Of a stretch of 64,000 nucleotides of DNA, positions 1 through 64,000 are shown in pieces. The DNA comes from Bactericera cockerelli (taxonomy: Eukaryota; Arthropoda; Insecta; Hemiptera; Triozidae): assembly GCA_024516035.1 (NCBI GenBank), contig CM044964.1:4027095-4091094 (forward strand), read 5' to 3'. The notes beneath the pieces were generated by a model that did no database searches, had not been told where the DNA came from, and worked only from the letters and a program-made list of their open reading frames with translations. The stretch's first letter is position 1; each line of letters begins with the position of its first letter. A program made the position numbers and the translations under genes.

Positions 1-150
1 GGACCAACCTCAGTAGCTTGATTTATAAGGCGGCGGACTTGTAAACTGGAGGTCGGTGGTTCAAGTTCCGGTTTTAGCGTAGATTTAGTAAAACGAGTTT
101 CAGTAGTTGCGATATCACAAAATTGATTAACACACATATGATAACTTAAA
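1..150 (+). repeat. tRNA-derived SINE family A, copy 1
   Basis: An A-box-like acctcagtagcttgat and B-box ggttcaagttcc are followed by the family tail agtttcagtagttgcgatat, cac...gattaacacacatatgat. Other copies: 12391-12517, 13631-13862, 20213-20305, 37575-37712, 38247-38396, 46563-46695, 49812-50010, 51411-51545. Confidence 0.8.
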
Positions 151-539
151 CAAATAAACCCTTGGGAAAAGTGCGATTTCGCCACCGTTCTATTATATTC
201 AGGTTTAACGGTATAAACAAGGTAATTTCTATTATTTTCTATTCCCTTCCACAACGTGCGCTATACTGCAGGACCGGCTGTTACGTGTATTATGCTCCTC
301 TCAACAGGATGTTAAGATGTGCTAACACCAATGGTAGATTTGATTTTTAAAACAAATCTGATAATATATTGTAGAGTATTTTAATGTCTCTTGATTACCA
401 TTTACCATGTACGTATGTATGTGTTGCGTTTTTTTTTCTCGATTGATTTTTGTTATATTGTACAAGCTCTGATGCTCGTTAATAAATGAACCGGAGCACC
501 CGGTATTATTATAATTATTTATTACTCTGTAGAGATCTG

Positions 540-2344
540 CTACTGTCATGAAGTACTGTGTCTTACCTTCCACAAAGTGTGCTATACTGCAGGACCGACT
601 GTTACTCTGTAGCGTACTGTTACTGTCATGAAGTACTGTGTCTTACCTTCCACAATACTGTTACTCTGTAGCGTACTGCTACTGTCATGAAGTACTGTGT
701 CTTATTCCACAATACTGTTACTCTGTAGCGTACTGCTACTGTCATGAAGTACTGTGTCTTACCTTCCACAATACTGTTACTCTGTAGCGTACTGTTACTG
801 TCATGAAGTACTGTGTCTTACCTTCCACAATACTGTTACTCTGTAGCGTACTGCTACTGTCATGAAGTACTGTGTCTTATTCCACAATACTGTTACTCTG
901 TAGCGTACTGCTACTGTCATGAAGTACTGTGTCTTACCTTCCACAATACTGTTACTCTGTAGCGTACTGCTACTGTCATGAAGTACTGTGTCTTATTCCA
1001 CAATACTGTTACTCTGTAGCGTACTGCTACTGTCATGAAGTACTGTGTCTTATTCCACAATACTGTTACTCTGTAGCGTACTGCTACTGTCATGAAGTAC
1101 TGTGTCTTACCTTCCACAATACTGTTACTCTGTAGCGTACTGCTACTGTCATGAAGTACTGTGTCTTATTCCACAATACTGTTACTCTGTAGCGTACTGC
1201 TACTGTCATGAAGTACTGTGTCTTATTCCACAATACTGTTACTCTGTAGCGTACTGCTACTGTCATGAAGTACTGTGTCTTACCTTCCACAATACTGTTA
1301 CTCTGCAGCGTACTGCTACTGTCATGAAGTACTGTGTCTTACCTTCCACAATACTGTTACTCTGTAGCGTACTGTTACTGTCATGAAGTACTGTGTCTTA
1401 TTCCACAATACTGTTACTCTGCAGCGTACTGCTACTGTCATGAAGTACTGTGTCTTACCTTCCACAATACTGTTACTCTGTAGCGTACTGCTACTGTCAT
1501 GAAGTACTGTGTCTTATTCCACAATACTGCTACTCTGTAGCGTACTGCTACTGTCATGAAGTACTGTGTCTTATTCCACAATACTGTTACTCTGTAGCGT
1601 ACTGCTACTGTCATGAAGTACTGTGTCTTACCTTCCACAATACTGTTACTCTGCAGCGTACTGCTACTGTCATGAAGTACTGTGTCTTACCTTCCACAAT
1701 ACTGTTACTCTGTAGCGTACTGCTACTGTCATGAAGTACTGTGTCTTATTCCACAATACTGTTACTCTGTAGCGTACTGCTACTGTCATGAAGTACTGTG
1801 TCTTATTCCACAATACTGTTACTCTGTAGCGTACTGCTACTGTCATGAAGTACTGTGTCTTATTCCACAATACTGTTACTCTGTAGCGTACTGCTACTGT
1901 CATGAAGTACTGTGTCTTACCTTCCACAATACTGTTACTCTGTAGCGTACTGCTACTGTCATGAAGTACTGTGTCTTACCTTCCACAATACTGTTACTCT
2001 GTAGCGTACTGTTACTGTCATGAAGTACTGTGTCTTATTCCACAATACTGTTACTCTGCAGCGTACTGCTACTGTCATGAAGTACTGTGTCTTACCTTCC
2101 ACAATACTGTTACTCTGTAGCGTACTGCTACTGTCATGAAGTACTGTGTCTTATTCCACAATACTGTTACTCTGTAGCGTACTGCTACTGTCATGAAGTA
2201 CTGTGTCTTACCTTCCACAATACTGTTACTCTGTAGCGTACTGCTACTGTCATGAAGTACTGTGTCTTATTCCACAATACTGTTACTCTGTAGCGTACTG
2301 CTACTGTCATGAAGTACTGTGTCTTACCTTCCACAATACTGTTA
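540..2344 (-). repeat. 57/59-bp tandem array derived from DGK exon 15 plus its splice donor (block 1)
   Basis: About 30 units. On the minus strand each reads CTTCATGACAGTAGCAGTAC, then GCTACAGAGTAACAGTATTG, TGGAAGGTAAGACACAGTA. This matches the end of exon 15 ([11 protein letters not shown]...VEG) and its donor, with two internal pieces deleted. The 59-bp units keep GGTAAG; 57-bp units lack the GG, which removes the donor. The two types alternate in multi-unit blocks (for example 59+57+57 = 173 bp). ORFs of 66-94 aa on both strands are by-products of the 57-bp period. Confidence 0.92.
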
Positions 2345-3665
2345 CTCGTACGACTGCTATCTGAAGTACTGGTCTTATTCCACAATACTGTTACTCTGTA
2401 GCGTACTGCTACTGTCATGAAGTACGTGTCTTATTCCACAATACTGTCTCTGTACGTACTGCTACTGCATGAAGTACTGTGTCTTACTTCACAATACTGT
2501 ACTCGAGCGTACTGCACGTATGATACTGTTTCCCCCTACTACCGGCGTACGTATGTTAGTACTGGTCTATTCCACAATACTGTTACTCAGCGACGTAGTC
2601 ATAAGTACTGGTCTTATCCCAATACTTTACTCTGGCGTATCTACCAGATAGTGTCTTATCCAATATGTACTCTTAAACTGTACTGTCATGAAGTACTGGT
2701 TTCCACATATGTACCGTACGTACTGCTACGCATGAGTATTGTCTACTTCCATAGTACTAGCTCGCACGTCATGAAGTATGTCTTATTCCAACGTACTGCG
2801 TACGCATATGAGTAGTCTATTCCACATACTTACTGTAGCGTAGCACTGCAAAGACTGTTATCAAACTTTCTCTCCATATACTTCTTATTCCTGACGTGAT
2901 CTATTCTGATCTTATTCCAAAGTATTTCGTATACTGTCATGAAGTACTGGTCTATCCCAAAGTACTCTCGTCTGTACTGTCAGAACGTCTTATTCACAAC
3001 TGTTACCTTGCGTACGCTAGTCAGAACTGTCTATACAATGTCTCGACACTCTGTCGAAGTACTGTCTATCCCAACTGTTACTCTACGTACTGCTACGTCA
3101 TAGTACTTCTTTCCACAAACTGTATCTGTATACTCAGTCTGATATGTGTCTTATCCACATACTGTTACTCTTAGCGTATGTCTGCATAAACGTGTCTCTC
3201 ACAATGTTACTGAGCTATGTACGTCAGAATCTGTTCTTTCACAATACGTCTCTGACGTATCACGTCATGAGTACTGTTATTCCAATACTTACTTGTACTA
3301 CTGCTCGATGAACTGTCTTATTCACAATACGTACCGTACCTACTGTCAGAAGTACTGTGTCTTATTCACAATGTACGACGTACGCTACTGTCAGAATACT
3401 GTGTCTATCCAACTGTTACTCAGACGCTCTGCAGTACTGTGTCTTTCACAATACGTCTCTGACGTACGTACGCAGAATACGTCTTACAACGTTACCGGGA
3501 CTGCCGTCAAGTACGTGCTACACAACTATTAGTACTGCAGTCATAGTACGTGTCTATTCACATACTTATCTGTAGCGTACTCTACGCAAGTACTGTTTAT
3601 TCAATTAGTCTGCTATGCATAGTACTTTCTATCCAATCTTACACGTACTGCACTCTGAAGTTCTT
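2345..3665 (-). repeat. Same 57/59-bp array with dense single-base deletions, probable sequencing error
   Basis: Unit landmarks (ccacaatactgttactc, gtactgctac, gaagtactg) continue, but with single-base losses every few bases and irregular unit lengths. Units on both sides are nearly identical. Deletion-dominated noise with sharp edges is expected from unpolished long reads, not from decay. The apparent ORFs of 60-132 aa here should be ignored. Confidence 0.8.
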
Positions 3666-4730
3666 ATTCCCAATACTGTTACTCTGTAGCGTACTGCTAC
3701 TGTCATGAAGTACTGTGTCTTACCTTCCACAATACTGTTACTCTGTAGCGTACTGCTACTGTCATGAAGTACTGTGTCTTACCTTCCACAATACTGTTAC
3801 TCTGTAGCGTACTGCTACTGTCATGAAGTACTGTGTCTTACCTTCCACAATACTGTTACTCTGTAGCGTACTGCTACTGTCATGAAGTACTGTGTCTTAC
3901 TTCCACAATACTGTTACTCTGTAGCGTACTGCTACTGTCATGAAGTACTGTGTCTTACTTCCACAATACTGTTACTCTGTAGCGTACTGCTACTGTCATG
4001 AAGTACTGTGTCTTATTCCACAATACTGTTACTCTGTAGCGTACTGCTACTGTCATGAAGTACTGTGTCTTACCTTCCACAATACGTGTTACTCTGTAGC
4101 GTACTGCTACTGTCATGAAGTACTGTGTCTTACCTTCCCACAATACTGTTACTCTGTAGCGTACTGCTACTGTCATGAAGTACTGTGTCTTACCTTCCAC
4201 AATACTGTTACTCTGTAGCGTACTGCTACTGTCATGAAGTACTGTGTCTTATTCCACAATACTGTTACTCTGTAGCGTACTGCTACTGTCATGAAGTACT
4301 GTGTCTTACCTTCCACAATACTGTTACTCTGTAGCGTACTGCTACTGTCATGAAGTACTGTGTCTTATTCCACAATACTGTTACTCTGTAGCGTACTGCT
4401 ACTGTCATGAAGTACTGTGTCTTACCTTCCACAATTACTGTTACTCTGTAGCGTACTGCTACTGTCATGAAGTACTGTGTCTTATTCCACAATACTGTTA
4501 CTCTGTAGCGTACTGCTACTGTCATGAAGTACTGTGTCTTACCTTCCACAATACTGTTACTCTGTAGCGTACTGCTACTGTCATGAAGTACTGTGTCTTA
4601 CCTTCCACAATACTGTTACTCTGTAGCGTACTGCTACTGTCATGAAGTACTGTGTCTTACCTTCCACAATACTGTTACTCTGTAGCGTACTGCTACTGTC
4701 ATGAAGTACTGTGTCTTACCTTCCACAAAG
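3666..4730 (-). repeat. 57/59-bp tandem array derived from DGK exon 15 (block 2)
   Basis: About 18 clean units of the same array resume at 3666. A few carry one-base changes in the homopolymer after cttacc. The block ends at 4730, where the longer, less deleted version of the exon 15 copy follows. Confidence 0.92.
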
Positions 4731-4782
4731 TGGGCTATACTACAGGACCGGCTGTTACTCTGCAGCGTACTGCTACTGTATT

Positions 4783-5010
4783 CCGGCCCTACCCAGGCTG
4801 GGTAAGGTTAATGTGGGTAGCTGGTACGATTCCCAGCGAATGGAGGGTAAAACCCCCGTCCTGTCTACCTCAAGTCAGGACGTTAAAACCAAATAGAATC
4901 AATGGACATGAAAGGAGCCTAGACATTAAAATCTGGGCGTCCATATAATCCTCTCACCACCGTGACTTAGGTATCAATACCTAACTCACGGACACGGAAT
5001 TATTATTATT
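4783..5010 (+). repeat. SINE family E, 5'-truncated copy
   Basis: attccggccctacccaggct, gtgggtagctggtacgattc and ggagggtaaaacccccgtcc are followed by the long tail gaaaggagcctagacattaa, ccgtgacttaggtatcaata and (ATT)n. Confidence 0.8.
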
Positions 5011-5023
5011 ATTATTATACTGC

Positions 5024-5365
5024 TACTGTCATGAAGTACTGTGTCTTACCTTCCACAAAGTGCGCTATACTGCAGGACCGGCTGTTACTCTGTAGCGTAC
5101 TGCTACTGTCATGAAGTACTGTGTCTTACCTTCCACAAAGTGCGCTATACTACAGGACCGGCTGTTACTTTGCAGCGTACTGCTACTGTCATGAAGTATA
5201 AGTATAAGTAGTGCTTTATTTAGACTGTCAGCGCAAGACAGGTAGTCCCATTATGCCCACAGTTTAACAAAGCACCTCTTTATTTATTTGAGTATAGTCT
5301 TACCTTCCACAAAGTGTGCTATACTACAGGACCGGCTGTTACTCTGTAGCGTACTGCTACTGTCG
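5024..5365 (-). repeat. Less-deleted copies of the DGK exon 15 end with donors
   Basis: Three copies (about 5024-5120, 5100-5200 and 5300-5365) retain the segment missing from the array units. On the minus strand they read CAGCCGGTCCTGCAGTATAG and CGCACTTTGTGGAAGGTAAG, coding [16 protein letters not shown] in the exon 15 frame. Similar single copies lie at 246-285, 544-605 and 4725-4780. They are probable intermediates between the exon and the array. Confidence 0.85.
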
Positions 5366-5424
5366 TGCAGAAAGTAAACTTTGTCTTGTTTAGACTGCTC
5401 AAATAGAGGGACTTTTTGTCTTGT

Positions 5425-5560
5425 CTCGGCAGCATAAGGTAATTTCTATTCTATTCTCTTCTATTACCTTACTTTGACAGTATAAGGTAATTTCTATTCT
5501 ATTCTCTTTTATTACCTTACTTCGACAGTATAAGGTAATTTCGTATACTGTCGAAGTAAA
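5425..5560. repeat. About 54-bp repeat, 2.5 copies
   Basis: Copies of ataaggtaatttctattcta with ttaccttactt(t)gacagt recur. The same gtaatttctattctattacc string follows the exon 15 donor at 5770-5790, so this is duplicated intron sequence. The last copy is partly inverted. Confidence 0.7.
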
Positions 5561-5574
5561 AAATAAACAATTAT

Positions 5575-5765
5575 AAAAAAGTTAGTAAGGGTTGGGTGGA
5601 AAAGATTGCCATAGGCAATAACCCCGCCCTTTAGTTAGGACGTATATATTTTTTTTTTTTTTTTCTTGATTATATTATTAATATTGTCATTTTTTATACT
5701 TAATTGTTACCATTATTTGTCTGTATATATGTTCTACTAATAAAGAGTTTCTAAATAAATAAATA
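5575..5765 (+). repeat. Repeat family I (SINE-like), plus orientation
   Basis: The start, gggttgggtggaaaagattg, ccataggcaataaccccgcc and ctttagttaggac recur throughout the window, followed by a T-rich tract and an ending ctaataaagagtttctaaat. No tRNA-like head was seen, so its class is uncertain. Confidence 0.65.
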
Positions 5766-5789
5766 AAAAAGTAATTTCTATTCTATTAC

Positions 5790-6019
5790 CTTCCACAAAG
5801 TGCGCTATACTGCAGGACCGGCTGTTACTCTGCAGCGTACTGCTACTGTCGTGCAGAAAGTTCAGTTCTCGCTTGAAATCGTCGTCGGAAATGTCTTCGG
5901 GTGAGGTGGAGATCAGGTTGGACGCGTCGTACTCTATGTCCGGGTTGTCTAGCTCGGGGTAGGAGACTGTGGTCTCGCGTGAGGCGACGCGAGGAGAGAC
6001 GAGCGTGTGGTCCGAGTGT
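5790..6019 (-). CDS. DGKH: DGK exon 15: last exon in the window
   Basis: It encodes [20 protein letters not shown], then an acidic stretch ([20 protein letters not shown]), and ends [23 protein letters not shown]. The acceptor is ctgtctcgcag|ACA and the donor GTGGAAG|gtaata (phase 1). The linker normally leads into the accessory catalytic domain; the next exon is not in the window. The last 70 or so bases with the donor were copied repeatedly downstream and are the source of the large 57/59-bp array at 0.54-4.7 kb. Confidence 0.87.
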
Positions 6020-9000
6020 CTGCGAGACAGAATAGTGGAACAGTAAGATCCTTTTGTAAATGAAATACTAGGAAAAAAAGGCTCTGTCATACAGGCGCGG
6101 CCAATGCTAAGGAGCTGCGGAACTGCAGCACCCCCAGACACAAAAGAAAGAGATACGATTTTCTCAAGTCTTAGCTCGTACATCGTACACCCTCGCCCAT
6201 CAGAGGGGAGGCATACTACGGGATGGGCAGGTTACAGTACAGACAACAAGCGTCTACAGTAGCTCCTGTTTCATGCTACGAAAAAAAAGGCTGTGAAACA
6301 CTCATCTTAAAAAAAAAAAAAAAAAACACACATGAAAATTATCACACAGTTCTAGAACAATTATTATAACTGACACGGTAAACAAACTCAAATTTGTTAG
6401 TTACTAAGAGTCCAGTTTATGTGGCAGCACCCCCAAAAAAATTTCCCACCGGCCGCGACTGCTGTCATATATTATTTTTTTTTTAATTTCGGTTAAACGT
6501 CGCTTTCAACAGCATGGTCTTATCATGACGGGGGTATTACTTACCATTCACAGGAAATTCACAAACCTGCTACTTACATTACCTTTAGCCAGCTTGGGTT
6601 GGGCCGGAATGCCAGCATCACGAAGTCTTCGCCTCGCTGAACGTTGCTTAACTTCGGTGATCCTACGAGAACCGGTGCATTCAACAAGCCATGAACTCTG
6701 CTTTGTCATATTTAACGCAAAAAAATGTAATCCAGAGAAAAAATCGCCCAAGTTATTGTGTGTACGAAAATGAGAATCTCACCTCCTCATAATAGCATCC
6801 TCAGTGGAAGGCCTCATCTCCTCTATCGTCAGAAGACTGGCCTTCCTGTTGCTATCATGCTTGAGCCGAATCACCGACCCTTCGGGACTCACATCGGATG
6901 TTTCCGACGAGTCAATGTGCCCCATCTCCGACACTGTTTCGGCCGACATTTTCAGCCCGCTGAGGATTCCGTCCACCAGATCGTGCTGCGCGTCGCTTCT
7001 CGCGTCGAATTGGTCCGTTGTGAACGCGGCTTTTTGAAACGACGTCGTCTGGTCACTTGTAAACGGTGCTCTTTGGTCGTTCGAAACCGAGACTTGCTGG
7101 TCATTTTCGACCGACTCCTTTTGGTCATTTTCAAGTTGGTCCTGCCGGTGCAAAGCGTTTCGATCGCCTGGTGTCGAGGTTTGTTCGGTTATTGCTTGGC
7201 CATTGTCACTGCTGGTTTGGTCGAAGTTTTGGTCGGGTGTGGTAAGATTTGTACTGACGTATCTATTGCTGACAAAGGGTTGGTTGGAATTGCTTCGGGT
7301 GGGGGCGTCTGCATTGCTTTGGGTGTCGGTGGAGTCCGCGATACCTGAGAAAAGAAACAAACATGTGAATCAAATTCTGAGGTGTACGGCAATTTTTTTT
7401 TTTTTTTCGTATTCATAGTCATTTATTTTTGCTCGCTATCTTTTGCTTTCGCTCACAAATGGTTGCTCCATGTTTAAGTTAGAGCAGCTATTAATGAGAG
7501 GAAAAGGTCAGCTTCATGAATATTCAAGTACCATTTACTTCCAAAGAAGGAGAAGCAATTATTGCTTTGCTTTATGAATAATAATAATAATATCGCCTTA
7601 CTTATACAGCTTATACTGCCCAGTTAGGACTATTAACACGTTCGTTACCGAACGGCCATATGTGGATGTTTTTGTGTTTTTCCGAGGGACCGAAAACACA
7701 CATGTGGCTGTTATCAAAATTTTAACGAGGGACCGGACATCCATATATGGCCTTTTGGAGGTAGGTTGTTAGTAGGTATTAGAACAGATATAGGATCGAT
7801 TCTTGTACAAATACGATGCCAAATATGCAAAAAAAAACCTGGGGACCAAATTTTGGTCCCCAGGATGCAACAGCAACTTTACCGCCTGGTCCCTACGTAA
7901 AACTTGAAAAAATTGGCTTGGTAACGAACGTGTTAAAGTCTCATTATTCCAGCAGTAAGCCCAAGACATATTATTATATGGTAACATTCCCAATTAGGAG
8001 GATAACTTGTCATGTCCCGGCTGGGTTTCGAACCCACAAACTCTGGAATCTCTGGATTCATTGAGTGCCGCCTTTACCACTGAGCTACCGGGACAGACTT
8101 TGTCCGGTATGAAAGGGAAAAGCTTTTGCTTTTATCATACTACGTATTACTAGAAATTACATATCATATTACTAGAAAAGAGAGGGAAAATCGAAGAAAC
8201 ACAATGTAATACAACATTTTTTATTAACATTGTTACCTTAAGTAGTTGCCAAAGGATATTTCCTTAGCTTCTGCGAATGGGGTTGAACCCCGTAAATTCG
8301 TAAAAAAAAAATAAAAAAAAAACTACGACCCATTGATCCTGCTACTTACCGAGTCTACTCGAAGGCTCTTGGTTCGTATCGTGTTTGGTCTTCGACAGAG
8401 TTCGGCAATCCTCGTGACTAGCTCGCAAACATCTCGCCGCGTATTGCTTGGATAGTTCCGAGGGGGAGTGATATGTAAAGTGCGTGCCTCCCGAGAGTGA
8501 CAACTCCAGAGATGACGTGATATGTTCCCTGGGGAGAGGAGAAGACACGGTTTTAGATCCGAAATGAGTTTTTTTTTTTTTTTTTTTTTTTTTTACGCAA
8601 ACTTACGGGGTTAAGCCCATTTTTGTTACAAAAAAAGTTCGACAGAGTTCGGCAATTCTCGGTAACTTCTGTACCCATATTGCTTGGAAATGCTTTGATA
8701 GTGCAGTGTGGGAGTAATATGTAAATTGCGTGCCTCCCGAGAGGTTACCTGATAAGTACCCTAGGGAGAGGGGCATGATTATAACTCGTAAAGTACCTTG
8801 GATTGTTCGTCGAAGTGATTAAGGCGCTGGTCTGGTAATCCAACTAGAGCAGGGATAATTATGTTTGTTCGAATCTCAGTCAATGCAAACATTTTTTGAC
8901 ATTTTCATGTCTTTGCTCTGGCACATAACCAAAATTATGTGACGAAATTATGTAACGAAATTGTGTAACGAAATTATGTAACGAAATTATGTAACGAAAT

Positions 9001-12000
9001 TATGTAACGAAATATTGAATTGTAAAGGGAGAGAAGAGGGAAAGTGTGTGTCATGCGCACAATGGCGAAGTATTGAATTGTAGAGGGAGAGAAGAGAGAA
9101 GGTATGTGTCATGCGCACAATACGAAATTTGGTCAGTTGGATTTTGGACCTTGAATAGTAAAGATGAAAATGTCCCAATGGTTGCAGACTCGTATGCAAG
9201 CGTTTTTTTAAACAAAAATTTAAGATTGCTTTCAACTGCATGGTCATATCAGTAGTCACCGTGGCAGAGTGAGTTAGCGCGCTAGGCATTATACGCATGG
9301 TGACCTGGGTTCGATTCCCAGCGGGGCAGGAATTTTTTTTTTTCAATTCCATCTGAGACTTTGACTACACAAAGTAGCAACGAAACAACTGTTCATTACT
9401 CGAGACTATTTGGTCCGATCCAGCAGTAGACTTAAGTGTCCATTAATTGGTCTGGCAATCTAGGTAGAGTAAGTGTGCGTTGGTTTGAATCCCAACCAAT
9501 ACATGCGTCTTTCCTCATTCATTTGAGACATGGATACATAATTATTATAACGGCACCAAAACAACTACTGCAGTAAAGGCAACTCTTCAGTCGTCGTTAT
9601 TATTCAACAATTTAGATCAATTTTTTTATAATCTTTATTTACAATTTTTTTATAAAAAGGTGCAGTCAAAAGGTATAAATAATTAAAGATAAACAAAGTT
9701 TGATCAAGGCTTTTGGCATTCTCTGTTGTTGTTGTTGTTGTAGCTAGCTTGGCTACAGCGGGAGGGGGAAATGATGGTCTTCAGCCAATTTTATCTCAAA
9801 GTGGACTTGGACCATCATGAGGACTTGGACTTTTCTTTACAAGACATTAAACCCATTCGAAACTGCAAGCTAGCCTGGCTTGTAAGGGTTGGCTAGTCTG
9901 TTCTCTGATTCATGTACAATTGTACATCTAGTACAACTTCTCACTTTTCTGTTTATACTGATGTACCCCAGCAGATGAACTCTTCAGTCCTAACCAGGCC
10001 GTATAAAATTAAATTAATTATTATTCAATATTTTTTAAGGGCGGAAATAATAGACAACATCAGTAACTTAAGTCGTTGGTAAGTGTCGGTTTTCCCTATC
10101 TTGCACAGTACGCAATCCGTGACTTACCGCCACAGAGGTTTTACAAAAACGTCTATATTTACTCATACATTATTTAAAATGATAAAATCAGTGTTGACCT
10201 TTAATACATGTTCACATTAAATAATTCTACTAGAACCAGAGGCCATTCTAAAAAATTATTTAAAGAAAGAAATAAAAAAATAATTCATTAACTGATACCA
10301 TGATTAATGCTCCATCCACAAACACATTCAAAGCTAAAATTGATGATTTTTTCTCTATTAAATAGTGCATCAATTGTAGGTATAACATAACCTCATACTT
10401 TTGTTCTGGGCTTAATAGTTTTACTTATAAAACTTTGCCCTTATAAGATTTTCTATTATTATTATTAATATTATTAATTCCGCCCTAAGTCTTTATTAAA
10501 ATAACGCCACTCACTCTTGGGCCGCTTGGTCGGCGAACTCGGAGGGCGCCGGCAGCCGCACCCCCGCCAGATGGGCGAGCTCTGAGTCTCGCCGGCCCTG
10601 GTCAGGCAGGGGCGAGATGAGGCATGGCCGCAGCAGAGTCTCGTCCGCGTAGAGGCCGGGCGAGTGCACCTGGAGCGAGCCCGAGGGGGTCATTGACCTG
10701 GCTGATGGGGTCATTGACCTAGCTGCGGGACTGACTGAGCCGGTCATTGACCCGGCGGCGCCACTCAGAGGGCTGGCGGAGCCTGGTGGGGTTAGGGGGC
10801 TTGTGGAGCCGGCGCTGCGCGGGGGTCCCAGGACAAAGTCGGGGGGGTTCGAACAGGGGGGACTACGAGAGTAGGGGGGCCCGGGGGGGTTAGGACAGGG
10901 GGGACTGCGGGAGGAGGGGGGCTCGGGGGTGGAGTGCTCCATGAGGTGGCGGACAGCTTTCTTGAGACTGTTGGCGCGTCCCAGGAGGAGGTCCTTCTTG
11001 ATCTGGAAGAGAGAAGATGCATTGGTAATGAAGTGATGTACATGCGTATCAGAACTTACCTGGACAGCTGTTTTGAGCTTCTTTGCTCTCATCAGCAGGT
11101 AATAGTTCTGAATACGCCAGCCTCCGTGGCGTAACGGTTGTGACTACTGCCCGTAGTCCAGAGATCCTGAGTTCGATTTCCGGTTGGAGCAGACTTTTCG
11201 CAACAGAAATTTCTGTTCCCTCCGAACATGTGAGGCTGGCAATTCCGGCCCTACCCAGGCGCGGTGAGGTTAATTTGGGTAGCTGGTACGATTCCCACCG
11301 AATGGAGGGTAAAACCCCCGTCCTGTCTACCTCTGCCTTGTATTTGTATTCTTATTACTTGCCCCTCAATAGAATGATGAGAGCCGCCAACTCTTGACAT
11401 GCAAGATATTTTTTGTAATTTTTTGTAATTTTGTAATTTTGACTTTATTTATTTTTTCAGGTTTGTACAATTTTTCCTTAATGCTAATATAATAATAGAC
11501 AATTATATTTAGTCATAATAATCAATTGAACAAAAAAATGTATGGGTATGGTAATTTATAACATCAAAAGTCTATTCTATTCTCACTAAGATCTTCCATA
11601 AGGAAGATCTTGTATTGAGAATAGAACTAGGTTTCATACATACTATATCTTTTTCTTTCTCTCTCTCTCTCTCTCTTTCATTATCTTCTGTTTGTATTCT
11701 TTCTTTTGTGTATTTTAGCTTTCTGCTCATTTATTTTGACTTATTTTTATTTTTCACTCTTTTTCTCTCATTCACTTCTATATGCATTCTTAATTGTATT
11801 CATTTTATTTTTTTTATTCTTTTTTTTTGCCTTCGTATGATTTTTTTTTTTTTTTTTTTCCTCTCATCTTTACACACATCTTCCTCTATTTTTAGTACCC
11901 ATATATTGTTTTTTTTATTATGATTTATAATTTCAGTAGATATTCTTTAACTTTTGTTTTAAATATTTTAGAATCAGGCACATCCCACAGCTCTTTGGGT

Positions 12001-13234
12001 ATAAGATTAACTATTTTAGGTCCTATAAACTCTATACTATTTTGTCCTTTAGAAGTTTTACATTTCATTGTTTTTTAGGTTTTTGTTTATCTTGCAAACA
12101 TTTGTATATAGTTGACATTGTACAGTTATTGTTTTACTTCATGAACTTTTATCATGTTTGTTGTTCTAATTTTAAACTCATTATTCTTTATAATTTTTTC
12201 TTGTTTCATTCTAGTCCCTTTCTTAAAAAAAATTTACTGTGATAATTTTGACTTTTGAATTTTTCAATTACTTGTAACTTGTAAGCTTTTATTTTACTGT
12301 TTATACTTGTCCATTAATTGTAACTATGTATAAAGGGCTTGACCGTAATTATACGTCCGTTCTGCGGATTATTATTATTATAATAATAATCCTCAGTTGC
12401 TTGATCGATAAGGCGGCGGACTTGTAACCTGGAGGTCGGTGGTTCAAGTCCCGGTTTCAGCGTAGATTTCAGTAGAGCGAGTTTGAGTAGTTGTGATATC
12501 ACGACAGTGATTGACAAAAAAAAAAAAATAATAATAATAGCCCTCACCGATTGCTTCCTCGTCCTCACATAACCCGTGGGTCCCGCCTCCTCATCCGACC
12601 TGTCAGTGGTGTGTGACGTCACACTCAGACTCAGTGACTCCTTCCTCACCTCCACACCTCCATTGTCCTCACGGCGCTTCCTCAACTTCTCCTCATCCGT
12701 GGCGTAGTTCTCGTCGCCTGGACAAAGAGATGTGAATGATTGAGAATGAATTTACTTGTTTTGTTTATTTAGAAATTCATTATTAGAAGAACATATAATA
12801 CAGACAAATAATGGTTAAAAATCTTAATATATAAATGTCAAAGTCACTGACTGACTGACCACTGACTGATCATCGCTCTACAGCCCAAACCGTAAGTCCT
12901 AGGAAGCTGAAATTTGGTAGGTAGCTTTGTCTTATAGTCTAGATGTGCAATAAGACGGGATTTTTCAAAACTCCCACTAAAACACCTGCCATTGGCGAAA
13001 AAGGGTTTTTTTTCTTTCACGGCCATGCCTCGACCCGCAAAGCGGGCGACAGCCCGCTAGTTGAATATAAAATTGACAATATTAATAATATAAACAAGAA
13101 AAAAAAAATAAACAAAATATATACATATGTCCTAACTAAAGGGCGGGGTTATTGCCTGTGGTAATCTCTTCCACCCAACTGAATTGAATTGAAAGATTGC
13201 CAAATAAAACAATGTTACATTAGTTAATACATCT

Positions 13235-13267
<33 letters not shown>

Positions 13268-16200
13268 ATATTTTTTAAAACAAAATTCTGAGTGTTTCAC
13301 AGCCTTTTGTATTTTCTTAGCCATGAAACAGGAGCTACTGTATACGCTTGTGGTCTGTGTTGTAGCCTGCCCATCCCGTAATATCCCCTCCCCTCTGATG
13401 GGCGAGAAGTGACACATTACTTCCCATTTAAGTGCTGGGTCAACACGAGCGCACCGGAAGGTAACTCTTACAAACAACTTATTTTTTTGTTTAACTGTAA
13501 CGAAAAAAAAATTATCCTCTCCCCTCTGATGGGCGAGAAGTGACACAGTACTTCCCATTTAGTTGCTGGCACTCTCTCTATCTCCAGACTATTAGAAGAA
13601 GCCTATATTAATTTAAATAACATACATTACCGACCTCAGTAGCTTGAACGATAAGACGATGAACTTGTTTGATGGCAGAGATTGCCTCAGGCAATAATCA
13701 CGCCCTTTGTCAATATTATTCTTGTCAATAAAGAGTTATTATTATTATTATTATTAACCTGGAGGTCTACGGTTCAAGTCCCGGTTTCAGCGTGGATTTA
13801 GTAAAGCGAGTTTCAGTAGTTGTGATATCACGAAAGTGATTAACACAAATATGATAACTAACTAACCTAACTTACCTTCCTCTCCCCTCCTCCTCTCCTC
13901 CACATCCTCATCGCTAGGCTCACTTTGAACCGTCTGAAGAAGCCTATCCAGCTTACTCTTGAGCAGGTGGCAGCGGTCCACAAACTGCGGGTCACTCTCG
14001 TCCCGGCCCGTCTCCGCGCATGCCTTGCGGGACAGAGCCTTGATCACGTCGCACAGAGCTCTGTGGGAAACATTTATTAGACATGTTAATTGCCCCAGAG
14101 CCTTGATCACGTCACACAGAGCTCTGTGGGAAACATTTATTAGACATGTTAATTGCCCCAGAGCCTTGATCACGTCACACAGAGCTCTGTGGGAAAACAT
14201 TTATTAGATATGTTAATTGCCCCAGAGCCTTGATCACGTCACACAGAGCTCTGTGGGAAACATTTATTAGATATGTTAATTGCCCAAAGCTCTGTGGGAA
14301 AGATTTATTAGATATGTTAATTGCCCAAAGCTCTGTGAAAAAGATTTATTAGATATGTTAATTGCCCCAGAGCCTTGATCACGTCACACAGAGCTCTGTG
14401 GGAAAGATTTATTAGACATGTTAATTGCCCCAGAGCTTTGATCACGTCACACAGAGCTCTGTGGGAAAGATTTATTAGACATGTTAATTGCCCCAGAGCC
14501 TTGATCACGTCACACAGAGCTCTGTGGGAAAGATTAATACTTCTTTATTTAACAAAACTCAAATTTTACAAATAAAAAATCTCTTCCATTGCCTCAGTGG
14601 AAGGTAAAGAGCCTAATACACTCGCACTGTTTCCTCGCTGAATGGCTAAGGATAACCTTTCAACCAGGAAACAAGGCGAGCGTGGCTCTTTACTATTTTT
14701 TTTCAAAAGCTAATTTGCCCAAAGCTCTCTGGGAAATATTTATTAAATATTTTTACCATACAGAGCTCTGTGGGAAAGATTTATTAGATATTTTTAACAC
14801 ACAGAGCTCTGTGGGAAAGATTTATTAGATATGTTAATTGCCCAAAGCTCTGTGGGAATTTTTTTAGTGGTATGTTCTGTCCCGGTAGCTCAGTGGTCAA
14901 GGCGGCACTCTGTGAATCCAGAGATTCCAGAGGTCGTGGGTTCGAAACCCAGCCGGGACATGACAAGTTATCATCCCATTTGGGATTTTTACCACATAAT
15001 AATACGTCTTGGACTTACTGCTGGAATAATGGGACATAATAATAGTCCTAATCGGGCAGTATAAATAAGGCGATATTATTATTATGTTCGTGAGAAAGAT
15101 TATTATTATTATGTTCGTGAGAAAGTAATTTGCCCAAAGCTCTCTGGGAAATATGTATTAAATATTTTTACCATACAGAGCTCTGTGGGAAAGATTTATT
15201 AAATATTTTTACCATACAGAGCTCTGTGGGAAAGATTTATAAAATATTTTTACCATACAGAGCTCTGTGGGAAAGATTTATTAAATATTTTTACCATACA
15301 GAGAGAAGATTATTTTTTTTATTGTACAGAGCTTTTATTGTACAATCCATTCAATATGTTTCTCACGCAGATAAAAATGATAATGATAAAAAAATAATGT
15401 TACAGCCATTATTATTAAGTTTCAACAATTTTGAAGGATCTGTTTGGCTGTTAACATTGAACAGGCAGACAAACGAAAAGCAAATGGCACCATTGGATCA
15501 GCAGAGATTCAACACCGTCTGTATTTAAAATTTCGTAACGATAACGATAAAATTTGCTGACTCACTTGGCAGTCTCTACAATCTCTTCCTCTTCATCACT
15601 GACCAATATTTCGTCAGATGGTTGATCACTCGGTCCTCATAAGTCAGGAAAATACTCCATGACAGACAGTATAGTTTTAGGAAATTTCGTAACAATAAGG
15701 ATAATATTTGCTGACTCACTTGGCAGTCTCTACAATCTCTTCCTCTTCATCACTGACCAATATCTTCGTCAGATGCTTGATCACTCGGTCCTCATAAGTC
15801 AGGAAAATACTCCATGACAGACAGTATAGTTTTAGGAAATTTCGTAACAATAACGATAACATTTGCTGACTCACTTGGCAGTCTCTACAATCTCCTCTTT
15901 ATCGTCGCTGACCAATATCTTGGTCAGATGGTTGGTCACCCTGTCTTCGTAAGTCAGCAGGGAGTCGCCTCCGTCCTGAGCGGGACCGCCCCCCGTGCTG
16001 CTGTTAGTGTTCAGGGTGATCTTGCTTCCGTCAGCCGTGCTGATGCTACGCTCGAAAGTCATGATGCTCCACCTGGGAGAAGCAGAGATTAATAAGTTAT
16101 GCAATAATTATTGTGAAATGTACCTAAAATTAAATCAAACCATATTAAAAAAGCAGGAGTTATCTACTTATAATAATTCCGTGTCCGTGAGATAGTGACA

Positions 16201-19200
16201 GATGCCTAAATCACGGTGGTGAGAGGATTATATGGACGCCCAGATCTAATTTCTAGGCTCCTTTCATGTCCATTGATTCTATTTGGTTTTGACGTCTTGA
16301 ATCCAGGTAGACAGGCCAGGGGTTTTACCTTTCATTCGCTGGGAATCGTACCACCTACTCACATTAACCTCGCCCAGCCTGGGTAGGACCGGAATTGCCA
16401 GCCTCAAATTTTCGGAGGGAACAGAATTTTCTGTGCGAAAAGTCTGCTCCAACCGGGAATCGAACTCAGGACCTCTGGACTACGGGCAGTAGTCACAACC
16501 GTTACGCCACGCAGGCTGGCTAGCAGAGATTGAACACTCAGCACCACTTGTCTTATTGCTTAGACAAATTTCTAATGTTAGAAATCGGAAGTATTGTGTT
16601 CGTTTTTTATTATTTTTTTATTTTTACTGTCTATTACCTATAAGGAATAAAAAGTACTATAAACAGAGACTAGCTTGCCAAGGGTTGAATGGTTTATAAA
16701 GAAAAAGCAGTTCTCACGATGGTTCATCGCACATAGAAATATGTGGTTCAGAACGAACCAACTTTTCTTTTGAGTTTGGCTGGAGACCATCATTCCCACA
16801 GCTGTAGCCAAGATGGCTACAACAACAAAGGTTCCTACGATTAATTTATTTATTTAGAAACTCTTTATTAGTAGAACATATATACAGACACATAATGGTA
16901 AAAATTAAATATAAAAATTGACAATATTAATAATATAAACAAGAAAAAAAATAAACAAAATATACACAATATACAATTATACATAATATATGTCCTAACT
17001 AAAGGGCGGGGTTCTTGCCTATGGCAATCTCTTCCACCCAACCCTTAAAAAATAATGAAAAAAAAAACAATTAAAGCGCTGTGCTGTGCTTCGCTCACCT
17101 GTCCAAGATTTTGGTGCTCGCCTTCTCGTACTTCTCCAGGAGCTGAGGAAGATGTGTGTCGTCGTCACAGGAAGCTCCCCAGCCCAGCACGCGGGCCAAA
17201 TCATTGCCGGTGCCCAGCGGCAGGACTCCTATCTGACATTGCTTCTGGAAAGTGAGGCATGGCTTGTTAGTTCAGCATTACTATTATTGATAACATAGTA
17301 GTCACTGTGGCAGAGCGAGTTAGCGCGCTAGGCATTGCACACATGGTGACCTGGGTTCGATTCCCAGCGGGGGAGGATTTTTTTCTGCTCTGTACTTGGA
17401 TGTTCGGGGTCCACTCATACCTCGTGAGGAAAAATGAGTAGCTGCTTTAATGTGAAGCAGCGACCAGTGGCAGAATCTTAGGCAAAAAAAATAATACAAG
17501 ATATTGTAAATTAAAGCGGTAAAGTCCTATGATTCTGCGCTACCCACTAAAATTGTGACATAATAACACAAAGAAAAAGCATTAATTAATTAATTAATTA
17601 ATTATTATTGATAACATACTATAAACAGGGAGTAGACCAGCATTGGCTTGGTTCTGGGGGCCCTAGTCAATTATTAGCCTCCTTGTAAAGACAGTGGTAG
17701 ATGTTTCCTCCACTGTCTGGCTACCATCGTTTACGATGACGCCACTCTAAGATGACTCAGATATAATATTTTATTATTATTCCAGCATACAGCTCAAGAC
17801 GTATTATTATGAAGTCAAAATTCCATATGGGAGGATAACTTGTTATCTTCCGGCTTGGGTTTCGAACGCACGACCTCTGGATTACCTGACAGACACCTTG
17901 ACCACTGATTTACCAGGACTGACATATACCACATCTACATACCAGTCTCTCATACGAATGAACCAATTAAAACAAAATGAGTGTTTCACAGCCTTTTTTT
18001 TCGTAGCCATCAGACAGCAGCTTCTTTAGACACTTGTGGTCTGTGTTGTAGTCTGCCCATCCCGTAGTATGCCTCCCCTCTGATGGGCGAGAAGTGGCAC
18101 AATACTTTCCATTTAGTTGCTGGGTCAACACCAGCGTACTAGCCCTTACAAACAAATGTGACGTACGAGACAAGCTTAGAATAACTGGATAATGCTCCGA
18201 GAATACTTAAATGAATTGCGAATGAACCATACTCCATCTGAATCTATTAACCCAGTTAGAATTTTACATTTAATATTTTATAAAATATTAAATATAAAAT
18301 TTATAAAATATTAAATATAAAATTTAATATTTTGGCAGAGAAACTAGAATTTTAGAATTTTTAGAATTTATAATTTATTGTTTGTTCGACATTTACAGAA
18401 ATGTATAAAACATGGTCACCATAAATTATATACATGCATAATTGTATATGTTACATACATAATATATATACACATACATGTACTCGCTTATGTACGCACA
18501 CACACATACGTATACATATTTTGTATACGCATGCGTATACTCCGCTTTTAAGTAATCAACTAGGGCTACAGTGAAAAAGATTCGAGACGGATTGTCTCAG
18601 CTCACTGGCACTTCCAAAATCCAAGTGAGTTAAATTTAAAGAATCTTGGTCTTACATAAAATATTAATAAATAATAACCCAGTTAAAGACCATCACATTC
18701 CCCTCGGCATGGCTTCAGCTGCTACAAAAACAACAAAATAATGTTGTTTTTTGTTGCTACAACAACAACAACCAATTTTTTTGTCGGCTCTGGAGATCAA
18801 ACCCGGAACCCTACGCATACTTCACTTACTTTTTTTTAAGTAATCAATCTTTATATATATATATTTCCTTTTTTTTTAATTTCTATAAACATTCAAATAT
18901 CAACATTCCCGCCCCATCTTCACATTCAACACCCCGCACTTTCTTTCTCATCCCCCCCATTATTATTGATACAGCTCTGATTATCACTTACTTGCATGTT
19001 GAGTCTGTCAATCTCCGACAGAACCCACCCAACAGAGCCATCTCCGCTGCACACGAGAATACGAAATGGATCGAAGTGACGAAACAGTCTCAGTCTGGAA
19101 GAAAAATATAAGGAAATGAAACCCTGTGAGTTCTGGAAGAAAAATATAAAAAAATGAAACCCAGCTGGCGAGATCTTCCCGGGTACAGATTTCTCTTCTC

Positions 19201-22200
19201 TCTTTCTCTTCCCTTTTTTCTCTTTTCTTTTTCTCTTTCTCTTTCTCTTCTCTTTTTCTCTTCTCTTTTTCTCTTTCTCTTCACTTCCTTTTCTCTTCAC
19301 TTTCTTTTCCCTTTCACTTTCTTTTCTCTTTCACTTTCTTTTCTCTTTCACTTCCTTTTCTCTTCACTTTCTTTTCTCTTTCACTTTCTTTTTTCTTTCA
19401 CTTTCTTTTCTCTTTCTCTTTCACTTTCTTTTCTCTTTCACTTTCTTTTCTCTTCACTTTCTTTTCCCTTTCACTTTCTTTTCTCTTTCACTTTCTTTTC
19501 TCTTTCACTTTCTTTTCTCTTTCACTTTCTTTTCTCTTTCACTTTCTTGTCTCTTTCACTTTCTTTTCTCTTTTACTTTCTTTTCTCTTTCACTTTCTTT
19601 TCTCTTTTACTTTCTTTTCTCTTTCACTTACTTTTCTCTTTCTCTTCTCTCATACTCTCCTCTTTCCTCTCTCCTCTCTCTCTCCTCTCCACTCCTCTCT
19701 CCTCTCTCTCCTCTCCCCCTCTCCTACTCACCCGAGACCAGGCCCGTTCCCGATGAGGTCAAACACCTGGGCGGGGTTCAGCAGCTGTTTGAACCGCCGC
19801 AGAAACTTGACGCCCTGGTTGTCGCCCGACTTGGAGTTGACGAACACGAGCAGGGGCGAGCAGGCCGGGGGGCGGACGCCCTCCCAGGCCTCGTCGCCGC
19901 CCACCGAGTGGAGACAGGTGGGCGGCACCGTGCTCAGACGACAGGGGCCCAGGCTGCAGCATACCTGGGGGCGGGGGGGGAGATAGTTGTTGGTGTTAGA
20001 GATGAAAATATCGGATTTCATTTTTTTTTTTTCTTCAAAAATTTTGACATGAATTTGTAATTTTCAAGTCCATTATATTGAACCCAATGTTACCTATCCT
20101 ATTGGGATTTTATCTATTATTTGACCATGTCAGATTTCTTTTTGTTATAATCATCAGTATATAATCAGTATCAACAGAAAAGTGAGAAGTTGTACTAGAT
20201 GTACTAGGTTTACTAAATCGACGCTGAATCCGGGACTTGAACCACCGGCCTCCAGGTTACGCGTACGCCGCCACCTTATCGATCAAGCTACTGAGGTCGG
20301 TGATCTCACTTCACTACTTATGATAACTCATCATAGGGTGGCGTCATCATGAACAATGGTAGCCAGACAGTGGAGAAATGACTCATCATTTCTACCACTG
20401 TCTTTACAAAGAGGCTAATAATTGACAAGGGCCCCCAGAACCAAGCCAATGCTGGTCTACTCCCTGGGAGAAGATTAGTGTCTGGGAGAAGATCAGTGTT
20501 TCGCTAGAGGACTATAAACAGAGAACAGACTAGCCAAACCTAACAAGCCAGGCTAGCTTACAGTTTCTTAAGGGTTCAATGGCTTATAAAGAAAAGTCCC
20601 AAGTCCTCACGATGGTTGATCGCACATAGAAATATGTGGTTCAGGACAAGCCAACTTTGAAATAAAGTTGGCTGAAGACCATCACTCACCCCTCCAGCTG
20701 TAGCCAAGTTGGCTACAACAACAACAACAACTCCCTGTTTATAGTCCCCCAGCCAGAGTATTACTATTTTTTTTTTTTTAGATTGTCTCTACCCATGGCT
20801 CTAGGGTATAGTATAGTATAGTAGTGCTTCATTTAGACTGTCGGCTCGAGACAGGAAGTCCCATTACTATTATTATTGTATATAATAATAGTAATGTATA
20901 GGAAGAGAATGCCAAAGGCATTATCACCACCCTTGATCAAACTTTGTTTATATTTAATTAATTATACCTTTTGACTGTACCAGTGTACCTGTATATAAAA
21001 AATTGTAAATAAAGATTGATCTAAATTGTTGAATAATTATTATTATTTTAACAGCATCTGCTTACCGTGTGGTCGGGGCGGCAGGCTGTGTGCACGGTAG
21101 CCTTGCACCAGAGACAGCGCCAGTCCTGCAGTCTCAGCACAGAGCCGCATGTTCTCCCACACACCGAGCACTTAGCCGCCACAGGGAGGTTGCCCTCCAT
21201 CCACTGGTGCGGCATGAGCAGGTTCTGTGGGGGCGAGACAGCGTGACACGGTGAACTTAAAGTATTATTATTAATAAATGTTTTATTAGATAAAAAGACA
21301 CATATGTATATATTATGTACAATACAAAAATTATTATAATAAAATAAATGGAAACAATATAAACAATAAAATGGAAAGAAATAGATAAATACAGGGTGCG
21401 CCAGAATAACCTGACGAGTTTAAAATGTTAACTATCAAGTCATAGCTTGTCGTAGATGGTTGATGTTAGTGTCATTTTGTTTCCAATAAAAGCGGATTTA
21501 GTTACAATGGAGTCGTGGACACATGCGCATCGTGCTTTTGTTGTAGAGACATTTTTTAAAAGTGGTGATTCTGTGGCAATTACTCAAAAAGTTTCGGACT
21601 CACTACCGAATTAAATCTATTTTCTTTGGGGTTAACTCAAAAGTAAAGTCTAGGTATAATGGTATATGCATAAGCCAAGGACTGTAGATGATTTGAAGAG
21701 ACTAATTGTTCAAGAAATTCGTGCAATACACCTGAATATGCTTGAGAAAGTCATGGACAATTTTTCGACCAGAATTGACGAGTGTATCAGAAAAATGGAG
21801 GTAAACATTTGACCAACATTATCTTTCACAAATAATTCAAATATTCAAAAAATCATGTATTAAAATAAATCCGCATCTCTTCTCTTTCAAATAACACAAA
21901 AAATATTGTTCTATCTTAAAATTACTTTATTTAGTATCATTTTTAAACTCGTCAGGTTATTCTGGCGCACCCTGTACAGTGTACAATCTGTACATACGTC
22001 CTAACTAAAGGGCGGCGTTATTGCCTATGGCAATAAAGTATTGCCAGATCTTTACTGTCCCAATACATAGACTTAGAATTATAGCGAAAGTGGGAGCAAA
22101 ATTATCAAAATCCATCGTCACAGTATCAAAATCCATCGTCACAGTAATCAAAATCCATCGTAACAGTAATCAAAACCCATCGTCACAGTATCAAAATCCA

Positions 22201-25200
22201 TCGTCCACGGTATCAAAATCCATCGTCAACGTATCAAAATCCATCCCCTACATTTTTTTTATTCCAAGAAAATATTGTTCTCTAAGTTTTCTTGAACCAA
22301 TTCGAACAAACGGCCCATGCGGCAAACTTTTTGCGGCCCTGTACGGTTGATTTCAACCAAAAAATCGTGGTTTGTCTGCTTTATAAAATCAACTTTCGCA
22401 CCTAATTTCAAGTCTCTAGCTCTAACCGTTCTTGACGGACGCATGAAAACGACAACTTTTGTGGTTAAAAATGTAGCCTAATTTTTTAAATTGAAAAACA
22501 AGCAGTCATTTACAAAACAAAACATTAGCCAGCGTCGCGTCGATGGCGCGTTGAATGCACCGGTTCTCGTAGGATCACCGAAGTTAAGCAACGTCCAGCG
22601 AGTGAGGACGTCGTGATGCTGACATTGCGGCCCAACCCAGGCTGGGTGAGGTCAATGTGGGTAGCAGGTTTGTATGTTTCCTGCGAATGGAGGGTAACAC
22701 CCCCGTCGTGTATGACCATGCAGTTGAAAACGACGTTAAACTGTAATAAAACAAACAAAAACCAAACATTGAACTAATAATTTTATTCAACAATAAGAAG
22801 AACAAGAAAACAAAGGCTAATAACCCCTTTCCTTTTTTTTCTGGAGGACAAAACAAGTGTTAAACACAAAAGAACTCATGTTCGTCTGAATATTAATAAG
22901 GATTCTGGGAGCCTGAAATAGAACTTCAGACGGAAAACTCTTGATGAGCCAACGAGTGTTGGGAGATGTAATTACAAAAGTTCAGGCCTACTATGAGAGA
23001 GAAAAGAGAGAGGAAAAAGGGAGAGTGAAGGCGTGTGAGGGAGAGAGGTGGGAGTAAGAGAGAGGGAAAGTAAGAGAGCGTGGGAGGTATAGATAAAAAA
23101 AGGGAATGTAGGAGAGGCAGAAGAGAGGAAAATCAAAAAAAGTTAAAGGAAGAAAAGAGCAGTGGCGGCTCGTCGGGTGAAGACACTGAAGACATTTTCA
23201 CCTAATTTTGAACAGTGAAAACACTACTCATAATCCCTTGAACATGGCACAATAGATCCAACTCAAAGAAAAAAAAAAAAGAGTAAGCTTTGTGTAAAAT
23301 AGATCAATGCTGCTTAACATGCTCATGTTACTTTCCAAGGAGAACACCAAATGTGAAGACAATTCGAAATTGTCTTCAGTTGTCCTTGAATCAACCAATC
23401 AGAGTTGAGTATTTCCAAGTAGGTATCATGAAATATTAGGCAAGAACTATATCTATGTAATATGCTACTGAGGACAGTCTTCAGTTGTATTCAGTTTACA
23501 TTATCTACACGACCTCATACGAAATGTCACGAAGCCACATACCATGTGCGATGTCATGTGTTTTTGATATTAACATTGTTGCCAGTAGCATTATGCCAGA
23601 CCTAGGAAACCAGTCAATGATTTAGCCTCCCATATCTAGCACAATCTTGTAATATTTAAAAAATAATAATAATAATAATAATAACGTAGGCGTTAGGAAA
23701 GCAGGATTTTGTGTCAGGAATTTTGGATATTATTTCTCATTTTTTGGGTTCTAGTTTTGTACATAGTTCCTAAACGATAGCCGATACCAATAAATTTTAA
23801 CTATTTATGTATCTTGTCAACTATAGTCTTAAAAAGGACATCTCGATTGAAGTCAAATCTCGGAAATAATTATTTAATGTAGGTACCGAAATTGAGCCAA
23901 ATAAGATAATCTGGTATCTAGTAGTTCCAAGAAGTTTTTAAATAGGGACAATGGTGGTTCTGTTTAAGATCCTGACTATGGAACCACTTTTAAAAAAATC
24001 ATGAAAATAGACGTGTTGAAATGAAATTCTCCAAGAGAAAATTCTGTTCAGGCGGTGTAGTATTATCTTTTTAAATAAATAAATTTAATACGTCTTACAT
24101 GATTTGAGGGATTTCTTTAAATTTAAAATATAGCTCTTGAAGTTTGTAGAAATTTAGCTATGAAATTAACTTGGCAACATTGTATCTCTTATCTTTAGAA
24201 TGTAAACAAAACTTGTTGCGCACTTTTTAAATTTTATTAGATTATTTTCAAATCTTTTCAACGGTAATCAAGTGACTTTTAATTGGTGTAACTAGTTAAT
24301 AAAGTTATTTCCCAGTATTTGATACAGGATAGAAACATTATTCCTACCTGATCTGACCTGTGCTTTTCATAATAAGTTGAATATGAAGTAGCTATGTACT
24401 TCTTTCAGTGTCAGAAATAACATTATAATTATGCAGGTTGCAGGTAGCTAAGCACACAGCTTCCAGTGAAGTGCTTAAAATTATAAGGCAATATCTGTGT
24501 TTTTCATAAATAGTCATTTAAACATCAATGGTAACACAAATTTAAGCTGATTTTATATTTGTAGTAAGTATGTTTTCTTAGATATATTTTGTAATCTGGT
24601 GGTGGATTTTCTTCCAGTTTTGGATTGTAATTTTTAGTCTTCAACTAACTTTTTTTCCTTCCCAGTTCTAACCCTTAATGTTGTACCTACCTATCTACTG
24701 AGGTATAATCCTAATATTTTTATTTTAATTCCTTTTTACCAACTTTTAGTTAATATTTTTTATTAAGATGAATAAATATTTTTTATTAAGATGAATATTT
24801 CAAAGAAACAATGAGATTCCCACAAAATCATGGGGTTCAAACATTAAAAGTAACCCCATTCAGATTAAGAAGTAATGAGGATAAGAAAGATAATATGATT
24901 ACTGGATGTCCAATTTCTCCAATTACTATAACCACCACTAAAAAAGTAAAGCAAATGCCTGCCCCACAGCCATACAGTTCAAGCCTGAATGGCTTATGAA
25001 AAATGAATGGCTGTGTACCAACTCAAGTGTTGACAAATTGTTCTGCTGGCCTTGTTTATTTTTTTAAGTACCAAGTGTTCTCCAAAAAAAGTACCTATAA
25101 AAACTTATATGATGCAAAACTAGTATGAGAGAAAATCATGCTCTGCAGGGAAACAGCCATAACTTACAATGGGCTGTGTTTATGAGACCATAAGAACTAA

Positions 25201-28200
25201 GATCTGATAAATTAATAATTTTATTTTTTCAATACTTCTGGGTATAATTTGTCTTCACCTAGTCTTGAAGTCAGGAGCCGCCACTGGAAAAGAGTATGAA
25301 GAAATGACAGTAAAGAAGTTCAAAAAGAAGTAGAAAACGAGGAATAGCTGAAAAAAGGAGACAGAGAGAAGAAAGAAGGAAAAAGAGGGGCACATAATAG
25401 AGAAAACAAGGGAGATAATGAACTAGAGAAATAAGATAATGTAAATAATTAATGAGAAAAACACGGGGAGAGAAATAGAGAAGAGAAAGAGGTCAAAGAG
25501 AAGAAAAAGTGTGAGAGAAAAGAAGACAAAGGAAAGTAGAAAGAGAAGGAGTTGATGAAAATAATTAACAAGAAGAGAAAGGAACACAGGGAAAAGAATA
25601 GAGAAGAGAATAAAGTCAATGAGAAGAAAAAGTGTGAGAAAAAAGAAGAAGACAAAGGAAAGGAGAAAGAGAGAAAGAGGAAGAGAAAGAGTTAATGAAA
25701 ATAGTTATCAAGAAGAGAAAGGAAGAGGGAGAGGAATAGAGAAGAGAAGAAAGTCAATAAGAAGAAAAAGTGTGAGAAAAAAGAAGAAGACAAAGGAAAG
25801 GAGAAAAAGAGAAAGAGGAAGAAAAGGAGTTCATGAAAATAGTTATCAAGAAGAGAAAGGAAGAGGGACAGGAATAGAGAAGAGAAAGAGGTCAAAGAGA
25901 AGGAAAAGTGTGAGAGAAAAAGACAAAGGCAATTAGAAAGAGAGAAAAAGAAAGAGAAGAAGAGAAAGGAACAGAGAGAGAGAAAGGGATAGAGAAGAGA
26001 AATTGGTCAAAGAGAAGGAAAAGTGTGGGAAAAAAAAAGACAGAGGAAAGTAGAAAGAGAGAATAAGAAAGAGAAGAAGAGAAAGGAACAGAAAGAGAGA
26101 GGAATAGAGAAGAAAAAAAGATCAATGAGCAGGAAAAGTGTGAGAGAAAAAAAAGACAGAGGAAAGTAGAAAGAAAGAAGGAAGGAAATAAAAAGGAATT
26201 AAAGAAAAGTAGAAAGAGAGAAAGAGGAAGAGAAGGAGAAGACAAAAGAACATGGAAAGCGATACGCATAATAAAGAGAAGTTCAAAGAACAAGATGGAA
26301 AAGCAGAGAATGAGAGAATGAAAGACAGAAGAGAGAGAGAAGAAATAGATATAGGATAATAAATAAGGAAGAGAATAAATATGAAGAGGATGAGGAAAAG
26401 ATAAAGAAGAGAAGAAATCAACGGAAAGGAGGAAGAGAGAGAAGCAAGGCGAAAAGAAATAATAAAAAACTCATCAAGGAAGTACAAGGAAGATGATTAA
26501 ATGCTACCGGAGAATTTCACAATGCAAATTACTTTTTAGGAAAAAAACGAAAAATTGTTTTGCCCCAAAGGTATGTATCCGGTAGATGTGTGGACAGATA
26601 ACTTCCGCAGCCAGATAAAGTCACCGTAGCCGAGTGGCGTAGCGTCCAAGGCTAGAACGCAGGACCTAGGTTCGATTCCCGTAGTCGTAGTAAAAAAAAA
26701 CTCAATTTCAAGAGACCGGGTTAGAATCTCAGAGCCGAGAAAAAAATATTTTATTTTTTTAATTTCGTTACAGTAAACAAAAAATAAGTCGTTTGTAAGA
26801 GATATATAAAAAAACAAGTTCAAATCCCCGCACCGACAAAAATTGTATGCAAAATTTGGTTACAATTATTTGTAAGGGATACTTTCCGGTGCGCTCGTGT
26901 TGACCCAGCACCTAATTGGGAAGTATTGTGTCACTTCTCGCCCATCAGAGTCGAGGTATACTACGGGATGTCCAAGCTACAACACAGACCACAAGCGTTT
27001 ACAGTAAGTGCTGTTTCATGGCTACGAAATAAAAAAAAGGATGTGAAACACGTCTTTAATAAAGAGCTTAATTTTCTACCACCTAAGCCTATTGACGCAG
27101 ACATTTCCTCATATGGAACGAGAAATTTGGGGGGTTTGGACAAGGGTTTCACTCAACGTCAGCGTTCGCCGAGAAGCTCGGAAGTAAAGTAAGAAGAAGC
27201 GGAAGAAGAAGGAGAGGGAGGATGAAAACGTGAGGAAAAATATTCGTTGTGCGATATTCCGAGGAATATTAGGAGCAAATTCACCCTGAAGCCATCATTA
27301 GGAAGAGGGATACATTGTACGAGAGGGAAAGAGAGAGACAATCATTAGAGAGAGGTATACATTGTAAGAGAGGGAGAGAGAAAGACTATCATTAGGAAGA
27401 GGGGAGATAAAATAAAAGAGAGAGGGAGGGAGAAAGAGAATCATTAGGAAGAGGGGAGATAAAATAAAAGAGAGAGGGAGGGAGAAAGAGAATCATTAGG
27501 AAGAGGGGAGATAAAATAAAAGAGAGAAGGAGGGAGAAAGAGAATCATTAGGAAGAGGGGAGATAAAATAAAAGAGAGAGGGAGGGAGAAAGAGAATCAT
27601 TAGGAAGAGGGGAGATAAAATAAAAGAGAGAAGAAGGGAGAAAGAGAATCATTAGGAAGAGGGGAGATAAAATAAAAGAGAGAAGGAGGGAGAAAGAGAA
27701 TCATTAGGAAGAGGGGAGATAAAATAAAAGAGAGAGGGAGAGAGAAAGAGAAACATTAGGCACAGGGAAGTTAAGATAAAAGAGAGAGGGAGGGAAGAAA
27801 AATGAAAAGACAATGAAAATGTGAAGAGAATTAAGGAGCAGAGAGGTAAGAAGAGAGGAGAAGGAGGAAAAAATATATAGGCAGAAAAAAAGATACCATA
27901 ATAAAAGAAAAGAAAAGAATAGAAGAGGGAGGGGAGGAGAAAGAAATAATGTATGTATGATTTTATTTGTGGTGAAGCACTAGGCTTCTTCACAATTTTT
28001 ATGGGTAGCGCAGCAATACTAAGAGCTCCCTGTACTTTTTCGAATTATTCTATTACATTAATTTCTTTTTACTCTGGTAATGCCGCCGCTGGTCGTTACT
28101 CATACAAGTAACTACTCATTTTTCCTCACGAGGTATGAGTAGACCCCAAACATCCAAGTACAGAGCAGAAAAATTGCTGCCCCGTTGGGAATCGAACCCA

Positions 28201-28319
28201 GGTCACCGTGCGTGCAATGCCTAGCGCGCTAACTCACTCGACCACGATGAGTACGAAAGAAAGAATGAAAGAAACAGAGAGGAGAAGAAGAAAGAAAAAA
28301 AGAAAAGAGAGAGAGAGAA

Positions 28320-28355
<36 letters not shown>

Positions 28356-28378
28356 GGAGAAGAGAGAGGAGAAAGAAA

Positions 28379-28409
<31 letters not shown>

Positions 28410-28427
28410 GAGAGGAAAGAGAGAGAG

Positions 28428-28458
<31 letters not shown>

Positions 28459-28466
28459 GAGAGAAG

Positions 28467-28506
<40 letters not shown>

Positions 28507-31500
28507 GGAGGGAGAGAGAGAGGAAGAAAGAGAGAGAGAGAGAAAGGGGGTGTTGTAAAAAGGGCAAATGAAAGAAAAATAATTGTAATGACAAAGCATG
28601 AAATGATGGAAATGATAGGGCAGCGTTTCTTTGTAAGACTGGCGAAGAAAAATTATTTGCGATCTAATTAGTTTTTAATGAACTTTTTTCTTGCGATTAA
28701 ACAAAAAGAAATGTTAAATATAAGATATCAGAATCATAAGATATCGGAATTATTTTTGTTAATTAAAAAAGAGGCAGACCGCCAAGATGATGCATAGTAA
28801 TAATAGATAAAAATGTTTATTATGCATTAAATTTGTCCTCCATGATATCCTTGCCCATGGATTCCAGGGTACTTCAAACCTCATGATCCACAGTTATACT
28901 TATGGCTTTCAGGATACTATCTACAATTGTCTTCCCATACACATCTATATAATTATGGTTTTGGACATGAAGAAATAGGTAATGGAGACGTCCTAACGTA
29001 TTTCTCATGGGTAATAAATCTGTCCCACAATAAACTATACAGTATGGCTACCGTTATTACCCTCAAAAGCATGTAAGAAGAAATAATTTATTTTTTAAAG
29101 TGATTTTCTCGGTGTTAAATCTAACAACCATGGTCGATTTTACGGGACAGGTTTGAGGAATTACGAGTTCTCCGTTTATTTTTTATCTATGATTCGGAAG
29201 ACTTACCCCATCTTTGTCCTCTATGCTATGATATCTTTGCCTATGGAAGCCAGAGGTGCTAAAGCGACTCTTATTGATGCCTTTTAAGCTTTCAGGATAT
29301 CTGCAATTGTCAATTCACTACCTACATCAAGTGCTTCTAGTATTTCTACATGGTTCTGGAGAGACTTACACCATCTTTGTCCTCTATGATGTCCTTGTCT
29401 ATGTAAACCAGTCTTCTTCCCACTACCTACATCAAGTGCTTCTAGTATTTCTACATGGTTCTGGAGAGACTTACCCCATCTTTGTCCTCTATGATGTCCT
29501 TGCCTATGTAAGCCAGTCTTCTTCCCACTACCTACATCAAGTGCTTCTAGTATTTCTACATGGTTCTGGAGACTTACCCCATTTTTGTCCTCTATGATAT
29601 CCTTGCCTATGTAAGCCAGTCTTCTTCAATTGTAGTTTTTGAAGGTTTTCAGGATATCTGCAATTGTGTTTCCACTACCTACATCAAGTGCTTCTAGTAT
29701 TTCTACATGATTCTGGAGACTACCCCATCTTTGTCCTCTATGATGTCCTTGACTTACCCCATCTTTGACCTCTATGATGTCCTTGACTTACCCCATCTTT
29801 GTCCTCTATGATGTCCTTGACTTACCCCATCTTTGTCCTCTATGATGTCCTTGACTTACCCCATCTTTGTCCTCTATGATGTCCTTGACTTACCCCATCT
29901 TTGTCCTCTATGATGACCTTGACTTACCCCATCTTTGTCCTCTATGATGACCTTGACTTACCCCATCTTTGTCCTCTACGATGTCCTTGACTTACCCCAT
30001 CTTTGTCCCCTATGATGTCCTTGACTTACCCCATCTTTGACCTCTATGATGACCTTGACTTACCCCATCTTTGTCCTCTATGATGTCCTTGACTTACCCC
30101 ATCTTTGTCCTCTATGATGACCTTGACTTACCCCATCTTTGTCCTCTATGATGTCCTTGACTTACCCCATCTTTGTCCTCTATGATGACCTTGACTTACC
30201 TCATCTTTGTCCTCTATGATGACCTTGACTTACCCCATCTTTGTCCTCTATGATGTCCTTGACTTACCCCATCTTTGTCCTCTATGATGACCTTGACTTA
30301 CCCCATCTTTGTCCTCTATGATGACCTTGACTTACCCCATCTTTGTCCTCTATGATGTCCTTGACTTACACCATCTGTGTCCTCTATGATGTCCTTGACT
30401 TACTCCGTCTTTGTCCTCTATGATGTCCTTGACTTACGCCATCTTTGTCCTCCATGATGACCTTGACTTACCCCATCTTTGTCCTCTATGATATCCTTGA
30501 CTTACCCCCTCTTTGTCCTCTATGATGTCCTTGACTTACCCCATCTTTGTCCTCTATGATGTCCTTGACTTACCCCATCTTTGTCCTCTATGATGACCTT
30601 GACTTACCCCATCTTTGTCCTCTATGATGACCTTGACTTACCCCATCTTTGACCTCTATGATGTCCTTGACTTACCCCATCTTTGTCCTCTATGATGACC
30701 TTGACTTACCCCATCTTTGTCCTCTATGATGACCTTGACTTACCCCATCTTTGTCCTCTATGATGTCCTTGACTTACCCCATCTTTGTCCTCTATGATGA
30801 CCTTGACTTACCCCATCTTTGTCCTCTATGATGACCTTGACTTACCCCATCTTTGTCCTCTATGATGTCCTTGCCTATGGAGGCCAGGGTGCTCCACTTG
30901 CAGTTGTTGATGGCCTTGAGGACGCATCTCTTGTGCACTTTCAGCTTGCAGATCTCACAGCTCAGACCATGTGACGTCACACCTGAGAGAGGAAGGGGGG
31001 AGGGAGGCAAAACTTTACAATCACAAGAAATCAAGTTTACAATAACAAGAAAACAACTTTACAATAACAAGAAAACAAGTTTACAATAACAAGAAAACAA
31101 CTTTACAATCACAAGAATTCAACTTTACAATAACAAGAAATTATCTTTACAATAACAAGAAATCAACTTTACAATAACAAGAAAACAACACTATACCATA
31201 ACAAGACCACGTTTTTATCATTGTAGGCTTCCATTATAGACATCATTATGTAGAAAACCCCCAATCATCACACCGATCTCTATTGGATTCTATTTTCTTA
31301 TAAAGTCCAGATTTAAGATAGTCAGGACGGGGTTTTTACCCTCCATTCCCTGGAAATCGTACCAGCTACCGACATTAAACTCTTAATAACCTTCAAGCAG
31401 TGTACAACACTCTATATGTACTTGTACATCTGAATCTCACTTGAAGGACATCTAAAGGACATTCAATACAGCTAGAAAATAAATTCAAACAAATGAGAGC

Positions 31501-34350
31501 ACACACGGAGGTGATGTTGAATGGACGGAACAACGCCTTGGTGGCAGGCCTTTGTGTGACACATTAGTAGATTGCCTTTGTTCATTTGTCCTGGTCGTCC
31601 ATTTGTCATTTCCTCTACCTCACTTAACCCATTAACGCCTAGCGGTGCCATAGGGCAACAATGGAGGCAGTGCAAGTTTCTGACCTGTTATTATTATTAT
31701 TATTATTTCACACTTTAATGGACATAATGTACAATGTAAATAATTTTTTAAACAATGAAAAAATATATACAATAAAATGAAAAAGAACATATGTCCTAAC
31801 TAAAAATTGTCTATGGCAATCTCTTCCACCCAAACTGTTAGTTCAATACGGTACATGTTACCTCGTCCCTTTGTTCGCGATTCTTTGTCATTTCCTCTAC
31901 CATACTTAATTTCCCATCCCATCATTTCCTTTACCTCACTTAGCTACCTAAACCAGCTACTTAAATAATTTTTCTGGCTACCATCGTTCACAATGATGTC
32001 ACCCTATGATGATTTTTTTTTTTTTTTTATCATTGTTGACAATATTTGCTACCTTCTGAATTTTACTAGACAGTTCTATCAGAAGTTTTGGTATTTATTT
32101 TTTCAAAATGGATCAACGTAATATTATGTATATATTTATTTATTTTTTCTTTATTTTTTTCTTCTATTATATTGTATTTTAATTTGTAATTATTTGTGTT
32201 GCATATAATATGTCCTATTTATAAAGTGTAAAAAAAAAAAAAAAACGTTTTCCGACAGTTCAAGCATTAATGGGTTAATTAACCATCCGGTCATTTCTTC
32301 TACTCCATTCTTTTCTTTGAGCTTAATTCTACACTACTTTCTCTACCATCTCTCATTTTTCCTTAATGTATTTTCCCTTAATACAGCTGGAGGGGGGGGG
32401 GGGGAGAATGATGGTCTCCAGCCAACTTTATTTCATTTATGTCTACACTGAATACGCCCGTTCTAGAAACACTTTCCACTCTCCAAATCTCCATTTCAAC
32501 GAACTCTGATCGGTTAGTTTGAACGCAATAACCAATCAGCGTGCGTTGAAAGGGTCATTCGGAGATTTGGAGTAAAAATTGTTTCAAAAAGGGAAATTTG
32601 GAGAGTAGAAATTGTTTCAAAAAGGGAGATTTGGAGAGTAGAAATTGTTTCAAAAAGGGAGATTCGGAGAGTAGAAAGTGTTTCAAAAAGAGAGATTTGG
32701 AGAGTAGAAAGTGTTTCAAAAGGGAGATTCGGGGATTTGGAGAGTAGAAAGTGTTTCAAAAAGGGAGATTTGGAGAGTAGAAAGTGTTTCAAAAAGGGAG
32801 ATTTGGAGAGTAGAAAGTGTTTCAAAAAGGGAGATTTGGAGAGTAGAAAGTGTTCCGCAAAGGGAGATTTGGAGAGTAGAAAGTGTTCCGCAAAGGGAGA
32901 TTTGGAGAGTAGAAAGTGTTTCTGGAACGGGCTCCAGGTTACAAGTATTACCTCCAACCTCAGACCCCAACAATTACTGACAATATACGTACATACCTAG
33001 TTATTTACCTAGTAGGGACATGAGATTTTTACTTCCGAGAAATTTCTAAGATTAGAAATCGAGAAATTTCGAATATTAGAAATCGGAAGTATTTTTTTTT
33101 TTAATTTATTTTTAAAATTTTACGGTTCTTGACCTACAGTATGGAAGATGGAGAAATTGCTGGTTCGGGTGAGACTTTATGTTCACCCTGTATAGGTATA
33201 GTTAAATCTTCGTGGATAGATGTATCGCGTGTTACGAGTTATGCAGTTCCTTTCCTTTATGACCTGTTCCTGGGTGTATCCATGTTTTACAAGTAGAGCT
33301 TACAAAAAGCCTCATTCAAATATGAGATAATTTAGGATTGGCAATCGAAGGATTAAGTCAGACGGAATCCCTCAACTTATAAATACACCTCACACATGCC
33401 TCAGCATAATGATAGAAAATATAATTATTTTCAGTGGCGGCTCTGGATAATATTTGCATTGCTGAATCAAGATTTGAATATGACTGAAATGCAATTTCAA
33501 ATCAGCAATGAAAGTCACTGAAGTATATGGCTTGTGTAAAAAACTATACATAAATAAACCTGTGCCTCAGCTTGATGATAGAAAAGTAAATTATTTTCAG
33601 TGGCGGGTCTGTATAATATTTTTGTATTGCTGAATCAAGAATTGCATATGACTGAAATGCAATTTCACATCAGCAATGAAAGACACTGAAGTTTATGGCT
33701 TGTGTAAAACTATACATAGATAAACCTGTGCCTCAACATAATGATAGAAAAATAAATCATTTTCAGTGGCGGCTCTGGAATATTTGCATTGCTGAATCAA
33801 GATTTGAATATGACTGAAATGCAATTTCAAATCAGCAATAAAAGACACTGTAGTTTATGGCTTGTGTAAAACTATACACAAATAAACCTGTGCCTCAGCA
33901 TGATGATAGAAAAATTAATTATTTTCAGTGGTGGCGGGTGTGTATAAGATTTGCATTGCTAAATCAAGATTTGAATATGACTAAAATGCAATTTCAAATC
34001 TGCAATAAAAGGCAGTGGAGATTAAAGAAGAAAAAATCTTTCATTTTATAAATACACCTCACATAATATATGACTCAACATAGCGGTATAAAGTGCACTG
34101 GTAGTCAAGTAATTATTGCGCTAGTCTGGTAATGCAGGTAGCGTAGGGATCCGTTGGTTCGAATCCCACGCAGTGCATGAATTTTTTCTCATTAATTTGA
34201 GTTATGACAACATAATAAAAAAGGGTTAGGTGGTAGAAAATGTTGTAAGTATTAGCCTCGCCTGGTGGTTACCTTTAACCTAACAGTGTTATTATTATAA
34301 TAATATTAAAATAAATCAGAACAATTCGGCATAGTGCACGCCCCTGTTTT

Positions 34351-34385
<35 letters not shown>

Positions 34386-35618
34386 ACAGGTCAATCATAA
34401 TTATATTCCAGGACATTTATTTTGTCAAAAAGAAAATTATAGGAAGTAATACCTTCATAACGAGCCGCCCAAAAGCTCAATCAGCATTTTCATTTTTGCA
34501 TCAACACCGTCATCACGCTATTTTCAGATAATCCCTCTAGATCAGCAGAGGGAAATTCCCCGTGAACTTTTTCCCTCGTACAGAGATGACTGAGGGATTA
34601 TTGTTTAATTATCATAATCGGTTTGAGAGGTAGGAAGAAAAGTGAAAATTTCCGTGGGCAAATAATTTATTTTTAACTTGTTTTGTACTCCCACGACTTG
34701 GCAAAAAATCCTTCAAGAGGGATTTTTTCACGTGAACTTTTTCCCTCGACTAAGCAACATAAGGGATTATCGTTTTATCGGTTTGGGAGGTAGGAAAAAA
34801 ATTAAGAAAATTCCCACATGGAAAGTAGAAAGTAAAAAAGGTGATGAACACTTAGCTTTTAAAAAAAAATAATCACTTTTTACAATTAAAAAATAATAGC
34901 TCAGTGGTTCATCACTCGCTTGCCATGCGGAAGGTCTTGGGTTCGAACCCCCGCGCCGACAAAAATTTGTATTCAAAATGTGCTTACAGTTGTATGTAAG
35001 GGACACCTTCCGGTGCGCTCGTGTTGACCCAGCACCTAAATGGAAAGTATTGTGTCACTTCTCGCCCATCAGAGGGGAGGCAGTCTACGGGATGGGCAGG
35101 CTACAACACAGACCACAAGCGTCTACAGTAGCTGCTACGAAATAAAAAAAAGGCTGTAAAACACTCATCATTAAAGAGAGAGAGAGAGAGAGAGCTAGGG
35201 AGAGAGAGAAAGGGAGAGGGAGAGAGAGAGAATGGGGGGAGGAGAGGGGAAATGAGAGAGACGAAAAGGAGAGAGCGAGGAAAGGAGAAAGTGAGATAGG
35301 GGACGGACAAATGGAGGTAGAAGGGGGAGTAGAAGAGGGGAGAGGAGAGAGAGAAAGAGAGAGAAAAGGGAAGAAGATAGAGATAAAGGAAAGGGATAAG
35401 AAGGGGTAGGAAAGAGAGAGAGAGAGAGAGAGGGGGGGGAGCGGGGAAAGAGCAACTGCTACCATGTATCCAGCAATAGACCACCGAGGTCTGACGGTAT
35501 TATGTCGGTACATTAACATTAATGAATTGAAACAACATTGCATGTTCCGCCGTTTACTTTTATGACACACACTTAACCTATTTTATCCTGCCCTGACCTT
35601 CCTTCTCCTCTCCCTCCT

Positions 35619-35653
<35 letters not shown>

Positions 35654-38600
35654 TCCTTCTCCTCCTCATCTTCCTTCTCCTCTTCCTCTTCTTCTTTTCT
35701 TCCTCCTCCTTCCTCTTCCTTTTTTTCTCCTTCGCCTACTCCTCCTCCTACTCCTTCTTCTCCTCCTTCTACTCCTTATTCTACTCCTTTTCCTTCTTCT
35801 TCTCCTCCTTCTACTCCTTCTTCTTCTTCTTGTCCTCCTTCTCCTTCTCCTTCTCCTTCTCTTTCTCCTTCTCTTTCTCCTTCTCTTTCTCCTTCGCCTT
35901 CTCCTTCTCTTTCTCCTTCTCCTTCTCCTCCTCCTCCTCCTTCTTCTTCGCCTTCTCTTTTCGTTCTATCTTTTCTGCACTGGTAGTCAATTGGTTAACG
36001 CGCTAGTCTGGTAATCCAGGTAGCGCAGGGATCCGTTGGTTCGAATCATCTCCCAGTGCATGAATTTTTCTTCATTCATTTGAGTTTGTGACCACATAAT
36101 AATGAAACTGTTTGTGTTTGAGCATTAACCTCGCCTGGTGTTTACCTTCCACTCAAGAGTGTTATTATTATTTTCTCTATTCTCTTCGCATTTGTTGATT
36201 ATTGTAATTATTTGTTCTGTACATGTGTCTTTTTATATCTAATGCCGGGTCCACACTAAGCGAATATTGTTAGCTAACAAGGTTCGCGAACAATGTTATC
36301 CGCACATTTTGTTCGCGAACATTGTTAGCTAACAATGTTCGCAGTGTGGACCCGGCATTAGAAAATGTTTTTACGACTTGTTTGAAATAACATTCTTCGC
36401 GAACATTGTTAGCTAACAATGTTCGCTAAGTGTGGACCCGGCATAACAAACAATTACATAGTAATAATTATGTATATTCTTTCTTATTTTACTATCTGTT
36501 TCTTTTTCTTTTTCTGCTCCTTCTATTGTGTCTAATGCTTCTTCCTCTTCCTCCAACGCGACCTTCTTTTCTCCTCTCTCTATTTTTCTCTCCCATTACT
36601 CCCCCCCCCCCCCCCCCCCTTTTCTCTATCTAGGTTGGGTGAGAAATTGAGCGTGAACATCACACCCAGCTTTTTTTTCCAATACGGTATTTAACCTAAA
36701 TGACAAAGTTGATACATTGAGGTCAAACAAGATGGTTTGGTGAGCACGCTATCGGTGTAATGAACGATCTCACACACCTCGCTAGCTGGATCCATACGGG
36801 TTGGGTGGAAGAGATTGCCCTCTAGTTATTGTCCTAACTAAAGGGCAATAACCCCGCACTAGTAATAGTCAAGTGGTTAATGTATGTAAAACTCTACGCT
36901 ACAAATGTATGTGGCGTAGAGATCCGTAGGTTCGAATCCCACCCAGTGCACGAATTTTTCCTCATTAATTTGTGTCCGTGATCACATAATAGTAAGACTC
37001 TGAGGGTTAGGTGGTAGAAAATGCTTTGAGCATTAACCTCGCCTCGCGGTTACCTTCCACTTAAGAGTATTATTATTAATACCCTCCTCTAGGAATCGGT
37101 ACCAGCGACTAACAAACCTCACGTAGCCTGGTGTGGGCCGGATAAATATATGTTATATATATTTTTTAAATATAACATTATTTAAAAAAAGTTTCTTTCT
37201 TAACAATGTTGTACTTATATACCTATTGTTTATTATTTATAATATTATAATATTTATAATAGAATTATTATAAATAAATAAACATTTATATTCAATATTA
37301 CCAGTATCTTGAAAAAAAAATAGTATAAATAAGGTACATAATATTAATATGTATGTTCAGATAAATGTATGTATATTCTGTATGTATATTCTGGTCTGTT
37401 CAAAGAGTCATTGACGCTGGTCTGAGGCAATCAAGCAACGCTTGGGAATTTCCACTTCAAATGAGATTTTATATTGTTAATTTTTTATGTGCTATTGACG
37501 TAAGGTGGGCTTGTATGTAAATAATTTAAAATATTTTAAACCCCACATTCCGAACACATTGTGGGCAGACCGACACCGACCTCAGTAGCTGGATAGATAA
37601 GGCGGCGAAATCGTAACCGGAGGTCGGTGGTTCGAATCCCATGTTCAGCAAAAATTTAGTAAAGTGAGTTTGAATGGTGGGTCTCACATCGTGATTAACA
37701 CAAATATGTATGAAAACTCTCTTTTATAAGTATAGATAACATTATGGACAGAGAGAGAAAGAAAAACATTGCCAGTTATGGACACAATACTTTCTCGTGA
37801 TTGTTTCACATTGTATACACGTGCCAATTTTGAGATTTTATACCTACTTGTATCTCCAAAACCAAATCACTTGTATCTCCAAAACCGCCTAACCGATTTT
37901 CTTCAAATTTGTTTTATATGGTAGACCACCATTTTTTCTGTATTCCAGATTTCACAAAAAAAGGCGTTCAGTAATTTTCGAGATTTGCGCGTTACAAGGA
38001 ATATTTGTAACAGACACAAAACCAAAGATGACACAAAGCCAAAGTTGCTCAGGAGGTTATGAAACGTCTAGAAATATGAAAAAAATTGAAGTTAGAGCAA
38101 AATTTTTTTTTTTTTACAAAAACGAACACAATACTTACGATTTCTAATATTAGAAATTTCTCGGAAGTAAAATCAACAGATTCTATTACCTACTAATGCT
38201 TCTACAGGTAGGTAATTATGATGATTTTTTTACAACAACAACAACAAAGTTATCATATTTGTGTTAATCACAATCGTGATATCACAATGACTTAAACTTG
38301 CTTTACTAAATTCTTGCTTAACATGAACCTTGAACCACCGAACTTTAGATTACAAGTCCGCCGCCTTACGTATCAAGCTACTGAGGTCGATGACTGATTT
38401 TTTTTTTTCTTCTTCTTCTTCTTCTTGAATTTTTAAACTTAAAACGTGTATGATTAAATTTTGTTTAGTTTTCTTTTTTTAAACATTGAAAAAAACACCT
38501 CCAATTTCCTTAATGGCCTAGTCCGTAACACAGTGTGTGTTTTAATATAAACATCAAGAGCATGTTTTACTCTTCGCTGTTGAAGTAATAAGTGTAATTT

Positions 38601-41600
38601 AATTACTTATTACTTTGGTTGCTTTATATTTGTGTACACAAATTTGAGTTCTAAAATGCAATAATAATTCCACTGCAGCTAACGTAAATGTATAATTCAT
38701 TTATATTTCATGAATTACTCTTGAAATCTAGGTAGCATCAGATTCCACAAAATTTATGAAATGGGGACTTTAAACAGGGAAGAGATCAGTGTCCTGAGGA
38801 CTATAAACAGAGAATGGACTAGCCAGCCCTAACAAGCCAGGCTGGCTCGCAGTTCCCGAGGATTTTACAGCCCTAGATAAAACCATACTGGGTTGCTTGC
38901 ACTTAAAAATATGTGGTTCAGAACAAGCCAACTTTTCTCTTGATTTTGGATGGAGCCCATCAATCTACAACAACATCAAAATTAATGAATTTTTTTCCTT
39001 GGTGTATTTAAAAAATTAATAGACAATAGTAGTGGTTAAATTAGCAGGGAGATACACAAAGACAACACTCACAAATACACAGAATACACAAATGACTCCA
39101 TCATGACTTAATCAACAAACTGCATCACACAGACATACACCAAGACAATTTACCTGATCTTCCTATGGTTAAATTAGCAGGAAGATAACAACATGATCTA
39201 TATTTAGACAACACTTAACAAGAAACAGAAAACACACAGGACAATAACAACAATTAAGGGTGGAGGCAGATAAGTCAAAAACAGGATCCACTCCCCCAAA
39301 TAAAGCTAGACAAACTTTATCTAGCAACAGTAAAGTTGCGATTATAATTATTATTTGCTACAGAGACAATAATAGTACTGTGGAGACAACTGCTGGAATA
39401 GAGGAGACTCCTTACACACTCCCAAAAAAGTTAGCATTAGCTTAGGGGATGTAATGTTTGTAATAATAAAAAATAAAATATAAATAAATGAATTTTTTCA
39501 AAATCAAAATCAAATCCAGCAGAATAAAATGAATACAATGTCTTCCAATAGTTTGAACCAAGTGTATACATTTTTTTCATTTTAATTTGAATTGTAACTT
39601 TACTAATTATATCCAACCCATGACCTTACTGTTTCTTTGAATAGCACAGAATAAAAGAAATTTTGTTAGTCAATTCTAATAATCAAAGTTAATTCAGTTT
39701 TCTAGAAGACAGTAAATACAGTTATGTTAGTCATTAATTTTTCATTTTTTGCTGATACATTAGAAAGTATTTTTCTCTTTTCATTTATTTCTTATGATAA
39801 TACAACTTTTTCATACTTCCTAAATAGGATTAATTAGTCGCTTTTATTCAAGTAGTTGTTTTGTTGACATTAAAATGTGATCAAAATTTCAAATAATTTA
39901 TGAAAAAAAACTGTCCATAGGGCAGGTGTTGAACTAACAGAACCTCACGATAGCTGGAATACCTAACTAACACCTTATAAACCCCAGACAGCACGGCAGG
40001 TGACTTCCAGTCTGGATTTAAGGTGGAAATATCCAGGTGTATAAAGTCAACTGGACCTCCAGCTGTCCCGACAGCTGGATTTTTCCATTATGGATTAAAT
40101 CAGTTGACCAGCCACCTGGATATTTCCAACAAAAATCCATCTAGACTCAGTCACCTGGGCAGTCAGCTGGAAGTATAACGAATCTCTCCAGCTAGGACAT
40201 AAATAGAATTTAGTCAGTTGACCAGTCAGCTGGAGATGCTCCACATTTCTCCAGTTTACATAAAACGCGTCCTTTGTTGAAGACGCCATCTTTGATCTTT
40301 CGTAATTTCAGAATCATTGTGATATTGGTGATATGGTGATTGTAAATTGTTTTAAATAATTAATAATTCTTTTAAATATGTATTTCATTTAGTTTTGAAC
40401 ATTTTTAAATACAATTTAAAAATTTAAAATTTTAAATTTTAAAATATCATTTGAATTAGTTTTGATCTTTTTTAACTACTGGAATAGTGTTTAGATAAAA
40501 CTCGTCCTTTGTTGAAGGAAATTCAGAAATTGTGATATTTTTGTGACAAATTGTGAATTGTTTTAAATAATTAATAATTCTCTTAAATAATAGATATTTC
40601 ATTTATTTGAACATATTTTAAATACAAATAATATTTTAATTAGTTTTGAACATCTTTTTTATAACTATGAAAGTGTTTACTTTGTCATTTCTGAACTCCA
40701 AATTTGCTTTCGAGATGTTTCAAAAAATAGTTCTTAAGTTTGTCTAAATCGTGACAGAAGGAAAGGAGAGGACAAGAAGCAGTTAATACTGGATCACCTT
40801 TTTCATCTGACAATAACCATCCATTTCTAGAGACATCCACTTGGACCCTAATGAACTTTCTGCACTCTGCTGTTCCCGGACCTTCAGTGGGATTAACACC
40901 TTCAGTTCACTTGGAATCATACCAGCTACCCATATTAATCTCACCTAGCCTAGCCAAGCCAAAGCAGGACCATGAATGCTAGTCTCATGTGTTAAGGGAA
41001 ACAGAATTTTTTATGCTCAAGATCTCTTGACCATAGGTTGGCTAAAAAAAGGTTCTGGTTCAAGCAAAGAAACAGCTGAATGCATAGTGCTAGATAGTGA
41101 AATTTTTCACTCTGTGGATTTTATTTAGATGTACAATACTTTATAAAATATAAATATTCATTATAAAATGAATATTTCACTGATAGGTGGTTCTGCCACA
41201 CTAAAAAATGATGTTTACTTTGTGACATGCTTTTTTTTTTTTTATCTTTTTAACATATTAACGGGGTTAACCCATGTTTATTTTTTGTAAATTAATTACA
41301 AACAAAAAACTTATACTAAGATATAATATAAATACTTAGACACACGTAGATAATCTTCTACGTCCCACGATGCTTCCTGATTTCTTGATTTAAAATTATT
41401 TGGCCAATTTACTGTGCTCTGTTCATAATAACAATAATAACTATTGTGCTCTCTCTACCACCTTATTACTATGAAGGCCCTTAAATTTTGAGTTAATTTT
41501 ATATCTATTTAAAAAAAGTGTTCCACACTATTGTTTTATAATTTCACTAGTCTTAACAAGTCAATTTTGTTTTAATTTAAGTATAACAATGTTTTTTGGT

Positions 41601-44600
41601 AATAATTCTCAAAGCAAACAACCCAGCAATTCTAATTAGCCACAGCAGTATATAAATTGTCATGAAGGATTACAAATACATAATAACATTCACTAATCCA
41701 TGTTCAACCCCGTTAGACATTGCTTAACTTTTGCAATTTCATGAAAACTGGTGTATTCCATGCCCCATCTTCATTTTCTGCTGGCTATTAGTTTATTTCT
41801 TTGTTATTTTTGGTTTCTCAAAAGAAATATATTTTAATTTACATAGTATTATTATTTTATTGTGATTATGTACATGTTATGAGCATATTTTATAATTGGA
41901 TATCATTATTTTATTTCTATACTAGCTAAAACCTGGCATTTTGTCACCATTAAGGTTTTTTCTCATGGCCGGTGTCCCAATAAAAATAATAATAACACTT
42001 TTAACTGGAAGGTAACCACCAGGTAAGGTTAAAGGTTATGCTCAAAGCATTTTCTACCACCTAACCCTCAGAGTCTTATTATTATGTGGTCACAACCATA
42101 ATGAGGAAAAAATTGAAACAACGGAACCCTATGCTAGGTTGATTATCTGACTAGCGCATTAACCACTTGATTACCAGTGCACTTGAAAATTGTATTAGAT
42201 ATTTTAATTTTGATAATTTTCTAGTATGTTGAAGGTGGCTTAGGGGGGGGGAACTCTCAGTGAGAGTACCGTTTGGTATTGTAACCCCAAGAGGACATAG
42301 TCAGCCAGACATGCATAACTTTGAGTTTTATATATAGAGATTATACCTACTTAGAAATACTTGTGATACATTGGTACAAGGTCTTGTGACATGGTGGAAA
42401 TTTGATAGTGCATTTTACACTTTTGGGACAATTTTTTTAATAATAAACACTCTTATTGTAAAAATATAATAATGTGTAAGAGTCTTATTTGAATTGTGTT
42501 GTTTAAAACAGAGTAGTTATTTTCTTTTTCTTTCCAAATTTATATATGAAAAAAAATATACTCAAAATTGTGTGTGTGTACGTGTTAAAAAAACCTATTT
42601 AAAATTTATTACTTTATTTTTATACAAAAAAAATATTCTTCATGAGATTTGAATGTATGGCCTCTAAATTAAATAACTGAAATTGAATTTATGCCTAATA
42701 TACATTTGTTTCTAGTATTTTTATTACTATTATTATTTGAAAAAAAAAAAAAAATGCATATAATGGGATTCGAACCCACAACCTCAAAACCAAGAGCGTA
42801 GCATTTGATTATTATGTAGTATAATGTACAGTATAGGTAAATAGGTATGTCAACATTGTGGTAGTGAGTTACTACCCATCCACTAGAGAGCGCTACAAGT
42901 AGCTGGAAATAAGTGGAACAAATCCAGTTGACTTTGGGCAACTGACTTCCAGTTAAAAGTTGGGTTACTTTCCAGTTCATTTCCAGTTGATTTCCAGGTG
43001 GAGGTCAGGTGGAAGGTGGAAATCTCCAGTTGATTTCCAGGTGGGCAAGTAGACTTTTTCCACCTAACAGTATGGTATACATCCAGTTGACTGTGCTGTC
43101 TGGGACCCGACCACCAATGCATGCTTTAGTGGAGTTGACCAATACATCTGTTAGAATATTAAAAAAAAAATGCTGCATACACAAATAGTGTATTTTTACA
43201 CTATTTGTGTATGTATTTTTACATTTGTGTATGTGTGTATGTATTTGTGTATGTAAAAAAAAGTGTATTTTTAAACTCAAATTATATAATAAATTTTATT
43301 TTTAATATCCATAAGAGACCCAACACATGCTTGCGCACTTCGGGTCTTTTCTACTACAATTTAAATAACAAAAAAACAATTTTAAGCATCTTATCTATGT
43401 ATATAATATTATTTTATTTGTTGTTTCTGTGCTTGTTAATTGTTATATGTTTATAAAAAAAATAAATGATGAAAAAGTATTTTAAAAAAAAGTGACATAC
43501 CCGATAGAGCATCTCTGCAGACATTGCAGTAGGTGGGTCTGGCGTGGGAGGCTTGTTGCCAGTTGTGTTTTCCTCGGAGTAAATCATGCGGGTCCAGACC
43601 AGGCTGTGAATACAATACAATTCTCTGTTTATCCTCAAAGAATAAGACTAAAAACTTGACTCTTAGAGTCTGAATAGTTGAAGGTAGAGTCCCTCTTTTT
43701 TTTAAGCTTTATTAAGAGAACAAAGTACAATGGTAACAGTATAAAATTAAGAAAAGAAGAAAAAAAAAAAACAAATGACAAAATAAATAAGTAAAAAAGA
43801 AAATAACAATAATGTCCTGTGATTAGTACAAAAAATAGATTTTTATTTCACTTATATTTGTACATAACTACAAGCTTAACTGACTTTGGAAGAACATAAT
43901 AAGCTTAAAAGACAGAGAAAAAAAGACAAACTTTCTCACAAATCAAACATTGAGCAAAAAAAAACCGTGGGCTAAAATAATACTGTTTCAGAATGACGAA
44001 GTAGGAATTAAATATGTAAATTAATATTGAAACTTTTACAAAATAAAATCCCGCTCAAAAATATTGCAGGGTAACGTTTTTTCTAAATATTTTATCCCTA
44101 GAGGTCTTTAATGGGTTAATGGGTACATATTTGATTATTTTATGTTGTTTGGGTATATTTCTAGCAATGTTTTACAATATTAAAGCTTTAGGTAGAAAGA
44201 TACAGGGAAAAATTGACATTTATTGAAAACTTGTCAAAAACATGTTTAAAGTTTAATTATCACTATGAGACAAATATTCATTTTCAAATCAAAATCTTAT
44301 CAGTCAGTGTTAGTTCGGTTGTTAATGAACTGTTATCATGTGCGCTGCTCATCATTTGACGATTGAGGAGTTGAGGACAGTCCGCTCATTGGTGCAAGCC
44401 GGGTTGAATTACACTGAAGTGGGTAACAACATGGGGGTGCATGCAACAACCATCGGGAGAGTTATGAAGCGGTTCAGAGAAACAGGACGCATTGAAAGAA
44501 GACGAGGACAGGGACGCCCACGATGTACGACGCCTCGGGATGATCGTTTCCTTGTCTCTCAGGCCCTCAGAAAACGGACCATGACGAGTACAGCCCTCCG

Positions 44601-45981
44601 TACTGCAATAAGAAACACCAGACAAGTGACGGTTTCTGCTCCTACAATTCGGCGAAGGCTTCAGGAAGCTGGTCTTGGCAATTTCAGGCCCGCCATTGGC
44701 CCGAAACTCACCAGGCGCCATCGAGTTACCCGCCTTAGCTTTGCGCGAGAACACCGAAATTGGAGAGTACGAGATTGGAAGAGAGTAATGTTCTCAGATG
44801 AAACAAGAGTTGCTCTATCCATGCCAGATGGTCGACAGCGTGTGTGGCGTAGGGATGGTGAGAGGTTTGCTGACGCTTGTATCTCCGAACGTGAACCCTA
44901 TGGAGGTGGTTCCATTATGTTTTGGGCTGGCATAACTTTCGACAGGCGCACAGAGCTAGTGATAGTCCCTAGGCCAGCTCTGACTGCTGCAAGATACGTG
45001 TCAGACATCTTAGATCAACATGTGACGCCCTTTGCTGAAACCTATGGAGAGAACTTCCTATTCATGCAAGATAATGCGCGTCCCCACACAGCGCGGATCA
45101 CACAGGAGTACCTTGAAGCGGAGGGTATTGTGACCCTGCAGACTCCTGCTCGCAGCCCGGACTGCAACCCAATAGAACATGTCTGGGACATGCTAAAAAG
45201 ACGCATTCGAGCTCATGTTCCAGCACCAGAAGACCTTCGTACCTTGGAAAGGGTGGCAATTGAGGAGTGGGCAAACATTCCTCAAATAATGATCAAAAAT
45301 GTCATCATTAGCATGCGGAGACGGATGCCAGCCATTATCAAAGCTCGTGAAGGGCATACACGTTACTAATTATGGGCAAAATTTGCACCGAAGTGTTCTC
45401 AGTTTAATTTTTTTGGACAAATTGTCACCTGTTAATTTTTTTATTTTTTTCCATTTTTTATTTTTTGTTATTATTTTTTAATATACAAGTTGTTTTTCAT
45501 ATAATAATTATTATAAATAATGTGTTTTTCTTTGCTCTTTCATATAGAAAAGGTTTCATTCGAATACCTCTGATATTTTCGCAAGGAGATAAAAAAAAGT
45601 GACCCTGCAATATTTTTGAGCGGGAGTTTATAATAAAGAAGCTTTAAATAATTATGGAGAGAATTTGAATTTGAATTTGTATTTGAAGATTTCAAATCTT
45701 CTGCATTAAACATTTTGAAAGATAATTTGAAAATTCCTTACAATAAATTACATTATTTTGAAACAAATCCAATACATAATAAGATTATTTTTACTTTTAA
45801 AAAGAATTAATGTAATAAGGTCCAAAAAAGGACATTTCTATAATGAGAAAGTCATTTAAAAAGTCCTAAAAACGTATTAAAGTATGCTTGGTGCAAACAA
45901 ACCTTGCTATATAACTCTCTTGTTGCAGTGACTTTCAAAGCAGCTATCCAGTCTTCCATTTCCAAAAGTGTATCGGGAAAA
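5790..45981 (-). CDS. DGKH: Type II diacylglycerol kinase (delta/eta-like), visible span of 15 exons, incomplete at both ends
   Basis: The product phosphorylates diacylglycerol to phosphatidic acid, ending DAG signalling at membranes. Visible exons (minus strand, 5' to 3'): 45981-45903, 43603-43501, 30982-30846, 21224-21066, 19964-19732, 19094-18992, 17244-17099, 16072-15875, 14060-13876, 12717-12548, 11107-11060, 11002-10515, 8528-8350, 7344-6783, 6019-5790. Each has an AG acceptor and GT donor, and phases agree at all 14 joins, giving about 1,006 open codons. Order: PH end, two C1 zinc domains, catalytic domain ([35 protein letters not shown]), then the long Ser/Pro/Asn-rich linker of DGK delta/eta. 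The start of PH, the accessory domain (normally after the linker) and the SAM domain are not found. DGK delta and eta cannot be told apart; invertebrates usually have one co-orthologue. Confidence 0.95.
6184..6305 (+). repeat. SINE family G, partial copy
   Basis: cctcgcccatcagaggggag, ggcatactacgggatgggca and ctgtgaaacactcat. It lies in the intron upstream of DGK exon 15. Confidence 0.75.
6483..6705 (-). repeat. 5S-derived SINE family F, copy 2
   Basis: Inverse copy: ggttaaacgtcgctttcaac, acgggggtattacttaccat, then acgttgcttaacttcggtga and tcctacgagaaccggtgcat. Confidence 0.83.
6783..7344 (-). CDS. DGKH: DGK exon 14: Asn/Asp/Gln-rich linker
   Basis: It is the largest exon, with 186 full codons. 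The middle has a recurring xxDQ pattern (ENDQ, SNDQ, TSDQ, TTDQ) about every eight residues. The end is better conserved in character: [44 protein letters not shown] looks like a basic-directed phosphorylation site. The acceptor is cttttctcag|GTA and the donor GAGGAG|gtgaga (phase 2). The 196-aa plus-strand ORF here is antisense shadow. Confidence 0.85.
7580..8097 (-). repeat. tRNA-derived SINE family C, copy split by the piggyBac MITE
   Basis: Inverse copy with tRNA-like head tgtcccggctgggtttcgaa, caccactgagctaccgggac at the right end and body gtaagcccaagacatattat. The MITE at 7637-7932 interrupts the body. The seven-base acceptor-like stem gtcccgg/ccgggac is kept. Confidence 0.85.
7637..7932. 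mobile_element. piggyBac-like MITE
   Basis: The ends CACGTTCGTTACC and GGTAACGAACGTG are inverted repeats flanked on both sides by TTAA, the piggyBac target. The 296-bp interior has further short palindromes (ggggaccaaattttggtccc) and no transposase. It splits a copy of tRNA-like SINE family C; the copy at 14877-15085 shows the uninterrupted sequence. Confidence 0.88.
8350..8528 (-). CDS. DGKH: DGK exon 13: linker
   Basis: It encodes [20 protein letters not shown] followed by a Ser/Thr-rich segment ending PSSRL. It is assigned to the gene by splice sites (cctctccccag|GGAA, CTCG|gtaagt) and phase fit with exons 12 and 14. A diverged, frame-broken copy of the exon lies upstream at 8633-8775. 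Confidence 0.8.
8633..8775 (-). pseudogene. Diverged copy of DGK exon 13
   Basis: The plus-strand strings gttcgacagagttcggcaat, gcgtgcctcccgagag and ccctagggagaggggcatga align in order with exon 13 and its acceptor. Several deletions break the frame. It lies just upstream of the real exon across a poly-T tract. Confidence 0.8.
8805..8900 (+). repeat. SINE family D-like tRNA head, fragment
   Basis: gtgattaaggcgctggtctg, gtaatccaactagagcaggg and gttcgaatctcagtcaatgc resemble the family D head without its body. A weaker relative is at 9430-9520. Confidence 0.55.
8935..9012 (+). repeat. 13-bp minisatellite
   Basis: Six copies of gaaattatgtaac with minor variants. They are followed by two copies of a roughly 55-bp unit (tattgaattgta(a/g)agggag ... 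catgcgcacaat) at 9009-9122. Confidence 0.85.
9256..9340 (+). repeat. tRNA-derived SINE family B, copy 1
   Basis: caccgtggcagagtgagtta, gcgcgctaggcatta and B box gggttcgattcccag. It is a tRNA-like head with a T-rich end. Related copies lie at 17303-17475, 28090-28250 and 46235-46485. Confidence 0.78.
9722..9960 (-). repeat. Repeat family H (SINE-like), inverse copy
   Basis: tgttgttgttgttgtagcta, gcttggctacagcgggaggg and ccaagtccactttgagataa-like body. Copies in plus orientation end in (CAA)n: 16655-16830, 20505-20735, 38770-38980. Confidence 0.7.
10036..10160 (+). mobile_element. Single arm of the foldback MITE family
   Basis: The sequence GTCGGTTTTCCCTATCTTGC and following bases through CGCCACAGAGG match the right arm of the foldback element at 48.1 kb. 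Its flank, aagggcggaaataatagac, also recalls that element. The opposite arm is absent. Confidence 0.7.
10160..10514. other. DGK intron remainder, AT-rich
   Basis: No gene or recognisable element. It ends in an ATT-rich run before exon 12. Confidence 0.7.
10515..11002 (-). CDS. DGKH: DGK exon 12: RANSLKKA motif and Pro/Ser-rich linker
   Basis: The start, [20 protein letters not shown], is the RANSLKKA(I/V)R...EH segment conserved in DGK delta/eta. The rest is proline/serine-rich with internal repeats such as SRSPPC(P/S)NPP and SMTPS. The acceptor is ctcttccag|ATC and the donor CAAGA|gtgagt (phase 2). At roughly two-thirds GC it is an island in AT-rich DNA. Long ORFs on the other frames are shadows. 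Confidence 0.92.
11060..11107 (-). CDS. DGKH: DGK exon 11: 48-bp micro-exon
   Basis: Sixteen codons, [16 protein letters not shown], are in phase 0 at both ends. The donor is CAG|gtaagt. The acceptor gtattcag is preceded within about 10 bases by the head of a tRNA-like SINE (11115 onward), and there is no pyrimidine tract. The joined protein runs into [20 protein letters not shown] in exon 12. The exon is supported by phase and donor rather than by homology, so it may be skipped in some transcripts. Confidence 0.6.
11115..11397 (+). repeat. tRNA-derived SINE family E, adjacent to DGK exon 11
   Basis: gccagcctccgtggcgtaac opens the tRNA-like head, with B box gagttcgatttccggttgga. The body has ggagggtaaaacccccgtcc. 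It starts 8 bases from the exon 11 acceptor in the opposite orientation to the gene. Confidence 0.85.
11398..12390. other. DGK intron, AT- and T-rich
   Basis: A pyrimidine-rich stretch (11640-11880) gives a spurious 102-aa ORF. No conserved feature seen. Confidence 0.7.
12391..12517 (+). repeat. SINE family A, copy 2
   Basis: cctcagttgcttgatcgata, aggcggcggacttgtaacct and ggttcaagtcccgg are followed by the usual tail. It is preceded by an ATT-rich stretch. Confidence 0.8.
12548..12717 (-). CDS. DGKH: DGK exon 10: charged linker
   Basis: It encodes [20 protein letters not shown] and a Ser/Thr-rich stretch ending GYVRTRKQS. No domain is visible; it is low-complexity linker between the two halves of the kinase. 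The acceptor is tctttgtccag|GCG and the donor TCG|gtgagg. Phase 1 in and phase 0 out fit both neighbours. Confidence 0.85.
12765..13195 (-). repeat. Repeat family I, split by the Helitron
   Basis: Inverse copy (agaacatataatacagacaa ... cctaactaaagggcggggtt, atctcttccacccaactg) interrupted at 12822-13060. The uninterrupted copy at 16845-17045 gives the empty site. Confidence 0.8.
12822..13060 (+). mobile_element. Short non-autonomous Helitron
   Basis: It begins TCTTAATATATAAA and ends with a CCGC..GCGGG hairpin followed by gacagcccgCTAG. The host dinucleotide is A|T. It interrupts repeat family I; the copy at 16886-16930 shows the empty site (atggtaaaaattaaatataa). Start TC, 3' hairpin, end CTAG, and A/T insertion without duplication are the Helitron hallmarks. 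A TGACTGACTGAC run follows the 5' end. Confidence 0.85.
13272..13565 (-). repeat. SINE family G, copy 3, with a duplicated segment
   Basis: Inverse copy (gagtgtttcacagccttttg, tgatgggcgagaagtgacac). The segment cctctgatgggcgagaagtg occurs again at 13520-13565. Confidence 0.78.
13631..13862 (+). repeat. SINE family A, copy 3, split by an insertion
   Basis: The head (cgacctcagtagcttgaacg) and the tail half (cctggaggtctacggttcaa) are separated at about 13669-13755 by a family I fragment ending in (TTA)n. The join restores the anticodon-arm region of the family. Confidence 0.8.
13876..14060 (-). CDS. DGKH: DGK exon 9: coiled-coil-like linker segment
   Basis: It encodes [20 protein letters not shown] followed by [20 protein letters not shown] and an acidic/basic tail ([12 protein letters not shown]). 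The position and the LK.KLD.LL pattern match the helical segment after the catalytic N-half in DGK delta/eta. The acceptor is tttcccacag|AGC and the donor GAAG|gtaagt (phase 1). The acceptor and first 28 bases are repeated upstream as a 63-bp tandem array, so several near-identical acceptors precede the one used here. Confidence 0.9.
14061..14535 (-). repeat. 63-bp tandem array of 3' splice site plus DGK exon 9 start
   Basis: Six extra 63-bp units and two short units precede the true exon 9 start. On the minus strand each reads TTTCCCACAG|AGCTCTGTGT, GACGTGATCAAGGCTCTG, then gggcaattaacatgtctaat. So each carries an acceptor and the first 28 bases of exon 9. In the gene the last unit runs into the real exon. 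Confidence 0.93.
14541..14710 (-). pseudogene. 5'-truncated copy of the RT element
   Basis: It matches the last 170 or so bases of the 59.1-61.9 kb element. Its translation keeps [20 protein letters not shown] then LGSLP, with only a few residue changes. It lies inside the repeated acceptor region upstream of DGK exon 9. The 5' truncation is typical of target-primed reverse transcription. Confidence 0.85.
14711..14870 (-). repeat. Decayed 40-bp relative of the exon 9 acceptor array
   Basis: Four units of (c)agagctctgtgggaaagat, ttattaaatatttttac, spaced about 40 bp, keep the acceptor core but lost the exon part. They follow the truncated RT copy and precede a family C SINE. Confidence 0.8.
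14877..15085 (+). repeat. SINE family C, intact copy
   Basis: gtcccggtagctcagtggtc opens the head, with B box gggttcgaaacccagccggg and a perfect 7-bp acceptor-like stem. The body (gacaagttatcatcccattt) ends in an ATT-rich tail. The shared body shows it is a SINE, not a tRNA gene. Confidence 0.85.
15125..15310 (-). repeat. Second block of the 40-bp acceptor-type repeat
   Basis: Four to five units of accatacagagctctgtggg, aaagatttattaaatattt with a period of 40-41 bp. The SINE at 14877-15085 separates it from the previous block, so one array was split by the insertion. Confidence 0.8.
15555..15655 (-). pseudogene. Second partial duplicate of DGK exon 8, frameshifted
   Basis: It is nearly identical to the copy at 15715-15831, but a one-base deletion (gacgaaatattgg instead of gacgaagatattgg) breaks the frame. 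The donor is kept. Flanking sequence (tcaggaaaatactccatgac, agacagtatagttttagg) is shared, so this pair duplicated as about 150-bp units. Confidence 0.8.
15715..15831 (-). pseudogene. Partial duplicate of DGK exon 8 with open frame and donor
   Basis: It encodes [20 protein letters not shown] then EEIVETAK and keeps the donor CCAA|gtgagt. About 88% of bases match exon 8. The Ser/Gly part and the original acceptor are missing. It might be a decaying duplicate or an alternative exon. Confidence 0.75.
15875..16072 (-). CDS. DGKH: DGK exon 8: end of catalytic N-half and start of the linker
   Basis: The exon begins [11 protein letters not shown], completing the DRWS(I/V)M motif with exon 7. It passes through a Ser/Gly-rich stretch and ends [26 protein letters not shown], which matches the YED.V..HL.KIL.SD segment of DGK delta/eta. 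The acceptor is cttctcccag|GTGG and the donor GCCAA|gtgagt (phase 2). Two further partial copies of its 3' half, with donors, lie downstream at 15715-15831 and 15555-15650. Confidence 0.93.
16183..16522 (-). repeat. SINE family E, longest copy
   Basis: Inverse copy running from the tail (ccgtgtccgtgagatagtga) through ggttttacctttcattcgct to the head (cgggaatcgaactcaggacc, cgttacgccacgcaggctgg). Confidence 0.85.
16655..16830 (+). repeat. Repeat family H, copy 2
   Basis: gactagcttgccaagggttg, acatagaaatatgtggttca, gtttggctggagaccatcat and a CAA-rich end. Confidence 0.72.
16845..17045 (-). repeat. Repeat family I, uninterrupted copy
   Basis: agaaactctttattagtaga, acatatatacagacacataa, then cctaactaaagggcggggtt and caatctcttccacccaaccc. 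It lies just 3' of DGK exon 7. Confidence 0.78.
17099..17244 (-). CDS. DGKH: DGK exon 7: catalytic core
   Basis: It encodes [20 protein letters not shown] followed by [20 protein letters not shown] and [19 protein letters not shown] and LGWG are signature motifs of the DGK catalytic domain, and KASTK(I/M)LDRW marks type II enzymes. The acceptor is actttccag|AAG and the donor GACAG|gtgagc, phase 2. A copy of a recurrent SINE-like repeat abuts the intron just downstream at 17045. Confidence 0.95.
17303..17475 (+). repeat. SINE family B, copy 2, with body
   Basis: cactgtggcagagcgagtta and gggttcgattcccagcgggg are followed by the body ttcggggtccactcatacct, cgtgaggaaaaatgagtagc. Confidence 0.8.
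17757..17925 (-). repeat. SINE family C, diverged copy
   Basis: Inverse copy with cagctcaagacgtattatta, tatgggaggataacttgtta and a damaged head (gggtttcgaacgcacgacct). Confidence 0.78.
17965..18175 (-). repeat. SINE family G, copy 4
   Basis: Inverse copy: gtgtttcacagccttttttt, ctctgatgggcgagaagtgg and ctgggtcaacaccagcgtac. Shorter copies are at 6184-6305 (plus) and 50225-50350 (minus). Confidence 0.78.
18176..18991. other. DGK intron between exons 6 and 7
   Basis: It holds AT-rich DNA, a short TA/CA microsatellite near 18440-18530 and fragments of repeat family H near 18690-18780. No gene. Confidence 0.65.
18992..19094 (-). CDS. DGKH: DGK exon 6: glycine-rich ATP-binding loop
   Basis: The exon encodes [20 protein letters not shown] followed by [14 protein letters not shown]. 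This is the nucleotide-binding loop of the kinase. The family motif is GGDG; here its first glycine is serine (codon AGC), giving SGDG. The acceptor is ttcttccag|ACT and the donor CAA|gtaagt. The substitution could be real, polymorphic or a sequence error, since one base change restores glycine. Confidence 0.95.
19190..19735 (+). repeat. Pyrimidine tract with an 18-bp motif
   Basis: Units of cactttcttttctctttc repeat over about 400 bp, then ctctcctctc-type sequence runs to the exon 5 donor. The tract lies between DGK exons 5 and 6 and is purine-rich on the transcribed sense. ORFs here are spurious. Confidence 0.9.
19732..19964 (-). CDS. DGKH: DGK exon 5: start of the catalytic domain
   Basis: It encodes a variable segment, [20 protein letters not shown], and then [20 protein letters not shown] and [13 protein letters not shown]. 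The latter is the highly conserved opening of the DGK catalytic domain. The acceptor is cgcccccag|GTA and the donor CTCGG|gtgagt, leaving phase 2. The exon is very GC-rich while its intron side is a 500-bp pyrimidine tract. ORFs on the opposite strand here are shadows of this exon. Confidence 0.95.
20213..20305 (-). repeat. SINE family A, copy 4
   Basis: The inverse complement of the family: cgggacttgaaccaccggcc, tccaggttacgcgtacgccg and cttatcgatcaagctactga. Confidence 0.78.
20330..20735 (+). repeat. Repeat family H, copy 3, with an additional conserved leader
   Basis: The leader (cagacagtggagaaatgact, gggcccccagaaccaagcca) also occurs inverted at 17620-17757. The family H part is aacaagccaggctagcttac, acatagaaatatgtggttca, ending gccaagttggctacaacaac. 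Confidence 0.72.
21066..21224 (-). CDS. DGKH: DGK exon 4: C1 domain 2
   Basis: The exon encodes 53 codons including [20 protein letters not shown] and [20 protein letters not shown]. It is a complete cysteine-rich C1 domain of the extended form next to the catalytic domain in DGKs. The acceptor is gcccccacag|AAC and the donor ACG|gtaag. Both ends are in phase 0. It is more GC-rich than its flanks. Confidence 0.94.
21265..22035 (-). repeat. Repeat family I, split by the mariner derivative
   Basis: The left part (taataaatgttttattagat) and right part (cctaactaaagggcggcgtt) flank the element at 21391-21974. Confidence 0.75.
21391..21974 (+). mobile_element. Internally deleted mariner-like element
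   Basis: Perfect inverted repeats of about 34 bp (CAGGGTGCGCCAGAATAACC at the left end) are flanked by TA at both ends. The 584-bp interior encodes the start of a transposase ([20 protein letters not shown]) joined after a gap to its C-terminus ([30 protein letters not shown]). The catalytic middle is missing. It is a non-autonomous deletion derivative and interrupts a copy of repeat family I. Confidence 0.9.
22100..22250 (+). repeat. 21/22-bp tandem repeat
   Basis: Seven units of tatcaaaatccatcgtcaca with one-base length variants. Confidence 0.85.
22528..22748 (+). repeat. 5S rRNA-derived SINE (family F), best copy
   Basis: ttgaatgcaccggttctcgt, aggatcaccgaagttaagca and acgtc match the 5S rRNA internal promoter region. 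The body has gggtaacacccccgtcgtgt and a tail gttgaaaacgacgttaaact. This is SINE3-type structure; the 3' half of 5S is lost, so it is not a 5S gene. Confidence 0.85.
23160..25286 (+). mobile_element. Non-autonomous hAT element with perfect 8-bp target duplication
   Basis: The ends CAGTGGCGGCTC and GAGCCGCCACTG are inverted repeats. They are flanked by identical 8-bp duplications GAAAAGAG at 23152-23159 and 25287-25294. The 2.1-kb AT-rich interior has no long ORF. Near 24980-25060 a fragment reads [20 protein letters not shown] then LFCWPCLFF and a stop, resembling the N-terminal zinc finger of ZMYM/TTF-type hAT transposases. It inserted into a purine-rich minisatellite region. Confidence 0.9.
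25440..26260 (+). repeat. Purine-rich minisatellite, units of 113-139 bp
   Basis: The string gaagaaaaagtgtgag(a) recurs near 25501, 25623, 25761, 25900, 26013 and 26128, with similar GA-rich sequence between. Predicted ORFs on both strands are low-complexity artefacts. GA-rich DNA continues to 26480. Confidence 0.8.
26622..26700 (+). repeat. tRNA-like SINE head
   Basis: caccgtagccgagtggcgta, gcgtccaaggctagaacgca and ggttcgattcccgtagtcgt, then poly-A. The structure is typical of a short tRNA-derived SINE. Confidence 0.65.
26820..27068 (+). repeat. SINE family G, copy 2
   Basis: The head is reduced to agttcaaatccccgcaccga. The body (ccggtgcgctcgtgttgacc, cttctcgcccatcagagtcg) is complete. Confidence 0.8.
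27300..27790 (+). repeat. 52-bp purine-rich tandem repeat
   Basis: About seven units of gaggggagataaaataaaag, agagagggagggagaaagag, aatcattaggaa start at 27399, 27451 and so on. Diverged units lie on the left. Confidence 0.88.
28090..28250 (-). repeat. SINE family B, copy 3
   Basis: Inverse copy: body (ctactcatttttcctcacga, ggtatgagtagaccccaaac), then gggaatcgaacccaggtcac and gcctagcgcgctaactcact. Confidence 0.8.
28255..28550 (+). repeat. (GA)n microsatellite
   Basis: About 290 bp of GA repeats with AAG/GGA interruptions adjoin the head of a family B SINE. Smaller GA/CT tracts: 35165-35445, 48815-49060, 50910-51120, 52010-52255, 54545-54590, 54675-54735. Confidence 0.92.
28835..28925 (-). 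pseudogene. Diverged copy of DGK exon 3
   Basis: On the minus strand it reads roughly AAGCCATAAGTATAACTGTG then GTACCCTGGAATCCATGGGC and AAGGATATCATGGAGGACAA. It aligns with the exon 3 stretch encoding [22 protein letters not shown] but has a frameshift and lost its donor. It is the oldest-looking of the exon 3 copies. Confidence 0.7.
29220..29739 (-). repeat. About 105-bp repeats carrying exon 3-end copies
   Basis: Three to four copies start near 29316, 29421, 29527 and 29675. Each combines ctacctacatcaagtgcttc, tagtatttctacatg(g/a)ttc with the exon 3 end and donor (gacttaccccatctttgtcc). Longer exon pieces (tgcctatg(g/t)aagccag) appear at 29240-29265 and 29600. Confidence 0.85.
29740..30845 (-). 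repeat. 30-bp tandem array of DGK exon 3 end plus 5' splice site, about 37 units
   Basis: On the minus strand each unit reads GACATCATAGAGGACAAAGA then TGGGGTAAGTCAAG or a one-base variant. It repeats the last 22 or so bases of exon 3 (IIEDKDG) with its donor GTAAGT. The period is strictly 30, so exon-like sequence stays in frame (DKDGVSQG(H/T)HRG). Unit variants (gacctt or gtcctt; tttgac or tttgtc) are interspersed. Confidence 0.95.
30846..30982 (-). CDS. DGKH: DGK exon 3: second half of C1 domain 1
   Basis: It encodes [20 protein letters not shown] followed by [21 protein letters not shown]. It supplies the remaining Cys and His ligands of C1 domain 1 and a tail strongly conserved in type II DGKs. 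The acceptor is cctctctcag|GTG and the donor GATGGG|gtaagt. The donor and the last 22 or so bases of this exon form the repeat unit of a 30-bp tandem array that continues into the intron for about 1.1 kb, so many identical downstream donors compete with the one chosen. I took the first donor after the exon body because it keeps phase 0 into exon 4. Confidence 0.93.
31010..31195 (+). repeat. 22-bp tandem repeat
   Basis: Eight units of tttacaataacaagaaaaca with a/t variants, directly upstream of DGK exon 3's acceptor in the gene's sense. Confidence 0.85.
31255..31390 (-). repeat. SINE family E fragment
   Basis: gtcaggacggggtttttacc, ctccattccctggaaatcgt and accagctaccgacattaa match the body in inverse orientation. 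Another weak fragment is at 40885-41010. Confidence 0.65.
31695..31845 (-). repeat. Repeat family I, copy
   Basis: cactttaatggacataatgt, acatatgtcctaactaaaaa and ggcaatctcttccacccaaa. A plus-orientation copy is at 51597-51795. Confidence 0.72.
31850..32550. other. DGK intron, AT-rich
   Basis: A short piece of the leader repeat (ggctaccatcgttcacaatg) lies near 31977 and a G-run with family H fragment near 32392-32440. No gene. Confidence 0.6.
32555..32930 (+). repeat. 33-bp tandem repeat
   Basis: About 11 units of gggagatttggagagtagaa, agtgtttcaaaaa. The period is a multiple of three, so repeat ORFs (up to 147 aa) are open in several frames on both strands. There is no sign of a real gene. 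Confidence 0.9.
33030..33125. repeat. Short palindromic repeat family K
   Basis: acttccgagaaatttctaag, attagaaatcggaagtattt. Related pieces occur at 16570-16620, 38115-38175, 49680-49735 and 52950-52990, often with gtgttcgtttttgtaaaaaa. Possibly a MITE; boundaries not resolved. Confidence 0.5.
33420..34060 (+). repeat. About 165-bp tandem repeat, four units
   Basis: Units start near 33432, 33598, 33763 and 33926 with cagtggcggctctggataat (or close) and include tgaatatgactgaaatgcaa, ttt. The first 12 bases equal the end of the hAT element at 23160. Confidence 0.85.
34094..34300 (+). repeat. tRNA-derived SINE family D, copy 1
   Basis: gcactggtagtcaagtaatt opens the head, with B box ggttcgaatcccacgcagtg. 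The body contains gggttaggtggtagaaaatg and cctcgcctggtggttacctt and ends in (ATT)n. Confidence 0.85.
34895..35165 (+). repeat. tRNA-derived SINE family G, best copy
   Basis: The head (tagctcagtggttcatcact, gggttcgaacccccgcgccg) leads to the body ggtgcgctcgtgttgaccca, cttctcgcccatcagagggg and ggctacaacacagaccacaa. It ends in a GA tract. Confidence 0.85.
35580..35975 (+). repeat. CTT/CTC-rich microsatellite tract
   Basis: About 390 bp of cttcct/ctcctt-type trinucleotide-like repeats, interrupted only by short variants. Confidence 0.9.
35979..36172 (+). repeat. SINE family D, copy 2
   Basis: gcactggtagtcaattggtt and ggttcgaatcatctcccagt with the family body and (TTA)n end. It sits at the end of a CTT/CTC-rich tract. 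Confidence 0.83.
36242..36443. mobile_element. Palindromic MITE with an extra half copy
   Basis: The region 36242-36358 is a near-perfect palindrome whose ends are ATGCCGGGTCCACACT and AGTGTGGACCCGGCAT. The core has repeated GTTAGCTAAC and TTCGCGAA palindromes. A second right arm lies at 36390-36443. No ORF. Confidence 0.8.
36858..37078 (+). repeat. SINE family D, copy 3
   Basis: cactagtaatagtcaagtgg, ggttcgaatcccacccagtg and the body gggttaggtggtagaaaatg. Confidence 0.83.
37080..37570. other. DGK intron, AT-rich
   Basis: No gene or clear repeat apart from ATA-rich runs. Confidence 0.6.
37575..37712 (+). repeat. SINE family A, copy 5
   Basis: ccgacctcagtagctggata with a B box (ggttcgaatccc) and the tail tttagtaaagtgagtttgaa. 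Confidence 0.78.
38247..38396 (-). repeat. SINE family A, copy 6
   Basis: Inverse copy with the tail first (gttatcatatttgtgttaat) and the head last (cgtatcaagctactgaggtc). Confidence 0.78.
38770..38980 (+). repeat. Repeat family H, copy 4
   Basis: ggactataaacagagaatgg, caagccaggctggctcgcag and aatatgtggttcagaacaag. Confidence 0.7.
38981..39980. other. DGK intron, AT-rich, unexplained
   Basis: A 61-codon plus-strand ORF at 39260-39445 has no recognisable domain. No transposon ends were found around it. Confidence 0.5.
39983..43104. mobile_element. Candidate 3.1-kb DNA transposon with CCCAGACAGCAC ends
   Basis: CCCAGACAGCAC at 39983 and its inverse complement GTGCTGTCTGGG at 43093-43104 face each other. 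Both ends are followed inward by 200-300 bp clusters of short CAGCTGGA / CCAGTTGAC-like motifs, as in elements with subterminal transposase-binding repeats. I could not see a clear target duplication and no transposase ORF is present. A family D SINE (41990-42185) sits inside. Superfamily unknown. Confidence 0.5.
41990..42185 (-). repeat. SINE family D, copy 4
   Basis: Inverse copy: tggaaggtaaccaccaggta, tttctaccacctaaccctca, then cgcattaaccacttgattac. It is nested in the candidate CCCAGACAGCAC element. Confidence 0.8.
43501..43603 (-). CDS. DGKH: DGK exon 2: first half of C1 domain 1
   Basis: It encodes 34 codons containing [20 protein letters not shown], the H-x12-C-x2-C start of a C1 zinc-binding domain that in other family members helps membrane and lipid recognition. 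The acceptor is ttcacag|CCT and the donor is TCGG|gtatgt. It enters in phase 0 and leaves in phase 1. A plausible-looking ORF in another frame covers the same bases, but only this frame gives the C1 motif and joins to exon 3. A complete Tc1 transposon sits in the intron between exons 1 and 2. Confidence 0.92.
43604..44045. other. DGK intron between exon 2 and the Tc1 element
   Basis: An A-rich stretch (43700-43830) may be a decayed family I copy. Nothing else is recognised. The other side of Tc1, 45629-45902, is plain AT-rich DNA. Confidence 0.6.
44046..45628 (+). mobile_element. Complete Tc1-like DNA transposon
   Basis: Terminal inverted repeats of about 29 bp (core TCCCGCTCAAAAATATTGCA) start at 44046 and end at 45628, with two mismatches. 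Each end is flanked by a TA, the expected Tc1/mariner target duplication. The element is about 1.58 kb and carries one intact transposase. It is inserted in the DGK intron between exons 1 and 2, in the opposite orientation to the gene. Confidence 0.93.
44338..45369 (+). CDS. Tc1-like DD34E transposase, intact
   Basis: The 343-aa protein has an N-terminal paired-type helix-turn-helix region (residues about 6-110) with a GRPR motif (59-62) between the two halves. The catalytic triad is D154 (MFSDETRV), D245 (FMQDNARPH) and E280 (NPIEHVWD), with 34 residues between the last two. WAGI (196-199) is also typical. Length is normal for Tc1 enzymes. It catalyses cut-and-paste transposition by binding the flanking inverted repeats. 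With intact motifs and nearly matching ends, it could be active. The 122-aa minus ORF inside is a shadow. Confidence 0.95.
   Translation: MCAAHHLTIEELRTVRSLVQAGLNYTEVGNNMGVHATTIGRVMKRFRETGRIERRRGQGRPRCTTPRDDRFLVSQALRKRTMTSTALRTAIRNTRQVTVSAPTIRRRLQEAGLGNFRPAIGPKLTRRHRVTRLSFAREHRNWRVRDWKRVMFSDETRVALSMPDGRQRVWRRDGERFADACISEREPYGGGSIMFWAGITFDRRTELVIVPRPALTAARYVSDILDQHVTPFAETYGENFLFMQDNARPHTARITQEYLEAEGIVTLQTPARSPDCNPIEHVWDMLKRRIRAHVPAPEDLRTLERVAIEEWANIPQIMIKNVIISMRRRMPAIIKAREGHTRY
45903..45981 (-). CDS. DGKH: DGK exon 1 of the visible set: C-terminal helix of the PH domain
   Basis: The exon encodes about 26 residues including [20 protein letters not shown]. This matches the EMEDWI..LK....RE.Y end of the PH domain in DGK delta/eta. 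The acceptor is tatatcaag and the donor is AAG|gtttg. An in-frame TGA lies just upstream, so the acceptor choice is constrained. The exon ends in phase 0, matching exon 2. The preceding PH exons were not recognised up to 64 kb, so the reverse transcriptase element and the BTB gene may lie inside a DGK intron. Confidence 0.8.
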
Positions 45982-46234
45982 CTTGATATAGGTCATATCT
46001 TATTCTACACATTTTGGAGGCATCTGTAATCAAGAGTAAACAACACATTATATTGATAGTATTGGAATAAGCATGAATATATATCAGCATTTGGCTTGTT
46101 CATTTTATAAATAGGTAGTATAAATAGTGTTTTTAAATAAAATAGTCTTCTCACAGGCATGCTTACTGATTAAAATAGGTTTTAATATCCATATCTTATT
46201 TTTGCCTATAATTCTACCATTGGTCACTGCTAAC

Positions 46235-46485
46235 ATTAAAGCAGCTACTCATTTTTCCTCACAAGGTATGAGTGAACCCCAAACACCTGAGTACAGCACA
46301 GAAAAAATCCTGTCATGCTGAGTATTCAATTCAATTCAAATATTTATTGTGATTTATTTAACACATTTAACACAATTTACAATAATATTTTTACCTACAT
46401 AAAAAAAGAATTGAAGTATTGAACACAGGTCACTGTGCATACAATGCCTAGCACTCTAGCTCACTCGGCCACGGTGACTACTTAC
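46235..46485 (-). repeat. SINE family B, copy 4, interrupted
   Basis: The body (ctactcatttttcctcacaa) and head (gaacacaggtcactgtgcat, acaatgcctagcactctagc) are separated by about 90 bp of AT-rich DNA at 46322-46411. Confidence 0.75.
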
Positions 46486-46562
46486 AACAAATAAATTAAA
46501 ATTAAAAACTGCACCAACCCCACCTAAATTTTCACATTTAGGTGCAAAAAACACATTTAAAC

Positions 46563-46695
46563 AAAACTCTGTAGCTTGATAGATAAGGTGGGGGACTTGT
46601 AATCTGGAAGTTTTTGGTTCAAGTCCCAAGTTAAGCAAAAAATTAGTAAAATAAGTTTCAGTAGTTGTGATATTACATTTCTGATTAACACAAAT
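46563..46695 (+). repeat. SINE family A, copy 7
   Basis: tgtagcttgatagataaggt and ggttcaagtcccaa, with the family tail and a T-rich junction to a 5S-derived SINE. Confidence 0.72.
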
Positions 46696-46711
46696 ATTTT
46701 TTTTTTTTTAA

Positions 46712-46966
46712 GTGGGGTTTAATGTCGCTTTCAACTGCCATGGTCATATCACAACGGGGGTTTTACCCTCCATTCGCAGGAAACTCACAAACCTGCTACT
46801 CACATTGACCTCACCCAGCCTGAGTGGGGCTGGGAAAAGCCAGCGTCACGAGAATTAGAATTTGAATGGTCACCCATCCAAGTCTTAACCTCGCTGGATG
46901 TCGCTTAACTTCGGTGTTCTGAAGGGAACCGGTGTATTCAACATGCCATCGACGCTGGCTAACACA
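46712..46966 (-). repeat. 5S-derived SINE family F, longest copy
   Basis: Inverse copy keeping more of 5S: aatggtcacccatccaagtc, gtcgcttaacttcggtgttc and gaaccggtgtattcaacatg. The 5S part extends into the region equivalent to the 3' half. Confidence 0.85.
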
Positions 46967-47984
46967 AATATGATTTACAAAAAAAAAAAACACATTATTT
47001 AACAAAAACATTGCTTTTATAGTGTTTCTTTAATAAGAACATAAAAATTATGTAATTTGAATTAATTAATTAAAGAAACCTTCATTGATTTGTGGAGAAT
47101 TTTTAAGAATAACTAAACTATATTATAACTTATTAAAAATGAATGGTACACTCTTGTTACAGAAATTATCACTAGAGTGATAAAGCAAAACTGAAATCTT
47201 ATCACTCTATCATTTAAGTAGGTAGTCCAAAACTTCAAAAAAACTCTTTCAAAGTTAGTGGATGTATTTGGTGTTGTTATAATAAGAAACACCTCTGCTT
47301 GGAGGGAAACATTATTGAAATAATAAAGAATACTTTCATGTTTTAGTGCAATTTTTATCTTACACGGAACTAAAATAAAGAGGTAATATACTGTGTCATT
47401 ATTAAATATTATAGCTAGGTATTCTGCACCTTGATCATTATTATGAATTTTAATATCTGATATTTTTTTTTTTTTTTTTAAAGATTAATCTCTCAGGTAG
47501 GTACCTATTCAATCAAAAGTAAGAATATACCTACCAAAAACATCACCACAAGTTTTCCACATACCAAAAGGATTTCAGTTTGAGATGAAATACCAAGTAC
47601 ATAATTTGGAGTCATTTCTGGATCAGGCTACAAGCTAGAAACACCCTTCTCAAGCTCTTGTCGTTTATCTTATCACTCAATAATTCCCTATCACTTTTTT
47701 TGGCAAAATTTAAAAATTATCAAAACCTAACCTCAAAATTTGATAAACAAAAAGTTTTCCTACGTTTACTTATGTGTGCGAAAACGGGAATCTTTCGTGC
47801 TCCATTTTGACCGAAAACAGTGGAAAACCTTTCCTTGTTCCTATTTCGGTCAAACTGTTTCTTCTTTTTTAGCTAAATACAGCTAGAACCTTTGACGTCT
47901 AGATAAGAAATTTAAAATTTTGTCGAATGATGTTGGCGAAATAAATTCAAGCGCATTCGTCGCGGTTAAATACTTCCTAATAGA
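46967..47984. other. AT-rich stretch without a recognised feature
   Basis: It lies upstream of visible DGK exon 1. PH-domain coding sequence was looked for on the minus strand and not found. Confidence 0.55.
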
Positions 47985-48205
47985 TATAGGGTAGAATTAA
48001 TAGATGTTCTTGTAATACCTCTGTGGCGCTAAAAGTCACGGATTGCTTACTGTGTAAGATAGGGAAAACCGACACTAAGGGCGAAATTAATAGACAAATC
48101 ACAAGTCATTGCTAAGCGTCGGTTTTCCCTATCTTACACAGTACGCAATCCTTGACTTAGCGCCACAGAGGTACCACAAAAACCTCCTTTAATTCCGCCC
48201 TTAGC
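47985..48205. mobile_element. Foldback MITE
   Basis: Two arms of about 62 bp (left ACCTCTGTGGCGCTAAAAGT...; right the inverse complement, ending at 48172) are separated by about 32 bp. Weaker complementarity extends outward to both limits. It could form a long hairpin. A single arm occurs at 10078-10143. No coding capacity. Confidence 0.8.
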
Positions 48206-48397
48206 AATAGCTTATTGTGATGTAGAATTTGTCTATTATTTTCGCCCATACTTTTGATATCTATAATACTTCCGATATCGAGTACTTTCGAGAGGTATCT
48301 AATACATACTCTCGATATCTAACACCTCATATAATTATGTATAGTAAATAGATACTCTCAAGAGTAATAAAAATAAATAACTTTGAAAAAAAATCGA

Positions 48398-48560
48398 ACC
48401 CCCGTGATGCTGACTCTTGGAGGTCCCATTCAGGCTGGGCAAGATCAATATTTGAGAAGCTGGTGATCTGTGAGTATCCAGCGAATGGAGGGTGAAACCC
48501 TCGTCGTGATATGACTATACACTATACAGATGATGGTGATATTAAACCCAAAAAAAAAAA
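48398..48560 (+). repeat. 5S-derived SINE family F, body only
   Basis: ccgtgatgctgactcttgga, cagcgaatggagggtgaaac and cctcgtcgtgatatgactat, then poly-A. The 5S head is missing. Further fragments lie at 53570-53760, 53882-53945 and 56555-56597. Confidence 0.7.
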
Positions 48561-49811
48561 AAAAAAAAAAAATACTACGAAAAAAGACCTGTGATTTTTT
48601 TTAATTTCTTCAAGTTTAAGTGCATAGGTATAAATATAGGTACAAGATAAGGGATATGATGAAGAGAAAGAGAAAAATGAAGAGAAATAGAGGGAGAAGA
48701 GTGAAAGTAAAATTCTAGCCATCGATCGCTCTCTTTTATTTCGACGTAAATTCTGAAAGCCTCAGGATTTGGTGCAGAGCACGATCTAGCTTCTTGTGTG
48801 GCTTTCTTCGTGTGTGTGAGAGAGAAAGAAAAAGAAAGCGAGAGAGATAGAGAAGGAAAAAGAACAAAATAAAGAGAAAGAAAAGAGAGAGAAAGAAAAG
48901 AGAGAGAGAAACAAAGAAAAGAGGAGAGAGAGAGAGAAAGAAAAGAGGAGAGAGAGAGAGAAAGAAAGAAAAAGGAGAGAGAGAGAGAAAGAGAAAGAAA
49001 AAAGAGAGAGAGAAAGAAAGAAAAAGAGAGAGAGAGAAAGAAAGAAAAAAGAAGAGAGAATTTTAGAATCAAATCTAGCTGAATGTCAATCTCCCCTCTC
49101 TCTTTGCCGTCTACTTTAGGTATCTAGAATTGATTCTTAAATATAAAATTCTTAAATATAAATTCTTAAATATTCAAAAAAAACTTGGACACCCTGTATA
49201 GAAAGAGGAAGAAAATAAAGTAGAGGGTAAAGAGAAAGGGAAGAAGAAAATAAAGTAGAGGCTAAAGAGAAAGGGAAGAAGAAGATAAAGTAAAGAGAAA
49301 GGGGAGATTGACATTCAGCTCATTTTCTCCACGTAAAGGTTAAGGGGTTTTTTTTCTTCCCTTGGCTTTTTCATTCCATTCGAGACTTTATGGTTGGGTT
49401 CTTCTTTAGCTCTGTGAAACATGTCCGTACCACGTGATGTATGTCTTGGGGGAATGAGAGAGATGCCAGATTCGTTCTCTTTCCTCTTATTATTATATAA
49501 ATCTTTATTAGAAGGACAAAGTACGTAATATTTACAGTAGATTTATACAAGTAGATATTAAAATTTAATATCTACTTGTATAAATCTACTGTAAATATGT
49601 ATTTAATACACATGAGTTGAACCCGTCAATTTAAAAGAAAAAAAATGTTTGAATAAATGATAAAGTAGTTTGAAAAAAAAACGAACAAAATACTTCAGAT
49701 TTCTAATATTAGAAATTTCTAAGAAGTAATTTAAATAAACAATGAAGAAGAAATAATAACTAATTTTAATTAATATTAGGAGCCTCAAGGACCGAATTAA
49801 AAAATAGAATA

Positions 49812-50010
49812 ACCGACCTCAGTAGTTGAATCGATAAGGCGTCAGACTTATCAGACTGGAGGTCGGTGGTTCGAGTCCCAAGTTGAACAAAAATTTATGA
49901 AAGCTAAAGTTTTAGCTAAATTTCTATGCGTGCGATAGAGCACACGGCAAAAAAAAAGTTCGAGTAGTTGTGATATCACGATTGTGACAAACACAAATCG
50001 GTATGATAAC
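49812..50010 (+). repeat. SINE family A, copy 8
   Basis: ccgacctcagtagttgaatc and ggttcgagtcccaa. A segment of about 65 bases is inserted before the tail gtagttgtgatatcacgatt. Confidence 0.75.
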
Positions 50011-50224
50011 TTATCTAAAATAAACGATGTAATAGAACTACAATAAATTAATCATTTTTGTAATTCTACTTTTTAATTCGGCCCTAAAGTGTCCAATTTA
50101 TTATGAGGACAACAATTAACTAACAATGTTAGGCACGACTATCCCTGAGTTTTGAATATACATGGGGCACTGTGATTGGTTGAACCTCCAACAGGTCTGA
50201 CAATTCTTTCTTGTATTTTTTTTA

Positions 50225-50350
50225 ATGAGTATTTCAGAGCCTTTTTTATTTCGTAGCCATGAAACAGGAGCTACTGTAGACGCTTGTGGTCTGTGTTGTA
50301 GCCTGCCATCCCGTAGTATGTTTCCTCTCTGATGGGCGATAAGTGAGAAG
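50225..50350 (-). repeat. SINE family G, partial copy
   Basis: gagtatttcagagccttttt and gcttgtggtctgtgttgtag, ending in ctctgatgggcgataagtga. It abuts the 28-bp tandem array. Confidence 0.75.
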
Positions 50351-50730
50351 GACGGGTTCAACCCATGTTTTACAAATCAACGGGTTAAACCCATGCTTTA
50401 CAAATCAAAGGGTTCAACCCATGTTTTACAAATCAACGGGTTCAACCCATGATTTACAAATCAACGGGTTCAACCCATGTTTTACAAATCAATGGGTTCA
50501 ACCCATGTTTTACAAATCAACGGGTTCAACCCATGATTTACAAATCAACGGGTTCAACACAATCAATGTTATTTTACAAATCAATGGGTTCAACCCATGT
50601 TTTACAAATCAATGGGTTCACCCATGTTTTACGCATCAACGGGTTCAACCCATGTTTTACACAATCGGTAACCGATGTTTACAAATCACGGTTCAACCTT
50701 TTTACAAATCACCGGGTTCAACCCATGAGT
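50350..50730 (+). repeat. 28-bp tandem repeat
   Basis: About 13 units of aacgggttcaacccatgttt, tacaaatc. Units after 50630 carry single-base losses and shortened forms. The resulting ORFs are repeat artefacts; spacing without unique spacers rules out CRISPR. Confidence 0.9.
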
Positions 50731-51410
50731 AATGACCTGTCAGGTATAGAGAGAGAATATCTCACAGATCTGTTGTATATCTATTCTCTCTCTTCCTCTC
50801 TTTTTTCTCTTTCTCCCTTCGTTCTGATTTCTCTTTTTATTGGCCAAGATGTTTTTGTATATTCAGGGATGAGAAAAGCTTTTTTCTCGATCAAAAAAGG
50901 AATGACCTATCTCTCTCTCTCTCTTTTTCTCTCTCTCATCTTTCTCTGTGTCTCTCCCTATTTTTCTCTTCCCATCTCTCCCTCCCAATCTCTCTCTTTC
51001 TCTCCCTCTTCTTCATTTCTCCTTTTTCTTTTTCTGGCTTTCTTTAACGTGGCAGGCCATCCATCCGTTTTTTCTCTCTCTTTTTTTCATCTACCTCTCT
51101 CTCTTTCTCTCATCTCTCAGATTGAGATTGTACGCATTCATCAAACGCGTGATACCACGGGATAATAAGATGTTTGACAAGGAACGTAATGATGAAAACA
51201 GGAAATTTCGGGGTAAAAGGTCAAAGTAGGAAACGTATTGGAAATGTTCGATAGAAGAGAGAGATTTATCACGTGATTCAGATATGCCTGAAGAAGAGAA
51301 AAAAAAATATGAGATGTACCCAGACGAACTGTAACCAAACTATGTATAATGCAGCTACCGCTAGATTAAGGGAATCGCGCTTAACTATAACGTAAGAGAA
51401 AACAAAAGAC

Positions 51411-51545
51411 CGACCTCAGTAGCTTGGTCCATAAGGCGGAGGACTTGTAACCTGAAGGTCGGTGGTTCAAGTCCCGAGTCCAGCAAATATTTAGTAAAGC
51501 GAGATGGAGTATTCGTAACATAAACAAAGTGGTTAACACAAAAAA
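51411..51545 (+). repeat. SINE family A, copy 9
   Basis: cgacctcagtagcttggtcc, ggttcaagtcccgagtccag and the usual tail with substitutions. Confidence 0.78.
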
Positions 51546-51596
51546 CTTAACTTTAAAGAAAGCAACCGAGTGTTTGTATACGTGAATGGTGTGTAA

Positions 51597-51795
51597 AAGG
51601 GTTGGGTGGAAGAAATTGCCATAGGCAATAACCCTGTCCTTTACTTGGGACATAATTATGTTCATTTATATTTTTCTATTATTTTTTCTTTTATTGTATA
51701 TATTGTTTCCATTTTTTAATTGTTATAATAATTATTTGTACTGTACAGAGGTACCTATGTCTTTTTATATCTTATAAAGTGTTTCATAATAATAA
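51597..51795 (+). repeat. Repeat family I, plus copy
   Basis: agggttgggtggaagaaatt, gccataggcaataaccctgt and cctttacttgggacataatt, with a T-rich end. Confidence 0.75.
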
Positions 51796-52192
51796 AAAAA
51801 GGAGTGTGTGTGTGTGTGTGTGGTATGCCGTATGCGTCTTTGTGTTTTAGAGAGATAGTAAAAGAGAGGGAGAGAGAGAGAGACTCATAGAAAGTTAGAC
51901 AGAGATACCCTAATGGCTACACTTTTCTACGATTGATTTTTACAACAATTACCAAAAGTTCTTTTCCGACCATTTGTGTTCTTCTCTTTCACGTCAGTTA
52001 TTTTTCTCCATAAATATCCTCTCTGTCTCTCTTCTCTCTCTCCTCTGCTGTTCTTCCTCCTTCTTTCACTAACTCTCACACTTGGCATCTATCTCTCTCA
52101 TATTTTTTCCTTTCTCTCTATCATCATCTCTAATCTCTTATCTCTCCTCTCGTCTCTCCCCCTCTTCTCTCCCTCTCTCTTCTCTCTCTCTC

Positions 52193-52225
<33 letters not shown>

Positions 52226-52439
52226 ACCTCTCTCTCTCTCTCTCTCTTCTCTCTTTAGCTTGGCGAACGAACATAACTTATTTTTTCCAAACAGTTTTTC
52301 TCCCTTTTAGTTTTCTCTTACTCTCTCTCCTTTCTATTGAAGAAAATTTTCATCTCAATTATCATCTGGAAAAACAAGAAAGGTTCAAAGACGAAAATTC
52401 GGAAATAACACAGTTCGAGAGAACAAAATAAATAAATAC

Positions 52440-53194
52440 AACTAAAATAAAATAGATAATATAGAAAAGAATCCTCTTTGTTTAATCTAAGAGAGATACA
52501 AAATACCATGGAGAAATAAGAATTGGAGAACTCGTAATGACTTAAACCTGTCCACTAAAATCGGCCATCTTTGTTAGTTTTAACGCAACGCGTTCTTTTG
52601 AAGATTATAACGGTAGCCATATTGGTTAGTTTGTAAAGGGACGGATTTATTAAAACTGAGATATTCGTTATGACGTCTCCTTTTATTATTTATCCATGCA
52701 AAATACCTATTTTTTTAATCAATAAGATTTCGTCTATCCTGACTAACCTATTATAAATCAACCTGATTCAGCTATTGCTGATGTCCAAAAGAATTGTGAT
52801 ATCAGAAAAGCTTTCGACAGAGTTAAATCACAAGACTGTTATCTAAAATTAGGTCATAATGAAATAAAAGATTTTAGTCTTCGATTAATTCAATCTGGAT
52901 TGGCAAATCTGAAGTTGAGTTAAGTTAAAGGCGTTAATGAATTTTGAGTAAAAAATCGGAAGTATTGTGTTCGTTTTTGTAAAAAAAATAATAATTTTTT
53001 GCTCCAATTTCAATTTTTTTTTCAGGTGATTTTCTTTTCTATAGTTGTTTTAATTTAAAGTAGACTGAAATAATTGAAGATATCATGAATAATTAAAGCA
53101 CACAACATCAAAATTGAAAGCTTCTAATTTTCCCAAATTTTAAGAATGTTTGTACAAGTGAAATTTATTTACAATAAATACCATACAATACACC
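52440..53194. other. AT-rich stretch, possible old RT relic
   Basis: Near 52805 the plus strand reads DIRKAFDRV, reminiscent of the RT motif around the first catalytic aspartate, but flanking sequence is too short and decayed to classify. Confidence 0.4.
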
Positions 53195-53505
53195 ACACAC
53201 AGGACATGGAAGGAGCCCAGAAAATTGCTTCTGGGCGTCCAAAGGAATTAAACCCCATCAATTCTTTCACCACCATGACACAACCATCATGTACACGGAA
53301 AGAAGAAGATTGAAATCTACTAATATAGATTTGGGATACAAGGGATTAGCTGATGGAGAACTCACAGCCTAGGAAGTAGGAAACCTTATCAGAGTGGACA
53401 ATTGCTGTCAGAAATTCGACCCTGGACTGGAATCTAACCCGCAACCCTTAGATCTAGAAGCAGAAGTTTACTTCTTCACCACGGAACTCGGGCCCCTATA
53501 AACAA
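53195..53505 (-). repeat. tRNA-like SINE with a family E-type tail
   Basis: ggacatggaaggagcccaga and ctgggcgtccaaaggaatta resemble the family E tail. The right end has an inverse tRNA-like head (taacccgcaacccttagatc, tcaccacggaactcgg). Confidence 0.6.
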
Positions 53506-54244
53506 ACAACTTATACTGGCATATCTATACTTGATATCAAAGATAACGTGATAACAAAGATACTTGGCTATTCCCAGTCCCATTCAGGCTGAACGAGGCT
53601 AAATTGAGTTACTGTTTTGTAAGTTTCCATCGAATGCAAGGTAAAACCCCCGTCGTGATAGATGACCAATTGCAGTGGATCCCAAACATTGAGTTTAATT
53701 TAAGTTGTTATTTTGTAAGTTTCCATCGTATGGAAGGTAAAACCCCCGTCGTGATACATGACCATAGCAGTGGATTCCAAACATTCAAGTACAGAGTAGA
53801 AAAATTCTCCTGCCGCGCTAGAGATCAAACCCAAGTCATCATACGTACAAATTCACAAACTCACTCGGTCATGGTGACTACTTTCCTGTGAACTGAGGGT
53901 AAAACACCCATCTGAATGACCCTGCTGTTGAAGAGAGGTTTAGCTAGAAGAGTACATCATTGTTGAATATCAAAGTTAACTTTAAGGCTTCCGCTGACAT
54001 TTAAAACTTTTTGCTCCCAATCTTCGAAATTAACCTTCGATCCTTCGTTGCGCTTTACTTTTGCGAATAACTATAAAATAACTAAATTTTTCCGTAACAT
54101 AAGAATCTTCTTAAATATTTTGTCTAATATACTGCACATTGCATATTAATTGAAATACTTATCAGGCTCTCATAAAAATATTCTTATGCTTATTTTTAAA
54201 TAGTTGTTTCCCGGAACCTCTTTCACATTACTTCAGGGCACTTT

Positions 54245-54365
54245 ACATCCATGCCATTCCGGAATTGGAAAAACTCGGTCAGAATTTTCCGCTCCGGCCG
54301 AGATTCAAACCCGCAACCTTCCGGTTAACAACCAATGCTCTTAACCACTGAGCCACGGCGGTTAG
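54245..54365 (-). repeat. tRNA-derived SINE, further family
   Basis: Inverse head: agattcaaacccgcaacctt, ccggttaacaaccaatgctc, ttaaccactgagccacggcg. A partial copy lies at 56085-56155, and a different tRNA-like head at 26622-26695. Confidence 0.7.
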
Positions 54366-54546
54366 CATTGGACTCAATGATAGTTATGCAGGGCTTTGAC
54401 TCTCTTGTAAGTCTCATCAAACCTTGCTTACTAAAGGTTAATGCGCTATCTTTGACATTTAAAACAACCAAGGTACTTGCTTGCTTCTTCTTTTTTCTTT
54501 GTGAAAGGGTGGCATTACCCCGTTTACTCTCTCTTTCTCTGTTCTA

Positions 54547-54587
<41 letters not shown>

Positions 54588-54674
54588 CTTCTATTGTTCA
54601 ACTCCATCATCTTTGCGTTTTCCCATTTCGTCTATTGTTCTCTCGCCCTTATCTTGAGAAGAAGATTAGCAGCA

Positions 54675-54728
<54 letters not shown>

Positions 54729-54779
54729 GTGTGAGAGAGGGAGAGAGTATCTCTAGAACAAAGAAAGAGAATTAGCCAT

Positions 54780-57700
54780 GCAAAAAGATCGTGAATAAAA
54801 GATTTGACGAGAGAAAATAGATAATTATAAGAGAGAAAGAGAAAAACAAGAGCAATTATGAGGACATATTGAGTTCTCACTCAATGACTTGGAGAACAAA
54901 AGAAAAGAACTAGTGACGCAGAATGAAATGGAATTAGAGTGATTCATGGTGTGTATGTGTGAAAAATAAAAAGACGTAGTCGATTTTCCATATTGGTAGT
55001 TTGGCTCAAATTCAATAATTTAATCATGTATTGCAGTGACCGCAATCAGGATTTAGCTATGAGTATACATCATTAAAGAAATACAAAAACCATTCACCAG
55101 TATAATTATTTTTAGAGGCAAATCTTTGGACTGTATAACTGTTTCCTTGAAAATGAATACATTCAAAGAATATTGTGTTCCTCAGTGCTGCGATTTCAAT
55201 TGAATTTTATTTTTATCTTGTATGATAGGTACATAAAGACATTGGAAAAATGGACCAAAGAAGAAGAAAGAGAGAGAGTATTGAAATATTAGATAAAAAA
55301 ATAGAGATAGAAAGAAAAACGACGGTAGGAAGAGTGAGAGAGAGAGATTAATCGAGATAAACAAAAAAATTGAAAGATAAGAATGATAAACAAAAACTAA
55401 CAGTTTTATAAAAGTATTTTATTGAAAATAAAGTCCAAGGGAGCTACAAAAGTACACTGTACGAGTAGTAATAACTGAAAAAGGAGAAATTGCACTTAGA
55501 AGTAGGTACATAGATATTCGAGCTGGCTTTTGGCCGAAAGCCAGATGGCCGGAGTACAGTACCCTGGCGCACTCCCATTAATATTAATGGACTCCAGTCT
55601 ACACTGAGTCATTATGTTGATGTTGATAATAACTTTTAACTAGAGAGGTCAACATCCTACATAACAGATTTTCACTTTTTCTGGTTAGTAAAAATGGTTT
55701 TTCTTTAGCCCAAATGGAAGGCATTTTTCGTCTTTTATCTAGAATTCTAAAACACCGATGAACTAAATGTGCTTTTGAGTTTATACAAAAACAAATATAT
55801 TATTTAAAGGACTTTGTCCAAAATAAATGACTTAAAATTATCAACAATATACTATGAGTCTCTGCCGTTTATGACTATAATATTATCATGTCTTCTTTTT
55901 TTTTAGTTGTCTCCAAACAAATTATTTCAAGGCATCAAAACATTGTATAGAATTGTTGATATTGTTTCACAAATTCGCAACGAGCGATTTTGTACAATAG
56001 ATAAAACACAGCTAATTTTACTGTCTTATGGTAACGGTTTTGGGTTAAAATTTTCATTAGATTTTCAGTTTTTTTTTATCGCGTTTGAGAGCCTACCCGC
56101 AATCTCCGGGTCAGCAACCAATGCTCTTAACCACTGAGCTACGGAGGTCGGCAGAGTAGTTACATATACATTTTACAAGAGAAGAAACGGCGAAATGTCA
56201 TGCCAAAAAGAAAAAAAGCTTCACTATTCCACGGGGTGTGAAAAGGAAAAAAAGTCAACATCACACTTAAGATTTTAAGTGTATGGTCTTGAATGAAGCT
56301 CCATAGCTCTTCAGGTCGTCCTCTGAACTTGAGATATAAAAGGATAGCACGACGTATTATGAATATATACCTAGTTCACACCCTTTTGTGTGTGCTTATG
56401 AATAAGTAACGCCTGGAAGGTCCTTCAAGTTAACAAAGATGTTTTCAAACTAATAAAGAAAAAAAACCTGCTGAATATTTCAGCCTGGTATTTAAAGAGT
56501 GGCACGAGGAAGTCTGAGCTTTAGATTGGCGGCTTGATTCTTGTGAAAAGAAATTTTTTTGGTTTAACGTCGTTTTCAACTGCCTGTTCATATCACGTGA
56601 AAAGAAAAGGTTGTAAGGAAAGAAATTGAAGACAGGCTGGTTCTACAAACAGAAGAGTTAGACTAAATTTTATGCTTGAAAATACAACAGTTTATTGAGA
56701 TAAGGAGTAAGTTTCAAGTGTATTAAAAAAGTAATGTATTTGAGAAAAGCTACGAATATGGGTTTGAAAAATTATGTGACTTGTCTGATTGAGTATATGA
56801 AACACTGAGTTTTTTGAGAAAAGTCTTGCGAATTTTTTTGAACATCAACAATTACCTAGTTTTGTTAAGGAAATGTATTTTAACCGAATGCAGTGAGGGA
56901 GTGAAGCGACCGTACTAAGTGAGGTCCTGTTTTAACTTGGGTAATGGACAGTTTGGCTTTCGTTTGTCTATCTGTTTGTTTGATCCGCGATATCTCCCGA
57001 CTAGCTACTTCAAATATTTTGCAGTTTTTCGGCCCACACCCTTGATTTTGAACAAGGTCCTCAAAAAATTAAGAAAATGATAATTACCTATCTATCCCTG
57101 AATAATATCTCAACGGTTCATTAAATTCCAACCTCCTTTTTGAAACAGAGGATTTCTCTGTATATCCAGAGAGGAAATGCAGCAGCTGTGATGGGCACAG
57201 TGCCTCGCTCCTCAGAGTTGGAGAGCATTTTTTATATATTATAAATATTTTTGTAAATAAATATATATTATACACCTAGGTATTTAAATCTGAAACTAAA
57301 ACCGTGTTTTTCTTTTGGATTAAAAAAAAAAGTTTAGTTTCTTCCAAATATTTCCGTTTTCTTCCAAGTTTAGCTTCGTGAAAAAAAAAATGCGTTTCGG
57401 TCAGTGAGATCATCAGTGGTTTCGTTAACCAAACTGGAAGAAGATTTCTCTTCTTTTCATTTCTTCCAAAAGAAAAATGACTTTCTTCCAGTACGTCCAT
57501 TTTTTTCCATTTAAATCCACTTTGGTTAGAAAGAAAAATACGGCTCAACTGTCGACGGGGCTTTTGTGGGTACTAGGGTTTTTATTCCATATTCCCACTT
57601 TGGCAGTTTTAAAATGTTGGTAATTTTAAAACTGTTACTCTGGCAACACTGGTTTAAAAAACAGTTGAGTCAGTTGAGTGTTGAAATTTTGAAAAAGAAA

Positions 57701-59073
57701 TGTTACAGTGAATAATAATAATTAATTAATTACTATTAAAAGTATTGAAGTGTTAATACCACTAAATTTACTGATTATTCATCCAATATCCTGCAGTCTT
57801 CGATCAGATCATCAGCAAAAGTCAGCATCAGTTCGATCTTTCTTTCTTTGACCTTCCAAATTTACATGAAATGGATATTTCAATGAAAGTGTTCTAGTTT
57901 GTATTACTTCTTTGTTCCTGTTTGTAATCATACACATTTCCATACTCTAGAGTAAGTTACACTTTGATCTTCTTTCTTTTGGATTTGGCTATTTGATGAC
58001 CAAGTAAAATTACAAAATATGCTCTAGTTGTATTTATTACTTTCCTGGTAATTTAGTTTGTGTAATAGGGTAAGTGCTCCTCATACTCTGCCAGTACACT
58101 CAATGGGTCACTTGCTACAGAAAAAAAAACAACGAATGACTGCTCATACAGCTAATACACCTGTTCAATACCTGTTCAATTTGAACCTGTATAACTTAGT
58201 AACCTGGATAAATTAGAAAAAAATCATGGCCCCCTTATTTGTTGAAAATAAACCTCTTTAATTTAGGAAATCAAGTCTTCATAGTTTCAAATGAAAAATC
58301 TGCACTCAAAATCACAAAAACAAACTCAAATGACCTGAAAAATCCTTAGAAAGTTGCCAAATCAGAAAAAAAAATAAAAAGTGGTTTTTTATTATTGAAT
58401 TATTAGTCTGTTCTTCAGCAACATGACTTTTTTTTCACAACACATGAAACACTTCTCCCAGGACATCTTCCCGAGGCAGTGTACTCAGCACTGAGGTTAC
58501 CTCTCTAAACAGCAAAACTAAGCCATTGCATGTTTCATTTATCTATTTATTTAATTTAATACAGGTTTCAAAACAAAAATTTCTGCCTTGTGGTTTGTTC
58601 TAGGGGACAGACACTCGTGCTTAGTTTGTATAAAATCCATTTGTTGGCTGCCCTGGCCAAGCATTGCTTATTTATTGAATTGGTTGTATTAAGTTTTTAA
58701 AAAATATTATGGCATTTTAACACTTCCGTTCTATCATTTATAAAATGTCCAGCCTAATTTATTCAATGATGAATATGCAAGTTGGATAAATGGACCCCTT
58801 AGAGCCAATGAATGGCCAGGGTGGCTGATCTTAAAGATTTGAACATCTTACTGTCATTCTAATAGCCTGATGCCTAATGAATTCAAGCTTTAGGTATCTC
58901 TAGCTTTACTGTCTCTTTACATCTCTTTGAGCTCAAATCTCTGAATGACAGAGTTGACATGATGAGAATGTCCAGAGTATATTCCCGAAGAAGCTTTTTA
59001 CCTTTTGTACTCTGCAGCAATATTTTCAACAACCTCAGATAAGGTTTTTTTTTTTCCTCTGACCTTATTTATC
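54780..59073. other. Long stretch without a recognised gene
   Basis: A partial tRNA-like SINE lies at 56085-56155 and a 5S-SINE tail fragment at 56555-56597. ORFs of 76 aa (55907-56137, plus) and 90 aa (57276-57548, minus) show no domain. It probably lies between the DGK PH exons or between genes. Confidence 0.55.
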
Positions 59074-59099
59074 TTTCTTTATTTAACAAAACTCACATC
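59074..59099 (-). mobile_element. Short 3' end of the RT element
   Basis: After the stop codon the element shares about 25 bases, ending near GTTAAATAAAGAA, with the truncated copy at 14541-14710. The shared sequence ends there, which places the 3' terminus of the retrotransposon about 25 bases beyond its stop codon. There is no long poly-A tail. Confidence 0.6.
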
Positions 59100-61949
59100 T
59101 TACAAATAGAATAGCTCTTCCATTGGCTCAGTGCAGGGTAAAGAGCCTAATACACTCGCACTGTTTCCCCGCTGAATGGCTAAGGATAGCCTTTCAACCA
59201 GGAAACAACGCGAGCGTGGCTCTTTACTAATTTTTTTCAGAAGACCCCCGATTTTGTTTATAAAATCCACTGTCTCGGTTGCCCAGGGCCCAAGGGTCTC
59301 CACTGCAAGGGCAACAAAATGATGACTTTGGGCGATATTTTGATACTTCGAATGTTTGTTCCTTGCAGCAGTTTCCCCTGGGTATCCTGGGACCAGAGAA
59401 CTTCCTAAGTAAGTTTTTGCCATCGAATCCACACATGTAGCATCCCAAACTAAAAACCGACCCTTTTCCCAAGCCACCATCGTAATCCCATCTGGTCTTT
59501 TACCATCGTCTCTAAACAAACCATTAGGTTCTAGTCTCGAGCAGATATTTGCAGTTGACAACGCTCGCTGTATTATTTGGTTAATCTCAGTATGTCTTGA
59601 GAATCTACCAGCACTGAACTTGCATGTGAGGCCATGTCTACCCAGCGAATCTACTTTTTCACCACAACTACAATCATGAGGTTTACAGATAGTACACCCC
59701 AATCTAATTCCTACGCATACTCGCATTGTGCTATTATCCAAGAATGTCCCAATGTTAGGAGAAGGGATAACTCGCAGCCAAGCCCCAGAATAATCATTTT
59801 GAAGAATATCAAATCTTTGTTTTTCGAGTGAGGAAGGAAATCTGATATTGGTGATTGTCCTCTCATGAACAAATGTCATCCACTCTTTTTGAGAACTATA
59901 GGAAAGAGGACGTTTAGAAGGATTTAGTTCATTCCATGTTTTCATGGCATCGTCCAAATGACATAAATCAGACTCATAATCCTGAGAATTAATTATGATA
60001 GACACGAGCTGATTTACACCATAAGACGAAGCCAGGAACGCAGGAAGAGCCAAATCTCTAGTTTTAGAGATTCCAATTCCTCCCTTCTTTATTGGAAGAC
60101 TCGCCTGTGTCCATTGCGTTTCTTCTAACTCTATATTAAGTATAGATTCTAAAGCTTTTTTAATATTCTCATCAATTTCATCTAACAAGTTTGTTGATTT
60201 CCACAAAGGTGTTGTTCGTAAGAAGTACATTAACTTGGGAATAGCAAAGCAGTTTTTCAGCAAAAAATATGCATAGTGTGAATGTAGTTGAGAGAGTCTT
60301 TCGAATAATATCAACATTTTATCGAACTTATTCCTTGCCAAAACTTCGAGACCATCTTGAAAAATGGGAGAACCCAATAATTCAAGTTGATGTTCATGAA
60401 CAACCCTAATACCGGGAGCAATATCTTGAAATTTTTTGAGTACATCAGATGGTACTGGCGACAGATTATTGCAGAAGAATATCTCGCATTTAGATGGATT
60501 AATTTCTAGCCCAATTTCTTTTGCATCAATAATGATTTTTTTAAAATCCTCAAGTACTATATCAGGTGTATCACACAAAGTTCCGTCATCTAAGTACCAT
60601 AAATTAATACATGACTTCAAAGACAATATTAGCGGATGAATAGCGAGACTGAATGCCAAAGGTCCGGCCGGATCCCCCTGTTGTGAACCCACCTGAGAGG
60701 ATAAGCGCTCAATACCATAAAACAAATGGGATGGGTTCCGATAACACTGCCAGAGATAATTGTACAGTTGAGGGCATTTTTCACGGATTCTCGTAAGCAT
60801 TGTGTCTCTCTCGATGGAATTAAAAGCGTTTGAAAAATCAATTTTCAATAAAACTTTTGAGGACTGAGCATTTGAAACGAGAAAAGAACGAACACCATGA
60901 ATGATGGCTTCACTGCCTTGCTGAACACCGAACCCATATTGATGTGGAAGAAAGTACTGAGATAGAGTATCAGTTACATAAAAGCAAGCTACTTTTGAAG
61001 CAAGACGCCTGAATGTGGATCCGATGGCAATAGGACGTAAACCACCCCCTCGTTTTGTGAGAGCGCACAATGAAGCCCCAAAAAAGTAAGGACAAGTGTC
61101 AGAGTTCATTTTCCCCTGCAAAAGAAAGTTGGTGAGTTTTGTTAATGAATCAAGAAGTTTTGAACCAGCTTCACCGGCGGAGAACGATGTCAAATCCTTG
61201 ATATGTTGAGGGCGTATGCCATCCATACCGGCACTGGATCCATTGGGGAACGATTGAATTATCTTGTACACAATCGGAGAATCTGTAGACAATGGCACGG
61301 TCGAGTCATCTGGAGGGAGTGGATAATCCATTGGGCGAGACGGGGCAGGATGTTTTCTGTTTAATTCTTCAAGAGTTTCATTGGAAAAGCTCGCGATACT
61401 ATCAGTTGAACTCAATAACTTCACAGCACCTCGTACATCAAAATCGGCGATCTTACCCTCCACTTGCTTAGCCAAGGTAGAGCCTTTGAATGAAGAGGAA
61501 GCATCGATATCAGCTGTTTCAGGTAGAGAGTTTAGCCTCAAATTGTTCTTGATTGATTGAACCAGTGACACACCTCTCTGCTTCTTAGGTACTCTTAGAA
61601 ACTTGTATGCAAACAGAAAGAGTTCCATCCAAAAAACATTTTGGTTTTCATTAATACTCTTGTCAATAAGATTAGACAACTGACTGGCTATAAGGTACCT
61701 TACTGATTTGGGAATTCTTTTGATTAGTTTATTACGCTTTTTCAAGTTTGCTATCACAGACAAAAAGTTTGTATCATCTGCAGGTTGTGTAGGGTTGGAT
61801 GTACTTGAACCATTGTGAGCTGCTTTCAGGTGACGAGCTAAACCACGTCGTTTAAATGTGCGTGAACATTGTGGACATTGGACGCAATCTTCTTGAGGCT
61901 CTGAAAATGAACTTCCAATGCTTGATTGAGAAGCAGGTTGTGTGCTCAT
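59100..61949 (-). CDS. Non-LTR-type reverse transcriptase ORF with C2H2 finger and R2-like endonuclease
   Basis: A single intact 949-codon ORF. Residues 25-45 are a C2H2 finger (CPQC...H...H). RT motifs: SAGMDGIRPQH (239-249), LRPIAIG (304), KIDFSNAFNSI (369-379), QGDPAGPLAF (424-433), catalytic YLDDG (452-456), LEINPSKCEI (481-490). The C-terminus has a Cys/His cluster (752-776, GRHGLTC), then KRPDG (817-821) and LVWDATCVDS (833-842), resembling the restriction-like endonuclease of R2-class elements. There is no apurinic endonuclease domain. Intact length suggests recent or current activity. It inserts by target-primed reverse transcription if it behaves like R2. Its exact clade needs a phylogeny. 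Confidence 0.88.
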   Translation of the reverse strand: MSTQPASQSSIGSSFSEPQEDCVQCPQCSRTFKRRGLARHLKAAHNGSSTSNPTQPADDTNFLSVIANLKKRNKLIKRIPKSVRYLIASQLSNLIDKSINENQNVFWMELFLFAYKFLRVPKKQRGVSLVQSIKNNLRLNSLPETADIDASSSFKGSTLAKQVEGKIADFDVRGAVKLLSSTDSIASFSNETLEELNRKHPAPSRPMDYPLPPDDSTVPLSTDSPIVYKIIQSFPNGSSAGMDGIRPQHIKDLTSFSAGEAGSKLLDSLTKLTNFLLQGKMNSDTCPYFFGASLCALTKRGGGLRPIAIGSTFRRLASKVACFYVTDTLSQYFLPHQYGFGVQQGSEAIIHGVRSFLVSNAQSSKVLLKIDFSNAFNSIERDTMLTRIREKCPQLYNYLWQCYRNPSHLFYGIERLSSQVGSQQGDPAGPLAFSLAIHPLILSLKSCINLWYLDDGTLCDTPDIVLEDFKKIIIDAKEIGLEINPSKCEIFFCNNLSPVPSDVLKKFQDIAPGIRVVHEHQLELLGSPIFQDGLEVLARNKFDKMLILFERLSQLHSHYAYFLLKNCFAIPKLMYFLRTTPLWKSTNLLDEIDENIKKALESILNIELEETQWTQASLPIKKGGIGISKTRDLALPAFLASSYGVNQLVSIIINSQDYESDLCHLDDAMKTWNELNPSKRPLSYSSQKEWMTFVHERTITNIRFPSSLEKQRFDILQNDYSGAWLRVIPSPNIGTFLDNSTMRVCVGIRLGCTICKPHDCSCGEKVDSLGRHGLTCKFSAGRFSRHTEINQIIQRALSTANICSRLEPNGLFRDDGKRPDGITMVAWEKGRFLVWDATCVDSMAKTYLGSSLVPGYPGETAARNKHSKYQNIAQSHHFVALAVETLGPWATETVDFINKIGGLLKKISKEPRSRCFLVERLSLAIQRGNSASVLGSLPCTEPMEELFYL

Positions 61950-62910
61950 ATTTCAATATTTCATTCATGGGTTGAGAATCATTTATAAAACTTATAAAAA
62001 CGAAGATCTTAAAATTGAATTAAAAGTGCAATTTGTGAAAATTTTGGAAAATTTGGGAAAAGTCGGGAGCAGTGGATTTCAAAGTTACCCGTTCGAGAGT
62101 TAGATGACCTTCATATCAGATAAGGTTGATGGCATGTCTGATGTGACAAGAATAAAACCAGCTGTATTGTAAGGTTAGAAAGTCCAAACCCCCATAAGGT
62201 CATCATGGTTTTTGGAATGATGTCTATTGTCATCAAAAAAAATGAATGTTTTGTATACCAGGGTGAAGTTGGCCATTGATTTATAGATAACATGTCTGTG
62301 AAGCTAGCCAAACTATTCATTTTTCAAAAAAGTGAATACAAAAAAGTGGGAGAAATCATTAAACACAAAAAGCAGTGTTAGTGTCATGTCTCACATAAGG
62401 TCAATGTCATGTCTCAGACATGACATTGACCTATTGACCTTATGTGTGGTTGTACTCTCGTCATGTGAGATATGACATCAACCTTATCTGAGGTCAAACT
62501 TTTTGTTTGTGATGAGTTGTAAAAGGTTTCTTCTTTGTCATCTCACACATGTTTTCAAGTGCAAAGTTTAAGGCTGAATTGATCACTAATTTTCCTATAA
62601 AAGAGAAAGACTTGGATTACAATTTACCTGTATGCTTATTTCTGCCTCAATTTTGTTTTACTTAATTTTAATTTTATCATTTTATTACAAGATTGTCTGG
62701 GTGGATGCTGGTCATAAGAGTTTCTTCCAGGAAAAACTTCCAGGTAATACTATTTTGTGTCCATTTTGGTTATTTTTTTTATACAGGGGGTTTTTTTTTA
62801 ATTTGACACCCCTACAAACTCAAAAGAAAATTTTTATCAAACCTTTCATGGACCAAGAGTATAAAAAATTACTTCAAGTAAGCTTTATTTTCCTCTTTCA
62901 GATTCATAAA
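61950..62910. other. Region between the RT element and the BTB gene
   Basis: It should contain the 5' end of the RT element and, divergently, the 5' UTR and promoter of the BTB gene. A possible 5' UTR donor is cttccag|gtaata near 62744 with acceptor cctctttcag at 62900. The element's 5' boundary is not visible. Confidence 0.5.
62395..62450. other. Near-perfect palindrome upstream of the BTB gene
   Basis: ggtcaatgtcatgtct and its inverse complement agacatgacattgacc flank a single c (62400-62432). Outer bases (cataagg / ccttatg) extend the symmetry with a small offset. Related gacatgac and aggtca pieces lie within 300 bp. It could be a fragment of a repeat or a regulatory site. Confidence 0.5.
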
Positions 62911-64000
62911 ATGGCTTCTAATGAGCCAGATGTTATCTACAGAAAACAATGTTTGGATTTGATTGGAAAAACCATATTCAACAACAAAGAATTCAGTGAC
63001 GTAACGTTTATTGTAAAAGAAAACAAGTATCATGCATCCAGAATTATGATGTCAGCATCCAGTAAAGTTTTTGCTAATCTGCTGAAGGAGCACTTTGAGA
63101 ACTTGACAGATACTGAAGTTCCTCTCAATCAAATCAAACACCCTGAGAGCTTCTTCAACATTCTTGCATACATCCATGGTGTTGACATCAATCTGACCAC
63201 AATGGCCAAACCCTTGATGTGTGAACTGCTCCACCTCACTGAATCATACAAGTTTGATGAATTTCACAGAGATCTCAAAGTCTACATTTCCAAGCTCAGA
63301 TATTTCAATCTAGATTCAGTGGTTGATTTGTTGAATACTGCCAAGGATTATGAAATTGACGAGTTGTATGAAACAGTGAAAATTTATGTTTACCAACATG
63401 CAGAAAAATTTGTTAATCATGGCACTTTTATAAACTTGAAATATCCTGTTTTGCTTGATTTACTTGGAGATGATTTGCTCTACTGTAAAGAAATTGATAT
63501 TCTCAGAGCTACCCTCAACTGGCACAGTGACCACATAATAGAAGTGGAGCAGGTGAAGGAACTCATGGCTGAAGTTCAAAATGAAGATATTGTGACAAGC
63601 AAAAACGTTGAAGATGGTAATTCTCTTTCTCTTACATCTATTAACAAATCTTTAGAAGAGTCCTCAGATGCTAAAACTACCGCTGAAGAAAAAGCTATGC
63701 AAAATACAGAAAAACACAAAGATAGTAACAATGAAATTGTTAATGATCAAAGTGGAACTGCGGGTGAAAAGGATGAAGATTTTCATATAAGTCAAATACT
63801 CGAAAAACCCAAAGGAGAAACTAAAGAATTGGAAATATTTTCCAAAAACATTCTAAAGAAATTGCTTTCCCTTGTCCGGTTTTCTAGAATTCATGTGTCT
63901 GAATTCATAAATACTTTAGATACTGTGCCCTTTACAAAGTACAAAGATAGCATTATGAGTCATACACAGTATGTACACCTTGAGGATAAATTACGGAAAC
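62911..64000 (+). CDS. BTB-BACK domain protein (BTBD9-like), 5' coding exon, runs off the window
   Basis: An ORF of 363 codons is open to the edge. Residues about 27-125 form a BTB/POZ domain (FSDVTFIV, KYHASRIMMSASSKVFANLL). Residues about 130-220 and 305-345 look like a BACK region (LLDLLGDD, LLSLVRFSRIHVSEFI), split by an acidic Ser/Lys/Glu-rich insert at 222-306. Such proteins usually dimerise and act as adaptors, often for cullin-3 ubiquitin ligases; BTBD9 is the closest type I recognise, weakly. The ATG follows an intron acceptor (cctctttcag) by 10 bases, so a 5' UTR exon is expected upstream, perhaps ending at the donor-like cttccag|gtaata near 62744. Confidence 0.85.
   Translation, partial: MASNEPDVIYRKQCLDLIGKTIFNNKEFSDVTFIVKENKYHASRIMMSASSKVFANLLKEHFENLTDTEVPLNQIKHPESFFNILAYIHGVDINLTTMAKPLMCELLHLTESYKFDEFHRDLKVYISKLRYFNLDSVVDLLNTAKDYEIDELYETVKIYVYQHAEKFVNHGTFINLKYPVLLDLLGDDLLYCKEIDILRATLNWHSDHIIEVEQVKELMAEVQNEDIVTSKNVEDGNSLSLTSINKSLEESSDAKTTAEEKAMQNTEKHKDSNNEIVNDQSGTAGEKDEDFHISQILEKPKGETKELEIFSKNILKKLLSLVRFSRIHVSEFINTLDTVPFTKYKDSIMSHTQYVHLEDKLRK

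Follow-up and report, generated by a model that had tools for sequence, protein, structure and literature searches.

The 64,000-nucleotide stretch of Bactericera cockerelli DNA analysed here (the window) holds a gene in which several exon ends recur, together with their splice sites, as tandem copies in the adjoining introns. The question it raises is whether splice junctions are hot spots for local duplication, or whether duplications carrying extra splice sites are unusually well tolerated there. How genes come by new splice sites and alternative exon ends, and how introns reach their length, has long been asked, often through single-case studies. The window by itself cannot settle the question because it was chosen for its pattern, and its exon borders are set here beside those of a sample of loci from the same genome.

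Results

Exon borders of a diacylglycerol kinase gene

The gene, encoded on the minus strand (as are all window features given below), is a diacylglycerol kinase (DGK). This identity, first proposed by the sequence-only reading, was borne out by matches to Pfam DAGK_cat and C1 (two stretches) and by the best protein among the matches listed, from Macrosteles quadrilineatus, a leafhopper (64%, covering 55% of the query). Five borders with adjacent copies had been claimed. At exons 3, 8, 9 and 15 (this one probably our E14, beyond which the window yielded no further coding exon) the splice site does lie within the repeat unit. The claim for exon 13 did not hold, as the probable exon 13 has just a 24-bp in-frame repeat within the exon, with no splice site. 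Three such inside-exon repeats (21, 24 and 42 bp, all in frame) occur within E12 and E13. The unit at exon 3 is 34 bp and not 30 bp as originally given; the others measure 155, 63/41 and 57/59 bp. A guessed exon, E11 (11121-11060), was dropped because its frame is broken, and E12 does not join E13 in frame, which means that either an exon is missing there or the end of E12 lies elsewhere.

Exon 3 (30846..30982), the second part of the first C1 domain, has the donor GGG/GTAAG at 30846/30845; its phases join E2 and E4, and it aligns with insect relatives. The end of this exon and the GTAAG donor form the unit of a 34-bp array of ~34 copies (29721..30873), and a 30-bp window across the border has 33 further copies at a constant spacing of 34 bp. 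Older, diverged copies of the same exon end and donor (29189..29627) comprise three of 105 bp and a longer one ending at ~29200, and the exon 3 copies are clearly of different ages.

Exon 8 (15875..16072, donor CCAA/GTGAG) and exon 9 (13876..14060, acceptor CCCACAG/AGCTCTG) were both placed by phase and by alignment with relatives. Two further 155-bp copies of the exon 8 end, its donor and the intron start lie at 15528..15874. At exon 9 the acceptor is the duplicated site: 63-bp units, with shortened 41-bp forms, carry it together with ~28 bp of exon (14061..14538), and further 41-bp derivatives, interrupted by a tRNA-like insertion, lie at 14706..15303. A 30-bp window across this border has 7 further copies, and acceptor-like junctions number 17, including the real one. 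At the exon 6 acceptor (19095..19163), a border absent from the sequence-only reading, the polypyrimidine tract and AG are seen twice by eye.

E14 (5790..6019, donor GGAAG/GTAATA) was likewise placed by phase and alignment with relatives. Longer copies of its end and donor (64-76 bp aligned, unit ~80 bp) lie at 4716..5397, the 57/59-bp array derived from its border at 537..4728, and the farthest partial copy at 213..284. The 57-bp form is without the GT donor, and GT is lost in 18 of the 41 recognised units of this array. The E14 donor copies read GTAAG; the used site reads GTAAT.

In computed reading frames, a stop or frameshift follows every inner donor of exon 3 (32/32), exon 8 (2/2) and E14 (31/31), while 14 of the 16 inner acceptors of exon 9 give a stop and those at 14123 and 14186 are in frame. 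With the exon-most site taken, the exon 3/4 and 8/9 joins align with relatives without insertion (protein alignment, judged by eye). Going by the sequence, we infer that splicing in vivo takes place at the exon-most site.

Age of the copies and chance within the window

Copies ranging from identical to badly decayed had been taken as the sign of a repeated and ongoing process. The differing ages of the exon 3 copies are in favour of this, as are the close paralogues L052 and L053, of which one has an array and the other does not; against it, the decayed copies are partly error-like. In the middle of the 57/59-bp array (~2.4-3.6 kb, 28 units), 16 units differ from the 59-bp form, used as reference, by deletions only (10-24 bases each, 269 in total), with zero substitutions and zero insertions. 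A deletion-only pattern occurs in uncorrected long reads, and much of this decayed middle looks like sequence error; it is thus poor evidence of age, and decayed copies there were not relied on as a clock. Among the other 12 units, 8 align badly (7-23 substitutions each) and may be either truly old or other sequence, and 4 are milder.

The argument that random minisatellites would rarely land on so many borders fares differently with the yardstick chosen. If 23 array families had started at random places, 0.65 border hits would be expected against the 4 observed (P ~0.003), whereas with present repeat coverage as the yardstick, 4 of 24 borders against a rotation mean of 5.7 is not unusual. As the two yardsticks contradict each other, significance from the window alone was not relied on.

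Border duplication in sampled loci

The sample comprised 77 exon loci chosen by protein family and not by repeats, with 141 borders scored and 37 gene clusters. Each array was weighted as one founder, and the enrichment claim rests on this founder counting. Local duplications include 21 of the 141 borders (14.9%, ~1 in 7) compared with 2.97% of founder-weighted non-coding positions, a 5.0-fold excess (P 1.5e-9; gene-cluster bootstrap 3.1-7.9), and duplicated borders occur in 15 of the 37 clusters. With border-derived copies put into the background, the latter becomes 4.88% and the excess for the same 141 borders 3.05-fold (P 5.5e-6). When copies of at least 90% identity are required, 19/141 borders compare with 2.06%, or with 3.19% if border-derived copies count as background; at an identity of at least 95%, the first 57 loci give a 5.5-fold excess at borders. 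The second locus set alone shows 6/35 borders against 2.3%.

Raw repeat coverage, scored on the same 141 borders, gives a weak excess with border-derived copies out (7.9%, P 0.004) and no excess with them in (15.7%, P 0.64). The border test suggested for the whole genome, run here on sampled loci, therefore yields a 3-5-fold excess by founders and a weak one or none by raw coverage. The initial proposal, which allowed either hot spots or tolerance, is supported, for this genome, beyond one gene by the 21 borders set against a founder-weighted 2.97-4.88%.

Donors were duplicated in 15/73 cases and acceptors in 6/68 (Fisher P 0.06). Unit lengths do not favour multiples of 3, which account for 6 of the 31 units listed by hand. 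Nor do the data support a hot zone extending outwards from exons, with intron-only duplications at 2.1% within 25-150 bp of a border versus 3.2% farther away; the lack of a near-border rise narrows the mechanism without explaining it. Two candidates were not included among the 21: at L043 the array ends short of the acceptor, and at L066 the resemblance is that of similar neighbouring myosin exons. The automatic rule also left out L062 (exon part below ~8 nt) and L074 (array starting at GT), both of which touch the donor.

Genome-wide, triplets of the donor word AGGTAAGT gave 3018 matches versus 214 for the reverse word, and those of AGGTGAGT 6203 versus 665. Triplets of the shuffled word GATGAAGT gave 209 and its reverse 855, the four control words thus spanning 209-855 and differing fourfold among themselves. 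These are counts of matches and not of arrays, with a few big arrays dominating the listings, and they cover donor words, the acceptor pattern TTTNCAGG x3 lying outside them. One array found by motif, at C1:2167714, starts by eye at an apparent coding-exon donor.

Discussion

We consider it probable (about 0.6) that segments spanning a splice junction undergo duplication, or are retained, an estimated 3-5 times more often than other non-coding sequence, with the exon-most site restoring the mRNA. Short local tandem duplications would arise along the genome with a bias towards segments holding an exon-intron junction. Whenever a splice site is copied in this way, one choice of site that restores the mRNA would always remain: among donors the first, among acceptors the last. 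Intronic copies would be tolerated because of this exon-most site and, as the extra exon ends would leave with the intron, any unit length would be acceptable. The array could then slip and expand, and the intron grow. The extra enrichment appears to reflect a bias in duplication start at exon-containing sequence and not selection for extra splice sites. More tentatively, junctions could in this lineage be true mutational hot spots, where some mechanism linked with transcription, with splicing or with the chromatin of exons duplicates the junction while leaving its surroundings alone; a good many introns would then grow by repeatedly copying their own exon edges, and spare splice sites would accumulate in large numbers.

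Exonic, G+C-rich sequence might instead be a better minisatellite seed in an A+T-rich genome, with only the border cases surviving. Exons are indeed 54% G+C versus 36% in non-coding sequence, and the repeats within E12 and E13 are consistent with exonic seeding, but the 46 arrays confined to introns show no G+C enrichment (mean 34%, median 38%, versus 36%). G+C content as such is thus not supported as the driver. We regard this explanation as unlikely; some other exon property may be the seed.

Slightly less probable still is pure tolerance, in which starts are uniform, coding-exon duplications are purged and border-spanning ones survive like those confined to introns, with no hot spot. Wherever a border was inspected by eye, the copies do fall within the intron, and the indifference of units to frame and the lack of excess in raw coverage once border-derived copies are included are what tolerance would give. 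However, it predicts equal founder rates, against the observed 14.9% at borders and 3.0-4.9% elsewhere. Longer-lasting similarity in the constrained exon copy fails as an explanation because of the 5.5-fold excess among the most similar copies, which also counts against tolerance alone.

Selection for extra splice sites, whether the arrays aid exon definition or supply U1 sites that guard a long intron, is improbable. U1 has roles in protecting long introns from early polyadenylation, and both the tilt towards donors and the GTAAG of the E14 copies would fit; the frequent loss of GT from the 57/59-bp array and the duplication of acceptors as well do not. That reads were mis-joined or miscounted in assembly is very improbable, for although the deletion-only units of the 57/59-bp array show that array interiors are not fully reliable, different units occur at 21 borders in 15 gene clusters, and clean units with shared variants are present elsewhere in that array.

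A preferential duplication or retention of junction-spanning segments can be compared with known systems. In minisatellites or VNTRs, units some tens of bases long follow one another head to tail, share variants and show higher-order periods. The window arrays have all of these features, and differ in their preference for an exon edge, together with its splice site, as founder unit. Where exons 3, 8, 9 and E14 have matches elsewhere in the window, each match takes in a single splice site, unlike tandem duplication of a whole exon, which would include both. Two works (one from 2007), going by their titles, reportedly link duplications or tandem arrays with introns. Our literature search, conducted mostly outside subscription papers and hence weak evidence of absence, returned no recognised report of genome-wide arrays concentrated at splice junctions.

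In PMC4974935 and PMC3443670, intron gain by tandem duplication involves local copies that bear splice signals and may leave the spliced mRNA unchanged. The DGK arrays share the local tandem copy within a gene, the splice-signal sequence and a possibly unchanged mRNA, whereas their units span an existing border and the copies lie in an intron that was already there, with no sign of a new one. In the potato RdRp gene (PMC4974935), duplication of an upstream intron-exon structure gave a new intron; that duplicate resembles the DGK exon 9 unit in combining polypyrimidine tract, acceptor and exon sequence, but in DGK the copies are many and a new intron was not observed.

AGGT-type intron gain, for which this gene had been put forward as a test case, is rejected for the window on three counts. 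The duplicated segment is exonic in the Rogers-type model, whereas each of the four window units includes intron as well as exon sequence. AGGT, which in that model supplies both new splice sites, is present in one unit of four, at the border of the 5790-6019 exon (GGAAGGTAA); the 30-bp windows across the borders of exons 3, 8 and 9 lack it. Finally, in place of a new intron between copies, the copies lie within existing introns and the protein joins of exons 3/4 and 8/9 align with relatives via the exon-most site (by eye).

For annotation the arrays are a warning, since they put dozens of near-identical splice sites beside real exons. With about one in seven sampled borders duplicated, the rate, breakpoints and fate of such duplications, including whether any turn into alternative exons or new introns, would be open to direct measurement.

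Duplicated exon borders in the DGK gene

The window (C10:4027095-4091094 of the 565-Mb assembly) carries on its minus strand, within the first 46 kb, much of a diacylglycerol kinase (DGK) gene of the eta/delta kind, whose product has two C1 domains and a catalytic domain. Among the matches listed, the top protein is from the leafhopper Macrosteles quadrilineatus (64% identity, 55% of the query). Twelve exons were located via homology, splice consensus, and reading frame; there is a frame mismatch between E12 and E13 in our exon numbering (10514-7345), and the gene model may lack one small exon. In the catalytic motif (18992-19094), SGDG stands in place of GGDG, and the gene at L003, one of the loci sampled elsewhere in the genome, has this as well. 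Since SGDG is common to all four insect relatives compared, it is a lineage feature and not damage. Two 5S rRNA-like matches (46838-46959 and 22533-22619) may represent 5S-derived dispersed repeats, and a stretch resembling them was seen by eye at another sampled locus (L010).

Every exon with 150 bp of flank was compared against the entire window, and a stricter search used a 30-bp window at each of the 24 borders. In the strict test, further same-strand copies were found in the window for four of the 24 borders and for none of the other 20. The four are the exon 3 donor (33 further copies; units of 34 and 105 bp), the exon 8 donor (two; 155 bp), the exon 9 acceptor (seven; 63 and 41 bp), and the donor of exon 5790-6019 (one; about 80, then 59/57 bp), which has several additional copies in the broader comparison if an altered intron side is permitted. 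The exon 6 acceptor has a fifth duplication, a short one that escaped the 30-bp test and was seen by eye. All border copies in the window are intron-side. The sequence-only reading had given the exon 3 unit as 30 bp, which we correct to 34 bp, and the border copies it described at exon 13 are instead a 24-bp in-frame repeat within the exon. A TC-rich array (19191-19723) starts about 10 bp into the intron after exon 5 and adjoins the donor without including it. The exon 9 acceptor array contains a tRNA-like element (14879-14960; Rfam tRNA, 30.1 bits), a possible date marker.

Decayed copies had been taken as a sign of age. This holds near 29.2 kb, where diverged copies of the exon 3 end are truly older, but the decayed middle of the long 57/59 array derived from the donor of exon 5790-6019 is poor evidence, because 16 of its 28 units are deletion-only. 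In a unit-by-unit alignment of this stretch (window 2370-3660), these 16 each lack 10-24 bases, 269 in total, with zero substitutions or insertions; eight units align badly (7-23 substitutions each) and four are milder. Neutral decay is expected to leave substitutions throughout, and deletion-only noise resembles uncorrected long reads; the 16 units are probably such uncorrected sequence.

With the exon-most site, the exon 3/4 and 8/9 joins show no insertion relative to Macrosteles, Nilaparvata, Periplaneta, and Schistocerca (alignment by eye), and the SIAHFVE-like end of the last window exon, whose following exon lies beyond the window, is present in three of these four. Each of the 65 inner donors computed (32, 2, and 31) would lead to a stop or frameshift if used. 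Likewise, 14 of the 16 inner exon 9 acceptors would lead to a stop; by reading-frame computation the two nearest (14123 and 14186, minus strand) are in frame, would add 21 or 42 residues, and may yield protein length isoforms.

Border duplication in other genes

Random starts of the 23 array families in the window would be expected to hit 0.65 borders vs. the four seen (P 0.003), while rotated sets of 24 borders have a mean of 5.7 inside present repeats. We think the random-founder yardstick is the better model of array starts, because a single founder segment yields many copies. As the window was selected for its pattern, neither of these window-only results is decisive.

A further sample consists of loci taken by protein family, blind to repeats: seven DGK-family loci besides the window gene (among nine matches listed), 30 myosin-head loci (the best 30 of 77), 20 kinesin loci from a list of 85, and then, as a second set, 20 more loci from the same lists (12 kinesin, 8 myosin). 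This second set and the first kinesin loci were hand-picked before their sequence was seen, excluding the longest single-exon kinesin matches, and were given flanks of 450 bp (1500 bp for the remaining loci). A fixed rule placed the splice borders, except at L003, where it failed and the call was made by hand; 13 of 154 borders were excluded for weak scores, leaving 141. A border was counted as duplicated if a same-strand match within the locus, of at least 24 bp and at least 78% identity, covered 8 bp on either side of it.

By this definition 21 of the 141 borders are duplicated (myosin 11/55, DGK family 1/14, kinesin 3/37, second set 6/35), comprising 15 of 73 donors vs. 6 of 68 acceptors (Fisher P 0.06). 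The background was taken from non-coding positions of the same loci, with each repeated position weighted by 1/copy number. Without the repeats of duplicated borders it is 2.97%, giving a 5.0-fold excess (binomial P 1.5e-9); if border-derived repeats are kept, so that the effect under test becomes part of its own background, the figure is 4.88% and the excess 3.05-fold (P 5.5e-6). To allow for non-independence among borders of the same gene, we resampled 37 gene clusters, 15 of which have at least one duplicated border, and obtained a 95% interval of 3.1 to 7.9 for the 5.0-fold version. At 90% identity or more, 19 of 141 borders are duplicated against 2.06% (border-derived repeats out) or 3.19% (in), and thus the excess is not just longer-lived similarity in constrained exon. 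The proposal that repeats overlap splice sites beyond chance, checked on these 77 loci, is supported against the founder-weighted background; against raw coverage, however, the excess is weak with border-derived repeats out (7.9%, P 0.004) and absent for the 141 borders with them in (15.7%, P 0.64).

Several sample cases have, by eye, the same anatomy as those in the window. One (L097) has seven copies at 70-bp spacing extending 45 bp into the exon, and another (L050) is an exon with arrays at both its ends; three others (L051, L071, and L094) have single distant copies and not arrays. Two myosin paralogues, L052 (C1:54.0 Mb) and L053 (C1:53.9 Mb), have flanking matches of 86-98% identity, and a 38-bp, three-copy acceptor array is present in L052 only, which suggests turnover of arrays. 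At C11:3.7 Mb, similar myosin exons lie in a row (L054, L055, and L066), possibly as mutually exclusive alternative exons.

An annotation-free test across the whole genome counted places on both strands where an 8-base word occurs three times, separated by gaps of 14 to 44 bases, for donor words and controls. Triplets of AGGTAAGT gave 3018 matches vs. 214 for the reversed word, those of AGGTGAGT 6203 vs. 665, and those of the shuffled GATGAAGT 209, with 855 for its reverse; pairs of AGGTAAGT separated by 60 to 90 bases gave 3862 vs. 358 reversed. These figures are matches, not arrays, and big arrays count heavily. Among the matches listed, the first 5.2 Mb of contig 1 hold at least five separate arrays of AGGTGAGT and at least three of AGGTAAGT, and at least 16 of GATGAAGT lie from contig 1 to the first 9.7 Mb of contig 5 (about 235 Mb). 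In 193 kb of array-masked sequence, an exon-rich sample, AGGTAAGT occurs 20 times vs. 8 for its reverse, and AGGTGAGT 6 vs. 12. By eye, one motif-found array (C1:2167714) starts at an apparent coding exon that has an open frame between an acceptor and a donor, and another (C1:8217) at a possible short exon.

Origin of the border arrays

At a duplicated border, the first donor or last acceptor would restore the mRNA at any unit length, and by this geometry splicing can hide border duplications. Of 31 hand-listed unit lengths, 6 are divisible by three, which shows no preference for multiples of three. In contrast, the tandem repeats within coding exons E12 and E13 (10686-10725, 10840-10929, and 7086-7132) have unit lengths of 21, 42, and 24 bp, each of them divisible by three. 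Hiding alone, however, predicts founder rates equal to those of introns, and rates three to five times higher go against it. The loss of the GT in 18 of 41 recognised 57/59-type units is difficult to reconcile with selection for spare donors. Among the first 57 loci, neither a wider duplication-prone zone near exons (intron-only duplications 2.1% at 25-150 bp, 3.2% farther) nor G+C-rich seeding (intron-only arrays are not G+C-rich) is supported. The remaining candidate explanation is a duplication process that favours segments containing either exon sequence or the splice junction as such.

Introns arising by tandem duplication are well described, and the cases presented in parts of PMC4974935, PMC3443670, PMC2891723, and PMC2809761 involve exonic segments, proto-splice sites, or new introns produced by single duplications; the topic also appears in the reference list of PMC3488318. 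Within a limited coverage of the literature, we recognised no account of arrays that cluster at splice junctions throughout a genome. On these two grounds, we call the junction-concentrated arrays of B. cockerelli a new form of the already known tandem duplication in genes.
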